64,000 nucleotides of DNA from the NCBI GenBank assembly GCA_007449985.2, contig VIIQ02000136.1:124001-188000 (forward strand). Reading direction: 5' to 3'. Below, piece after piece: positions 1-64,000 of this stretch. Numbering within the stretch: the first letter of the stretch is position 1; each line of letters starts with the position of its first letter. The translations under genes and the position numbers were made by a program. Source of the DNA: Desmodesmus armatus. Lineage: Eukaryota > Chlorophyta > Chlorophyceae > Sphaeropleales > Scenedesmaceae. The notes under the pieces are model-generated. The model saw nothing but the letters and a program-made list of their open reading frames with translations. It was not told the DNA's origin and did no database searches.

Positions 1-605
1 GCTGTAAAAAACATTTGATGTATTTGGTCAACCCAATCAGCTGCTCCACCCCTGAGCAGCCTCCCCAGCATGCTCTTTGACACAGGTACCCCCCCCAAAA
101 CACACACACAACACACATAAAGGCTGATGCATTGACAGCGGCGCTTAGCAAATTATTGACCAGCCGTGATGCGGTTTCTGCATACAAAAAACCAGCACAA
201 GCCCTGCCCTGGCCTTGACACTCACCCTTGCTGACTGTGCGCTGGTCTTTTGGAGGCCGTGCTCCACCTTCACCAAAGGCTTCATCTACATACAGAAAAG
301 TGAAAGAAATTCAAACATGCTTCGGCAGGAGACCGTGGGTGGCGTTTGGCGGGCACTACGTAGTACACAGTTGCATCGCAGTTGCATCCACTGATCCCAC
401 CTGAAGTCCTGGCCCTGTTGGCAGCAACTCCGTTGATGTTTGAAAGCATAGTGATCTGGAGGTGTTGGACGCAACCAGGTACCAGACACTGAGAACTGAA
501 CTCACGCAAGTGAGAGATCTACTCGAGGATGAGAGATTTATCGCTGTAAAGGTGATGTGAGAGCAGACCGGAAGGATGCGTTGCTGTCTGATCCAGTTTT
601 CGCTA

Positions 606-895
606 TTAATCTCTGGTCCAAACCTCGAATTTCCAAAAAGGTTTAGCAAGATTCCCAAATGTCAGAAAAGGTTTTAGCAAGATTCCGAATTGTTGACAAC
701 TTTGTAATAACGCAAAATAAGAGCGTTTGCCACGACCAAAACGGTGTATAGCTGCGGACAAACCTCTCAGGGCATCCTTTGCCACCAACGCTTCCGGATC
801 AACAGCACCAGCAACAAGTTCATGCACCACTTTCCACCCTTGCACACGCTGCCCGCAGGCCCTGCAACGACGTTCCCATTCATCTCTGCGGACGC
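606..895 (-). CDS. Unrecognised exon-like open frame, possibly a gene or transposon fragment
   Basis: On the minus strand a good acceptor (TTGATTGCAG) at 895/896 opens a frame of about 95 residues. It begins GVRRDEWERRC, has a CRACG cysteine pair and continues with charged helical sequence (VDPEALVAKDALRGL) before a Phe-rich end and stop at 606. The composition looks like protein rather than repeat shadow. A Cys-x2-Cys next to Trp and Arg residues could belong to a transposase-type or other DNA-binding protein, but I cannot place the family. No neighbouring exon was identified, so it may be a fragment or relic. Confidence 0.3.
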
Positions 896-1249
896 CTGCA
901 ATCAAAAGGTACCAGGTAAATGTAGGAGTGGTACGTGAACACTGTTGCACTGTTGCACTGCCTCGGTGCGTTTGTAAAACCGCAGCGACGCGATCGTTTT
1001 TGGAACAGTTTGGAAAATATTAGTTTCAAAGTGTTTTGACAAACCTGGTGCAAACTAAAGGTCTAGCAGCTTCCTGCTGCTGCCAGCTGTCAGATTGATG
1101 ACTCACTCACTTTGCGGTTCTGGTTTGGGAAGCAGCTTACATAGAGGTCACAACCCCTGCTTCTGTGTTGCAGAAAGAGAGACAGAGCAGCAGGCCTGGT
1201 TTCACCCCATCAGCGTACACGCCAAGGCGGTCTACATGAGATGACATCA

Positions 1250-1850
1250 TTCACTGGTTGGGCGGCTGCGAGTGACAGCTAGACAGCAGTGCATTGTGAA
1301 GCATACAGTGTGCTGGACCCGCCTGTTGACTGGTTTGTGCTGGACTCTCGCCACTGTGGTATACGCCTGTGACCGGCTGTGTGCTGGACTCTCACTGTTG
1401 ACCTGGACTCCACCTGTTGACCGGCTGTGCGCTGGAATCTCGTGGCAGACCGTCTGTGTGCTGGGCTCTAGCTTCTGAGCTGTGCACTTTTTGCTTGGGC
1501 TGGAGCACCTCAGCATCAATAGCCTTTCTGTTCTCTTTGCAGGCTCTCTCATCCCCTCCTGCCTACGTCAACACCCAGCACAAGAGAAGCCAAGTCCTCA
1601 TTAGGTGCCCCCATTCCCCTGCCTACACCATGTTCACGCTGACACCTGCGCTTGTACACGCCAAGGCGGTCTACAGAGGTGTCTTCTATTCACTTGTTGG
1701 GTGGCTGAAATTGACAGCTGGACAGCAATGCATTGTGGAATGTTCACTTGTTGGGTGGCTGACAGTGACAGCAGGACACCAAAGCAGTGTGAAACGTTCA
1801 CTTGTTGGGTGGCTGAAAGTGACAGCTGGGACAGCACTGCATTGTGAAGT
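1250..1850. repeat. 54-bp direct repeats plus a diverged copy about 440 bp away
   Basis: Units starting TTCACTTGTTGGGTGGCTG begin at 1689, 1743 and 1797, an exact 54-bp period. A diverged fourth copy starts at 1250. The segment just upstream (TACACGCCAAGGCGGTCTACA) also occurs twice, near 1215 and 1654, so a unit of about 440 bp was duplicated before or after the 54-bp expansion. A CTCTCATCCCCTCC segment near 1548 recurs near 2052. Open frames across this block are products of the repeat. Confidence 0.7.
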
Positions 1851-2531
1851 GGCAAACTGCCTGCAGACAGGCCGCAAGGCTCGGTCCGGCAAACTGCGCG
1901 CAGGCATGCCTGCCGGCAAGGCTGGGCTCGGCAAGCCACCTGTGTGCTGGACTCTGGCCTCTATGCTATTGACAGATGAAACTTTGAGTTTTTTTATTTG
2001 ATTTGACTGTATGCTTGACAACAGCTTTTCTGTGCTCCTTGCTGGCCCTCTCATCCCCTCCATGGATGTGGGCCCACGTGCTTTTCATCCTGCTGCTCCA
2101 CAGTGTTGTGCACCGATGTTTGGCAATTCCCCAAGCAGACATCAATGCAGAGTCATCGAACCCATTACAGTAGATTTTGCGCCATTGTGGACCAGATCGG
2201 TCGACCTTGCGCGCCCTACCCTGGGACCAGCTGCAGGCAGGTCTACTGCACCAACATCTCCCTACCAAACAGTCGCATATCTCAGCGAATGATTACTGAA
2301 AACAGGCATCAGGGAACCAAGGCGGCGTCAAGACGGACCAGAGAAGGTCGGTGGCAGGTCCATGTAGGAGGGAAGGCCGCTGAATGTCTACGCGATGAGC
2401 GAACGATAAATAGCACAGCACAGGCTTGCCAGATCACTGATCCACAAAGCGTTTGTTGAACTCGCACGTAGCGCAATCCACACTGTACTGTCACCGTAAC
2501 AGCAGCCTCGCCTACTCTGCACTCTCACACG

Positions 2532-3642
2532 ATGGCCAAGGGACAGCGTCAGGTGAGAGCTGCCAAGCAGCTAAATGCAGACGCTTTCCAGAGTGCTCAA
2601 CACAAGCACGACCTGCACACGTCCACTTGCTGCAAAACGCATGCTTGTCCTACGGCCTGCCTGGCCATGGGCTGAGTAGTAGATGGTCTCACCTGCAGTG
2701 TGAGCGAGTGTTTGCATGTATATGGACTCAGTGCTGCCTCATACACTGTGGCACAGGCCTTGGTAACATCTGCATAAACTCAACCACTGATACTGGCTGC
2801 ACCTGCTTTGTGCTGTCTTTCTGCTGGTCCTTTGGTTGCTGCCCTTGAATGCTCTGCACATGCCATGCTGGGCTCCCATGATGCCGACAACTCACACCCA
2901 CTTTCATCCAACGATGCTTAGGTGAGCTGAGGCATGTTATGACTGCCAGTACAGAGGTTCAGGCCACATCAACAGGGCCTTTTCAGCAGTGCAGTAAGGG
3001 GGGGGGGGCAGTGAGTTGATGCACTCGGCTACAGTCACCTTGAGTTACTAACGTAAGGCTTACGGGGCCTGGGTCATGGTGTACCACAACCATGCAGAAT
3101 TGCATCACGCTGCAGCCATACAACAGGGCAATGCATGCACTCATTGATGATAAGGGCTTCCAACCCATGCTTGAGATCTTGCCTTACAGCCACAGGGCAT
3201 ACGTATGCCTGACAGAGCAGCTACTGCTGCCCTCACAAGCGGCTCAGTCTGTCTTGCAGTGTACCCTAGAGAACCACGCTTTGGGCTAACCTGTACTGAC
3301 AGAGTGGTGTCCCCTGTTGCCAACTTGGCTGCTGCTCAGGTGGTTGTTGCATGCCTGCTGCTGGGGCTGCTGGTGGCTGCTAGCCATGCTGAGGCAGCAG
3401 CAGCACCCCAGGCCGCCGCCCTCACTAACCGCAAGCTGCAGCAGTCCAGGCCGCAGTGGAAGAACTCAGAGTGTGTCTCCTTTGGTGACGCAAAGCTGAA
3501 GGAGGGAGGCAAGGAGCTCCACCCTCACGACTACTGCGAGAAGACAGGGGGCGCTGCTGTGTGCTGCTTGGGTGATGTGTGTGGCGGCTCTGTCACCTGT
3601 AGGGGCGGCAACCGCCAGGCATGCTGCCCCAAGAAGCGCTGA
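2532..3642 (+). CDS. Small secreted cysteine-rich protein (two exons)
   Basis: Model: exon 1 at 2532-2552 (only 21 bp, ATG to donor CAG|GTGAGA) and exon 2 at 3340-3642 (acceptor TGCTGCTCAG|G, stop TGA), both phase 0. The join gives 107 residues with a textbook signal peptide: MAKGQRQ, then the hydrophobic run VVVACLLLGLLVAA, then a SHAEA cleavage region. The mature chain is basic and has eight cysteines, two of them as CC pairs (VCCLGDVC and ACCPKKR). This spacing suggests a disulfide-rich extracellular peptide, but I do not recognise a family and assign no activity. The tiny first exon is inferred from phase and from the way it completes the signal peptide; an alternative start is the 145-residue frame from 3205, which has a much poorer N-terminus. 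Confidence 0.65.
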
Positions 3643-5261
3643 TATCATGATGCTTCAGGCATTGTTGATAACTGTTGGGGCCCACCGGGTGTGTGCTTGC
3701 AAACTGTGCTTGCAAACTGTGATGCATTTTTTTGCTTCAATGTGCTGTGCGTGAGGGCTCGAGTGTGCTGTGTTGTGTTGAATATCGTGCTGAGCAAGAG
3801 GGAGCCTCATGAGTAAGTCACTCATGTTGCACCAGTGAATGATTAGTTATTGCAATCTGATGCAGTGCACCAGCCTTCTTATAGTGTCTCAGACACTATC
3901 GGATCGGATCAAGTTGTCAATTTGACGAGTATCAGGCTGATGCTTTGAGCCTCAAGCTGGCAGTGCCATTCGAGTAGCAGTAGTCAGGCAGGACTCTTGC
4001 CACCGGGTAATGCAACGTGCAGCTCTGCCAAAGCTGTACAGTGTACGTTTGTTGAGATGCATAGTGTCACTTGTGATGCAGCCCGCGCAGCGCCTAATGG
4101 TCCTGAATTATGCGTGGGGTGCATGATGCATTGACAGTGTCGCTTTTTATTACTGGTACCACATGGGCCATGTGTCCAGTTCACCATGAACCAGTGGTGA
4201 CTGGTTGATTGCCAGCGGGATGTAAGTGCGAAAGGTACACTGTATGGCAGTTCCCTTTGTGCCAGAATCCATGGGATGCAGACCTCTCGAGATTTACTGT
4301 ACTGTGCAGTACTGCCGTCTAACAACGAATCAGTGCAAGCGATGCAAGCCAAACTAGGTGCCCTGTCATACATTGTGTTGCCAACACGCACGACCTGCGC
4401 TTCTTTGCCAACACACATGCAACCTGAGACTCTGTCTCAGCGTAACCAGATCCCTGAGGGAGGCAATTTGAATTTACGCGATTGTTTTTGGAAATGACAT
4501 TACACGAAGGCCTCTCTGCTTGGGCAGCACCTGGCCTCACAGGTCCTTGTAACATGAAAAGATGACGGGTTGTGCACAACAGCGCAGCACTGCAAGCCCA
4601 CAGTCTGTGCTTGCCGCACGGCGAAACCCACATTAGCTGCTACGTGCAGCACCAACAATGCCAAGCCAGAAGCATGCAGAACAAACCCCGCACTGAGAAT
4701 TGCTCAATGGGCTCAGCTGCAGAGCATGCCAGGCAACAGGTTGAAGGCACTGAGTCCACCGTCTGATCTGACCCTGAAGCAGCCTCGCTCACGTTGCGAT
4801 TGCACTGCCGCAACAAGCACCAAAACTGGTAGATGCATTGGTGTGACCAAAGCAGCAGACGGAAAAGTCTACTTGCAAAACCTCACCCCCCCCCCCCCAG
4901 CCACCACCAAAACACCGCTGTTGTACAAGCCTGTCCATACGGACACCCTGCAACCTCAACACCACACAGAATGCTGTGCTGTCAACAGAAAACCAACCCC
5001 TAATCATCGCCCTGCCCTGTAAGCTCTTCTCTGCAACCCTGTTGCATGTCTCAGTCCTCAGTATCCCAGCAAGCACGACAGGCAACAAGCGTACCTCTGG
5101 TGTGTGTTGGACAAAGCAAACACACACACAGACAAATATGACATGTTGCCACAACCCCGAAAATCGCCCCCTTCAATAGTTGCCTGCACCAATCCCAATC
5201 CAACAGTAGCCGCACAAGCGGGGTCCATACGCAACACGAACCCAACAGCCTAACAACTAGC
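3643..5261. other. Intergenic region carrying a dispersed repeat
   Basis: This lies between two convergent genes. It contains a dispersed repeat at 3909-4400 (listed separately), an 11-base C run near 4888 and no coding frame I can support. The open frames of 100-150 residues here are Cys-, Thr- and His-rich with no domain signature and overlap frames on the other strand. Confidence 0.5.
3909..4400. repeat. Dispersed repeat family, copy A
   Basis: About 360 bp of this segment (3909-4265) recur in reverse orientation at 26135-26516, including CACATGGGCCATGTGTCCAG and GCAGCCCGCGCAGCGCC. The adjoining 4264-4400 segment recurs in reverse at about 19925-20070, including the ACCTCTCGAGATTTACTGTA block. 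The copies are similar but clearly diverged, and different copies keep different parts, as expected for an old interspersed element. No terminal repeats, coding frame or tail was identified. Confidence 0.7.
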
Positions 5262-8200
5262 TCAAACAACAGACAACTCTGCTGCATCTGCAGCACCACT
5301 GCTGCCACTACTGAGTGTCTTCACTTCAGCAGCATAAATCTTCTGCAGTGTTGCCATCAGCTGCTGCTTCGTTCCCAGCTTGACCCTGCCCCCACCAACA
5401 AACAAACCCCGCTGCGGCACAAACCCTGCAGTACCTGCCGGTACTGCTGCCAGCACAGCTCCTCCCTCCTGCACACCCAAGGACCCTCCTGCAGCTGCCA
5501 CTTGCTGCTGCTGTGCAACCACCACAGCCCGCCCCGGCCCGCTGCCGCTACTGCGCACTACCACGCGCTGCTGCTGCCCCACCCGCACCTTGACCAGAGG
5601 CCTCTGCAGGACAGCATCAGCACCACTGTGTCCTGCGCGGCCGCTGCTGCGGCTGCCAGCACTGCTGCTGCTGTAGCTCCCCTGCAGGACTCCACCCATA
5701 AGGGAGTTGTAGGCATGCGGCATGAGCTGGGACCGCACTGCTGCTGCAAGCTGCCGCACAAGCTGCTTGTCCTGCGTTGTGTCTAGCCTATCCCATGCCC
5801 ACACCAGCTGCGCAAGGCTATCCGCATCTAGGTGTGATGCGTGCTGCATGCACAGCTGCAGCAGCTGCGCTGAAAAGGCTGCAGGAAGATGGCAGTCCAA
5901 AGCTGCAAGCGACCACGACACGCGCACAAGCTGTGCTGGGCTCAGCGGCTCGTCTGCTTCCTGCTGCTGTGCCTGCGCAGCTGAAAGATGTTGGCCTGCA
6001 GCTGTGCTGTCCGCAGACGCACCAGCAGCAGCAGTCGCCGCAAAAGAGCGGGAAAGTGCTGACATGCAGCTGAGGGTCCAGTCACTAGGGGGTCTGTGCT
6101 GGACCAGTGCAAGGGACCACACCACGTTGACCAACGTGCTGCTGCCAAAGCTGTGCAGGTGCTGCTGGCTGCTGCTGATGAAGGTGCAGAGCCAGGCCGC
6201 GCTGGGCTGCTCATCCAGCATGGCGCATGTCCACAGAGTGTCAGCAAGGCTGCAGGACAGCACAGCACATCACAGCGCAGCCAGGGAGCAGCAGGTAGCA
6301 GAAAGGGAGACAACAGGCAGATGGACGAGTCAGCAATTGCGTCAAGTGAAACCTGTTAGACAAACCCTGCCCGCAGGGCATATCACTGCCGCACTCACAA
6401 GCCTTTTCTGTGCTGCCGATGTGTGTCAGCATCTGCAGCCGGCAGGGTAGAAGAAGCTCTTGCAGAAGCGGCCATAGCAGCCCTGTGTCCAACGCACAGC
6501 AACCTGTACGCCACAACACCCAGAACTCGCACACAGCTGTCCCAAGCGTGTGCACAAACAATCATGCAAAACGGCCCACTCGCGCGCATGTGCTCTCCCC
6601 AGCGCGCACAAGCTTGCGCACACACGCACCTGCTGCTGTCCATGGAGGGCATCTGCTCCTGGGTATCCGCGAGCCACTTGGCCCACAAGACACGCCCCGG
6701 CTTCCGCTGCAGCGCCGACATGCACCAGCCCAACCTGCTGAGCTGCTGCCCGTCCAGCTGCTCAGGGCCTCGCTCCAGCAACCGGGCCTCAAACTTGGCC
6801 ATCCAAGCAGCGGATGGACGCACCCTAAGAGCAACGATCGCCCACAGCAGATCCACCATCTCCCCGGGATCCACCCGATACTTTGGCAGGTGCTCCACGG
6901 CTGCTTCGGTTGCTGCCGATAGGAACTTTGCGTCCGGCATGAATCGAAGCCGGGCCAGAGCGGTCAGCACCCGCGTGAGCTGCCGGGGCCAGAACTGCGA
7001 TAGCTTTGCGGACGCTGCAGAGATGTAATCCTTGATCCACGGCTCGGGTGGTTTGAAGCCTGCCTGCTGGATGCTGTACAAGCTGTCTGACAGCTGGGAG
7101 GGACTGAAGTCCTGCAGCAGGGGTGCTGCTGCTGCCAGCAGTCTGTTGCTGAAGTCCAACAACGTCCCACCCGCAGCAGCATCCAAGCACGGCAGCGAAT
7201 GCAGAAGCAAGTGCAGCTCATGCGGCGCCATCTTGGGAAGGTGTGGGGACACTGCTGTTATGTAAGCGTCCGCCCAGCTCCCGGGCACCGGCTGCTGCAG
7301 GCGTCTGAGGCAGTCTGCTAGCTGCAGCAGCGACACAGCTGGTAGCCCCGCCAACTGCCCGGTGCTGCTGCTACTGCAGATCCTGCGCAGCCACAGTCCC
7401 TGCCACTGCTGCTGCAGCCACTGCTGATCCTGCCCCTGCTGCTGCCCCAACTGCACCGCTGCCGCAGCAGCAGAAGGGTCCAACTGCTCCAAAGGCAGCG
7501 CTGTGCTGAGCACCTTCTGCAGCACGAGGCCCCACCAGGTTGCCACAACATCCTGCAGGGGCATGCTGTACAGCCCCCTGACAGCTACAGCCATCAGCCC
7601 AGGGAGCAGATGCTCCTGCGCACCCTTTGGCTTCATCCTTGCTGCTGTCAGCCCTGCCAGCACTGCAGTTGCCTGATGCGGCTGCAGCTGCGGCAGCGCG
7701 GCGACTGCGGCTGCATGCAGGGCGGCAGCAAACGGCCGATTGGGGCGCAGCGACAGCTGCCAGATACCGCGATGCTGCAGGACAGTCGCTACTGCTGCGA
7801 GTCCTGCAGGATCCGATCTCAGCACAGCAGCTGCACCCGCCGCCCAAAGCTGCTGAACCCAGCCGTCAGGCGGCCTAAACCCTAGGCTGAACAGGCCGCC
7901 CAAAACCCCGGCCACTGCTGCGGCATCGAGGCCAGCATCCGCCTGCAGCGCCCGCTGCAGCAGCTGTTGTACATGATGCCGCTGCGGCTGCAGCTTTGCT
8001 GCCGCAAAAGCTTGCAGCAGCGCACCAACATGCCCTGCTGAGTAACTGCGCAGTGCCAGATCTGAGGTGCTGCTGCTGAGGAACAGGGCCGCCCACCCTT
8101 GGTGGTCCTGAACCCCCCAGCTCTGCACAGCACGCAGCAGCAGCAGCTGCTGTCCCGGCTGTAGCATGTGCAGGTGTGCAGCAGTAGCGGCAAGGAAGGA

Positions 8201-10590
8201 CCCCACCCATGCCTCGCCAGGGACGGCCCCTGCTGCTGCTAGCCAGCGCCCAAGCTGCACCAACTGCCCCAGCTGGAACTGCTGTAGTTGAGGCTGGCTG
8301 GCGTGCAGCAGCTGCTGTGCCAAGCGAGCTACCAGGTCAGCACAACTTGCAGGCTGGACTGACCCCAAAGCGGCGTTGAGATCCGGCAGCGGTGGCAGCG
8401 ACGACAGCAGCCCCTGCTGCTGCTGCTGCTGCTGGGGAGCCGCCTGCACCGACTGCAACATCTGCTGCTGCGGGTGGCGACTCCCGTTGAGATTCGCCAG
8501 CGCTGCTGCCATGTAGACAAACTCATGTGGCTTGCAGCTATGCAGGCCCAGCTGCTGTGCCTGCAGCAGCAGCGGCATCACCTCCTGTACACCCACCCCA
8601 CCTTCAGCACCCGCTAAGCTATTGCCAGCCCACAGCGCGTGCACAGCATCACTCGCTGATAGTCCGCCTCTGCCAGCAATGCAGCCGACGCACCTGCTGA
8701 CAAAAGCCGGCTTGGCTTGTGCCCCAGCACCACCACCGCCCACAGTAGCGTTGCTGCTGCTGTGCTGGTCAGCTGTCCCAGCTGCGGTTCCACAGCAGAC
8801 AGCAGCGGCAGCAGCCACTGCGTGCTGCTGCTGCTGCCGCTCCCGCTGCTGCTGTCGTTCGTGGCAGCCGCGGCAGCAGCAACATACCCCCACTCCTGCT
8901 CCTCCCGCCGCCTGCGAAGCGCACCCCGCTGTCGCCGCCGCTGCTGCTTGCCTGCGATCATCCCGGCTCCCCAAAGCACCTGACACACCCCTGCAGGGCT
9001 CAAATCTGCTGCCTTCACCCCGCAAGCATATGTCACAGCAGCCCACCAGTACTCAGGCACTTCAAGTCCCAGCCTGGCAACCCCCCAGAGCTGGTTACTA
9101 AGTGACTGGCCACTGCAAGCACCCAACTTAGCAGCAGATGCCGCAAAGTATGCAGCACACCACTCCCCCGGGGGTGTCACCCGTAGCTGTGCCAGCGCCC
9201 AGATTGTACTGCTGAGTTCCTGTGGCTGGAAGTTGCACAGCTGCTGCTGCGAGGCCGAGAAAAACGCAGCCAGCCACACCACCCCAGGCTGAATCCTTAG
9301 GCTGCCTAGGGCCCACAGGGTATTGGCAAAGCCCTGTGGGGTTGTGCCCTGCTGCAGTAGGGTTTGCGAGCGGGCCAGTAAACCCTGCAGCAGCGGCTCA
9401 CAGGGTTTAGTGCCGAGGGTGGCACAGGCCCATAGGAGGCTGGCGCAGTGCCGGCTGTGCAGCCTGTGCAGCTGCTGCTGTGCTGCTTGCTGCAGCAGAG
9501 CCCAACCACCTTCGCTGAGCCCATGGGGGCCAAAGGATGCGCCGTCCACCTGCTGCTGCTGCTGCTGCTGTTGTTGGATGCGTGCCAGCTGCACGAATGT
9601 CGATGAGATGTGAACGTGGTCCATCTGCTGCCAGCTTGCTTGCAGCAGCTGCTCCAGGTCAGCAGCAGACCGACAGGCCTGGATTTGCTGTGTTGACTTG
9701 GCCAGCAACACCGTGCTGCTGCTGCTGCTGCTGCCGGCCCTGCTGGTGGTGCTGCTGCTGGTGGTGGTGGTGCTGCCAGCATGAGAGGCGCTTGCGCTGT
9801 CAACAGCAGCAGCAGCGGCAATTGCTGCAGCAGCAACAGGCGCTCCCGCAGCTGCTGGTCCTGCTGCTGTGCTGTGTTGTGCCTCGACCTGTCCCATGGC
9901 ATACACCAGCTGCTGCCAAGACGCATGCTGCTGCTGCTGCTCATTTGCCTGCTGCTCCAGCCACTCATGCTGTTGGTGCTGTTGGTGCTGCTGTTCCCCA
10001 TACTCGCCCTCTGCCTGCTGCTGCGGTTGTTGCTGCTGCTGGCTGTACGGCTGTGGGGCAGGTTGTTGGTGTGGAAGGTGCATGAACCCCATGCCGCTCA
10101 TGCCCATCCCCACTTTCATAGCTTCCTCCACCGAGTGCCTGATGTGACTGCTGATCTGCCACCCTGGCGGCGGTAGGCCGGTCAGGACATCAACAGCAGC
10201 AGCTGCAGCAGGTTGCGCAGCAGCAGGAGCAGCTGAGCAGGAGGCATCAACCCTGCTGCTGCCGTTGCTGCTGCTGCTGCTGTTGTGGAAGGCTGTTGGA
10301 TCAGGCAGTGGGTAGGCTCCTGCTGCTGCAGCTGATGCTGCCACTGCCCGGGGATGGCAGGTGCTGCTGCTGGTGCTGCTGGGGCCATGGCTGCTGCTGT
10401 TGGCAGCAGCAGAAGCAGCAGGAGCATGTCTGACTGTGCTACTGCTACTGCTGCTGCTGCTGCTGTTGCAGGAGTGAGAGGTGCTGTGCAGTGCTTGCTG
10501 GTGTTGGTGTTGCTGCTGCTGGATGGGCCTGGGTGCAGCGGCTGAAGACTGCAGCCTGCAGCTGCTCAGCCATTGCATTGGCATTGGCAT
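5262..10590 (-). CDS. OPR (octotricopeptide repeat) protein, predicted organellar RNA-binding factor
   Basis: Three exon blocks on the minus strand: 10590-8694, 8655-6630 (donor CAGCAG|GTGCGT) and 6249-5262 (acceptor GTCCTGCAG|C, in phase). The N-terminal third is a Ser/Gln/Ala-rich low-complexity region. The rest is a run of about 38-residue helical repeats of OPR type, with the typical L-W-A-L-A-x-L helix followed by a PPPEW-like element: IQPGVVWLAAFF, VTPPGEWCAAYF, FRPPDGWVQQLW, FKPPEPWIKDYI, VRPSAAWMAKFE. OPR proteins bind specific chloroplast or mitochondrial transcripts and control their stability, splicing or translation in green algae. No RAP domain is visible at the C-terminus. The frame changes between 8614 and 8693: either a 38-bp intron (8656-8693, GTGCGT...TATCAG, phase compatible) or an assembly indel. 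The start at 10590 is the first ATG after an in-frame stop, but an upstream exon is possible. Confidence 0.85.
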
Positions 10591-11813
10591 GCCGGATGCA
10601 CAAGACTCAGCTTGTTGGTGGCTTTACTGCATCATTTGGACTGGGGCAGCCTGCACCATTGCACACAACAGTTTGTCAGCAGCCCGCAAAGGCAGTAAGC
10701 TTGTTGTTAAGGTGTGCAGCAGAAGACTTGATCGTGGCACTTATGCAACTGAATAGATGCTGAAGAACGTTAGGCACCCGTTGAACAGGCTCCCAGACAG
10801 CCTGTAGGCTGGGGGCTGGGCTACAGCAGCAGCACTGTTCCACTGCTGCCAGGCCGCCCTGCTAGGCGCACTCCGTTAAGCATCACACAGCGTTACACAT
10901 CCATCAATGTGCATAACGTGTTTGTGTAAGCGATGCGGACGGAGGCCATGCTTACCATTCTCGAAGCAACAGGACTGCGATCTCTGAAGCAACACTTTCA
11001 CTTGTTCAAACGTATCGGGCGCATATCTGAACAACACGTAGAGGTGGATGGACTGGATCGCACACTGCCAGACACAAGGTGGATCGCCGAGAGGTCTCAC
11101 AGTTGAAGCCGATCTCATGTGTGACAAACGCTTGCTATGTTGTGTGCCCAGCGAAGCGACCATCCGTATGCATTTGAAGCAAACCATTAAAGATTGTGTT
11201 GTTCCTGTGGACGCGAGGCTGTCCAATGCACAAAAGCAAGCCACCAGTGGAGAATGCTGAAAGCCCACTGAGCGTGTAGCCCAAAAATCATTCCTCGTAC
11301 AAACATGCCATCAATGGATCTACAGGAATGGATCACCCTATAGGTGTGTGAGGAGGGGGACTCCACCATGGATGCTTGAAGAAGGTCAGTACTTGTGGGG
11401 ACCCAAGGCGGTGTGTGCTGGTGCCCTCTCCGTACAACCTGCAAAGCGACATAACAGGGCGGAATAACTGGTTTTACAAGTATGTAAAAAAAATTGTAGC
11501 CTGAGCAGAGCGTTGTGCACCTTCTTTTCACGTTTTGCAGCACTGGGTTGACTCAACCAGCAGCTTTCCCAGCAGCACCTGTCACTCGTCTTGCCGTCTT
11601 GCTTCAACACTGCATGCTCATATGGTATGTAACACAGCAGAAGGTACCAGTGATTTTGATTAATTGAGATGCCCCAGCCGATCACTCACATTTAAAGTAG
11701 CCCCCCCCCCCCCCCCCCCCCCCCCCCCGGGCCCCCTCCGACCCCTCCTGACATGCAACCGTGGCCTGGCTGATGTGTACACTGTTTGTGCCTGAAGGCT
11801 CCGCGTGACAGTT
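10591..11813. other. Divergent intergenic region with a 28-base C run
   Basis: This separates the divergent OPR and SLC35F6-like genes and should hold both promoters. It contains an uninterrupted run of 28 C at 11701-11728, followed by GG and C/T-rich sequence, about 85 bp before the transporter start codon. The minus-strand open frame at 10876-11268 (130 codons) has no recognisable motif and I do not support it. I see no clear TATA box. Confidence 0.5.
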
Positions 11814-13972
11814 ATGGCTCTGCAAGGTTGGCCCATCTCGCTGCAGCGTGCTGCAACCATCAGCTACACCCTAGTAGATGAGGTGAGAGAGAACCTGGCA
11901 GGCTGGCGGTCCCATAATCAGTTCAATTCCAACGTGATCCCTTGCAGTTGCTTTGTTGCAAATGTTTGTCAACTCCAACTAATGGAGCACTTGCAAGCTC
12001 AACATGTGCTATCTCAGATGGACCTGTGTGAGATGCAGCCGTGTGCTCAAAAGATCCCTCACGGCATCTTGCATTGGACAGCACCTTGCAGCACATAAAA
12101 ATTCCAATAGACTAAGGAAGGTGCTCAATGGGGTGCAGGTGGGGCCATGCGTGCAGGCTTGCACTCACTGCTCCACCGTTACCTTTCTGTATGTGCTCTC
12201 CCCTCCCCCCATGCATCACCCCCCTCCCCGAAACCCACCCATCCCTGTATCAGGTCCACACCCTCGTCGATGCGGATGCCCACACCCTCTCCCCTGCCGC
12301 ATACCCGGGGGCGCGTGGCCGCCTTGACCCCCTGCGCAAGAAGATTGCTGTGTGTGGGCTGATCCTGTTTGGTACCCTCATCAGCACGCTGGGCAAACTT
12401 GGTGGGTAGCAGACTGGGCGCGAGTCAGGCAGCAGATTCCTGGCTGCATGCAATCAGGCCCTCATCACGCGCTGCTCACACCACCAGGTGCCCGCACCAG
12501 AATTGTTACATGACCGGCCGTCCCCTCCCTTCATGTGACAGCAGCGAATCCAGAATGCAACAGCAGCGAACCCAGAATGTTACAGCTATGTTCTGCCGCC
12601 CTGTACTGCAACGGCAAGTTGCATTCGTAAACTAGAGTGCCAGTGTGGATGACTCTGAAAGCTACGAGCAGCATGGGCAGCAGCAGCAGCAGCAGCAGCA
12701 GCGGCAGGCATCAGCACCCAACAAGCATGTCTCGTGCAGAGCCGTGTTCCCTAGTGTGGCACTGAACAAGTATGCTTGCACTTTCAACACTCCAACTCTG
12801 CGTCTGATCGAGGGTGTATGCACATGTGTCTTATTGACCTGCAGCCTAGCAGCTCCTTCACTATCAGCACCCATCACTTGCAGCAGATTTTTTTGGGAAT
12901 ATGTTGCGTGCACTGCTGAACGTTTATCACTTATGTACATGTGCAGGTTCAAACTAGCCGTGACCTCACAGCACCATGGTTGAATGTGTGTGTGCTTTGC
13001 TGTCTGCTGCAGCCTACCAGCTCCAGGCTGTGGGTCGTGATGGCACGGTGCGACCCTTTGAGAAGCCCTGGTTCATGGTGCTGCTCATGTTTGCAGGTAG
13101 GGCTCGCGTCAGGTTTAGGGTTTAGGGTTTAGGGTTTGGGTGTGATGTTTAGGGTAACTCAACGATGTATGTTCAAGGTGCTGCTCATGTTTGCAGGTAG
13201 GGCCCAGTATCTGCAGGCATGCGTAATCGAGGGGTTCAGGATTATGGGTAGGGTGTGACGTTTCTGGGGTCAGGTCTACTCAGTGCAGCTGGTTCATGAT
13301 GCCTATCATATTTGCAGGTAGGGCTCTGTGTGTGGATTAGAGTACTGGATTTCGTCACTACTGCTGCTGCCGCCGTTGTGTTGCAGGCATGGGCATGAAC
13401 CTGCCGCTGTCTCTGTTCCTGGATTTGGTGCGGCTCAGCAGGCAGCGTGTGAAGGCACTGGTCGGGGGACGACGGCAGCGGCATCAGCCCCAGCAGCAGC
13501 AGCAGCAGCTGTACGTGCCATTGCTGCAGTACGACCAATACGATGATGAGGTGCGCCGTGCATTTACGGTTTATTCAGTGTGCGGATATGGGGTTGGGCA
13601 CTGCACAAGGCCAGGCTAGCTTTCTAAACAGTTCGCAAACCTTTTGGCTACCTTTTGAATTCCTGAGCAGAGTTGAGCCAACCTCTTCAACTGCTCAACT
13701 GGCTGCTGCTGCTGCTGGTGCAGGTGCCTGCTGCCCCTGCTGCTCCCTGGTCACCTGGCAGTGATGATGGTACTGACGAGGCCCCTGCCAGCCTGGCAGC
13801 GCAGTACTGGCACCACCATTTCAGGAGGCTGTTCCACAAGCAGGTGCTGCTGCTGCTGCTGCCTACACTGTGCGACTTGGTGGGGGCAGCACTGCTCAAC
13901 ATAGGTGAGGGGATACAGCATGCGACGGGCAAAGTGCTGCTGATGCGGTGGGGGTGGGGGTGGAGGTGGGGG

Positions 13973-14048
<76 letters not shown>

Positions 14049-17000
14049 TACCTTGTGCAACTTGGTGGGGGCAGCACTGCTCAACATTGGTGAGGGGACA
14101 CTTGCTTTGCTGCATGCGTTGGTGACGCAAACCCCCTGGTTTTGTTGATTGTCTTGACAGCAGTTGGTCAGGATCATCACCGAAAACCCCCTGTGCGACC
14201 TGTTTGGGGTAGCACTGCTTGATATAGGTGAAGGAGACACGGCATGCGAGAAGCAAAGTGCACTTATCCACTCTGGCAGTGGTGCTGGGCTTCTGCAGGA
14301 CAGTAGCAGTCACTACCAACAGCTGAACTCAGCACGGTGCACCAGGCACCCCGGCAGCCCCCCTTGTCAGCACTACATGCCTGCTGCACCTGTTCAAACA
14401 AACCACCAATAACACATGTAGTCCTGCCCTTGATTGTTTCATGCTTTTCTGATTGTCTCCCCTATTGCCCCCTTCCCTCCCCACCACCACCCGCAGGTCT
14501 CCTGTCAGTGACTGCCTCAGCCACCCAGATGATGCGGCAGTCCCTACTGCCCTTCACAGCCGTGCTGGGCTTTGCCTGCTGGCGCAAGCGGCTCAACGGC
14601 TACCATACAGCAGGCATTGCAGGTTGTGTGGTGAGTGACGTCACTCTTTACACACCTTACTTGAAGAGTCATGCTGACTGCTCAGCCTGAAGTTTAATTT
14701 TGCATGTAGGTAGCTGTTGTTGCAGGTTTGCTTCTGCACCGTTTAGTGCCCGACGTAATGTCATTGTTGGCTCTATGCAGCAGACATAAACGGTAGTAAA
14801 TGTAGGCTGTGTGGTGAATGCAGTCAGATTACACTTGTCCTTACTTATGGAGGCATGTGTCGACCCTTGTGTTGGACCCAAATCATTTATTTTGTGTTTT
14901 GAAAGGTGGGAGGGGGGGAGGTTGTTGGATACCTTCACAACTGGTGTTGTTATCTTCCGCTCTTGTTGCAGAAGTGGAGAGAGTAACACAAGGTTGAGGG
15001 TATCTCACAACTCACCTGCTCTCCCCCCTTCCAGAACCTGCCGAGGCCGGTTGTACTGTGTTGTATGATCGCTACTGTTCTGCATAGATCAAGGTGGTTG
15101 GTGCCACACTTTGATCTCCTTGCAATTGCGGCTATACATTGGAACTAAGCTGCAAATTTCTCAACCCTTTCTTGGAAAGGCTTGGACCCTGCAGTGCGGT
15201 GAGGTGGGGTGTGGCTAAAACCCCAAAACCTCAAACCTTACTCTGCCCTGTTTTTGCAGTTGGGGTTGGGCCTGGGTTCGGCCCCTTGCCTTGCCTCATG
15301 CTACACCCCCCCCCCCTTCCTCGATAGCACTGCTGCTGTCCATGCACTCCGCATGTCCGCTTGCATGGCTGCAGGTAGGTTTGGGCCTTGTTGCTGCCTC
15401 ATGCCTTGCCTCATGCTACCCCTTGCCCCCCCCCCCCCACACACACACTCACACACCACTCACAATGCTGCTGCTGCTGCCATACACTTTTTGTCTTGTC
15501 TGCTTGCGTTGATGCAGATTGGGTTGGGCCTTGTTGCCGCCTCCTGCCTTGCCTCAGGCTACAGTGGCAGCAGCAGCATCCCCACAGCCGCCGGCGGCGG
15601 CAGCAGCAGCGGCAGCAGCAGCAGCAGCAGCAGGGCCAGCATGGCTGTTGGCATTGCCCTCATCCTGCTGTCACAGCTGGTAGCTGCTGGGCAGCTGTGG
15701 ATAGATCAGAGCAGCTGGAATGCACAGCTGCAGCTGTCACCTCTAAAGATTGTGGGGTGTGAGGGACTGCTGGGCATGCTGCTGACGGTGAGTTTTGCAA
15801 GCGGTGGGTTTAGGTAGGGTCTTGGTGTGCAGAAATTTAGGGTTTGGGGTAGAGGGCTAGAGCAGCTGGAATGCTCGGCTGCAGCTGTCACCTCTAAAAA
15901 TTGTGGGGTGTGAGGGCCTGTTGGGCATGCTGCTGACGGTGAGCTTTGCAAGCAGTGGGTCTAGCCAGGGGTTAGCCAGAACCAACCTAAAACCCTTGCC
16001 CAGCTCTTGACTTGTGGCACTGTGTGTTCAGGCCTGGGCCTAGTGCTGACAGTATGTAGGCAGGAAAGTGCTGGTGCCTTTGTGGCCACATGGACGATCT
16101 AGAACTTCCAGGGGAACACACTTGGAAGTCACCACCTGCGCACATTCTCCAACAGTCCGGTTGGTGCTGTTGCCGCCGTGTACTGCTGCTGCCGCTGCAG
16201 ATGTTTGTGGTGCTGCCCCTTGCTGACATCAGCAGCCTAGGTGGGGAGGGCCGTGGCCTGTCTGAGGACACCTGGGACACACTGATCATGATTGCCAGCA
16301 GGCCACTGCTGCAGGTGAGGACAGTAAGGTGCAGTGCAGTGCAGTACAGTATGGTTGGCTATGCTACAGCCACTGGGGTCATAGTACCAGTAGCAGCTCA
16401 GCCTGAAACCCTGATAATGATTGCCAGCAGGCCACTGCTTGCAGGTGAGGATGATGCACTGGCAGTACAGTACTGTACTGTACAGTATGGTACTGTATGG
16501 TGTGGTACAGTACGGTGCGTGATGATACCGTACTGTGCAGGTAGTGGGGACATAATATCCAGCCTTGGCATAGGCCAGCAAGTCAGGAGCTCACGAGGTG
16601 ACTTGCCGAAGGAAGCACAAGTTGCTGTGTTGCCATTTTACCACAGCAACAGAACAGTCGCAACCGGACCCCGGGCGTGAACATGCCAGTGCAGTGCCTG
16701 CCCTGTCAAGAGCCTGCAATGTGCCTGCATCGATCCTCGAGAGTTTTGTATGCGTTCATCTGGGCGCCTGATGTCTGTGCGCTGCTGCAGGTGCTGCTGC
16801 TGGTGTACACGGCCTCCCTACAGGCCTACAATATATGCGGCATGGTCACATTTGGTGAGACACTGTAAACACTTCTTGCACACCTCTTGACCAGCGGTAT
16901 TTTCAGCGCCACCGCCAGCACTGTAATTGCGTTTGCCGTGTGCTACTGCTACATGTTGTGCTTTGTCACCATAAACACACCAACAGGGTCTTACAATGTA

Positions 17001-17359
17001 GCCAGCATGTTCACTACATCATGTGCCTCATTGCCCTGCCCTTGCATGCTGTGAGCTTGGTTTTCTTGCAAGATGGGCTGTGCTGTTGTGTGCTGTGTTA
17101 TGCTATGCCGCGCTGTGCCGCGCTGTGCTGTGTCGCAGGTGAGTTGAGTGCCGTGGACACCACACTGCTCCAAGCGGTGCGGACGCTGTTTGTGTGGGTG
17201 ATCAACCTAGTGGTGTATGCAGTAGCAGCAGCACTCACACCAGACAGAACAGACCAGCAGCAGCTGGACACACACTGGCTACAGCAGCCAGCATCAACGG
17301 CCGCACCAGCAGCAGCTGCAACTGTGCGTCAAGCTGAGCACCACCAGCAGCAGCAAAGT

Positions 17360-17414
<55 letters not shown>

Positions 17415-17589
17415 GAGCAAAGATGCGGACAACTGCATCAGCTCTAGCCATGCAAGGGTTAGCAGCAAGTGCTGCTGTTGAGCTGAAAGGCTCAGGCGCC
17501 ATGGAGGCAGCTCCTTTGCGGGCCAGTGGCTCCCTCCTGAGCACGGAGTATGCGGACCAGCAGCAGCTGTTGAAACCTGTGCCATCTGC

Positions 17590-17624
<35 letters not shown>

Positions 17625-18955
17625 GGGGAGGAGGGCAAAGCTTGGAAGGTGAAGAGCCAACACAGCAGCACCACCAGCAGCAGCAGCAGCATCCCAGCAG
17701 GCCACAACAAGCTATGGAACAACCATGCTTGCAGGCCAGCAGCGACCACAGCAGCATGCAAACTCAGCAGCGGCAGAAACAGCAGCGGCGGCGGCGTGGC
17801 TGCCACCACAAACCCAATCGGCAGCAGCAGCAGCAACCTGTAGGTCTGTCTGCAACACAGCAATGGCCAAGCAATGGTCAGGCTACGGGTAGCCCAGGGC
17901 CTGGTGCGGTGCCAGCTGGGGCAGCGGCTGCTGCAGTCTCAACAGCAGCAGTAACAGCCTCTGGCTTAGCAGCCGCCCTCACAGCTGGCTCTCACGCAGC
18001 AGCAGCAGCAGCAGCAGCAGCAGCTGCTGCAACGCCAATTATGCAACCCATCGCGTTGCCGCCAGCCCTGGGTGCTGCTGCTGCCGGGGCAGTAGGAGGC
18101 AGCGGTGCAGGGTCATGTCAGCTGCTGCATCTGCTATTGATGCTGCTGCTATGGTGGTTGGCTTGCCTGGGGAGCCTTGGCTGGTGTGGTCCTTTATGCA
18201 GGCAGCTGGGTTTGTGCTGCTGATTGTAGGTGAGTCCGCAAGTTCTGAGACAGGGGTCTTCAACTGCCTCCTGGTCCTGCTGTTGTGTGTTTACATACTA
18301 CGTCTTGCCATGCCTTGCCTGGCCGCCCCTCGCCTTGCTGCTACCGGCTGTGCGTCACATGTCCATCCGCACTCCCTGTTGAGTATCGCTCAACTCCTGT
18401 GTGGTTAAAGAGCATGCCCTTGCTCTTTGTCGTAGCTTTGATGGGTGACCTGCTTTCTCTCACGGTTTGGTCGAACACCACTCTTCACATATGCTGTTCC
18501 CTGCTCCCTGCTGCCGTGCACGCCACATACGCAGCGGCACTCACATACAGTCGAGGCGACAACGAACGGTTGCGAAGGCAGCTTGAAGCTGAAGCAGCCC
18601 TTATCTTCGCCGACATGCCTCCTGGTGGCGGTTGGAGCTCAAGGCCCCCTCCGTTACTGGATCCCTCGCCGGATCCTCCTACCGATTCACTGCAAACATG
18701 GATATAGACTCTGCTGCCTTTTTACGTAGCTCCCAGGGGCCGTTTGGTAGGTCGCTGTATGGGGTGACGCCAACGGCTTCGCAGGGATCGCCCTTACGAA
18801 GGCGGGACTCCGAGTGTTCATTGAGTCAGCGGTCATCGGCCAGTGCCGGGATGCTTGCGGGTGTGAGTGTGGAGGGTGCTGATGGTGTTGGGCTGGGGCA
18901 GCCGCCGGGCGGTGAGGGGGAGATGAGTAAGGGGTTGGATGGGGCGGATGTGTAG
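11814..18955 (+). CDS. SLC35F6: SLC35F6-like solute transporter (drug/metabolite transporter superfamily)
   Basis: Eleven exons with matching phases: 11814-11882, 12254-12401, 13013-13096, 13387-13550, 13724-13904, 14497-14630, 15518-15787, 16201-16314, 16791-16854, 17139-18229, 18535-18955. The protein is a multi-pass membrane protein whose segments follow the SLC35F6 order: KKIAVCGLILFGTL, MVLLMFAGMGMNLPL, LLPTLCDLVGAALLNIG, SATQMMRQSLLPFTAVLGF, KRLNGYHTAGIA, LKIVGCEGLLGMLL, the ELSAVDTTLLQAVRTL helix and a last helix QAAGFVLLIV. In animals this family sits in lysosomal or mitochondrial-associated membranes; the substrate here is unknown. Oddities: an insertion of roughly 290 residues rich in Gln/Ala lies in exon 10 between the last two helices, and the frame breaks once near 18090-18130 and once near 18600-18660. 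Introns hold several copies of exon edges. The first ATG is at 11814; the exon 1/2 join is inferred from phase. Confidence 0.85.
13068..13322 (+). repeat. Three copies of the exon 3 end and donor (transporter gene)
   Basis: The true end of exon 3, ...GCTGCTCATGTTTGCAG|GTAGGG (to 13096), recurs almost exactly at 13178-13204 and in diverged form at 13290-13322 (CATATTTGCAGGTAGGG), all before exon 4. Spacing is about 105-115 bp. Each copy keeps a usable-looking GTAGGG donor. Confidence 0.8.
13113..13141 (+). repeat. Interstitial telomere-type repeat (TTTAGGG)
   Basis: Three to four head-to-tail TTTAGGG units, followed by degenerate ones (GTTTGGGTG, TGTTTAGGG), lie just inside intron 3 of the transporter gene. 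TTTAGGG is the plant-type telomere unit, also used by some chlorophytes. At this size the tract is probably a product of break repair or local slippage rather than a functional telomere. Confidence 0.75.
13856..14236 (+). repeat. Three copies of the exon 5 end and donor (transporter gene)
   Basis: The exon 5 end encoding PTLCDLVGAALLNIG with donor ATAG|GTGAGG (to 13904) is repeated at 14046-14098 (donor ATTG|GTGAGG) and, more diverged, at 14189-14236 (GATATAG|GTGAAGG). A CTG-repeat run precedes the second copy. The copies still read as the same peptide in one frame, so the duplications seem recent or under some constraint. Confidence 0.85.
15256..15563 (+). repeat. Three copies of the acceptor and exon 7 start (transporter gene)
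   Basis: The true exon 7 start (GATGCAG|ATTGGGTTGGGCCTTGTTGC, 15511 on) is preceded by two copies, at about 15256-15308 (TTTTTGCAG|TTGGGGTTGGGCC) and 15367-15420 (GGCTGCAG|GTAGGTTTGGGCC), each followed by the same CCTTGCCTTGCCTCA segment. Both decoys keep an AG acceptor. C-rich and CA-rich spacers separate the copies. Confidence 0.8.
15709..15963 (+). repeat. Two copies of the exon 7 end and donor (transporter gene)
   Basis: About 105 bp spanning the end of exon 7, the donor CTGACG|GTGAG and 25 bp of intron are duplicated in tandem: 15709-15817 is the true junction and 15859-15963 the copy. They differ by only a few substitutions, and the copy still encodes LQLSPLKIVGCEGLLGMLLT with one change. 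This is the clearest recent junction duplication in the gene. Confidence 0.88.
16278..16545 (+). repeat. Copied exon 8 end plus GTACAGTAC-rich tracts
   Basis: The exon 8 end ATGATTGCCAGCAGGCCACTG...CAG|GTGAGGA (to 16314) recurs at 16416-16450 with an extra T and an intact donor. After each copy the intron runs into palindromic GTACTGTACAGTAC-type sequence (16320-16350 and 16460-16545), which could form hairpins. Confidence 0.75.
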
Positions 18956-19625
18956 GGGATGGTTTGGGTTTGGTGGAAATTGGGGGTGGTGTAGGTTGTG
19001 GGTGAATGGCTTTACAGCAGTTGTTGCAATGAGAAGATTCTGCCGTGTGCAGGAATGGGTTGGCGGAGCACATCCGCAGGGGTTCTGAGGGTTGAGTGTG
19101 CATGCAAATGACCAGCCTGCAGTGATGTGTTCCAGCCTGACTGTGACCTTTCTGTTTGCTTGCATGTCAGCCAGTGTGGACTGCAACTGACTTTGACCCT
19201 GACTGTTGTGGCCTCGTCTGAAGCCTAAGCCCCATGCTTTCTCTTGGGGGGAGGGACATTTGTTTTTTCGTGGCTGTGCAGGATTGCTGTGTGCAGGAGT
19301 GCATGTCGCTCAGGCTGCCGTGTGTGGCCTTCCTTGTGGTTTGTGGTTCAAAAATGCTGGGGACACCCCAGGAGACAATGTGCTAGGCAATTGATGTCCG
19401 CCACCAGGCTTGTTGAGGCTGCCCCGCTTGGCCAGTGCTGCTGCAGGCAGCAGGGTTTAGGGTTTAGACCCCAAGCCCTGGGGCCCCTTTGCACTGGATA
19501 TGTTTGAAGGTGTCTCAAAGGTCATTTTTGTAGTGCAATCCTACCTGGGGTCCACATGGACGCGTGTGCAGTTGTAGATAAGTGGGCTTTGACGAGACAA
19601 ACCACGTGGGTTCACCCAGCGTGTT

Positions 19626-19656
<31 letters not shown>

Positions 19657-20555
19657 GTGCTTTGCTGTGTGCTATTTGTGTGACGTGGGGCAGGTGAGCA
19701 CGTTGCTTGGCATAGCAGTGCACACAGGCTGTGCTGTCTTCTTCAAACGTTGCTGGGCCCAGGAAAGTTTTGCGCTTGATGTGGCAAATTCAGCGTTGGA
19801 TTTTGTGTGTCTGACTGCAGATAGCTGGAAGTGTTCGGTCTGCGGTTAGGCCCTAGGGAGTCCTGCACTGGCAGTGGTGTGACTTGGGCAGGTCCTTGCT
19901 GAAAGGGCTCAGGGTGCAAGTGTTGTGTCCAACAAAGGCCTTGCGTGATGGCAAAGAAACGTATGCTAGGGCACCTCGTTTGTCTTGGCTAGTGTCGCTT
20001 GCACTCATTCTTTGTTAGACAGCAGTACTGCACACTACAGTAAATCTCGAGAGGTCTGCATCCCAATGAGACCGCCACCGACCATCCTTACACGTTTTTT
20101 GAGTTGATATCTGCAACTTCATGCAATAAGTCCCCTCTTGCACCCGTTGTCCCTCACTGCCCCCCCTCCCCCCCGATTTCCGACGGCATTGGCGGACGCG
20201 AGCAAATTTGAGCAACAGAAAGTGATATTTGTGATCAAAGCCTCAATGATAGCCTTGTGGTGTTGATAACGTTGCTCAAAAGACCAGCAGGGATGCCCCG
20301 CGCTGAAGTACTGTACAGTATACTGTACTGTCCTTACGTAAGCACAATTTCCAAGTGTGGATGTCGTATGGAGAATCGCACCCGTGAAATATATTTGTCA
20401 GTTCTGAGACCCATTCTGAAATATTCACGCTGCAACAGTAATCTGTGACAGTGCTGTGCATCCAAAAGCACTTGTGCCAAGCCTAGGCCCAACTCAATCA
20501 GAAAAGACACACTCTACAAACCAAAAACGTTTTTCTATCCCTCTATCATTGTAAA
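18956..20555. other. Intergenic region between transporter and MYND genes
   Basis: No supported gene. It contains a telomere-like TTTAGGGTTTAG fragment near 19457, a (GT)n run passing into a long G run at about 19625-19660, copy C of the dispersed repeat at 19925-20070, and a GTACAGTATACTGTACTG palindromic tract near 20311. The sequence just before 20556 is AT-rich, consistent with a promoter or leader for the MYND gene. Confidence 0.5.
19925..20070. repeat. Dispersed repeat family, copy C
   Basis: Reverse-orientation match to 4264-4400: the TTGTTAGACAGCAGTACTGC block, then TAAATCTCGAGAGGTCTGCATCCCA, with a diverged GGGCACCT...CGCTTGCACTCATT segment before it. Only the part of the element that is missing from copy B is present. 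Confidence 0.65.
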
Positions 20556-20994
20556 ATGAAGGTCTGGAAGGAAGTAGAGGCAGGCCTCGATGCTGTACTG
20601 TCTGATGTCCAGGCCTACTTGAAGGGTCCAAAGCTGCAGGAGCTCTGCTGCGCCTTGCAGACCCTCTGTGCAGCTGGTTGCAGCAGCAGTAACGAGACAC
20701 GGGACACCAGCGAAGTACTCAGCTGCCTGCAATGCTTCGTAAAGGCTATGCAGCTGCTGGCCAAGCTGCTGTCAGCTCGGAAGCGTGCCAGGGAATGGAA
20801 TCAGCAGGAATACAGCAACAGGGTTTTAACTGCGTTGACAGCAGCCACAGCAGTGCTGAATCACCCGTCTCTGTATATGAACGCCTCTGCTGGTGGGAAG
20901 ATGGCAAAGAGGATGCTGGGAGACACAGACCTCATGCCGTTGGTGGCAGCAGCGCAGCAGGAGGTTGCGCAGCTGCTGCTGGCTGTATCGCAGC

Positions 20995-21026
<32 letters not shown>

Positions 21027-23009
21027 CAGCAGACAAACAACCATCAGCAGCAGAGTGATGCACTGCTGCTATCACTTGCCCAGCAGCTGCTGCTGTGGTG
21101 GTGTGAGGCCTCAAGGCTGTGGCTGCTGCACCCCGACCGGTCAAAGCATGCCGCAGCCGCCACAGCAGCAGCAGCAGAAGCCTACTGGGCTCATCAGCTG
21201 CAAGCAGTGGAGCTTGCATCAGCAGTGTTGCAGGCTGCAGGGCACAGCTGCACTACTGAGCAGTTCCTGGTCCTTTTCAAGGTAGGGGCGTGCCTGTGCA
21301 AGTAATGGTTTAGTTTAAGTCGCCCATGTGCCCCTGGCTCTTGTTCGGATTGCACGGCTTTGCCGTGCCACTGACTGCAAGTGTGACTGCAGCAAGACAC
21401 ATGGTTGGTGTGGGCCGCCTACCAACGTCACGCATAGGTGTCACGGCTACTGGTGCAGCATGCCTGTGTGAAAGTAGTGTGCTGGTTGTGAAAGGGTTGC
21501 AACAGGACAATGGACGATAGGACGTGTGCGGGGGTGTAGTATTGTAGGACCTGACTGATCAAGCTGCCTGGCCATTTGGTCAGCCATGATGAACGTCTCC
21601 CACCCCCTGGGCTTGGTTCTGGTTCCATCGCTGGTGTGCATCAACACTTGCCTGCTACTGGCAACCAGCACTGGAGCAGCAGCAGCCCCACACTCCCACC
21701 CTCCTCACATTGCCGCCGATGCTGCCTGCACATGCACATATACAGGCGGTCTGAACGTGCTAGCCCCGTTTGCCGGCCTGCCGTGATTCCCTTTGATCCC
21801 GCTTGATCTGCTCAACAAGCACTGCCACCCACAACATCGCACATGCATGACTGAGAGCCTGTGCGTCTTCTGCGCTGCCTGCACATCTTGCTTACAGGCA
21901 GCGCACCAGGTGGCGATCGCCCAGGCACACGCACTGGAAAATTGCTCCCACCTGATCCAAGAAGCCGCAGGCGTCCGCTACACACGCGCCCCCTACCTGC
22001 GGCTAGCCCTCACCACTGCTACTGCTGCAACACCAGCATCCCATTGACTCCAGCAGCTCTGATGGGCACCACCAGTATAAGCAGCACTCCGACTGAAGCA
22101 CTCAGAAGGAGCTTTGAGCGGTTGGCGCAGCATGGGTTTGACCTCAACGGCTGCATATTTCCTCTCTGGCGGCAGCTGGGTATGAGTGACATGCTCCTGA
22201 CGGACGTCACAAGCAAACTCAGGGCAGACAAAGATGTGCAGGACGCCTTGCTTGCTGCAGTCAACTGCTGCAGCCTTGCCAAGAGCAGCAGCAGATGCCA
22301 CATCCTGGCGCTTGTTTGGCCTCAAGGGGAGAGGCCCCTGATGCTGCGTGCACTGTCTCTCATGTTGCACGAGGTGCAGGAGTGCCTCTTTGCCACGGTA
22401 CACCCCACTGCAATCAGCAGCACCGAGTGGGAGCAGCGGCAGTGCATGCCAGGATCACTCGAGGGCCTGAATCGGGAGCAGCAGCAGCTGCTGAAGGCAG
22501 TGTGCTGGATGCTACCCGAGATGCTGCTGCGGACCACGCTGCAAGCCGTGCCAGGGGAACCACTGTTCGCGGCAGAAGCAGCAGCAGCGGCGACTTGGGC
22601 CGTGAAGTGCTGGCATGTTCCTAGCATGGAGGCAGCAGCAGCTGGAGCAGCGGGAACAGCGGCAGCAGCGGCAGCAGAAGGAGCAGATGCAAAAGTGCCG
22701 CAGCAGCTGCTGCCAGGACTGCTCGACTGCTGGCTTGAGCTCATGCAACAGTTGCTGCTACAGCAGAGTACTCCGCCAAACAAACTGGCGGCACTGCTGC
22801 AGCAGCAGTGGCCCGGCTATCCGCACCAACAGAAGGCGGCGCAGCAGCTGCTGCCGGTGGCAGACATGTATGCCCTTCCAGGTTTGCTGTTCCAGGTTCG
22901 CAATACAGCCCGGATGCGGCCGCTTGACAGCCCGATAGCAAAGGAGCTGTCGAGTGCGGGCATCTGTGGCTGTGCGCAAGATGAGACCAGGCCCTCACTG
23001 CCTTGGCTG

Positions 23010-23042
<33 letters not shown>

Positions 23043-25573
23043 GCCAGTTTCGTTCAGATGGACTGTGCCGGCTTGAGCGCTGTTGACAACTTGCTGCTCT
23101 GTCTGGGAGCCATGAAGGTGAGCAAGGGAGAGGGCCCAAATACCTATGGTTGGAGCTATTGGGCTCACATTTAACCAGTAGCTAGATGATGCGGCTACAG
23201 AAGCACACTCTGTTCTTTCTTGCTTTCTTCCATAGTGGACATGCCAGAGTCTGCTCGCCGATCAGGATGTAAGTGAGGCATGCTGCTGGCAGTACAGGCG
23301 TGCCTGCCTTCACATGGGCCCTTGCTGACACATGTCAGCCTGATCGTAAGGATGCTCTGCAGCGGTTGCTCAAGCATTGAGCGCTGTACTATATGATATG
23401 ATGCACGAGTGTGGAAGCTCTCCGTGCATTGGGTGACTATAGGCAGCAGCATTGTGCTGTACTCACCGTTGAGCGCCTTCTGCGACCTGGTGTCAAGCCA
23501 AATAGAACATCACTACCACATGTTGCACTTTGCATGTGGTAGCTGCCGGAGCTGCACCAAAAGTTTCTCTAGAAGCCTTAGGCAGTTGCTGGCAGTGTCG
23601 TTGGCCTTACAGCCCCCCTCGCCGAGTTAAACTGTGCTGCATCCCCCCCCCCCCCCCCACACACACACACACGCATATGCAGGTGAACTGGACAGGTCTG
23701 GCTGGCAGGGGTGCCAGTGTGATGCTGCTGCTCGAGGTGCTGGCAAGGAGGGTGCTGCCACACCATGTGTCATGCATCGAGCTCACAGGGGCGGGCCACA
23801 GAACCATGTGCAGCAGCGGAGCCGAGCGCCTGTTGTCAACAATCGACCACATCATGTCGGAGTACTACGGCTTCCCAGAAGCACTGCTCGCTGCTACGGC
23901 ATTCCAGCCACAGCAGCTGCTGCCTCGCTTGCTTGCGCTCGTCGCAAGTATGCACAAGCTGTCGCGCGGCCAGCACCCAGGTCTCGGCCCGTTGGGCGCT
24001 TCTTGGGCCCCAGCGGTTGCTGCAAGGCGCATGATTACGATCTTGTACGAGGCAGGCGTCCCGGAAGGCATCGGTCGCGACCTGCGCACCTGGCGACACA
24101 TGCTGGCTCCGTACGTGGTCATCATCGGACGCTACTGCTGGGAGATCGGCCGTTGGCTGCAGCAGTGGCAGCAGGATGGTCTGCTGCGCATGCAGCAGCC
24201 CATTCAGAATTCATTCGCATTCAGGAACTCAGACCTGGCCATGGGAGATGTCACCGAGCTACGGCAGGTCGATCGGGTGATCGAGGTGCTGCAGAAGGCC
24301 GACTGGCTTGTCAACGCTTCCATGGACAAAGGCAGTGCATGCTTGGACAAGGTCCAAGCATTGTGGGACAGCTGCAGCAGCACAAGCAGCAGCAGCAGCA
24401 ACAGCGGTACCAACGCAGACGGCGGCAGCAGCAGCAGCAGCAGCAGCACGGGGGGCCTGGCTGGCTTTGCAGCTGCAGACTTTGTCAGCAAGTGGCAGCA
24501 CTGGCACTCTGCTGCTGGTCAGCAGCAGGTGCCAACATATGGCAGCCTTACCGCAGAGGTTGACAAGCTGCTCCACGTGACAATGCCTGCCTTGGTTCAG
24601 CAGTGCATGTCATTGGCGCTGCTAACCGAGGGGCGCCTGTCAGCCATTGAGTATGGTGGACTGCACCTGCCCACCAGCGGCAGCACCGGCACCAGCAGCA
24701 CAGGTGCTGACAAGCAGTTCGCAGACGCAGTAAGGTACAAAGTCAAGGACTGGGCTGCAGCCAAGCGGCGGGTCAGCAGAGCTATGAATGTGCGCGACAC
24801 CATGCACGGCTGCCTCCAATTGTTTGATGGGTTCGACGAGCTTGGCAGGCAGCTACAGGAGGCCGGTGCCGCACTGTGTGCCAAGCTGCCGCTGCCGTGG
24901 CTGTGCAACAACCCAGACTGCATGGCAATGGAGGGAGCCAGTGAGCTGCAGCTGATTGGCGGCAGCAGCTGCGTCTGTGGGGGCTGCAAGGTGGCGAGGT
25001 AAGGGCGCAAGCTGGTGCTGGGTATGCGGTGAGACTGTGCAGTGTTGCTTGGGGAGGCGGGTGCAGTACCGGCGATGCAAGGAAGTCAGACGTCTGATGT
25101 TAGGCATCCTGCAGCATATGCTGATAGCACACATATGCAGGCTCTTCTACAAGTCAGCCTGGGGCTCATGATGTAGGCAAAACCATCACACCGGTAACCA
25201 ACAGACAGAGAACAAACAGCTCATCGTCGAGTAGCCCAACAACTGTGACTTGAAAGTCGCTTTCCTGACCTGAGGGCCTCTCTTATAATAAGATTATGAG
25301 TTGGCCATTCGATCTGCTGCACACGTTTTGCATTGTTGGTGTGTCCTGCTGCCTCGCGTGTGTGGTTGTCGCAGGTACTGTGGTACTGGGTGCCAGGCAG
25401 CTCACTGGAACCGGCACAAGCATATTTGCAGGGATTTGGCACCACATGCAGCTCAAGGGCCAGCAGCAGCAGCAGCAGCAGCAGCAGCCGCAGCCGCAGC
25501 AGCAGCAGCAGCCGCAGCAGCAGCCGCAGCAGCAGCAACAGCAGCGCCGCATGCAGAACTGAACGGCAGCTAG
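20556..25573 (+). CDS. MYND-type zinc finger protein
   Basis: Exons: 20556-21281, 21898-23117 (with an internal frame break), a 33-bp microexon 23236-23268 (WTCQSLLADQD), 23683-24998 and 25375-25573. Junction phases agree throughout. Most of the roughly 900 residues are helical, Leu/Ala/Gln-rich sequence with poly-Gln and poly-Ser insertions. The C-terminus is a MYND finger split by the last intron: CNNPDC, then CVCGGC, then YCGTGCQ and HWNRHKHIC, giving the expected Cys/His ligands for two zinc ions. MYND fingers mediate protein-protein contacts, and large families with this layout, a long variable N-terminus and a C-terminal CNNP-type finger, are typical of Chlamydomonadales; partners are unknown. 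A poly-Ala tail of about 25 residues follows the finger. Exon 2 starts in the frame reading AAHQVAIAQAHALENCSHL but must shift by one base before the 22047 stop to enter the long frame from TPAALMGTTS. Confidence 0.85.
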
Positions 25574-27665
25574 GACAACCTCAAGGCAGCAGATCACCTG
25601 CTGCTTGCCACAGTGTGACCAACACTGTGGCTGTAGGGAGTTGAGCAGCTGATGGGTGTCAGATGCAGTTCCCCATACCTGGCTGATGCAATGCTCTGGG
25701 TTCATGTATGCTTTCTGTGACACTGATGCCCCATAAGCCGTTATTTGAGGTAGCAAAAGTGTACCAGTTGCGACAAGTGCTGTGTTACACAATTAGGCCA
25801 ACCTGGCGCAACAGATATGCTCCTCAGGCCTGAGGTGCTGTGTCTCACATCAGGATCTGCCATGGAACTCCTGTTCTTGGGGCTATTTGGAATCATGTGT
25901 TGGTGGCAGTGAGTGCTTGTTAGCCTGACAAGTCAGCCTGTCAATGGTTGACCTTGGCATGACTCAAGCCACTGACTGGTGATCAGTACTGTCAATGCAT
26001 CGACTGTGCAATCACCTGAGCGCCGCAAGGTGCGGTTGGCAGCCTGCTATTGTGTCCAGTGTTGCTAAGGTGTCATTGTGGCAGCAGCATGTAGGCTGCC
26101 TGCTCCATTACCTAGCCTGATCTTGATCAGCAAATCATTGTGGCAGCAGCATGTAGGCTGGCACAAAGGGAACTGCGCTGCAGTGTACCTTGTGCACTTA
26201 CATGCTGCTGGCAATCAACAAGTCACCACTGGTTCATGGTGAACTGGACACATGGCCCATGTGGTACCAGTAATAAAACAAGCGACACTGTCAATGCATC
26301 ATGCACGTGCATGATGCATTGGGCCCACGCATAATTCAGGACCATTAGGCGCTGCGCGGGCTGCATCACAAGTGACACTATGCATGTCAACAAATGTACA
26401 GAGCTGTACTTGCATCACCCGGTGGCAAGAGTCCTGCTCTGACTGCTACTTGAATGGCACTGCCACCTGGATACTCAAAGCATCAACGTGATGCTCAGTC
26501 GACCTGACAACTTGCTGAACAAATGGTTTGGAACACATGGCCCACCGGGTGCACTGCATCAGGTTGATCACTCTGGTGCATGATGAGCAACTCAGAAAGT
26601 TAGGGGAGTTAGGGGAGTTAGCTGCACAGAACACACAGGAGGTGCACCTGTGAGGGCCAGGGGTCCCCCAGGCTTCGCCGTGGGTTGTATGTAAGGTTGT
26701 ATGTGGCACTGTCATTGACTGGTGGGCTTGGCAGCAAGCTGTTCACTGTGAACCTGGGCTGCGAGTCAACACGTGGGTAAGGATACGTAGAGGGCTCAAT
26801 CCTGTGTGCATAGACAGCAGCAGTGTCACCAGCCAGAATACAAGCCTATAGACCCTTCTATTGTGCTACGATCACCTATAGGAGCAACAACAGCGGGGGG
26901 GGGGGGGTGCAAACACTACCAGCGATTGCGCCGCATGCCTTGCTGTGTGGGCAGTTGCCACTGGTTGAGACAGTAGTGGGTGGAGCCTGCGTCCAAAAAA
27001 AGGCGGGAAATAACCCTTGCGACATGCCAATGCTAACTCCCTGCGCATGCCTTGCCACTAACTGCCACAAACTCCCAACTTCCCTGGTTTAGGCGGGTTT
27101 CCCTTGAAATTTAACTCCCAACTCCCACCGATATCTGCCCTTTTTTGGAAATATTTGGAAGTTAGTGGGAGTTAGTATACCAATAGCCTTGCGAGATTGA
27201 TTACACTTTATCTGTCATTTTATATTCACTAACTCCCACCATTTACCCCTCTGCCCCAAGGGTTGGGACAGGGAGTTAGGGGAGTCAGCGCCCCCTTGGT
27301 TGGACAACCCACAGATTTCGCAAGGTTTGAGGGGTTGGCCTGAGTCGTGCAAAGTGTGCACAATTGCTGGCCTTCATGCATGGCCGAGCTGACCATCAGT
27401 GTTTTTTGGCAAGCAGCATCGCTGAGCAGGGTGTGCTCACACTGTTACTCACAGCCGAAGTGGAGTGACAGCCTGGCAACTTCAAGCATATGCAATGGAC
27501 TGTTATAGCGTCCTGGATTGTGGCTCGATTTTTGTGTCACCACAAGCCTGTCCCAAGCAGTCCATCACCCTCCAACTCATCAGCCTCATGCCTCAGCAGC
27601 AGAGCAATCACTGACACTAGGCCAGCACTCTGCCCAGTGGGCTCACAATAAACAAGATCAGTACC
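25574..27665. other. Intergenic region with dispersed repeat copy B
   Basis: No supported coding gene. It includes copy B of the dispersed repeat (26135-26516), short GTTAGGGGA tandem units at about 26598-26620, an 11-base G run near 26896, and an inverted pair of ACTCCCA/TGGGAGTTAGT motifs at about 27108-27240 that could be a small hairpin or an old mobile-element end. A TTTTGGAAAT-type AT-rich patch lies at about 27145. Confidence 0.5.
26135..26516. repeat. Dispersed repeat family, copy B
   Basis: Reverse-complement match to 3909-4265, with shared blocks TGGTTCATGGTGAACTGGAC, ATGGCCCATGTGGTACCAGT and GCATAATTCAGGACCATTAG. A local palindrome, GCATCATGCACGTGCATGATGC, sits in the middle and is absent from copy A. 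Confidence 0.75.
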
Positions 27666-29543
27666 ATGTCGACACTGCCTGTGGCACTGCGTGTCAAACG
27701 TCGTCGGGACTGTGCTGAATCCATTCCTGGCGAGATCATTCTCGAGACCAGCAGCAGACCACAGGATGCTCTTGCAGCAAGCCTCCAACACACACTGGCT
27801 GTCAGTCAGAGCTCAGCAGGCACCTCAGCCGCTCCAGAGGGCCCTGAGAGAAAGCGGTGTCGGTTTGTGCTGGTGCCTGGCCATGCTGCTGCTGCTGAGG
27901 CTGCAGACGTTTCCACCGAAGCAGCTGAGGCAGGCAAGCAGCAGGGTCTGGCCGATGGACCAGTCCTGGAGTTGTGGCACACTTCGGGGCTGTCTGCATC
28001 AGCCTCAAGCGCCGCGAACCGCCGTCCGGACCCTGTCAGCGGACAGCTGCAGGAGGATGCTGCTCATGCCGGTGGCGTCTATGCAGCCATGGTGCAGCAG
28101 TACCTTTCAGAGCAGCAGCACCAGCAGCATCCCGCAGCAGCAGAGCCCACACAGCACCGCACATACCAGCGGCCAACCACTAGGCGCCACCAGCACGGCA
28201 GCAGCACAACTCAGGCTGGCCAGCAGCCCAGTCCAGCACACCAGCAGCACCTGCCAGCATACATGACGAAGGGCATGCTCAAGCAGTATGGTCTATGGCC
28301 AGCCAAGCAGCAGGCGCCTCAGCACGGCCTCAGCCAGCAGCAGCAAGTGGGTCCTGCAGCGACAACAGGCCGTGCTGGAGCAGTAGACACCCGGGTCCCT
28401 CCCGTGGCCACGCATGCTGCTGATGCCGATGAGGACGTCAGCATGGATGAAGAGTACACTTACGATGTCTATGTTGCAGCGGAGCCTGGCAGCAGCACTG
28501 CAGGACAGCCGCATGCCAGCACAAGCCCCAGCAGCAGCCAGCAGGGCGATGGTGCTGACTTAGGAGCTGCAGGAGAGCTGCCTGTCATCCAGGTAGGTCG
28601 CTGCTGTGCTGTTGTGCCACTCCTCTGGTGTAGCAGCAGCAGCACCATGACAGTTGGAGTCTTGGCTGTCCTATCCTGTCCCATGACTGGATAGGAATTT
28701 GCTTGCAGCACTGGAACAACGGCAGCAGGGTGTTAGATGGGTAGGCTGCAGTATGTTTGACAGCAGGCGCCCTCTCCGCAAGAGCTGCAGGTGCTTTGCT
28801 GAATACATCACAGTGCCAACATGCCCTTGCTCAGCCTGGTAGCTGCACGCGCACTCATGTGTCTGATAATGACTGCATCACAATGCACCTGTCTGCTGTC
28901 GGTCGGGGCTGCTGCTTGCCTGCATGCAAGTGTGGGAGGATGAGCTCTTGCAGCTGCATGGAAATGCAAGCAGCAACCCCATATACACCACACCGTATCT
29001 GGTCGCTTTCATATTCACACCAGCTTGCCTGCTGTCTACCGCATGCTGCTTGCATGCTCGTAGGTGTGGGAGGACGAGCTCTTGCAGCTGCATGAGGACT
29101 GGACCCTAGGCCTGCAGGATTCCTCAACAGGGGTGGACAGCGAAGACAGCAACGCAGAGGACTACTTTGCAAACGACTACCCAGATGAGGACGATCACAG
29201 CCTGCACGGCAGCAGCACGGAGGGGGAGGAGGCAGGAGATGACGAGGGAACAGGGCGAGCCTCTGCATTCGGCACAGCTGCTGGCAGCATTTACGGGTGC
29301 TATGAGAAGGGCGTGCGGCGGGGGCGCGCGGCGGGGGCGGAAGCAGCGGGTGGGTATGATTCAGACGGGTCGTTTGCGTTGGAGGAGTATGAGAGCAGCG
29401 GGGAGGAGCAGGAGGGGGAGCGGGAGGACGTGGGGCCTGCCTGGCTGCGGAAGCACTGTGCGGGGTATGGTGGCGGTGACGGGGGTGGGCAGGCTTGGAG
29501 GTCTGTGCTGGCGCAGCAGTTTGCACCTGGGCCGCCACGATGA
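27666..29543 (+). CDS. IWR1: IWR1 / SLC7A6OS, RNA polymerase II nuclear import factor
   Basis: Two exons: 27666-28592 (donor CCAG|GTAGGT) and 29064-29543 (acceptor GCTCGTAG|G), phase 0, giving 468 residues. The N-terminus MSTLPVALRVKRRR matches the LRVKRKR opening of IWR1/SLC7A6OS proteins. A YTYDVYVA segment precedes the exon junction, and exon 2 holds the family signature DSEDSNAEDYFANDYPDEDD, followed by an acidic tail. In yeast and animals IWR1 binds RNA polymerase II between its two large subunits and uses an N-terminal nuclear localisation signal to carry the assembled enzyme into the nucleus. The algal protein is longer than usual because of Gln/His/Ala-rich filler in exon 1. A decoy copy of the exon 2 start lies in the intron at about 28911-28970. 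A TGTAA motif lies 50 bp after the stop. Confidence 0.9.
28905..29095 (+). repeat. Copied start of IWR1 exon 2 inside its upstream intron
   Basis: The true exon 2 start GTGTGGGAGGACGAGCTCTT (29064 on) is preceded by a copy at 28938-28970, GTGTGGGAGGATGAGCTCTT, with matching intron sequence CTGCTTGCCTGCATGC before both. In the copy the acceptor TAG|G has become AAG|T, so it is probably inactive. Spacing is about 125 bp. Confidence 0.85.
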
Positions 29544-30290
29544 GAGGCGTGCTGGTGTTTGATTTACCCTTGTATGCCATTACGTGTGCGCGTGTAAAGA
29601 ACGGGCAATGTCACAGTACAGCACTGGCGCCACGATGAGAGGCTTGCTGGTGATTGGTTACCCTTGTATGTGGAGGGACAGGCCTGGCCGCCAGATTGGG
29701 AGGCGCTCGAAGGGAGTGTATGGTCACTGGTGCATGATGTGACTGTTGTGTGGTGCTGGAGGCAGGCGCGTGCACACTCCAGGGGAGCCAGTGAGGCTCG
29801 TGGGGTACCAGTGTCATTGCGTGCACGCGTGTAAGGACGGCACATGTCACAGTACAGCAATGGCGCAGCAGCAGACAGCGCGCGGGCCACTACATTGGTG
29901 GGCTTGCTGTGTGGTTATGTGTTGTCCGTCGAAGGATGGGCCTGGTCGCCAGGTTGCGCAAATGGGCTGTAGTGTTACTGCTACACCATTGTGACTGTTG
30001 CGTGGTGCAGGACAGGCCTTTCCACAATTCTGGGGTAGCCAGCAAGCCTCATGAGGTACCAGTGTCATTGTGTGCGCGTTTGATTTAGGCACATGTCACA
30101 GTATGGTGCTGGCGGCCGGTCTGCTACTTTGCTAGGCTTGTTGTGTCGCAATGCGCTGGCCCTTATAGGTCTGTCGATTGACAGCTCAGCACACCTGAGA
30201 ACGATCAAGCGCGCCTTGCGGTGCAGCAGTGTCATTGTATGCACCTGAGTAAAGCAGATGTGTGTGGCAGTGCAGCGCTGGCGCAGCGCG
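29544..30290. repeat. Diverged tandem copies of the IWR1 3' flank
   Basis: A unit containing GTGTCATTG(C/T)GTGC...GCACATGTCACAGTA...CTGGCG recurs at about 29572-29632, 29803-29868, 30053-30118 and, most diverged, 30221-30287. CCACGATGAGAGGC(G/T)TGCTGGTG, which includes the IWR1 stop codon region, is itself repeated at about 29531 and 29630. The 3' end of the gene has therefore been tandemly duplicated in the same way as internal exon edges elsewhere in the window. Confidence 0.7.
29593..29597 (+). terminator. Probable polyadenylation signal TGTAA for IWR1
   Basis: TGTAA, the usual poly(A) signal in chlorophyte algae, occurs 50 bp after the IWR1 stop codon. A second TGTAA lies in a duplicated 3'-flank unit near 29829. 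Position and motif fit, but the five-base motif is weak evidence alone. Confidence 0.4.
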
Positions 30291-30687
30291 TTGGGTCAAT
30301 GCTGCAACGTCATGAAGTGCGCTGTGTGTTGATGGCCAGCAGTTGTTGTGTGCTGCCCCGCGGAGTGGGCCCACTCAACATTGGTGTGTCGCAGCTGTAT
30401 GAATCCTGGTGTTGGCGGCGTCTACACCAGTGGCGGGAGTGTTGATCAGCTGGGGAGTGTGCTGACCCTTTGTGCAAGTGCTGTGGTGTCCTGGTTGCAC
30501 AATCAGGCATGAGACTGTGGGAGATTGTGACTGACTGCAGGGTCCCTCTCCCAGACGAATGGCGATGCAGAGCACAGTGGGAGTCACGTTCAGTGTCACC
30601 TACGCTGGAGGTTGTGATATGTAGCTACGGTATAGGCTGCAGGATGTGGGATGCTCTGCGCTGTCCTCGGCAGCTGCAGGTTGTGAG

Positions 30688-30740
30688 CTGTTGTAGTAAG
30701 ATCGCAGAGGCTGAAGCTGCCGTGTCTGCCAACAAAAAGA
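30688..30740. repeat. Short dispersed repeat shared with 57.0 and 57.6 kb
   Basis: TGTTGTAGTAAGATCGCAGAGGCTGAAGCTG and the following CCGTGTCTGCCAACAAAAAGAAG recur in reverse complement at 57037-57091 and, shorter, at 57568-57606. The match is nearly exact over about 35 bp and then decays, as for a small mobile or recombination-spread element. Confidence 0.75.
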
Positions 30741-33289
30741 AGTAATCAGTATGGTTGTGAGCTGACAAGGAGGTGCTGTGAAGCACCTTGCATCGTGGCC
30801 TGCACTTTTGCCGGTCCAAGTTTGCACTCAAAGTGCTATCACGATCGGAGAGCGAGCTTGCACTCGGTGCTATTGCTAGTGGACAACAACGTGATCAGAG
30901 ACCGGAGTTCTAAACCCTGGTTGGGCCGGCTGCATCTTGAGGTTGAAGTTACACAGTAATTGTGCTGTAGTTCAGCAAGCATGCCAAGTGAACACTCGTG
31001 CACATCATCGTTCACATCATCGTTGAAACAGTCGGGGAGTCATTTTGCTTTGCTGGCCCGCTACAGCAGTGCCAGACTCCAAGCCACCTTGCTAGGGTCA
31101 AAAAGCACATGCAAGCCACCCAACCAGCCTAGTGTGTGTTCATGGTCAAGACACCAGGCAATGCCCTGCCAGCTGATCATACGCGCTGACCGTGTTGTGA
31201 CAACAAGAAGCAGACCCACTATCACCACTAGTTTGCAGCCACCACACAGAGTCTCAGAGATCAAACAGTCTGATCAGATCGATCACAAGTAGTATCGTGA
31301 TCAGTGTGCAAATCACATGCACACAAAACAACCTAAGGCTGCGTACAGCAAGTCTGCTGTCCGTCACCAATTGAAAGCCCAGCAGTCGGGCAGGAAGTGC
31401 TTGCACTGTGGCCTGCGCACAGCACATGCAATGTAGCCTCCATGGGCAAGCAACACTAGCACCAGAACCTGTGCGTGTGCCCCTAGCGCGAGCCTATGAA
31501 CAACACACACCTTGCAGATTTACGCATGCCGGTCTGCAGTCAGATCACGTCGGGTTCAGTGGATCAACCCTTCAGAACCCTGATCACAGCTGATGAACAA
31601 TAAGAGCCACGATATCATCAACCCCAGAACCCCTGATAAGAGCGATAAACGATCAATGCACAAAGCCACATACAGCATCTGAGTGTATCCCATGCAGCAT
31701 CTGTTGGTGCAGCTAGCTGGGCTGGCAGCACAGTGTAAACCCTAACCTTGGCATGTGTCTAACCGCTACCTGGCTTGTGACAAGCCTTGTACCCAGGGTG
31801 CAGGAGGAGCGCACAATCACACAGTGAGCACTGTGACTCACACAGCTGAGTGAGCAGCATCAGTGATGCTGGGCGACTTGCGAAAAGCGGCTCCAGTGCT
31901 TGCGGCAAGCCTGTGTGGAGACATGGAGACATCCCACATTGCTGCTCAGAGTAGCCTAGTTACGTCAACCAGGCGACGCACACCTTGTGGCCGCAAGAAG
32001 CAGTCCATCATTCTTGAGCCCACCATCCCTTCTGACGTGCAGCAGCGCGACGTGTTGTCATGCGCATTTGAGCGCACGATTGCAACCAGACACAAGGCGG
32101 GCCTTCCTGTAAAAGCTGTGTCAGGGCCCTGAGACGGTCTCCCACCATCTCATCACACCAACCGCCCGCCAGCTAGAAACAACAAAGCTGGCCTGAGTGC
32201 AGCAGCCATACACTGTTGGTGCACAACAAACAGCGTGGGTTTGTCGCGCACCCACGCATAAACCAACATGTGTCACACCACTGTTGTGCTGGTGTGCCGT
32301 GCACCAAAACAAACTCCTCCATGCAAGCTGCTATCACCATGCTAGCGCGGGTCTGGCGCGCACGTGAACAAAACACATGCAGTGCAGCAACACTACCTGC
32401 AGTGTGTTCATGACTCATCAGGCAGTGCACAGTCAGCATGCACGATCTTGTATGTACCCAGTAATATGGCACAAAGTTGTGCCGCTGCACGATATGCAGG
32501 CCTCTGCTGGAGTGCAGAGTGATCTGAGGGGGCTTCAAGGCGCATACACGTGAACACGGCACACACGCACAAGCCCATGTACACGCACACACAGACAGAG
32601 ACACAGAGGGACAACCCAACTACCCAGCTAGCAACGCTTGATCAAAGCACCATCTGTATCAGGATCTGTGTTGTTTCTTCCCGCCAGTGGGGCCAAAGTG
32701 CCCCGATCAATGCGCAAAGCGCTGGCTTGTTCATACGCACCATACACACACCAATCAAGGGCACACAGACCATGCCAAATCACCCGTCTTGCTCCCACTC
32801 AGCCACCCACACACGTTTCTGGTGTGGGCCCAGCTCCTACGTATCAGGGAGGGTATCATCCAGGCTAGCAGTTGTTTCCACCTAGCTAGGTAGTAGTAGC
32901 CTAGGCCTCGGAGACACATGCGCTGAGAATCCTACACTGTTTGAGGCCCTCATGACAACGCAAGCTCTGCACAGCGCACTGCAGCTATCGTACATACATA
33001 ACTACATGAACCTAGCGTGCGAAACAGCAGCAGCTTGTGCGCTGCCATGCCCCTTGGACACACTGCATTCTGTCTGTGACAGCAATGCAGACACTCCTAA
33101 GGTCTCCTCAGAGCCAACACACACCCAGTCTTGAGACCTTCCTCTTGAAAGCGGCCCCCCTGGCTGATAATGCAAAAAGCATGGCACTCTGACCCAAAAT
33201 CACAGGCCGCCTGTCATCACCTAGCTCTGGCAACAGACAACACGCAACCCCAACCGACCCGACTGCCATTCCCCACTGCGAGACTGTTT

Positions 33290-33420
33290 CCCCTGTCCCA
33301 AAGACACGCCCAATCCCAAAGTCCACTCCCAATGCCAAAGCCACTCCCGACGCCGAAGCCAATCACGATGCCAAAACCGAAACCCCTACACCAAAAACAC
33401 GCCCTGTTTCGCAGCCACAC
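33290..33420. repeat. Degenerate 15-20 bp minisatellite
   Basis: Imperfect units built on CCCAAAGCC / GCCAAAACC / CCCAATGCC are strung together over about 130 bp just outside the 3' end of the B3 gene. On the minus strand they read as a Gly/Phe/Ile repeat, but no splice signals or start support translation. Confidence 0.55.
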
Positions 33421-33474
33421 TCCACGAGTGACCACGCCCACAGCTCAGCTGTAATGTTCAACTGTATGTGCCAG

Positions 33475-33724
33475 CTAGTTTTTGGCGCCCTGCAGCAGCA
33501 GCATCAGACCTGAAGCAGCAGACAGCTCGTCGGCCGATTGGCGAGCAGCAGTGGCAGACACCGCTACTGCTGCCGGTGCTGCCGCTGCCACCTGCTTGGG
33601 TGCCACCCCCGCCCCCGCTGCTGCTCCTGCTGCTGCTGGCGCCTCCCGTCCTGCTGCTCGCCCAGCCTCGGCACTGGCAGCGCCAGTGCCCTCAGAAGCC
33701 GCACCCTTAGCAGCCGCCGCCGCT

Positions 33725-33785
<61 letters not shown>

Positions 33786-33943
33786 TTCCAGGTCGGCCCG
33801 CCACTGTGAACACTCCTGCCGTCAGGGCCCGCATGCTGCCCCCACCCCCACTGAACTTACTCGACGCAACACCCCCACCCAGGACCCTCCCACTGCCTGG
33901 AGTTGCTACTGCTGCTGCTGCTGCTGGAGGTACCACCACGGTT

Positions 33944-33975
<32 letters not shown>

Positions 33976-36258
33976 TGAGGTTGCAATTGCTGCCAGTGAC
34001 CGCACCTTGCTAGGCGAGGGCTTGGGGCGCTGTGTGTTGCGGCCACTGCGGTCAGGGCTGCCGTAAGGATGGTGACCTACACCATTGCGTCCCCCACCGT
34101 TGACTGTCTTTGTGGTGACATCTGACAGTGCACGGCAACCAAGCACCACTGCTGCACCACCCCCATCCTCGTCAGCAGCGGCAGCAGCAGGGGTGCAGGG
34201 CTCCCTGTGCATCGTCCTGGTGCTGTTGCTGCTGCTGGTAGGGTCGGGGTGCGGGACTGAGGCAGCAACTGTGCTGACGCGTGTTTGCCTGCAGCTGCTG
34301 CACGTGGTGTGTGCCTTTCCTGCAGCTCCTGATGCTGCTGCCTGCTGCACAGCTTTTGCCGCTGGCGCCGTCGCTGCTGCTGCTGCTGGTGCTGTGTTGT
34401 CAGGGCCTTGGCTGGCTGCTGTTGCCCGCTCTTCAGGAGATATCTGTGCTGGCCCTGCAGGGGTAGCAGCACTGCTGCAGAAGACAGCAGCATTACTGTC
34501 GGTAGGCCCTGCTGCTGCTCCATATGCTGCTGCGTCTCCTTCTGCTGCTGCTGCTGCTGTATAGGCAGGTGTGGCTGTGCACAGTGGCCCTGAACCCCCA
34601 AGGCTGCTGTCAGGCCTGAAGGAGGAAGGCACAGCCCGCTCATTGCACGCACAAGAGGGTGCAGCAGCAGCAGCAGCTGCAGCAGCTATGGGCTAACCCC
34701 TGCTGCTGCCACTGCTGCAGTGTGCTGCTGCTGCTGTGTGCTGTGAAGCACACTGCCCAACGCAGCAGCTGCCTGCTGCTGCTGCTGCTCAAGGTGACCT
34801 GCATCAAGTGCAGTGCAGGTGCTGTCAGGTGTAACCCCTGCCTGCTCAGTCTGCAGCAGTGCGGGCACGGTGTGCGGGATAGTTACTGCCACAGCTGCAG
34901 TGTTGTCGGCAGCCGCCACAGCAGCGGCGGTTGCTGCTGCTGGGGTCCCAGTTGTTGCAGCGGCAGCAGCATGCTGCTCATCATCTGCTGGTAAAGGGTC
35001 GGGCACCGCGCAGCAGCGTCCCCTGCTGCTTCTGCTGCTGCTGCTGACACTGCTGCTGGTGGTCCCGTAGTACCAGACAGATACTTCAGCAAGGCTTGGT
35101 GGACAGACAGGATGTCAGGTTTTGACCCACCCTGCTGCTGCTGATAGTTTTGCTGGTACTGCTGCCCATACCCCTGCTGCTGGTGCTGCTGCTGCTGCTG
35201 ACCCGACCCGCCCCCTGTCGACGCCGCACCACCGCCGGATATTCCGTGAGATGGGGCTGCAGGGTCAAACATTGCAGGATCCTGCACCAAAGTGGCGCTT
35301 GTGCTGGTCGAACCTGCGATGCTGCCTGTGTAGCTCGCTCGAGGCGCGGGACCTTGAACAGCGGAAGCAGCGCGGGCGCTCCGCCTCCGCCCGAGCTGCC
35401 GCCGTAGCCACCGATCGGTGCGATCGGCGAAGCACCGATCGCGATCGGCGGGAGTGCGTTGTTGAGCACTCCGCTCAGCGAGCTGCCTGCGCACGGGCTG
35501 CTGCTGGTGCTGCTGCCTGTCGCAGCAACTCGTTTGTTGCTGCCGGAAATCGAGGCATAGCTCGACAGAAAGCAGCTCTGCAGCAGCGCGAGTTGCTGCT
35601 GCCGCTGCTGCTTGCGCTGCTGCTCCTGCATGTGATGCAGCAACAGGATATCATCCAGAGAGGGCAGCTTGATGTTTGCTGTTGCATCAGCAGCGCCTAC
35701 GCCTGTGCTGCTTCCCCCAAGCCCGCCCAACGCCCCCCAGCTACTTGCCTTGCCATCACTCGCGCTGGTGCCTACTGCTGCTGAAATAGCAGCACACCAG
35801 CAGCGGTGATAGCTGTAGCTGGTGGCTGGAAGATCGGGGGGCACAGCGTGCGCCTGCGCTACTGCTGCCGCTGCTGCCGAATGCGCCCAGGCCACCCCAC
35901 TTCCATCCAGATCCAGCCACAGCCCCAAACCCTGCAGGCAGTTCCCATCCTGTCCCCAAGCTCCCTGGGGCTCCCTCCCCTGTTACTGACACTGGCAGAA
36001 GGTCCTGAAGGGCTGTTGGTTACAGTTCATGTCCTTTGCTGCTGCTGCTGCCCTTGCTGGTGCCACAGAGCATGCCGGTGACAGCTCGACAGTAGCAGCA
36101 GCCTTTGCAGGAGTAACGGTGTCACTCGGGTGACCCGCTGCTGCTGCTGCTGCAGCAGCGAATGCTGCTGAGGCCCTGCCAACCCTAGAGGGTGTCATGC
36201 TGGGTGCTGCAGGCAGCATTGCTTCTGTTCCTGAGGTTGCTACTGTCTCAGCATCTGT

Positions 36259-36291
<33 letters not shown>

Positions 36292-36334
36292 CCCATAGCC
36301 TGCAGCAGACCTCCTGGGCTGCAGGAACACCTCA

Positions 36335-36369
<35 letters not shown>

Positions 36370-36606
36370 ACGGCCACGCTTGCCCAGTACTGTTTGTGTA
36401 ACCGGTGACGTCACTGCCTGTGACGTCACTCGCCACTGCTGCTGCTGCTGCTGCTGGCCGACCAGCAGCACCACCAGCAGCAGCAGCAGCAGCAGGTAGC
36501 TCCCCGAAGCTCTCTGACTGCCAGTGCTGTTGGGTGGTGTCATCTGCCCAACTGCCAGCAGTACCTGAAGGAAGCAGCAGGCTGCTGCTGCTAAGGCCCT
36601 TTGGCA

Positions 36607-36658
<52 letters not shown>

Positions 36659-37014
36659 ACCGGGACCCTCTCCTGGCCCATCACAGGACCTGAAACCCGG
36701 CCCGTAATCTGGTCCCGGACCTGGCCCAGCAGCTGCCTGTTCGGAGGCAAGGAGCCCTGCTGATGCTGCTAGCAGGCTTGGCCACAGAGTGGAGCCGCTG
36801 CCAGCAGCAGCAGCAGCAGCAGGAGACGTCTCCGTCTTGAAGCTAGCCGCCGCCGCAGCAGCAGCAGCAGTCGCGCCAGCTGTGTAACCGCTGTCATTGG
36901 CAGCAGCAGTGGCTGCCGCACCAAAAGCGAACATAGCTCCCTGCTGCTGCTGCTGCTGCTGTGCTGGCCTTGAGGGCGAGGGGCCTTGAACAGGGCCAAC
37001 ACCCAGCTGAAGAC

Positions 37015-37057
<43 letters not shown>

Positions 37058-37377
37058 GGAAGTTTTGGTTGGCAGGGAAGCCTGCCCAAACATAAGCCCT
37101 GCCTGAAGGGCCCCGGCAAACAGCGCACTTAAGTCACCTCCGCTGTTGCTGCTGCTGCCGACACCTAAGCCGTGCACCGCAAGCCCTGGCTGAATCTGCG
37201 CTGCTGCTGCTGCTGCTGCTGATCTTGCCCGTGTTGCGAAGCCGGCGCTCTGAATGCTGGCAGCAGCTGGAGCAGCAGCAGCAGCAGCAGCTGCGGCTGG
37301 GGGCAGCATGAACTGCTGCTGCTGGCTGAAGCCGCCGCTGCTGCTGCTGCGGCCTGCTGCTGCTGCTGCTGGGTGTG

Positions 37378-37412
<35 letters not shown>

Positions 37413-40400
37413 GTGTTGGCATCTGTCGGCATCAGGTGGGGCCCCACTGTGAGGTGTGTGGAGGTGGGTGCGGGCATGCCTGGGTAGGCCTGCTGCTGCA
37501 GCTCATGGGGCAACTGGTTTGACACCATCAGCCGCTGTGGGGGCAGAAGGGGGGGGGGGAGGTTGGAGCAGCAGGCTTTGTGGGAGCAAGGACTCCTCGC
37601 AGCGTGTTGAGGGGCATGCCGGGGTAGGCCTGCAGCTGCAGCTCATGGGGTAACTGGTTTGACACCATCAGCCGCTGTGGGGGCAGAAGGGGGGGGGAGC
37701 AGCAGGTTGTGTGAGCGCAAGGACTCCTTGCAATTGGAGCGTGTTGAGGGGCATGCCTGGGTAGGACTGCTGCTGCAGCTCATGGGGTAACTGGTTGGAT
37801 ACCATCAGCCGCTGTGGGGACGTAGGTTATTATTACTGGTGGGTTTGAGCAAGGGGTGGGGGGAGGGGCGATGTCTGGGTAGGGCTGCTGCTGCAGCTCA
37901 TGGAGCAACTAGTTGGACACCATCAGCCGCTGCGGAAGCAAGAAACCAGGGAAAAGGACGGAGTAGCTGATCATTAGGGCTTGTGGGGTGTGAGCAAGGG
38001 GTGTGGTGAGGGGACACCTGGCCTAGCCATGGTCAGGGCTGCTGCTGCAACTCTGGGGCATGCCTTGCGCAACTGGTTGGACACCATCAGCCGCTGTTGA
38101 GGCAAAGGGTGGGGCGATTGGTGGCACTCCCAAAACAGGGTTGAGAAGCAGGTCATTGTTACTGATGGGGTGTGAGCAACGGGTGTGGTGAGGGGCATGC
38201 CTGAGTAGGGCTGCTGCTGCAGCTTCCGGAGCCTGAAGCAACTGGTTATTCACCATCAGCCGCTGTGGGTGTAGGGAAGGGACAGCAGGGATCGAGGGAC
38301 GGAAAAGAAAGTTGGTGCCACCAACTGTGTTGATGGGGTGTGGGCCGGCCCTTTGGCAAGGGGTGTCGTGGGGGCTACAGCTTCTGGTGCAACTGGTTGA
38401 CTTCCATCAGCGCTGATGGAGAGGCTAGCTCTTGTGGGGGGCAAGGGGTGGGGGACGGAAGTCAAGTGAAGGTGTGGATGTTGGAGTCAGTGAAGGTAAG
38501 CGATGTCTACTCAAGCCTTGGGGACTGGGGCAGTTCGTCAAGAAACCTTCAGGAGTTTGGAAAGGCGGGTGGGGAGGGGGGGGGGTGGCGGCAGTTTGTC
38601 AAGACACCTTCCGCCGTTGAAAGAGGTCCTTTGGGGGGGGGGGGGCACATCAGCCGCTCAAAGGGCAGAAGGGGTTGGGGAAGTTGCCAACTGCTGTGAC
38701 AGCGCAAGGATGTAGGGGTGGGCAATGATAGGTGTGGTGATGCGGGGGGGGGGGGGGGGACACGCAGACCTTGGGCAGAGGGGGAGTGACAGGAAGGGGG
38801 AGGATGGCGAAGGAGTGGTGGGATGGCGAGGATGCATGAGATGCAAACGTAAACAGGGGGAAGCAGGAAACTTTCCTTGAATGAGGCACGGGGAATGGCG
38901 GGGGGGGGGGGGGGGGGCAAGCAGACGCTAGCGCTGCAGCTGTGTGTTACAGCAGTGGCGGCGGTTGTGGTGACGGTTGAGAGTGAGAGGGGTGGCGAAG
39001 GGGCAGGGGACGCAAGAACTCGTAGGTGGGCAGTGGAAGTTGCCTGAATGGATTTGGGAGGTTCAATGGTGGAGTCAGTCAATGAAATGGGTTGCTTAAA
39101 AGCCTGTGCAGCCTGTGCGCCACATCTGGATCGGGTACAGACGCTGTGGGATCAAGTTAGCCCACTCCGGCGACCCAAGCAGGAATCGAACCCGGGTATA
39201 CCGAATCGCAATGAGCAAGTAGTGCTATGCAAGCTGGCGCGGGCAGTGGGGGGGGGGAGGCTTCCTCACAAAGAAGCAGGGCTGCTGAGTAGCGTTCCAA
39301 CACTCCCTTGAAGATCTCCAGGGTTCAAGAAAGCTCTTTTGAAAGCACATACAACTTGTGCAGCCGCATAAGAATGCAAGCATGTGGGCATGTGCAGGGT
39401 ACCAGCTATGTGCAGGGCCTCTATGATGCTTGCATGGGCTAGCAGTCAGGGTGCCACTAACCAACCATGTGGCAAACTTAAATGAAGGCCGGATTGATTC
39501 ATGCAAAGCGTGGACCAAAACCATGTGGAGCCCCGTGTTAGGGGTTTGTTTACATAGAGCAGGCGTTGCACATTGCTTGCGAGTGCTTAGGCAGCGCTTG
39601 CACGCGTTCCACACAGGCATAACATGCGCTTACACAGTGCTTGCCTGTGCAGCTGCACTTAGGGGTCCGCCACAAACCTAAGACAGGGAGAGGGGGGGGT
39701 GACGGCCTGAACCGGCATGCTCAAAGTTGGGGGGGGGGGCTATTTCGGACCGAAGAGCGTACACCGGAGGGGGGGGGGGGAGTTTTTGGCATCACCCCCC
39801 AGAGGTCTAGGTTTATGGTGAATCCCTTACACAGCGCACACAGCCACAAATAAAACTACACAGCCGCCGGTGTCTGCGCCGTGCACCACCCCGTCAACAC
39901 TGGTCACTGCTTGGCCTGATGGGTGTTTTGGCAGAAAGGGAGGGAGGGAGGGAGGGAGGGAGGGAGGGAGGGAATGTATTGCATGCGAAGCTGAGTCCCA
40001 CTAGGACGCTCAAAGATAGCTAGCTACAGACAGCTACAGCACAAATTTGCTTGAATGCATTTGAATGCGGACCCGGAGGGAGTCATCGCAACAAAATGAC
40101 TGAGGCCTGTGCACTCATGCACGCGCAGCCACCCACATTACCTGCCTTCACGGTAGGGAAAAGTGTCCTACCCCAAAGTGTGGAGCTTGTAGTGCCTGTC
40201 GTCGGTGGGCACTGGCCAGTGGAATGTTGCAGGTTAGTCATCAGCATGGGCTACTACTACTAGTGGTAGTGGCAGCAGGTGACTACTAAGAAGTTTTGGT
40301 GCCTTCACAACAACAGCAATGCCCTCGGGCTGGAGGGGTCAGGTGGGGGGTGTGGTAGTCTAGCATGCTAGACATGCACACCCCTCTCAGCCTTAACATT

Positions 40401-42395
40401 ACGCCAGTGGTTCGCCATAGGTGTAGTTACTTACTTACAACAACAGCGGTAGTAGTAATACCTCGAGGTCAGAGTCTGCCTGAGATCAGTGTCAGGTGGC
40501 AGGTGATGGAGGGTCTCCTTACTTGCATGTGCCTTTCTTGCGTGTGACCAAAAGCCTATCAAGTCGGTGTCGGTGGCCTGTTGCAGCTTGTTACTACTGT
40601 TAGCAGGCGTTTACTAACCATGACTAAGACGCACCAGCAGGGCATTGAGGGCTGCATGTTGCAGGATGAGAAGCGGTTGGGCCAACCGTCAGGGTGACTC
40701 ACACTGCAGCAGCCGCACAGGCCATGATTATGCTACAGCCAGCCGATGTGATGCCACGGTTCTGGTGCGTGTTTTCATGCCCTGGGGCTGGAAATGGTCT
40801 GGTGGGGTGTGGTACTAGTAGTCTAGCATGCTAGACATGCACACCCCTTTGACCCTCAACTAACACCAGTGCTTCTCCATAGGCATGATCACTCGCTTTT
40901 GCTCAATCCATTTGGGGGCCCGGTGTTGAACTGCATAGTGCTGGCTCATACACTTATATCAAAGTACACTTGTGGCAGATTTGGTGCGTTGTGGTCTGGG
41001 TGCAGGGCACCTGTTGTGTGGCGACTGTCAGGCACACTGACCAGTGCGGTTTTGCCCCCGGCCCTCAGCAGTCGGGCTCACATAATTGCCGTGTTAATGG
41101 CCAGCCGGTGCAATTCCAGGTCCCCTGAAAACGACCATAAAAAGCACTCCTGCCAGCATGTGGTGCCTCTTTCAGCTGACTAACTGCGCAGCCCTTCCCC
41201 GTTTTGCTTGGCCCTGGCCTGTGCAGCCCTGCCTGTGCAGCCCCCTCCCCCCCCCCCACACACACACTTGCACACAACCCCTGGCGACGGGGTCTTTAGC
41301 TTTCTATGGGTTTTTTGGCAAATGAATCGTGCCACACGGCAGCAACACTAGCAGCAGTAGCAGCTGCTGCACAACAAGCAATCTGCTGTTCGAACTGAAT
41401 TTGAACCAAATTCAAAAAGATTCCGTACTGGCTGTTGCTCACCAGTCTGTGGAGTGTGTCTTGGTAGAACACGATGAACTGCCCTGCCCTCAGCTGGTAG
41501 GTGTTGGCAAAAGCAGCTGCAGGGGCAGAGAGAGGGCATGCAGGGACACAGACAGGCAGACAGCAGCAGCGGCGTCAGGAAATTGTCAGCTGGACATGAG
41601 ACGATTACTGACAGCACATTCTGTTGGGAAACACTATTATTCTGATGAATACAAGTCACGAATCCCTCAATGACTCCGTGTGTCCAAATTCATTCGGAGC
41701 AAAGGTTGTACTGCTGCAACAGCAGTACCGTACAGTACAGCAACAGCAACCTGCGGCCCGTGGTTGCCAGCCGCAAGTCTTGGTGCAACTGCGTCATCAT
41801 ACGTTCGGTAAAACTGCGTGTTTCGCACTCACCGACTCTTGACAGTGCGTACTGGCAGCCGTAGCAGGTGCACAGGAACTCCCAGCACACCAGCTTGTGG
41901 TCCAACACGACCTGGTTTAGACAGAGAAGCAGCAGAAGGTACGGAAGAAGTCGAAGAACTGTAGGAGGATACTTCAAGAAATTCATCATGCAGGATGGCA
42001 GGGTTGTGATGAAGTCTGGTGCCAGAAATATGGTGAAAAAAGCAGGGTGCACTTAAGCTGCAGCAGCTGTGTTGCATGCCAGGCTGGTGGAACTTCAGCT
42101 GCTCAGATGAGTCCAGAAGCCTACCAACACTGTCAAAACGCTGAAAATGGCTTGTGCGCAGCTGCTGTGCGTTGCTTTGAGCAGGATTGGGCACCCACCA
42201 CCATACATCGCTGCTTGTGTCGAAGGTCGCTCAGGAACCCTTGACTTCGTTTTTGGGGAGCTTAATCTGCTTTGAAGATGCTGCATCGCTTGGAGAAAGC
42301 TGCTTTACGTACAGCAGCTGCAGCAAATCATCCGGGAGACGGCTGTCCTGATTGCTCTCGAGAGCCTCCCCCTCCCTGCTTGCAGGCTCCCCCAT
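33475..42395 (-). CDS. B3-domain DNA-binding protein with very long Gln/Ala/Ser-rich tail
   Basis: Minus-strand model. Exon 1 starts at ATG 42395 (MGEPASREG...) and contains the B3 opening VKQLSPSDAASSKQIKLPKNEVK, ending near 42239. Then 42015-41973 (NPAILHDEFLE), a 61-bp intron, 41911-41833 (VVLDHKLVCWEFLCTCYGCQY), 41516-41443 (AAFANTYQLRAGQFIVFYQD) and 37534 onward (RLMVSNQL). Phases match at each join except the first, which is one base off. Together these give a complete B3 fold: LPKNEV strand, W-F core, L-x-x-G-Q-F-I-V-F-Y strand and final RLMVS. B3 domains bind DNA in plant and algal transcription factors. From 37534 down to the stop at 33475 the protein is low complexity, poly-Gln, poly-Ala and Ser, in several frames that must be joined by introns or indel corrections, so the tail is approximate. 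The 3.9-kb intron 41442-37535 is filled with repeats. Confidence 0.75.
37489..38424 (-). repeat. Seven copies of an acceptor plus exon start (B3 gene)
   Basis: On the minus strand the true junction is CTGCCCCCACAG|CGGCTGATGGTGTC... (exon from 37534, RLMVSNQLPHELQQQ). Diverged copies of the same 50-60 bp segment lie upstream in the intron near 37629-37690, 37768-37826, 37884-37942, 38039-38104, 38211-38276 and 38371-38424. The first few spacings are 115-140 bp. CAGCGGCTGATGGTGTC and the following AACCAGTTG are the best kept parts; most copies retain the AG. Confidence 0.85.
39160..39235 (-). other. tRNA-like or SINE-like B-box sequence
   Basis: On the minus strand ACCCGGGTTCGATTCCTGC contains a perfect RNA polymerase III B box (GGTTCGATTCC). 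Four of five T-stem pairs can form, but I cannot find a matching acceptor stem, an anticodon arm or a clear A box upstream. It is more likely a decayed tRNA gene or a tRNA-derived SINE fragment inside the large B3-gene intron than an active tRNA. Confidence 0.35.
39938..39973 (+). repeat. (GGGA)n microsatellite
   Basis: Eight to nine uninterrupted AGGG units on the plus strand inside the B3-gene intron. G-rich runs of this type can form G-quadruplexes on the strand that is not the B3 sense strand. Confidence 0.9.
40305..40890. repeat. Direct repeat pair of about 110 bp with a central palindrome
   Basis: About 40315-40430 and 40772-40890 share GCCCT(C/G)GGGCTGGA, GGTGGGG(T/G)GTGGTA, the palindrome-bearing TAGTCTAGCATGCTAGACATG and CACACCCC, then the diverged CGCCATAGG/TCTCCATAGG block. 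They lie 455 bp apart within the large intron of the B3 gene, possibly another duplicated junction, but I could not match it to an exon. Confidence 0.7.
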
Positions 42396-43429
42396 CACGG
42401 GCTGAAACGGCTGCTACTGACTCATATATACGTTGCGCATGTATGGTATGCTCCTGCTCCAGCACAGCTGCTGCGCCTGGGAACCCTGCACAGACAGCGA
42501 TGGCGAAGGATGAACATGGCAGATGTGCCTCTGCGACCCCTGACGCTGGGCTCCAGCCTCCAAAGCTGTGCGGAATCATATTTAAGCTTTTATTGTTGGC
42601 CTGGCTGGCACAGCAGGAGCCTGATAGCGATAGCTGAGCTTGCATTTGACTGGCCGAGTATGTAGACACGTAGGGTTGCTGAGCGAGGTGTTTCAGTGGT
42701 GCGCGCTGCTGCAAAGGATCATGATCGCAAGCCCAGCTGGGCAACGGACTCACCTCCCAAGTATGGCAGTTCAATGGCACCCAGAACTGACCCGAACAGT
42801 TACACGGCCTTCCAGTCTATAGCCATCGCTGCTTGAAACACGTTCTTGGGACTTCAATCAAGGGCCTTTTCCACTAGCAGCAGCCGACAAACAACAACGG
42901 AGAGCAGGAAGGCCACTATCCTACCAGCATTAGGTTAATGAAGCACCAAGCAGGGAACGGGACACGCGCAAACACCTCCCTTTGCTCACAAGCGTACTGG
43001 TCGCTGCCAATGTTCAAACAACGTTCAGAAGCATTTGATTTCACACAAAAACATCGGTCCCATTTTGGCCGTGAAACGACCCCTGAGGCCTGAAACAACA
43101 TGAATGTACAATAAGAAAAGCTAACAAGCCATGTAGGTGCCATGTCCGGTGCAGATGTGAGCCAGGTCAAACTTCGTATTGCCTTGTAGACTTCTGAGTG
43201 GCCCATTGGCGTCACAGAACAGCTGAAACACTTTTTCACACTCCTGATTCAATGATGGTCAAGCGCTGCATGCTGTTTGTGACTGATCCTGAGTCCAGCT
43301 GTACTGCTGCTGGTGGAGAGGGCCATCTAGGCCAACATGACAATGCATGACACCGGATAAGAGTAGACCAATGTATACTTCTACATCTTCTCCCATGGCC
43401 CCTGACTCGTCACTCCACATGCACACTTG
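42396..43429. other. Spacer between B3 gene start and SANBR-like gene end
   Basis: The two minus-strand genes are head-to-tail here. The spacer must hold the B3 promoter and the SANBR-like 3' UTR. A minus-strand frame at 42916-43239 (107 codons, with FQASGVVSRPKWDRCFC) has protein-like composition but no recognised motif or splice partner, so I do not call it. An in-frame TAG lies just upstream of the B3 start codon, supporting the chosen ATG unless another exon exists. Confidence 0.45.
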
Positions 43430-46400
43430 TTACACCTTGTACTTGCTCTGGAACACAGCCCCATTCACTGCCCGCATCACATCAACCTGGCTCAGCTGTC
43501 CCTGCTGCTTGGTAGCCACCCCGTCAGGCGGAGGCTGCAGCCGCAGTGAGTCCAGCTTCCTCATCAGCACACCCATCCGGTACGCCTGCAGGACGGCAGC
43601 AGGGGTGGCCATGTCAGCAGCAGCAGCAAGACTGTCAGCAGCAGCAGCAGCAGAAGCAGCAAGACTGTCAGCAGCAGCAGCGACAGCAGCAGCAGCAGCA
43701 GCCGCAGTGAGTCCAGCTTCCTCATCAGCAGACCCATGCGGTATGCCTGCAGGACAGCAGTAGGGGTGGACGTGTCAGCAGCAGCAGCAGTGGTGGTGGT
43801 GGCAGTGGTAGCAGCGTGACACACCTATGCACACGCATGGAGTACGCCTGCAGGACGTGGTCGGCAGCAAGAGTGTCAGCAGTTGTTGCAGCAGCAGCAG
43901 CAGCAGTGGTAGCAGCGCGGCCAAGGGGCTGAACAGGCAGGCCCTGTGAAAGCACAGCAGACAAGGTGCTGCAGCACAGCAACCTCCATGTAACTTCTAC
44001 TGCCGCAACTGGCAGCTGTTTGTGACTGGTGTGGCCTGCTGCTCGCACTGCTGAATCATCTCAATGCTGCTTGCTGCTACTGCCGCTGCGCATGCATTCG
44101 TGCTCATCTGCTGCTGGTTGATAGCTCTAGCTGCCACCTGCTGGCCAATCCTGCCCCTGAGGATCACTGCTGCCACCCTGCTGCTGCTGCCAAATATTAG
44201 TGCTGTACGCTGCGCTGCGCATCCCTGCTGACCACTCTTTCCGCTGCTGTGTGTGTCTTTGACCCCTGGTGCTGCCCACTGCTGCTTCTATGTGCTGCTG
44301 CCGCCCACTCTTGCTGCTGCTGCTGCTGTTGGTGCTGCTTGTTTGCTGTGGCCTGCTGCATGCCTGCGCACCCTTACTAGCCTGCGCATCATTGCTTCCA
44401 TTGCTGCCCTGCATGCCCACCGCATGAGTGTGCTCAGGTGTCTCCACTTGGACTGTTGGACCAACAGACGAGCTGCCCTCCCCCCCCCCCCCCGCGCACT
44501 CACATCGTCCTGTTGCACCAACTCCAGCAGTAGGGTCCTGTTGATTGCAGACCCTCCAACACCCAACACAGGGACTCCCGCGCCTGCTGCTGCTGCTGCA
44601 CCGCCCATGCTTCCTGCTGCTCCTGCATCTGCCCTGCGTCCTGCACGATCTGCACCCCTCTGGCCCCACATGATGCTGCTGCTGCTGCAGCCAGTGCCTG
44701 GCCGTGACTGCTGCTGCTGCTGCGCACCAGGCTGTGCGCCAAGCCGCTCCACCGCTGCTGCTGCTGCTGGTTGTTGAGGCTGAGCAAGCTGGCGGCAGTG
44801 GATGGCCGTGACGTGTCGGCCTGGCCCTGCTGCCCAAGAGGTCTCCTCTTGGGTGGTGACAGCACCCTGCAAATGCAGACACACGTTGGTGCACTCCATG
44901 GTTTGCCCTACCTTTGTAGGACTAAGCCTGACCGTTTCGGAAATACTTGCATGTGACTTGCATGTGCGCTATATGACAGCTACACATGCACGCTCTATGC
45001 TTGCACAGACGCAGCACCCAGCACACGCGCCACGGCTGTGGTGTTCATTGCATTCATGACTCAGCACTGCTGAATACCTGTCCAACCATTGGGACTGACT
45101 CAATCAGAGGCAACATAAAGACTGCACTACGATCAACCACTGGCTTGCAGTTGGTGATCCTACACCCACATGCCTGACAAACCCAGCTGCGTCACACAGG
45201 TCGTTAAGCACACGGGACGGCCAACAAAAGCAGCGCCCTGCTTCCCCTGCCGGCCCCCCCCCCAAACACACACTGGGCAACTTTGGATGGATGCATGGTT
45301 CATTGGCTGGATGCACTTCCTGTGTCTACACACTCGCATGTACTCCATATGTTCAACACACCTCCTGCCTCCAGCACTGAACGTCTCAGCCAGCGGTGCG
45401 CTCCTCTGCCCCTGCAGCAGCAGCCCCGCACCACTGCTGCAACCAGCCGCCACACCGCCGCCACTGCTGCCAAACGCCCCCATACCCTTCGTCCGCCACT
45501 CTGCTGCCGCCCTCACTGCACCCATCACACTGCTGAGGGGGGTGGGCCCTGCTGAAAGAGTGAGGTCACACTCGCCCTCAGCTGAAAGAGTGAGGTCAGT
45601 ACCACCACACTCACACCCGTCAACCCCAGCTTGACTGGCACTCGGGCGCCCATAACCCAAGGATAAACCCTCCAAATTGCCTTGGCTGGTGCGTGGAGAG
45701 CCGGCATCACTGCCGCTGCTGCTGTTACTGCTTCTGCTGCTGATGACGTCATCCTCACTCCCCTCATATGCTGATGACTCCCTGCTCCTCCTGCTGCTGT
45801 CTGCATCACTGCATGCAGCATCGCTGTCTTGCGCACCAGCCCCGCTCCTGCTGCTTTCACCATCAAGAGTACCCGCTGTCATCGGCCGGCGCACGCTAGG
45901 GCAACAGCTGTTGCTGCTGGCCTGTCCTGCGGAGGCGCGAGCGGCAGCAGCAACGGCAGCTGCTGCTGCAGCGTTCAAGCTGAACTCCTGCGGCTGCTGC
46001 TGCTTGTGATGTTTGCTGCCAGGGTTGCTGACCGACGCCGCAGTGTCCCCACACTCCTCTTGCAGAAGCTGTCTGGGGCTGACAATGGGTGGCAGGTGCT
46101 GCACAGAAGTCGGCCTGCTCTTACTGCTGCTGCCATTGCCAGCACTGTCGCAGCAAGCAGCTGCTGCTGCTGCTGCAGTTGGGCTACGAACAGCCCTGTC
46201 CCCAGCCGCCCCTCCTGCTGCTGCAGCTGCAGATGCTGCCCCCCTGTTGACCATCTTCACCAGCAGCGGCAGCACCGGCGCTGTCCACTGCTGCTGCTGC
46301 TGTTGCTGCGGCTGCTGCATGACGACGGGTGCTGCGGTGGTGATGAGGGGCCCAAAGAGCTGCAGCAGCTGCAGTGCTCGGCCCGCATCCACCCCTGCAG

Positions 46401-49397
46401 CGCCAGCCTTCCCACCCGGCTGCTTTGCTGTCCCCTTCCCACCAACAGATCCGCCAGGTGAAACTGAGCCATTTGCTGCACCTACTGTTGGCCTTGCACC
46501 CTCCCTGCTTCTGCTGCTGCAGCTCGTCCCGGGGCGCTTCCACCCTCCCTTGCTGCTCCTGCCGCACCAGCTGGCAGGTATGCTTCATGATCCCTGCTAC
46601 TGCAGCCCTGCAGCGCGCTTGCTGCAGCAGCAGCAGCAGCACCACCACCAACGTTGCCACCAGGCTGCCAGGCCTGCGCTCCGCAGCAAGGATACCGCCC
46701 GGGCGCTGCATCTGACTCAAACACAGCAGGCAGCGGGTGGTAGCGGCAGTGGTGCAGCAGTCGTGCAGGGAAGTGGCAGCAGCAGCGCTGGCAGTACAGC
46801 ACGACCACGTGGCCCCACACCAACCAGTACAGCTCCCGCCAACTCCTCGCATCTGCTCGGTCCTGCTCCTGCTGCTGGGGCTGCTGCATCCCGTGCTGCT
46901 GTTGCTGCTGCAGGCTGGGCTCAGGCGCGACCCAATTCACTTGGCCATGCTGCTGCTGCTGCTGCTGTGGTGTGGCTGTCGGCTGCGGGCTCGTGTGCTG
47001 CTGCTGAGGTGCTGTGCGCTGCTGCGTCAAGTAGGACTGGAGCTCCCAGGTGGGGTCAGGCTGGTGCAGGGGCAGCTTGTTCAACCTGCTGGGAGCAGCA
47101 GGAGCAAAGGCAGGAGCACAAGCGATTTGCTGTCACTGTTACATGGTTTGAGCCATGCCAGAACACCCCGCAGGGAATCAACGAAGCTCATGGGGAAGTG
47201 GCAGAGTGAACAGCAAGGCGGCAGCCAGCATGCCAGCAGACCGTGCGGCGCCATGCTTAGGCAGCGCAGGACGTTCAAGGATGCTGGGACGTAAGCAAGC
47301 TGGGGTGGAGGAGGTGGCCAGGACGAGGGCTGCTGCAGCTGGCTGCGCATGGAAGCAAAGCAGCTGGGGAGGAAGGCAGGGCGGCAGCTGCTGAACAAAA
47401 TCAGCCACCATGTCACAAGAAAGCGCGATAGCGTTCTGCTCTTGTCGAACGTCATCAATCGCTATCAATTGCGACATCCCCCAGACCCACAGACGCTTCA
47501 ACGCAGGCACGCCCTGATCCTCATCCTAGCCTCACCTGCTGGAAGCTGCAGGTGTGCTGCCGCCTGCTGCCGCACACTGCAGCTTGCTGTGGCTAGCGCT
47601 GGCAAACAGCTCCCCACAGACGCTGCAGCACAGCAGGGTCGTGTGACACTGCTGCAGCAGTGACCGCAGCTTGTGCTTGTACAGCTTCTCCACAAGCATG
47701 CATGCGCTGCTGCTGCTGCCGCTGCTGCTGGTGATTGTCGCGCTCCTGCTCCTGCTCCTGCCGCCGCTGCTGTGGCCACCAGCGTCCTGCATTTTTGAGT
47801 GCGCGGGATTGCTGCATGCAGCCGCCGTGTTGCTGCCCTGCTGCCCCTGCTGCTGGTGCTGATCAGGCTGCTGCTGGTGGTGCTGCTGCTGCTGATTGCA
47901 GTTGGCATGGTACAGGGCTTCCAATGTCTCCTCCTGCACAGCCTGCAACAGGAGCAGGAGCAGGAGCACATTGCCCCTGTTGGCTCAGCGGGACCGCCGC
48001 AAAAGCAGATAGTATGTGTTTTGCCCTTTTGCCCGTCTTTGTGCTGTGTGGCCCTGGACAGACTGGGCCAGCCCGTGCAAAAAGTAGGGGCTCTGCAAGT
48101 GTGGGAAAAGGGTCCAGCGCTGAACAGCAGGGGTATGAGTAGGTGGAACAAGAGTTCTTCATGTAAACCGTCATGATTGGCGCATGGCTGCTCAACAGCC
48201 ATCCAGAAATCGTCTAGTGGAGAAAGTGCCCAACGGTTCAAGCACCCAGTTGTACCCCCTTTCACAAAACAACAATGTCAACGGTGCCCACTCACCTTGG
48301 CCAATTTGTCCAGCAGGCACCCTCCATAGTGCACAGCTGTGCTGCTGCTGATTGCGGCAGAGACAGCAGGTGCGCAGCAATGAATGCCACCGACGACCTC
48401 AGCACAGGCACCATCTGCAGGACAGCACGGCATGAAGGACAGCATGGCATGAAGGACATGACGGCATGCAGGACAGCACGGCAAGCAGCACAGGCGCCAT
48501 CTGCAGGGCAGCACGGCATGCAGGACATGCATGGCTCGGAAAACAGCATGCAGGACGTGCGCGCAGCAGTTGGGGAAGCAGCGGTAGTTGACAGCCAGCA
48601 TTTGGCTGGGCAGCTTGCGGTTGACAGATTGAGGCAAGTATTGGGGTTTACTGCAGCTGGCAGCTTTGGTGCACCCTGCTGCTTAAGGGAAAGCTTTGGA
48701 CCTGGGCATGCTAGGTGAACACTAGTCAGGACTGCAGACGGTGCTGAAGACGGAGGGATTGACAAGCGGCTGCAGTTCTGCACCTGAAGGTAGTGGCTTG
48801 CGAGCAGCAGCTGCAGGCAGTTGTCCGTGGTGGTCTCCTGTTGCTGCTGCCCTCTGGCGCCTGCTGCTTTGACATATGCCATGAGCCATGCAAAGGTAGG
48901 AATGTCACACTTGACTGTGATCTGTGTGACATAACAGCACACACGGTTTCCTTTTTGTGATTTGGTTCTTGAGTCTGCTCCAGCTGGATATGTGCAGTGC
49001 ACCCCAAGACGAGAGTCTGGCAGAGTGGGCTTTGCCTTGCACCTGCAATTTGACAGCAACTGAACTGCTGGCACGTTGTGGCATGAAGGCATGGGGTATC
49101 TAGTGCGTGGTGGCAGGCATCCTGTCGCAACTGCATTCTAGGTGAACCAGACAGCAGCTGCTGTAAAGCCGATAGATTACCGGCACAGACGGAAACAAGG
49201 CCGAGTGGAGCATGGTGCAAACGTGTTGGTGTGTGGGTCTGCGACTGTACTGCTGTTACCTGGATGTCATGGCCTGGCACGTCTGTCAGGTCTGCTGCCA
49301 GCAGTTTCATGTGTGACAGCAGCAGCGTCATGTCGCAGCGGAAGTCCTTGCTTGTGTGAGTCTCCTCATCCACTACGTGTATGATGGCAACACCCAT
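43430..49397 (-). CDS. SANBR: SANBR / KIAA1841-type BTB-domain protein
   Basis: Minus-strand exons: 49397-49260, 48921-48784, 48414-48296, 47942-47536, 47085 to about 46590, about 46395-45362, 44866 to about 44505, and 43585-43430. The order of motifs follows mammalian SANBR (KIAA1841): IIHVVDEETH...KDFRCD..LLLSHMK, then the BTB core ITVKCDIPTFAWLMAYVK, KLYKHKLRSLL..CCSVCGELF, DPTWELQSYL, SWRELYWLVWG, YCQRC...HCRYHP...GRYPCCG, GCSSRDHEA, RWSGLAHSLVR and a C-terminal AYRMGVLMRKLDSLRL helix. The paired Cys/His probably bind zinc. The mammalian protein limits antibody class switching and carries an N-terminal SANT domain; none is visible here, so the algal role must be different or more general. 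Frame breaks occur in exon 3 (about 48320-48375) and exon 7 (about 44530-44640). Long poly-Gln and Ser tracts interrupt the conserved blocks. Confidence 0.85.
43575..43862 (-). repeat. Three copies of acceptor plus last-exon start (SANBR-like gene)
   Basis: The true last exon opens GTCCTGCAG|GCGTACCGGATGGGTGTGCT at 43585. A close copy, CTGTCCTGCAG|GCATACCGCATGGGTCTGCT, reads upstream from about 43752 and a diverged one, GTCCTGCAG|GCGTACTCCATGCGTGTG, from about 43850. The middle copy encodes AYRMGLLMRKLDSLRL, almost identical to the true exon. Stretches of (CAG)n separate them. Confidence 0.88.
48400..48515 (-). repeat. Two copies of acceptor plus exon 3 start (SANBR-like gene)
   Basis: On the minus strand the true junction GCTGTCCTGCAG|ATGGTGCCTGTGCTG (48414) has a copy GCTGCCCTGCAG|ATGGCGCCTGTGCTG about 85 bp upstream, near 48500. 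The surrounding GGACAGCACGGCATG(A/C)AGGACA sequence is itself repeated several times (48420-48530). Confidence 0.75.
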
Positions 49398-49874
49398 GTT
49401 GGATGGCAGCAGCAGCTGAAGAGGGGAGCTGGGTACTCAACAACAGCTGCTGATGCAGTCAAACAGGAGGCAATCGATCATGACCAGTGATGAGGCTCTG
49501 GGCGAATAGGGGCGGGCAAGGACAGAAAGCACCAAGAAGCAATTACTTAGCTTGGTGTTGCACCGCCTAGCCGTGCTCACGGGACTTATGTCATCGACCG
49601 GTGCCAACCGCAAAGCAACAGGCTGGACCGTACAAGAGGATCAACATCATGCCACACTGCCAAATTTAGGTGTTGACACTAGGGCAGCGATCCAGAATCG
49701 CTCATTCATCTGCTGACACAGATCTTGACTTTTGAGCTGCAAACCGGTGTTCACCGACTGGGTGGACGCTCAGGCCGTCGACACATCGCAGCAACCTTTT
49801 GTGGCGTCTCCCTGTCTGTTCTGGCGCACCCTACACAACTACACCGTCTGCTGAAGCACCAAACCCACAGCAGC
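49398..49874. promoter_or_regulatory. Shared divergent promoter region, SANBR-like and VPS22
   Basis: Only 477 bp separate the two divergent start codons. No TATA box or known element stands out. On the minus strand a CTCTTCAG acceptor-like site lies about 30 bp before the SANBR-like ATG with an open frame through it (LLLPSN before MGV), so a further upstream exon of that gene is possible and would then lie in or beyond this region. Confidence 0.45.
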
Positions 49875-52357
49875 ATGAGGAGGCGCCCTGGTATTGCTGG
49901 CCTGCAGCGAGATGTTCAAGCCAGGGTAAGTGCAGGAAAGACGTATCAACAGCAGCACTCCTCTGCACCTTGTTGGTGGGGGTCCCAACAGGGTGGCAGT
50001 TGCAAACCACCGCCTGCATGACTTGTCAACAGCAGGGCTTTGACAGCCCCATGGGACATGTGCTGTTGCTGCTTCCAAAAGGCCATAATTGTTCCCAGCA
50101 ATGACCTTGGACCGCGTCCATCCAGCATCTGGACACTGCTTCTGCTGCTGCTGACAGGAGTGTCAGACTACCGTTGTGCCCAGCAGTGTCACGCAACAGC
50201 AGTGTTCACGCGATGAACTACAGTGCAAGCATCACCCATCATGAATGCATGGATCTGGAACGTGTGGACCTTGCAACGTGTGGACCTTGCACCACACACA
50301 GAAAAACCCTGGTCACAGTCCAACGCACTTCACATTGTAGCCCCACCCCCCTCAACTTACCCTTTCTGGCCCCGCCCACCCCGTCACTCGGCTCATGTAA
50401 TACAGGAACAATTCAAGTCAGCAGGTGAAGAGGTCAGGCGAGCAGCCCTACAGCAGATGAAAGACCAGCTCCTCACATTCAAGAGCAAACTGGAGGAGTT
50501 TGCCCTCAGCACAAGTCAGACATCCGCGTGACCCGGTCTTCAGGGCGCAATTCCACACCATGTGCGCAAACATAGGGGTGGACCCCCTCGCATCAAACAA
50601 GGTGGGTGTGCATTGTGTCTGTAATTGTGTTTTTTGGGGGGGGGGGGCGTATTTGCCTGGTTGCCTGCGGCTATTGCTGCAGCTGCCTGGATCTGTAAGG
50701 CATATGCCAACTGCAACTGACACTGATACTGCTCTATCGTGCCATGCTGTGCGTCTGCTGGATTGTGATGATGTGTCATGCTGTCTGGTGCTGCTGTGTT
50801 GTGGTGTCATGCTGTGCTGTTGTTGTGTTGTGCTGTGCTGTGCTGTGCTGTGGTGTGGTATGTCTCCTGCTGTCAGGGCATGTGGAATGAGCTGCTTGGC
50901 TTTGGTGACTTCTACTACGAGCTGGGGGTGCAGCTGCTGGAGGCATGCCTGGCAAGCAGGTGGGTGTGGGTGGGTGTCAAACACATGAGTTGCATAGAGC
51001 CTGTACATACAGGATCATGATGGCGGTGATGATGGTGACAGGATATTGCCAACAAGTGTGTTTCAACACGCATGCAGAGGTAAAAAGGTTTATCATAATG
51101 GGAATGTTCACCTGATACTTGTCTGATGTCGGTGCACCTCCGTGTGTGTGTGGTGGGGGGGGGGGGGGCAGTGTGCCGTGGCAAGTACGGCAACGGCGGT
51201 GGTGTCAGCTGCTGCTGCTGCTGGAGGCATGTTTTGTCATGCCGCCTCTGTGCGGTCATTTCCTCTACTCTGGGTCCTTTTTTGACCAGGGGGGGCGTAA
51301 TCCCACCGGCTGGCCACACACAGCGCAATCAGGCGAACCCAAGTGCCGGGGGCCCAAGGCAAAGCTATTGGATCTAAGAGGATCCTACGGAAGTACTCTT
51401 CAGCCAGGTTGAACTGCCCAATTTGAAGGCGAAGCTTGGCATGACCTTATTCCGGCTGCGCACTAGGCCCACAGCCTTTGCCTGTTGCTCAGCACCCGGC
51501 GCGCGCCCTTCTACTCTGGTTGCGAATTGTCGTTTGCTGCGCTCCCATGGCGGGTGCACTTGTCTGGCTGCGCACTCTGCCCGCACCCTTGTCTGATGCT
51601 GCGCACTCGGCGCGCACACCTTGTGCTGCGCACTCCGCCCGCACCCTTTGTGTTGCTCGTTCCCTTGGCGGGCGCACTTTTTTTTTGGCTGTGCACTCCG
51701 CCCGCACCCTCTGTCTGTTGCTGCGCACTCGGCGCGCACAGCTTGTTGTGGCTGCGCGCCCGTAGTGCGCGCTTTTGTTTTGGCTGCGCACTGATTCATG
51801 CACAATTCTAGGCTACGCATTTTGTGTGTTCACCTACCCTGCAAACTACTGCGCTGTACCTCCGCAGTGCACTGTACTGACTTCACTGAGCGGCCATGCA
51901 AGGTGCAGGACGGGCATGGACTGTACTGCACTGTACTGTATAGCCTGCACTGTACGGTCATGCACTGCTGCACTCAAAGGCGTCGAATAATGCAGGGGTC
52001 CTGTACTGTACTGTACTGTGCTGCTTCAGGCCGTTGAATGGTGGCATGTTTGAGCTGGGTGCGCTGCGTGCTGCTGTGATGAGGCGGAGGGGCAGCAGGT
52101 CCGACCCTGTCAGCGAGGATGACATAATACGAGCCATCAAGAAACTCAAGGTGAAAGAAGACGGGGGGGGGGGTAGCAGGGAGAGGGGGGGGGTGCTGGG
52201 TGCGGGGGGGGGGGGGTAAAGGGAGGGGCAGAAGGAGGGTGCAGGGCAGCAGTTCTGACCGTGTGAGCAAGGATGACATAATACGAGCCACTAAGAAACT
52301 CAAGGGGACAGGGATTTGGGGGGGGGGGCAGAGACTTTTGTGGGGTGTGCGGTTGTG

Positions 52358-52402
<45 letters not shown>

Positions 52403-54306
52403 GGGGGGGGTTGGGGGGGGGGGAGCGGGGCCAGAAGTAGGGGCAGGCAGCCAGGAGAAGGGAGGGGCAGGAGAAAGGAGGGAAGAGGGTGGGGGGGCAG
52501 AGGGAGGGACCGGGGGAGGGGCGGAGGAAGGGGGCTGGGCAGCAGGTTCGACCATGTGAGCGAGGATGACATAATACGAGCCATCAAGAAACTCAAGGTG
52601 AGAAACTCAACTCGGGAGGGGAAGGGGAGGCCAGGGGCAGAGGGGAATTCTTCTCACAGAGGGTTGGGGGGACAGAGAACGTATGACCATGTGCCGAGGA
52701 TGACGTGATATGGGCGGTCACAACTCTAGGGACTCTGAGCAGTTACGCCTGCTGCTGCTGCTGCCGCTGCTGCTGCTATATCTGGTCAGGTGTCGTATTA
52801 ATGTGATTGTAATCCGTTCCCGCACCGCACATGCTCAAGTATTGTGTGCTGCGCCTGCCTGCTGCTGCTATTGTATCTCGTCAGGTGTTGGGTGGTGGTC
52901 TTGACGTGGTTGCAACAGGTAGCCTTACCTCATCTGCTCAATGTCGTGCTGCTGCTGCTACTGCCGCCTGCTGCTGCTGGGGGGTGTTCAGGTTTTGGGT
53001 GGTGGTATCGACGTGGTTGTGATAGGTTCCCGCACCTACATCCGCTCGGTGCCTGGTGAATTCAACATGGACAAGAATAGGGTCATGGAGCTGGCTGAAC
53101 AACAGGGATGCATCAGCACAGGTGTGTGTTGTGGGGGGGGTCTTTTTTTTTGCATCTTGGGTGTCTGCTCTGGTGTGAGGAGCTAGCTGTAAGGAGGGGG
53201 TGTGGTTCCGCTGGCTAATGCGAGCTGTGGCGCTCGTGCGCGGCGGGGGGGGGGGGTCGCAAGAGGGCGGGGGAGCCGACATGGGCAGGGGGCTATGTGG
53301 TGGGTGTGATGTAAGTTCAACACGGGAAAAAACCCATTTTCTTAGTTATCCTGCAGCGTTCGGCTGCACTACCGCAGCAAAAAAAGTTGTGATACCACAA
53401 AACAAAAGAAAAGATTAATGAATTAACAAAAAGAATGGGGTCATGGAGCTGGCTGGGCAACAGGGATGCAGCAGCGCAGGTGAGCAGGGTATCAGCACAA
53501 GCACAGGCAAGGGGGAAGGGTTGCACAGGGTCGGCGCGGGCTTCAGCGGGGGGGGGGGGGGGGGGGGGGGAGGGGAGGGGGCAGGATTGCACCAGCAGTA
53601 ATGTGTGTGTCGACAGAGAGACTGCATGCGTGTGTGTGTGTGTGGGGGGGGTCCTCCAAGGCGTCTTGGCCCCCTGAGCGTTGGGACAACGTGATGGGCG
53701 TGATGCTGAGGGAGGGCCTGGCACCTCCACCCCCCTTCATGCACCATGTCTCTTGCCTACCCCACTCCTACTGCCCCCCTGCTCTCATGTCGCACCACAT
53801 GCCACAACCCAAAGCCCCTTAACCCTCACCCTCACCCCCCTGGCCCCTGCAGGCGAGCTGTCCACCAAGGCGTCTTGGCCCAAGGAGCATTGTGACAAAG
53901 TCATAAGGGAGATGCTGAGGGAGGGCCTGACACTCCCACCCCCACTCCTGCACCATGTCCCCTGCCTACCCCCCTGCTGCCCCCCCCCCCCCTGCTCGTC
54001 CACCACATGCCACGACTCTCAAAGCTCCTCGACCCTCCGCACACACAATTTAACACACATGTGTGCGCCATAACCCCCCCCCCCCCCCCCCCCTCCCTCC
54101 CCCCCCCCCCCCCCGCACCCCGCTTTGCAGGCGAGCTGTCCACCAGGGCGTCTTGGCCCAAGGAGCGTTGTGACAAGGTGTTAGGGGAGATGCTGAGGGA
54201 GGGCCTGGCCATGATTGATGATGGGGCACCTGGTGGGGTGCGGCTCTACTGGTTCCCTGCACTCAGCAACCAACAGCAGCAGCAAACAGCAGCAGGCAAC
54301 AGCTAA
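49875..54306 (+). CDS. VPS22: ESCRT-II subunit VPS22 (SNF8)
   Basis: Six exons: 49875-49925, 50406-50601, 50877-50959, 52030-52150, 52992-53121, 54131-54306. Family landmarks appear in order: [11 protein letters not shown] at the N-terminus, a helical hairpin ([25 protein letters not shown]), [77 protein letters not shown], and [20 protein letters not shown] with LREGLAMID before a Trp-Phe-Pro end. VPS22 has two winged-helix domains and joins VPS25 and VPS36 in the ESCRT-II complex, which sorts ubiquitinated membrane proteins into multivesicular endosomes. A one-base frame discontinuity sits in exon 2 at about 50510-50530 (STSQ to HPRDPVF). Introns 4 and 5 are packed with copies of exon edges, including an intact alternative last-exon acceptor at 53852. 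Confidence 0.93.
51470..51790. repeat. GC-rich minisatellite in VPS22 intron 3
   Basis: Units of about 25-60 bp built on CTGCGCACTC(C/G)GC(C/G)CGCAC recur at least eight times, with CCCTTGGCGGGCGCACTTTT variants interspersed. The open frames on both strands (Cys/Arg-rich) come from the repeat. Confidence 0.8.
52079..52730 (+). repeat. Four copies of the VPS22 exon 4 end
   Basis: The true exon 4 end GAGGATGACATAATACGAGC...CTCAAG|GTGAAAG (to 52150) recurs near 52236-52304 (donor mutated to GGGGAC), near 52535-52606 (donor CTCAAG|GTGAGAA intact) and as a decayed remnant at 52681-52730 (GAGGATGACGTGATATGGGC). The spacers are G-rich with runs of 8-10 G and a long (GT)n tract at about 52362-52400. 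Confidence 0.9.
52775..53490 (+). repeat. Copies of both edges of VPS22 exon 5
   Basis: The true exon 5 start CAG|GTTTTGGGTGGTGGTATCGACGTGGTTG (52992) has copies at 52883 (CAG|GTGTTGGGTGGTGGTCTTGACG) and, more decayed, at about 52788 (CAGGTGTCGTATTAATGTGATTG). Its end, GGGTCATGGAGCTGGCTG...CAG|GTG (to 53121), recurs at about 53436-53483 with donor GCGCAG|GTGAGC. The copies therefore flank the true exon on both sides. Confidence 0.88.
53634..54215 (+). repeat. Three copies of the VPS22 last-exon start
   Basis: The true last exon opens TTTGCAG|GCGAGCTGTCCACCAGGGCG at 54131. Copies occur at 53852-53960 (CCCTGCAG|GCGAGCTGTCCACCAAGGCG, acceptor intact, in the same phase) and at about 53655-53735 (acceptor lost). 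If used, the 53852 copy would encode [16 protein letters not shown] and end at a stop near 54073, truncating the second winged helix. Confidence 0.88.
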
Positions 54307-54599
54307 GGCAGCAACTCCTGCAAAATTGCAGCAGCAGCAGCAGACTGCAGGCACCAACTGAGCACCAACTGCAGCAGCCCCTGCAAGCAGGCAGCAGCTG
54401 GCCAGCAGCAGCCAGCAAAGCCCTGCAAGCTTGCAGCAGCAGCAGCAAACAGGTACTGCTGCTGCTGCTGCTGCTGCATCTGCTGGGTATCGCTGTCAGC
54501 CAGCGGCCAAATGAACAGCAGCAGCAGCAGCCGCCGCCTGCTGCTGCTGCTGCTGCTGCTGCGTATGCTGCTGGTGCCTGCAGCAGCTGCACCTTGGTT

Positions 54600-55500
54600 G
54601 CAGCAAGTACCTCCCTGTGCCTTTGGACGGAACCGCGGGGCAGCACTGCTGCTACAGCTGCAGCAACGCTGGCAGTCGCTGTCCCATTTGTTGGGTGGGG
54701 TCAGCACACCTCCCACCCTGCGGTACCCCAGCGGCAGCAGCAGCAGCGGCAGCAGCAGCAGCAGCAGCTGCAGCAGCCGCGCCATGTTGTCAGAGAGGCT
54801 TGTTCTCATACAGCAGCATCAGCAGTCGCTCCAGATGCCAAGAGAAAGGCAGGCCGCAGCCGTTGGCTGCTAAGGGGCATCTACCTATCCACCACTGCTG
54901 CCGCCAGCAGCAGCAGCAGCAGCAGCACCCACAACTATTCACTCAGCGGCGGCAGCTGTGGCTGGGTGGCTGCTCGTGCAGCATACAGTCAATCCGGGGC
55001 GCCGCGCCATGTTGCAGCAGCGGCTGGTTTCATACAGCAGCAGCAGCAGCAGCAGTCACTCCAGATGCCAAGAGAAAGGCAGACCGCAGCCGTTGGTTGC
55101 TGTGGGGCATCTACCTATCCACCACCGCTGCCGTCAGCAGCAGCAGCACCCACAACTATTCACACAGCGGCAGCAGCTGTGGCTGGGTCGCTGCTCATAC
55201 AGCATACAGTCAATCCGGGGCGCCGCGCCATGTTGCAACAGCGGCTGGTTCCCGTACAGCAGCAGCAGCAGCCACTTCAGATGTCAAGAGAGAGGCAGAC
55301 AGCAGCCGGTGGCTGCTGTGGGGCATCTACCGCACCACGACCCCTGCCAGCAGCAGCGGCAGCAGCAGCAGCAGCCACAACCATCACACAGCTGCAGGTA
55401 CAGGTGCAGCTAGTGGTTGGGTTGCTGCTCATACAGCATATAGTCCACTCCAGGGCGCCGCGCCATGTTGCAGCAGCGGCCTGTTGCCCTGCTCACCAAC
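54600..55500. repeat. Four tandem copies of a roughly 228-bp unit
   Basis: The segment CGCCGCGCCATGTTG recurs at about 54777, 55003, 55224 and 55460. Between copies lie (CAG)n, CAGATG(C/T)CAAGAGA(A/G)AGGCAG, GTTG(C/G)CTGC, GGGGCATCTACC and CTGTGGCTGGGT blocks. Because each unit is (CAG)-rich and has few stops, a 622-codon plus-strand frame runs through it and the next array, but it has repeat composition and no motif. Confidence 0.85.
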
Positions 55501-55699
55501 AGCAGCAGCAGCAGCAGCAGCGGGCAATGTTATGCAGCACAGGAAGGCAGCGGCAGTGGCCGTGTGGTGCAACAGCGCGCTCGGCCACGCAGCAGCACGG
55601 GTGGCAGCAGCAGCCGTGGCTGCGCGCACAGCACAGCCACGCAGCAGCGGCAAGGGGAGGGGGAGGGGGCAGCAGCAGCAGCAGCAGCAACTCCTGTCT

Positions 55700-56490
55700 G
55701 CGAGGGGTGCGCAGGCATGCGTGCTGTCACCCCTGAGCCCCTCAACACTACCAGCAGGCCGCCACAGCTCCCCCCTCTGCGCCCAGCGCACCCCCCCCCC
55801 CTCCTTCTGCCCACACATGGCTCCTGTTTGCTGCCACCCCCTTCAGTGCCTACACAGCATGCAGAGGGCACACCCCTACAGCGGCAGCAGCGGTGGCAGC
55901 TGGTTGTGGCGCTTTCTGTGTTGCAGGCGCACAGCCTCGCGCGTGGTCACCCCTCAGCCCCCGCAACACTACCAGCAGGCCGCCACAGCTCCCCCCTCTG
56001 GGCCCAGCGCCCCCCCTGCCCATACAATGGTCCTGTGTGCTGCTGCCCCCATCAGTGCCTGTGCAGCATGCAGAGGGTACAGCATACAGATGGGGTTGGC
56101 AGCTGACTGTGGCACTTTCCATGCAACAGGCGTGCAGGCAGGCGTGCTGTCATTCCTCGGACTCTGGCCCCAGCACACACCCCTTCTTCCCACACAGGGG
56201 TCCTGTTTGCTGCGATCGCCATCAGTGTCTGTACAGCATGCAGCGATCACAGTCATACAGCAGCTGCGGGCGGCAGTAGCAGCGGTGGCAGATGGCGGTG
56301 GCGCTGTTCATGCGGGGACGCACAGCCTCGCACGCGCCCACCCCTCAACCTCAACGCGCCCACCCCTCAACCTCAACGCTACCAGCAGGTCGCACACAGC
56401 TTCCCCTCTGGCCCCAGCGCACTCCCTCCCTGCCTACGTAATTGTCATGTTGGCTGCCACTGCCATCAGGGCTTGCACAGCATGAAGCAG
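55700..56490. repeat. Four tandem copies of a roughly 200-215 bp unit
   Basis: Units contain CTACCAGCAGG(C/T)CGC, a C-rich block, CCTGTTTGCTGC(G/C), CATCAGTG(C/T)CTG and ACAGCATGCAG, at about 55750-55865, 55965-56075, 56170-56245 and 56380-56485. In one plus-strand frame each unit encodes a hydrophobic stretch of the type VLFAAIAISVCTAC, ending in the last unit with VIVMLAATAIRACTA and a stop at 56485. This could be a multiplied terminal exon, but I see no convincing upstream exons. Confidence 0.7.
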
Positions 56491-58243
56491 GCTTCAACAG
56501 TATAGTGTGTTGTGTGTTAGGCGTGATTCACTTGCAAGTCACAATTGTGAAGCTTTGCCCCGGTCATTGGGGTTTGCATGGTTGTGTGTGTGGCCAGCTG
56601 GTGGCAAGCCCTGCCCCCTTTGGCAACAAGCAGGCTGCCCCCTTGGTAAGAAAGAACAGCATTGCGTCATCCTATCTTGAGCATTGCGTCGTACACAAGC
56701 ACTACCTTGTGTGACATGCAGACCCACCTCACCCCTAGCTTTTGTACACTGGTTCCAGCTAGAGTATCAGCATGGGTGCTAATATATGTGCTTAGCCCCT
56801 ATGACCAGATCTGGTCGCTGGCTAGTGCCGGGGAAGAGGGGTGACCCCTGCAATATTGGTATCAGTATTGGCATCAAGCTGCAGCTGCACAACTAGCTGT
56901 GACCCCCTGTGTGAGCCCAAGCAAGCTTCACAGCCCTTCTGCACCGCCACACACAACCTTCCTTACACCGGTGACTGGGTGCAGGACTCAATAGGCTCGT
57001 CTAGCCGCATCTGCACCTGCATATGCATCACTAACCACTTCTTTTCGTTGACAGACACGACAGCTTCAGCCTCTGCGATCTTACTACAACCTTCCTTACA
57101 CCAGTCAACCAGTCATCAACATCTTCCTGTAGCTATGAAGCTCAAGAGTTCGTGCAAACGTACATTCTGTTTCACCAGGTATATGGCTTGACAGCAACAC
57201 ACCTGCCTGTCAAACCACCCACTCAAGAGTGTGGGCGTTACACCAGGCCATACCACACTAGTTTAGGGTCAAGGGCAAAACCCTAAACTGTAAACACACA
57301 CCTCAGCTGTCGCAGCTGCAAACACACTAGGTCTCACTCAAATCAAATCAAAGTTACACCTGTAGCTATGAAGCTCGCTCACCCAGTAAGCAAAGTCTAT
57401 GCATCAGGTATCACCCAACGCTGTGAAGGGCGCGGCATGCGCTACTAGCAACAGTATCCTTGTGCAGAAGCAGCAAACTCCCCATGCGTTGGCTCAGCAA
57501 ACGCTCCAGGCTACAGCTGTGACAGCACCAGCCCCCCCCCCTACTACCCCCCTCCCCCCCCCCCCCACCACGACAGCTTCAGTCTCTGCGATCTTACTAC
57601 AACAGCTGTGACAGCACCAGACTGGCCAGCTTGCGCCGCTGAGTACTACCATCCCTTGAGTCGAGCCGATCGGGTGACTCACAGCCGCACCTACAAGAAG
57701 CCTTGCAGCTGTTGCCTTGACATTGAACTGCTAGGACTAGCGCCCTTGAGCCCCTGTCAACCACTGGTTGCTAGCAACGCTGAGCGGCACTGCTGCCAAG
57801 CCCTCAGGGTCACGCTGCCTGTAGTACTGGCAGGGCCAGCATCACGTTGGTCAAATCCAGCCCACACTTTACACCCAAGCAGATCAAAGTAGCCAAGCTG
57901 ATCAACCCTCTGCTGCTCAAACCACAACGGTCACCCCAGCTGCAGGTGCTCCTTGCTGCTGCGCTTTGGGCACTGAAAGACCACAAGGAAAAAGACCAAA
58001 AGCAGATACGGATACAACCTTGTGTACCTCACTAACGCCATAGGATGTCTCCCATTGGCACTGCAGTGGTGTCCACTGCTACTACCAACACACGCCACAG
58101 CACCAAACCCTTGAGAACTCAGCCTGCAAACCCTCGAGAACTCAGTAGCCAAGAGGTGTGCTGAGGTTGCCACACCCATCCTCTGTGGTATTCCACCACA
58201 TGTACTGCTAGCCTGTGCAACTGTCGCCGCCGCAATGAGCCAT

Positions 58244-61200
58244 TCACTCCGCTTTGCTGTCACACCACATTGCCAGCCGCCCCTGCTGTCTGTGTGAGTT
58301 CACAAGGGTGGCAGTAGCCCCTGCCCACTGGCCACACGCAAGCCATAAAACCATGAATACCCCAGGCTTGCCCGCCTGTTCCTTAACCCTATTGACATTA
58401 TTAGTATACTCGTTCTCCAACAGAGTGACCTTCAGGCTTCCCCCCTTCACAAGAACCTTCCCACGGTAGCTGTGGTAGTTGTCTTCAGGCCCAAAGCCAT
58501 ACTTGTAGGAATCGTATTCTGGGTCCTCCCTGCCGGTGTAGTACTCGGAATCCTCTCCAGAATAATAATCTGAACCCTCCTCACCGGAGTATCCACGAGA
58601 CCCGCTAGAGCGCCTTTTCATAGGCCCCTCGCCGTTGTAATAGCCGTCAGGCCCCTCGCTGTGGGAGTAGCTGTCAGGGCGTTCGCCGTGGTAGAACCCA
58701 AGATCATCGAACCCAGCATCATAGTTTGCAGCAGCAGTATCGGCGGGAACCTCGTGCTTCCTGGCCCTGACACGTCCCAGCCTGCCACCGACGATGCTCA
58801 GGCGCCGTGAGCCCGTGTCGGCAAAGTAAGGGATGAACTCGACGCGGCCCTTGGCTTCCTTCACGCCTTCTGTTGTCACCACGCTGTTGATCTTGCCGCG
58901 GAAGATGACTGCCGTGACGTTGACGATGGCGGAGATGTTTGGCTCGGCGCGATCGTAAGGATCGTCGTATGAGGCCGACGCGAGGCGACGGCGACCCTTG
59001 ATTGTGTCGTCGGGAGGGTATGTAGCCTCGCAGCTATCGACCTGTGAGAGGATGGCGAATCCCTTGGCGGTGAAGTAGGCACTTCCCTTGAAGGGGCATC
59101 CACACTCCCCAGCGGCATGGGTGAAAGTGCTGCGGGAGCAGCAGCAGCAGCGGCAGCAGCAGCAGCACGCATGACAGCAGATGGTGATGCGCGATGTTTT
59201 CCGCACTCGCCCCCGCAGTGCATATCAATTCAAAATGCACCATTAGGAAAGCTAGAAGGCAGGTAGGTTGGCTGCTGCCCCCCTTGGTGTGCACACATTC
59301 TAGGGTACTGCAATCTTGTCTTCGCTGGTCAACCTGTGCGATTGCTTGGATATCTCCGTTCACCACAGACAGTATACACACACTACAATGACAGTATAGA
59401 AACAGCGCACGGCCCACCAACACAGTGAAGACCGTCTGCGCCTTCTGATGCAGAGATGCAATGCCCGTCCCGTGGCAATCCCGAGCAATTGGGAATACAG
59501 CCTGCACCACAAACCTGTGCCCCTGCAAGCCTTATCCCCCATGCATGGCTACACACCTCCTTGCCTACCCGCGGGCTTCTCCCTCCCCCCTCCTGTCCAC
59601 ACCCACCCAGGGTGATCCAACTTGATTATGGGGGGGGGGGGTGGCGGTTGTTACAAGTGGATACTTTCACCGCTGGGCGGTACTCTCCACAGGTGGTTTT
59701 TGGAATATGGCGGGTGGTGCTGGTGGACCGTTGCCCCTTGTTTTGCACACATGAAGCTGGGGCGGGGTGTGTTCCCACCATCTCAGTGAATATGCGCGCG
59801 CGCGGGGGGAGGGGGTCTCACCAGCGCAGGCGTACTCACCACTTGATTGACGCAGGTATGCACGTCTCAGCCGGGGCAAAGCTAGTGGTGTCCCCTCCCC
59901 CCTCGTTGGTATGCGGGGAGGGTTGATTGACGCAGGTACACACGTCTCAGCGGGGGCAAAGCGGGCGGGGGGGGGGGGGGAGGGGGGGAAACCCGCCAAC
60001 ACACACATTCATATGCGGGGAGGGGGGTGCCCACCAGCGCAGGCGGACTCACCAGTTGATTGACGCAGGTATGCACGTACCAGCCGGGGCAAAGCTGGCG
60101 GGGGGGGGGGGCGCCCGGGTGGCATGCGGGGGGGGGGGGGGGGGGGTATGCGGGAAGGAAGGTTGTGAGGAGGGTGCCCCCCCCCCCTCGTCTGTATGTG
60201 GGGAGGGGGGTGTCCCACCAGCGCAGGCTGTGCTGTGTTGTCCTGCAGGCGGACTCACCAGTTGATTGATGCAGGTATGCACGTACCAGCCGGGGCAGAG
60301 CTAGGGCAGCCCCCCCCCCCCCCACACACACATTGATATGTGGGGAGGGGGTCCCCACCAGCGCAAGCGGACTCACAAGTTGATTGATGAAGGTATGCAT
60401 GTCCCAGCCGAGGCAGAGCTGGCGGGTCTCCCCCGCCCCCCCTTGGTCTGTGGAAAGGGGTCCCCACCAGCGCAGGCGGACTCACCAGTTGATTGACGCA
60501 GGTATGCACGTACCAGCCGGTCAAAGCTGGCGGGGGGGGGGGGGGGGCGCCCGGGTGGTATGCGGGGGGGGGGGGGGTATGCGGGGAGGAAGGTTGTGAG
60601 GAGGGTGCCCCCCCCTCGTCTGTATGTGGGGAGGGGGGTGTCCCACCAGCGCAGGCTGTGCTGTGTTGTCCTGCAGGCGGACTCACCAGTTGATTGATGC
60701 AGGTATGCACGTACCAGCCGGGGCAGAGCTAGGGCAGCCCCCCCCCCCCCCCACACACACACATTGATAAGTGGGGAGGGGGTCCCCACCAGCGCAAGCG
60801 GACTCACAAGTTGATTGATGAAGGTATGCATGTCCCAGCCGAGGCAGAGCTGGCGGGTCTCCCCCCGCCCCCCCTTGGTCTGTGGAAAGGGGTCCCCACC
60901 AGCGCAGGCGGACTCACCAGTTGATTGATGCAGGTATGCACGTCTCAGCCGGGTCAAAGCTGGCGGGGGGGGGGGGGATGCGGGGAGGGGGGTTGTGAGG
61001 AGGGTGCCCCCCCCCCCCCCCCCGTAGGTATGCAGGGAGGGGGGCCCCACCAGCGCGGGCGGACTCACCAGTTGATTGATGCAGGTATGCACGTCCCAGC
61101 GGGGGCAGAGCTAGTGGTGTCCTCCCCCCCTAGTTGGTATGCGGGGAGGCTTGATTGACGCAGGTACACATGTCTCAGCGGGGGCAAAGCTGGCGGGGGG

Positions 61201-63798
61201 GAGGGGGGACACCCCCCCCCCCCAAACACACACACATTGACATGTTGGGAGGGGGGGTCCCCACCAGCGCAGGCGGACTCACCAGTTAATTGTCGCAGGT
61301 ATGCACGTCCCAGCCTGGGCAGAGCTGGGGCAGGCCCCCTGTGTCCCAACTTCAAACCAGGTGCACTGCGCTGCAGCCTTCCTTTCCAGGTGGTCTGAGA
61401 AGAACTTGTTGCGATGGCCTTCGTACCTTCACAGCACACACACGTTATAACATAACATCAAGCAAAAATTAATAAATAATCTATTCAATAATATCAATAT
61501 AATAATTAATTTATAATAATATAAGATATATAAATCAATATATATATATAATAAATAATCAATTCAAATCATAGTTACACCTGTAGCTATGAGGCTCAAG
61601 AGCTCATGCCAGCCATTCACTGATATTACGGAGAGGGCAGAACAAACCAGAAAGAACAAACACTGTGGCTCAGACCAGCGCAAGTACAGTCCCCTTCAAT
61701 GAAGGAGAGGCGGAGACAGTCTACAGGTGTACGCAGCTGCCGCTGCTTCGAGAACCAAAGCACCCAGTTTGTCCTTGATGACATGGAGCGTCATGACATG
61801 AAACGACATGACAGGACGACAGCAGGGAGGGAACACATGCACATGCACATGCACATGGATCATCCAAGTTGCGTGCGGGGGTGCGTGCCAGCCTCAATGT
61901 GGCATCATGAGTCATGCCAAGCCAACAGCAAACCAGTCACTGCTTCACGGTGGACTGCTTACCTGCTCTCAGGGTAGCTTGGGTTCAGGCAGAAGTCGGG
62001 CTCATCCTCCGGCAGGGCACACCTGAAGGTGGACCTGCATGTGGTAACAGCACAGCATGACAGCACAAATGACGTCAGCACAGCACAGCGTAGCACAGCA
62101 CAGCATGAAAGCACAAATGACGCCAGCACAGCACAGCACAGGGTGACAAGAAGGCAGGACATGGCAGCGCGCTTCTCACAGCACAATAGAGAAAGAGAAC
62201 ACACAGCTTCAGTAGCAACCAACACACAACAACCGCCGTTGCCGCTGCTGCCCAACCTGACACACCTTCACGACCAGGCCACAGGCTCGTAAGTAACCAT
62301 CCGTGCATGCAGGGGGCCAGGCCCCTTGTCTACCCTGCTTACAGTGAAACGCCAGCAGCATTGGTTGACTCGGTTCCTGTCATCTGCATAGTGAAGGTCT
62401 TCACGTCCAGCTTGTTGTGGTGCTCCTCTTTGTGGTAGTAGCCACCGGGGCCTCCATCTCCCCCCTCATAGTGTTCCTCCTTGTGGTAGTAGCCTGGGCC
62501 CTCACCACGACCCTCATAGCTCTCGTGTTCACTGGGGGGGATTGGCATGGTGGGAGCAAGGGAGTGGATCAGGGATATGCGGTAAGGAGGAGGGGGAGGT
62601 GCTGACTGGGGTGGGGGATAAGTAGGTTTCAGGGGGAAGGGATGGAGTGCTGACAGCAGCAGAGGCAGGGGTGAGGTGAAAAGGTGCTCAGCAGGCTGGT
62701 GTATGCATGTGTGAGGGAGAAGTGGTGGTGACCACCGGGGCCACCATCACTGCCCTTATAGAGCTCCGGGAGATCCTCCCTGTGGTAGTAGCCTGGGCCT
62801 TCACCACGCCGCTCATAGCTCTCGTGCTCACTTGGGGGGGGGGGGGGTACGTAGGTGTGAGGGAGAAGGGGAAACAGAGGCAGGGGTGTGCTACATCAGT
62901 GATGGGTTGCTCAGGAGGCTGGTGTGTGTAGGTGTGAGGGAGAGGTTGTGGTGACCACCGGGGCCGCCATCCCTGCCCCTGTACAGCTTCGGAGAATCCT
63001 CCCTGTGGTAGTAGCCTGGGCCTTCACCACGCCGCTCATAGCTCTCGTGCTCACTGGGGGGGGGGGTACGTAGGTGTGAGGGAGAAGGGGAAACAGAGGC
63101 AGGGGTTTGCTACATCAGTGAAGGGGTGCTCAGGAGGCTGGCATGTGTATGTGTGAGGGAGGAGTGGTGGTGACCACCGGGGCCGCCATCTCTGCCCTCA
63201 TAGAGCTCCGGACGATCCTCCCTGTGGTGGTAGTGACCAGGGCCGTCACCATGCCCCTCATAGCTCTCATGCTCACTGGGGGGGGGGGGGGTGACATGCC
63301 AATGTGCATGTGGGAGGAATGGGGCAGAGCAGGAACATGCGGTAAGGGGGCAGGGGAGGTGCTCACGGCGGAGGGGGGTAGGGAGGTGTGAGGGGGAAGG
63401 GATGGAATGCTGACGACAGCACAGGCAGGGGTGTGGAGATAGCGTGCTCAGGGGGCTGGTGTGCACATGTGTGAGGGGCAGGAGGCTTGCTATGCAATGA
63501 TGAGTGTATGCGTCGCCATGGTTTAGGGTTTAGGGTTTAGGGCCCTAAACTTCAAAAACCCTAAACCCTCAACTGGCTGCCATCTTGGCAGTGGCAGTAT
63601 GGCCCACTCCTTCACCACACTGCATGGGAGGACAAGCAGCAACTGCAAGGTTGGAGGGCGGCAGCAGCCCTGCATGGCTTGAGAAAGACACCACCCAATT
63701 TGCAGTTTCATTGAAGTAATTAGTGCTGGTACATGCATCGTTGGTGTACCAGCAGGCTGTGTCAAAGGCTTGAGGCATGCCTGATGCTGTGCTGTCGA
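58244..63798 (-). CDS. Secreted cysteine-rich protein with Tyr/Gly/His-rich repeats (partial)
   Basis: Minus-strand exons joined by phase: a candidate exon from 63798 (FDTACWYTNDAC...YFNETANW); 62531-62343 (EHESYEGRGEGPGYYHKEE...KLDVKTFTMQM); 62034-61963 (FRCALPEDEPDFCLNPSYPES); 61426-61283 (HRNKFFSDHLERKAAAQCTW, GACPSSAQAGTCIPATIN); 59129-58244 (CTFTHAAGECGCPFKGSAYF onward, stop at 58244). The last four joins all fit phase 2. The protein has many cysteines, possible N-glycosylation sites (NET, NCT, NIS, NVT), then a Tyr/Gly/Ser/Glu-rich stretch (FYHGERPDSYSHSEGPDGYY, DYYSGEDSEYYTG) before a final RGKVLVKGGSLKVTL strand-like segment. I infer an extracellular or cell-wall protein; I do not recognise the family. 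The 5' end probably lies beyond the window. Introns contain two of the largest exon-edge arrays here. Confidence 0.6.
59836..61325 (-). repeat. Array of 12 exon ends with donors in one intron
   Basis: The true exon end at 61283 reads (minus strand) GGGACGTGCATACCTGCGAC...CTG|GTGAGTCC. Eleven further copies of this roughly 45-60 bp segment follow at about 61150, 61069, 60911, 60800, 60680, 60479, 60371, 60252, 60047, 59923 and 59836. Most keep CTG|GTGAGTCCGCC or TTG|TGAGTCC and are preceded by CCAG, so several look like complete small cassette exons of about 42 bp. The triplet at 60252/60371/60479 repeats as 60680/60800/60911, a nested duplication of about 430 bp. Runs of C (minus strand) up to 18 bases separate the units. 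Confidence 0.92.
61448..61575. other. AT-rich island of about 125 bp
   Basis: Inside an intron of the secreted-protein gene (61427-61962) the sequence changes abruptly to almost pure A/T: AATAAATAAT, AATATCAATATAATAATTAA, ATATAAGATATATAAATC and (TA)n. The flanks are ordinary GC-rich nuclear sequence. It is followed by GTTACACCTGTAGCTATGA, a short sequence also found at about 57352 and 57120. Confidence 0.9.
62430..63285 (-). repeat. Four copies of acceptor plus exon start, secreted-protein gene
   Basis: Minus-strand segments opening C(n)AG|TGA(A/G)CACGAGAGCTATGAG begin at 62531 (the exon used in the model), 62830, 63053 and 63275. Spacing is 299, 223 and 222 bp. Each encodes EHESYE-(G/R)-x-G-(E/D)-G-P-G-x-Y then a charged stretch and DGGPGG. 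All are preceded by C runs acting as pyrimidine tracts. They may be true repeated exons or decoys: the 62531 copy is symmetric (phase 2-2), so adding or skipping units of that kind would keep the frame. Confidence 0.85.
63521..63570. repeat. Head-to-head interstitial telomere-type repeats
   Basis: GTTTAGGGTTTAGGGTTTAG GG meets CCCTAAAC directly, and after a short AT-rich spacer (TTCAAAAA) comes CCCTAAACCCT. The result is a short inverted pair of TTTAGGG arrays around a GGGCCC centre. Confidence 0.85.
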
Positions 63799-64000
63799 CT
63801 GCAGGGGCTTCTTTGCCCTGTTACATGCGATGTGTGCTATGCTATGCTATGATACGATGGTGAAATGTGAGTGACTTAGCTACAGCACTACGTATGCAGC
63901 ACATAGATGCCTGCTGTCGAGTGTTTAGGTTGTTCCCGACAGCTCTACTTGCTGCTGACAATGAACACTACCAGGAGGCTCCTCTCTTGTTGGCGAGTAA
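63799..64000. other. Window edge, no feature seen
   Basis: About 200 bp upstream (on the minus strand) of the first candidate exon of the secreted-protein gene. It includes a short TGCTATGCTATGCTATGATA tandem run near 63835. It is probably intron or upstream sequence of that gene. Confidence 0.4.

Follow-up and report, generated by a model that had tools for sequence, protein, structure and literature searches.

How do introns come to hold repeated copies of the exon edges that border them, and does the process responsible target splice junctions or simply find tolerance there? The question arises from a 64,000-nucleotide stretch of the Desmodesmus armatus genome (the window, by which we mean the whole stretch analyzed), for which the initial annotation had described junction repeats in the adjacent introns of several genes. 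The repeats are real. Splice junctions are recognizable at 13 of the 24 clusters of local direct repeats in the window: six clusters overlap an ab initio exon edge by script, and at seven others, starting at 13068, 13863, 15255, 15708, 28910, 37460 and 62432, a splice site within the copied stretch was read by eye. The remaining 11 clusters have no junction assigned, and copied junctions also occur outside the window. Two of the six gene names originally given are supported by homology, VPS22 by alignment to SNF8 and IWR1 by a match to the Pfam Iwr1 family (E=1.9e-7); the names SLC35F6-like, B3, SANBR-like and secreted protein rest on the first, sequence-only reading. A Pfam scan of eight further exon pieces in the window, taken from a retrained exon list, gave no match, and a scan of the window for RNA families found none.

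The VPS22 gene (49875..54306, + strand) carries copies at four of its junctions. The joined translations of its exons (49875-49925, 50406-50601, 50877-50959, 52030-52150, 52992-53121 and 54131-54306, with GT and AG read at their borders) align to human SNF8 (2zme_A, E=6.6e-66) and give EAP30 Pfam matches. Both donor and acceptor copies are found, as had been claimed, all on the + strand. The end of exon 4 with its donor (true copy 52082..52154) recurs in the intron at 52244..52311 (86.8% identity over 68 bp, with the donor GT changed to GG) and again at 52529..52601 (91.8% over 73 bp), where the intact donor, GTGAGA, outscores the true VPS22 donor (7.9 vs. 5.7). Exon 5 is copied at both edges, its acceptor and start (true copy 52988-53047) at 52881..52939 (80% over 60 bp) and its end and donor (true copy 53057-53124) at 53419..53482 (85.3% over 68 bp). 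The start of exon 6 has an outer intronic copy at 53652..53722, in which the acceptor was not seen (84.5% over 71 bp to 54139-54209), and an inner copy at 53848..53929, in which the acceptor TGCAG is intact (92.7% over 82 bp to 54126-54207).

Similar copies are distributed across the window. On the + strand, two arrays in the SLC35F6-like gene each contain three copies of an exon end and donor, one at 13068..13326 (GCAG/GTAGGG; 86.8-97%, by eye) and one at 13863..14261 (ACATAG/GTGAGG in the first copy; 80-91%, by eye). They are followed by three copies of an acceptor, TGCAG, and exon start at 15255..15563 (82-85%, by eye), by two copies of an exon end and donor, CTGACG/GTGAG, at 15708..15970 (91% over 112 bp, by eye), and by a junction cluster found by script at 16276..16477, in which the end and donor of exon 16201-16314 have one intronic copy (80.8%). 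The IWR1 exon that begins at 29064 has one upstream copy of its acceptor and start within 28910..29094 (88% over 51 bp, by eye). On the - strand, repeat pairs read by eye delineate an array of five acceptor and exon-start copies at 37460..38268 (CACAG/CGGCTGATGG or close to it), in which the true exon is likely the last copy, 37460-37572. Exon 43436-43585 has one upstream copy of its acceptor and start within 43542..43775 (90% over 73 bp), and four acceptor and exon-start copies at 62432..63277 (CCCCAG/TGAGCACGAG or close to it; exon part ~100-110 bp, by eye) likely comprise one coding and three intronic copies.

Exon-edge copies are neither confined to this window nor attributable to chance. 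As the annotation had supposed, copying is local, and it is in direct orientation: direct repeat pairs outnumber inverted pairs by 107 to 8 in the 64-kb window at any distance, and by 244 to 6 among pairs no more than 1 kb apart once 200 kb from other contigs is added to the window. Ab initio exons were located with a splice-plus-coding scorer trained on chaperonin exons and four VPS22 donors, which recovers 35 of its own 41 training exons (a retrained version recovers 32 of 41, so the counts rest on the original one), and exons consisting of simple repeat over more than a quarter of their length were left out. Self-training of hidden-Markov and chained gene finders on the window and the 200 kb gave nonsense gene models, which were discarded. 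Copies of the exon edge were present at 35 of 278 ab initio junctions, those of the window among them, at a score of 44 (38 of 278 at a score of 40), and at 9 of 90 junctions in chaperonin genes chosen by homology outside the window; kinesin and proteasome families were also located in the genome and contribute no junctions to these counts. Chance is excluded, because exon ends compared at equal score with the introns of other blocks gave no matches in 1973 comparisons and none of the 278 ab initio junctions had an inverted-orientation copy. The control for the chaperonin set likewise gave 0 of 795 matches, and 0 in the inverted orientation. At a score of 44, the opposite flank holds exon-edge copies at 6 of 278 junctions, mostly in cases where the predicted exon itself belongs to an array. 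Donor and acceptor copies number 18 and 17 among the scored events (from which three junctions too close to a block end were left out), 21 and 14 in the ab initio set, and 3 and 6 in the chaperonin set. Thus, ~10-13% of the examined junctions have same-orientation copies of their own exon edge in the neighboring intron. Two chaperonin genes contain clear tandem arrays, one on C601 with 124-bp units that are 91-94% alike and one on C75 with 106-bp units.

The copies range from near-identical to decayed, consistent with the range of ages proposed earlier, as their aligned identity spans 74-100% over 35 events. Substitutions fall 40, 34 and 86 times at the first, second and third codon positions over 2143 sites, and the third-position share of 54% does not differ from the one half expected when a neutral copy is compared with a constrained exon (P=0.38). 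Moreover, the length of 25 of 28 gaps (some of them in the intron part) is not divisible by three. The copies therefore behave as non-coding debris, with constraint acting on the true exon only. The decoy splice sites that the annotation predicted are nevertheless abundant: GT or AG is retained in 31 of 35 copies within three bases of its expected place, 14 of the 31 retained sites equal or exceed the true site in score (the copy score being the best of seven positions, which favors the copy), and decoys of this strength lie mostly 100-300 bp from the true site. This retention is what would be seen if the copies were alternative or duplicated exons kept for their function, yet we regard that explanation as improbable, given the frame-breaking gaps and a codon-position pattern that fits a single constrained copy; in addition, the copies are mostly partial exons, and in none of 87 clusters does a copy cover a whole predicted exon. 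It is less probable still that the copies are artefacts of assembly. Two closely spaced frame changes in VPS22 exon 2 indicate that base errors may exist, but the copies were seen on 13 contigs and differ at as many as one site in four, and mis-assembly cannot produce copies whose divergence follows coding constraint on one of them.

The architecture of the copies points to duplicated units larger than the exon edge. Most units run on into the intron, so that each has an exon part and an intron part, and the spacer that separates the true edge from the copy has a homologue on the far side of the copy in 21 of 30 events, as expected of a complete tandem unit, although in multi-copy arrays further copies may contribute to this homology. 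In 64 of 87 clusters the closest pair is gapped and not contiguous. Two introns in block L020_L021 approximate the repeat distance (234 bp for a distance of 247, and 260 bp for 242); inspected by eye, the 5' ends of these introns bear no resemblance to the next exon. Telomere-like repeats occur at six sites, two of them inside cluster spans that cover 19% of the sequence, and their candidacy as a repair mark at the copies was dropped on these numbers. In the other 9 of 30 events the spacer has no homology to the flanking intron, as could occur if a mobile intron or transposon had inserted. Introner elements form dispersed, near-identical families, and like the copies described here they add splice-site-bearing sequence to introns. 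However, when a 301-bp query made up of a copy together with its unique spacer was searched against 115.8 Mb (very common words skipped), the sole match was the locus of origin, in line with the initial view that there is no transposon signature. The VPS22 exon 4 region had only weak matches elsewhere (75-89% over 35-88 bp, mostly in its G-rich intron stretch), and the copies that were read are made up of exon-edge and intron sequence from the host gene itself. For the two regions searched, no dispersed near-identical copies were found, and an introner or transposon origin appears very unlikely.

To what extent junctions themselves are favored depends on how intron length is treated. In the comparison with random placement that the annotation had proposed, 26 of 36 events involve a junction, compared with 11.2 expected when units are placed at random into the present introns with coding sequence preserved. 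Early uncorrected counts gave similar excesses (29 of 87 clusters at junctions vs. 11.1 expected, and 20 of 26 at junctions vs. a null share of 0.34), as did the chaperonin set (8 of 11 vs. a null share of 0.28, with cuts of 15 bp for observed and 25 bp for null events). Present introns, however, include the copies. When all extra copies are subtracted, the excess becomes slight, with 22 of 32 events at junctions vs. 17.1 expected (P=0.03); when only each cluster's own copies are subtracted, 23 of 33 are observed vs. 14.6 expected (P=0.0008). Apart from the count over 87 clusters, these placement tests leave out gaps of more than 1300 bp between neighboring exons, and the corrected tests also leave out 3-4 clusters with an undefined null. 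Simulated detection was nearly equal for junction and non-junction copies up to 10% change per copy, and strongly biased at 20%. Of the two options first offered, targeting or tolerance, the data favor tolerance, which accounts for most of the junction bias. Pure targeting was rejected, as the excess is largely gone once extra copies leave the intron lengths, but the excess persists under the own-copy null, so a targeting effect may contribute.

Such an effect would be expected if copying were anchored at the boundary, where a stalled replication fork, an R-loop or repair templated by a splicing intermediate would start or stop the copying of a 50-100 bp exon edge into the intron. The residual excess under the own-copy null fits this scheme, as does the restricted exon part, which measures 30-102 bp in 32 scored events and is non-uniform (KS P=2e-4; events with an exon part below 25 bp or an exon below 90 bp left out), and reaches ~110 bp in the 62432 array as read by eye. 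Some of the youngest copies fit as well: exon identity is at least 95% in ten copies, four of which lack a homologous spacer and end 3, 3, 3 and 8 bp past the splice site (C30 933, C171 2305, block L020_L021 13838 and block L002_L003 1920), a pattern not expected from plain tandem duplication. On the other hand, the excess is slight once all extra copies are removed, and the same edges could arise by gene conversion, by indels in the C- and G-rich sequence beside splice sites, or if long exon copies were selected against. Furthermore, at least four copies outside the window end before the donor, by 5, 28, 30 and 46 bp (block L020_L021 4573, 14663 and 15807, and block L014_L015 7349). The claim that exon interiors are never copied on their own therefore fails genome-wide, and because most units also reach into the intron, splice-site-sharp copying is rejected as a rule. 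That junctions are hot spots, at which 50-100 bp of exon edge, cut off at the splice site, is written repeatedly into the adjacent intron, is accordingly a doubtful reading, though one with considerably more in its favor than functional exons or mobile elements.

We consider it probable that the copies are instead what is left of duplications that arose often, locally and in the same orientation, mostly of tandem ~100-300 bp units that cross an exon-intron boundary and are tolerated there. Replication slippage or template switching would double an exon edge together with a stretch of intron, and selection would mostly remove duplications that lie wholly within an exon or swallow one. Junction-crossing and intron-only duplications would persist, the former being tolerated because the original junction on the outside stays available to the spliceosome, which may pick it by exon definition. 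The inner exon copy would then become intron, lengthening it by one unit, and would decay neutrally as coding constraint held the outer copy; deletions would later trim the intron, sometimes cutting copies short. We infer that duplication, selection, intron growth, decay and trimming followed in this order. Before duplication the introns measured only a few hundred bases, so a random unit of 100-300 bp would meet an edge about half the time.

The kind of event is already known, since PMC4974935 reports one case, from potato, of a tandem duplication that spans an intron-exon boundary. The potato duplication likewise crosses the boundary and reuses existing splice signals, but it makes a new intron, as does the textbook model of tandem duplication, in which an AGGT-bearing exon segment is doubled. 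In most D. armatus events the unit crosses a pre-existing junction and the copies lie inside longer introns, so that an existing intron is lengthened and the inner junction becomes a decoy. PMC3443670 names intron transposition among the proposed mechanisms. In contrast to the dispersed introner elements, the D. armatus copies are local, and the single copy used as a query with its spacer had no match outside its own locus. What is new is the scale, about 1 in 10 examined junctions, and a literature search for genome-wide exon-edge copying found no report among the papers listed.

The introns have indeed been lengthened, as first suggested: extra copies, with junction and intron-only clusters pooled, make up 9,356 of 55,416 intron bp (17%) and occur in 31 of 110 introns. 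The available portion of PMC8226300 calls the cause of long introns in Chlamydomonas relatives unknown; it describes satellite DNA, whose tandem repeats likewise enlarge the genome, and that portion does not describe exon-edge copies. In the genome examined here, junction-crossing duplication is a likely visible source of intron length. Should the hot-spot reading prove true, introns in this alga would be continually rebuilt from their own exon edges. Because decoys that match or outscore the true site sit nearby in VPS22, the chaperonins and other genes, the copies constitute natural tests of splice-site choice, and if the sampled rate holds genome-wide there would be thousands of them.

The clearest gene for exon-edge copies, that is, same-orientation intronic repeats of an exon edge, mostly with its adjoining splice site, is VPS22 (49875 to 54306, plus strand). 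When the six exons identified in the sequence are joined, they match human SNF8 almost end to end (E = 6.6e-66), and the true exon edges are therefore known. In the window self-comparison, copies appear at 52244 and 52529 (exon 4 end and donor), upstream at 52881 (exon 5 start), downstream at 53419 (exon 5 end), and at 53652 and 53848 (exon 6 start). A decayed further repeat of the exon 4 end near 52680 and a further repeat of the exon 5 start near 52784 were found by eye. The initial annotation had also claimed edge repeats for IWR1 and a gene that it named SLC35F6-like, and these are present at the IWR1 exon and in the latter stretch. Minus-strand genes at 37460 and 43542, as well as an array at 62432, likewise have edge repeats. 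Compared with human SNF8, VPS22 exon 2 has two frame changes a few codons apart (50490 to 50540), reflecting either assembly base errors or a genuine oddity, and intron 3 of VPS22 holds an array of ~58-63 bp units for which no matching exon edge was identified (51451 to 51757). Three CAG-rich units of ~221-230 bp lie ~0.5 kb past the stop codon (54776 to 55488).

The window occupies bases 124001-188000 of contig C132. Junctions were counted elsewhere in the genome (115.8 Mb, 831 contigs, 57.8% G+C) using Cpn60/TCP-1 chaperonin genes, which were picked without regard to repeats. The family search gave 56 exon matches, from which 30 loci were taken; after merging they form 14 segments (59.8 kb), in which exon edges were set manually using match ends and splice scores. 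Nine of the 90 junctions (3 donor, 6 acceptor) have an exon-edge copy in the neighbouring intron. None of the 90 has an inverted copy, and none of 795 comparisons of these edges with introns of other genes gave a match. Training an exon scorer on the chaperonin exons and applying it to the window plus ten 20-kb blocks from other contigs gave 139 predicted exons. A copy accompanies 35 of their 278 junctions at score 44 and 38 at score 40, a rate that is somewhat inflated because some predicted exons are themselves copies; 6 to 8 junctions have a copy in the opposite flank, none of the 278 has an inverted copy, and control comparisons gave 0/1973. A single 20-kb block, L020_L021, holds 15 of the 35 junction copies, and two other blocks hold 0 or 1 cluster.

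Among 357 junctions, 35 events (18 donor, 17 acceptor) reached a score of 48 with an exon part of 10 bp or more; their exon parts span 30-102 bp, and distances are mostly 100-300 bp. For 21 of 30 events, sequence between true edge and copy is homologous to sequence past the copy, as would result from tandem duplication of an entire unit comprising exon edge and intron; near-perfect tandem units occur on contig C601 (124 bp, four copies), at L020_L021 4226 and at L014_L015 12318. The spacers of the other nine, some of them old, have no recognizable relation, and in four of the nine, with exon identity of at least 95%, the copy runs beyond the splice site by 3, 3, 3 and 8 bp. Another four copies or more end 5-46 bp short of the donor, and the copies therefore do not as a rule break off sharply at the splice site. 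One young donor copy has a foldback sequence inside its spacer (L020 5816 to 6041); apart from itself, this sequence matched nothing in a genome search but its inverted arm and the copy.

In the aligned exon parts, 160 of 2143 sites differ (40, 34 and 86 by codon position), and the third-position share of 54%, unlike one third (P = 1e-7), is what would be expected if one copy drifts neutrally while the other is constrained. In the intron parts that could be aligned, 85 of 797 positions differ, ~1.4 times the exon rate and likewise near the neutral expectation for such alignable sequence. Across the full alignments, 25 of 28 gaps have a length that is no multiple of three. The GT or AG is kept within 3 bases of its expected place in 31 of 35 copies; mean splice score is lower in copies than at true sites (4.6 vs 6.4, P = 0.014), and the copy scores at least as high as the true site in 14 of 31.

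Direct pairs number 107 and inverted pairs 8 in the window self-comparison with simple repeats masked. Two adjacent stretches at 3910 to 4428 match 26150 to 26514 and 19908 to 20065 in inverted orientation (80-83% identity) and are candidate copies of a dispersed element, and a complex array at 59802 to 61333, with units of ~110 and 431 bp along with long runs of G and C, is tied to no known exon. Plant-type telomere-like stretches number six in 264 kb, and five of these fall within the window (7873, 13111, 19451, 57277 and 63519). Local duplication cover differs strongly by block, being 35% in the C10 block (L006, L007) and none in the C5 block (L004, L005). A long gene with a below-cut-off FAST_1 match in a Pfam scan has repeats that we take to be of OPR type, which together would point to a green alga as the source; a protein search found 16 relatives of this gene.

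In earlier papers, tandem duplication is accepted as a way in which introns are gained (PMC3443670), one potato gene has a duplication spanning an intron-exon boundary (PMC4974935), and what sets intron length in relatives of Chlamydomonas is called unknown (PMC8226300). No report of genome-wide exon-edge copies was found in the literature searched, which covered a minority of subscription journals. Placement was assessed in 110 introns with known or predicted exons on both sides, which hold 36 clusters. Clusters overlap exon by at least 20 bp in 26 of 36 cases, as compared to 11.2 expected from present intron lengths, which include the extra copies. The figures are 23 of 33 vs 14.6 (P = 0.0008) with each cluster's own copies removed, 22 of 32 vs 17.1 (P = 0.03) with all extra copies removed, and 7 of 9 vs 5.0 (P = 0.12) for the youngest clusters (at least 94%). 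Detection bias at up to 10% change per copy does not explain the residual junction excess. Across 32 scored events the exon part stays within 30-102 bp despite a median exon of 157 bp (KS P = 2e-4); read by eye, it reaches ~110 bp in the 62432 array. This confinement counts against a pure chance model; alternatively, it may reflect selection against longer exon copies. From the placement nulls, the detection check and the exon-part limits, we therefore keep copying started or stopped by the junction itself as an open minority reading, and regard random local duplications that survive at junctions as the main cause of the placement.
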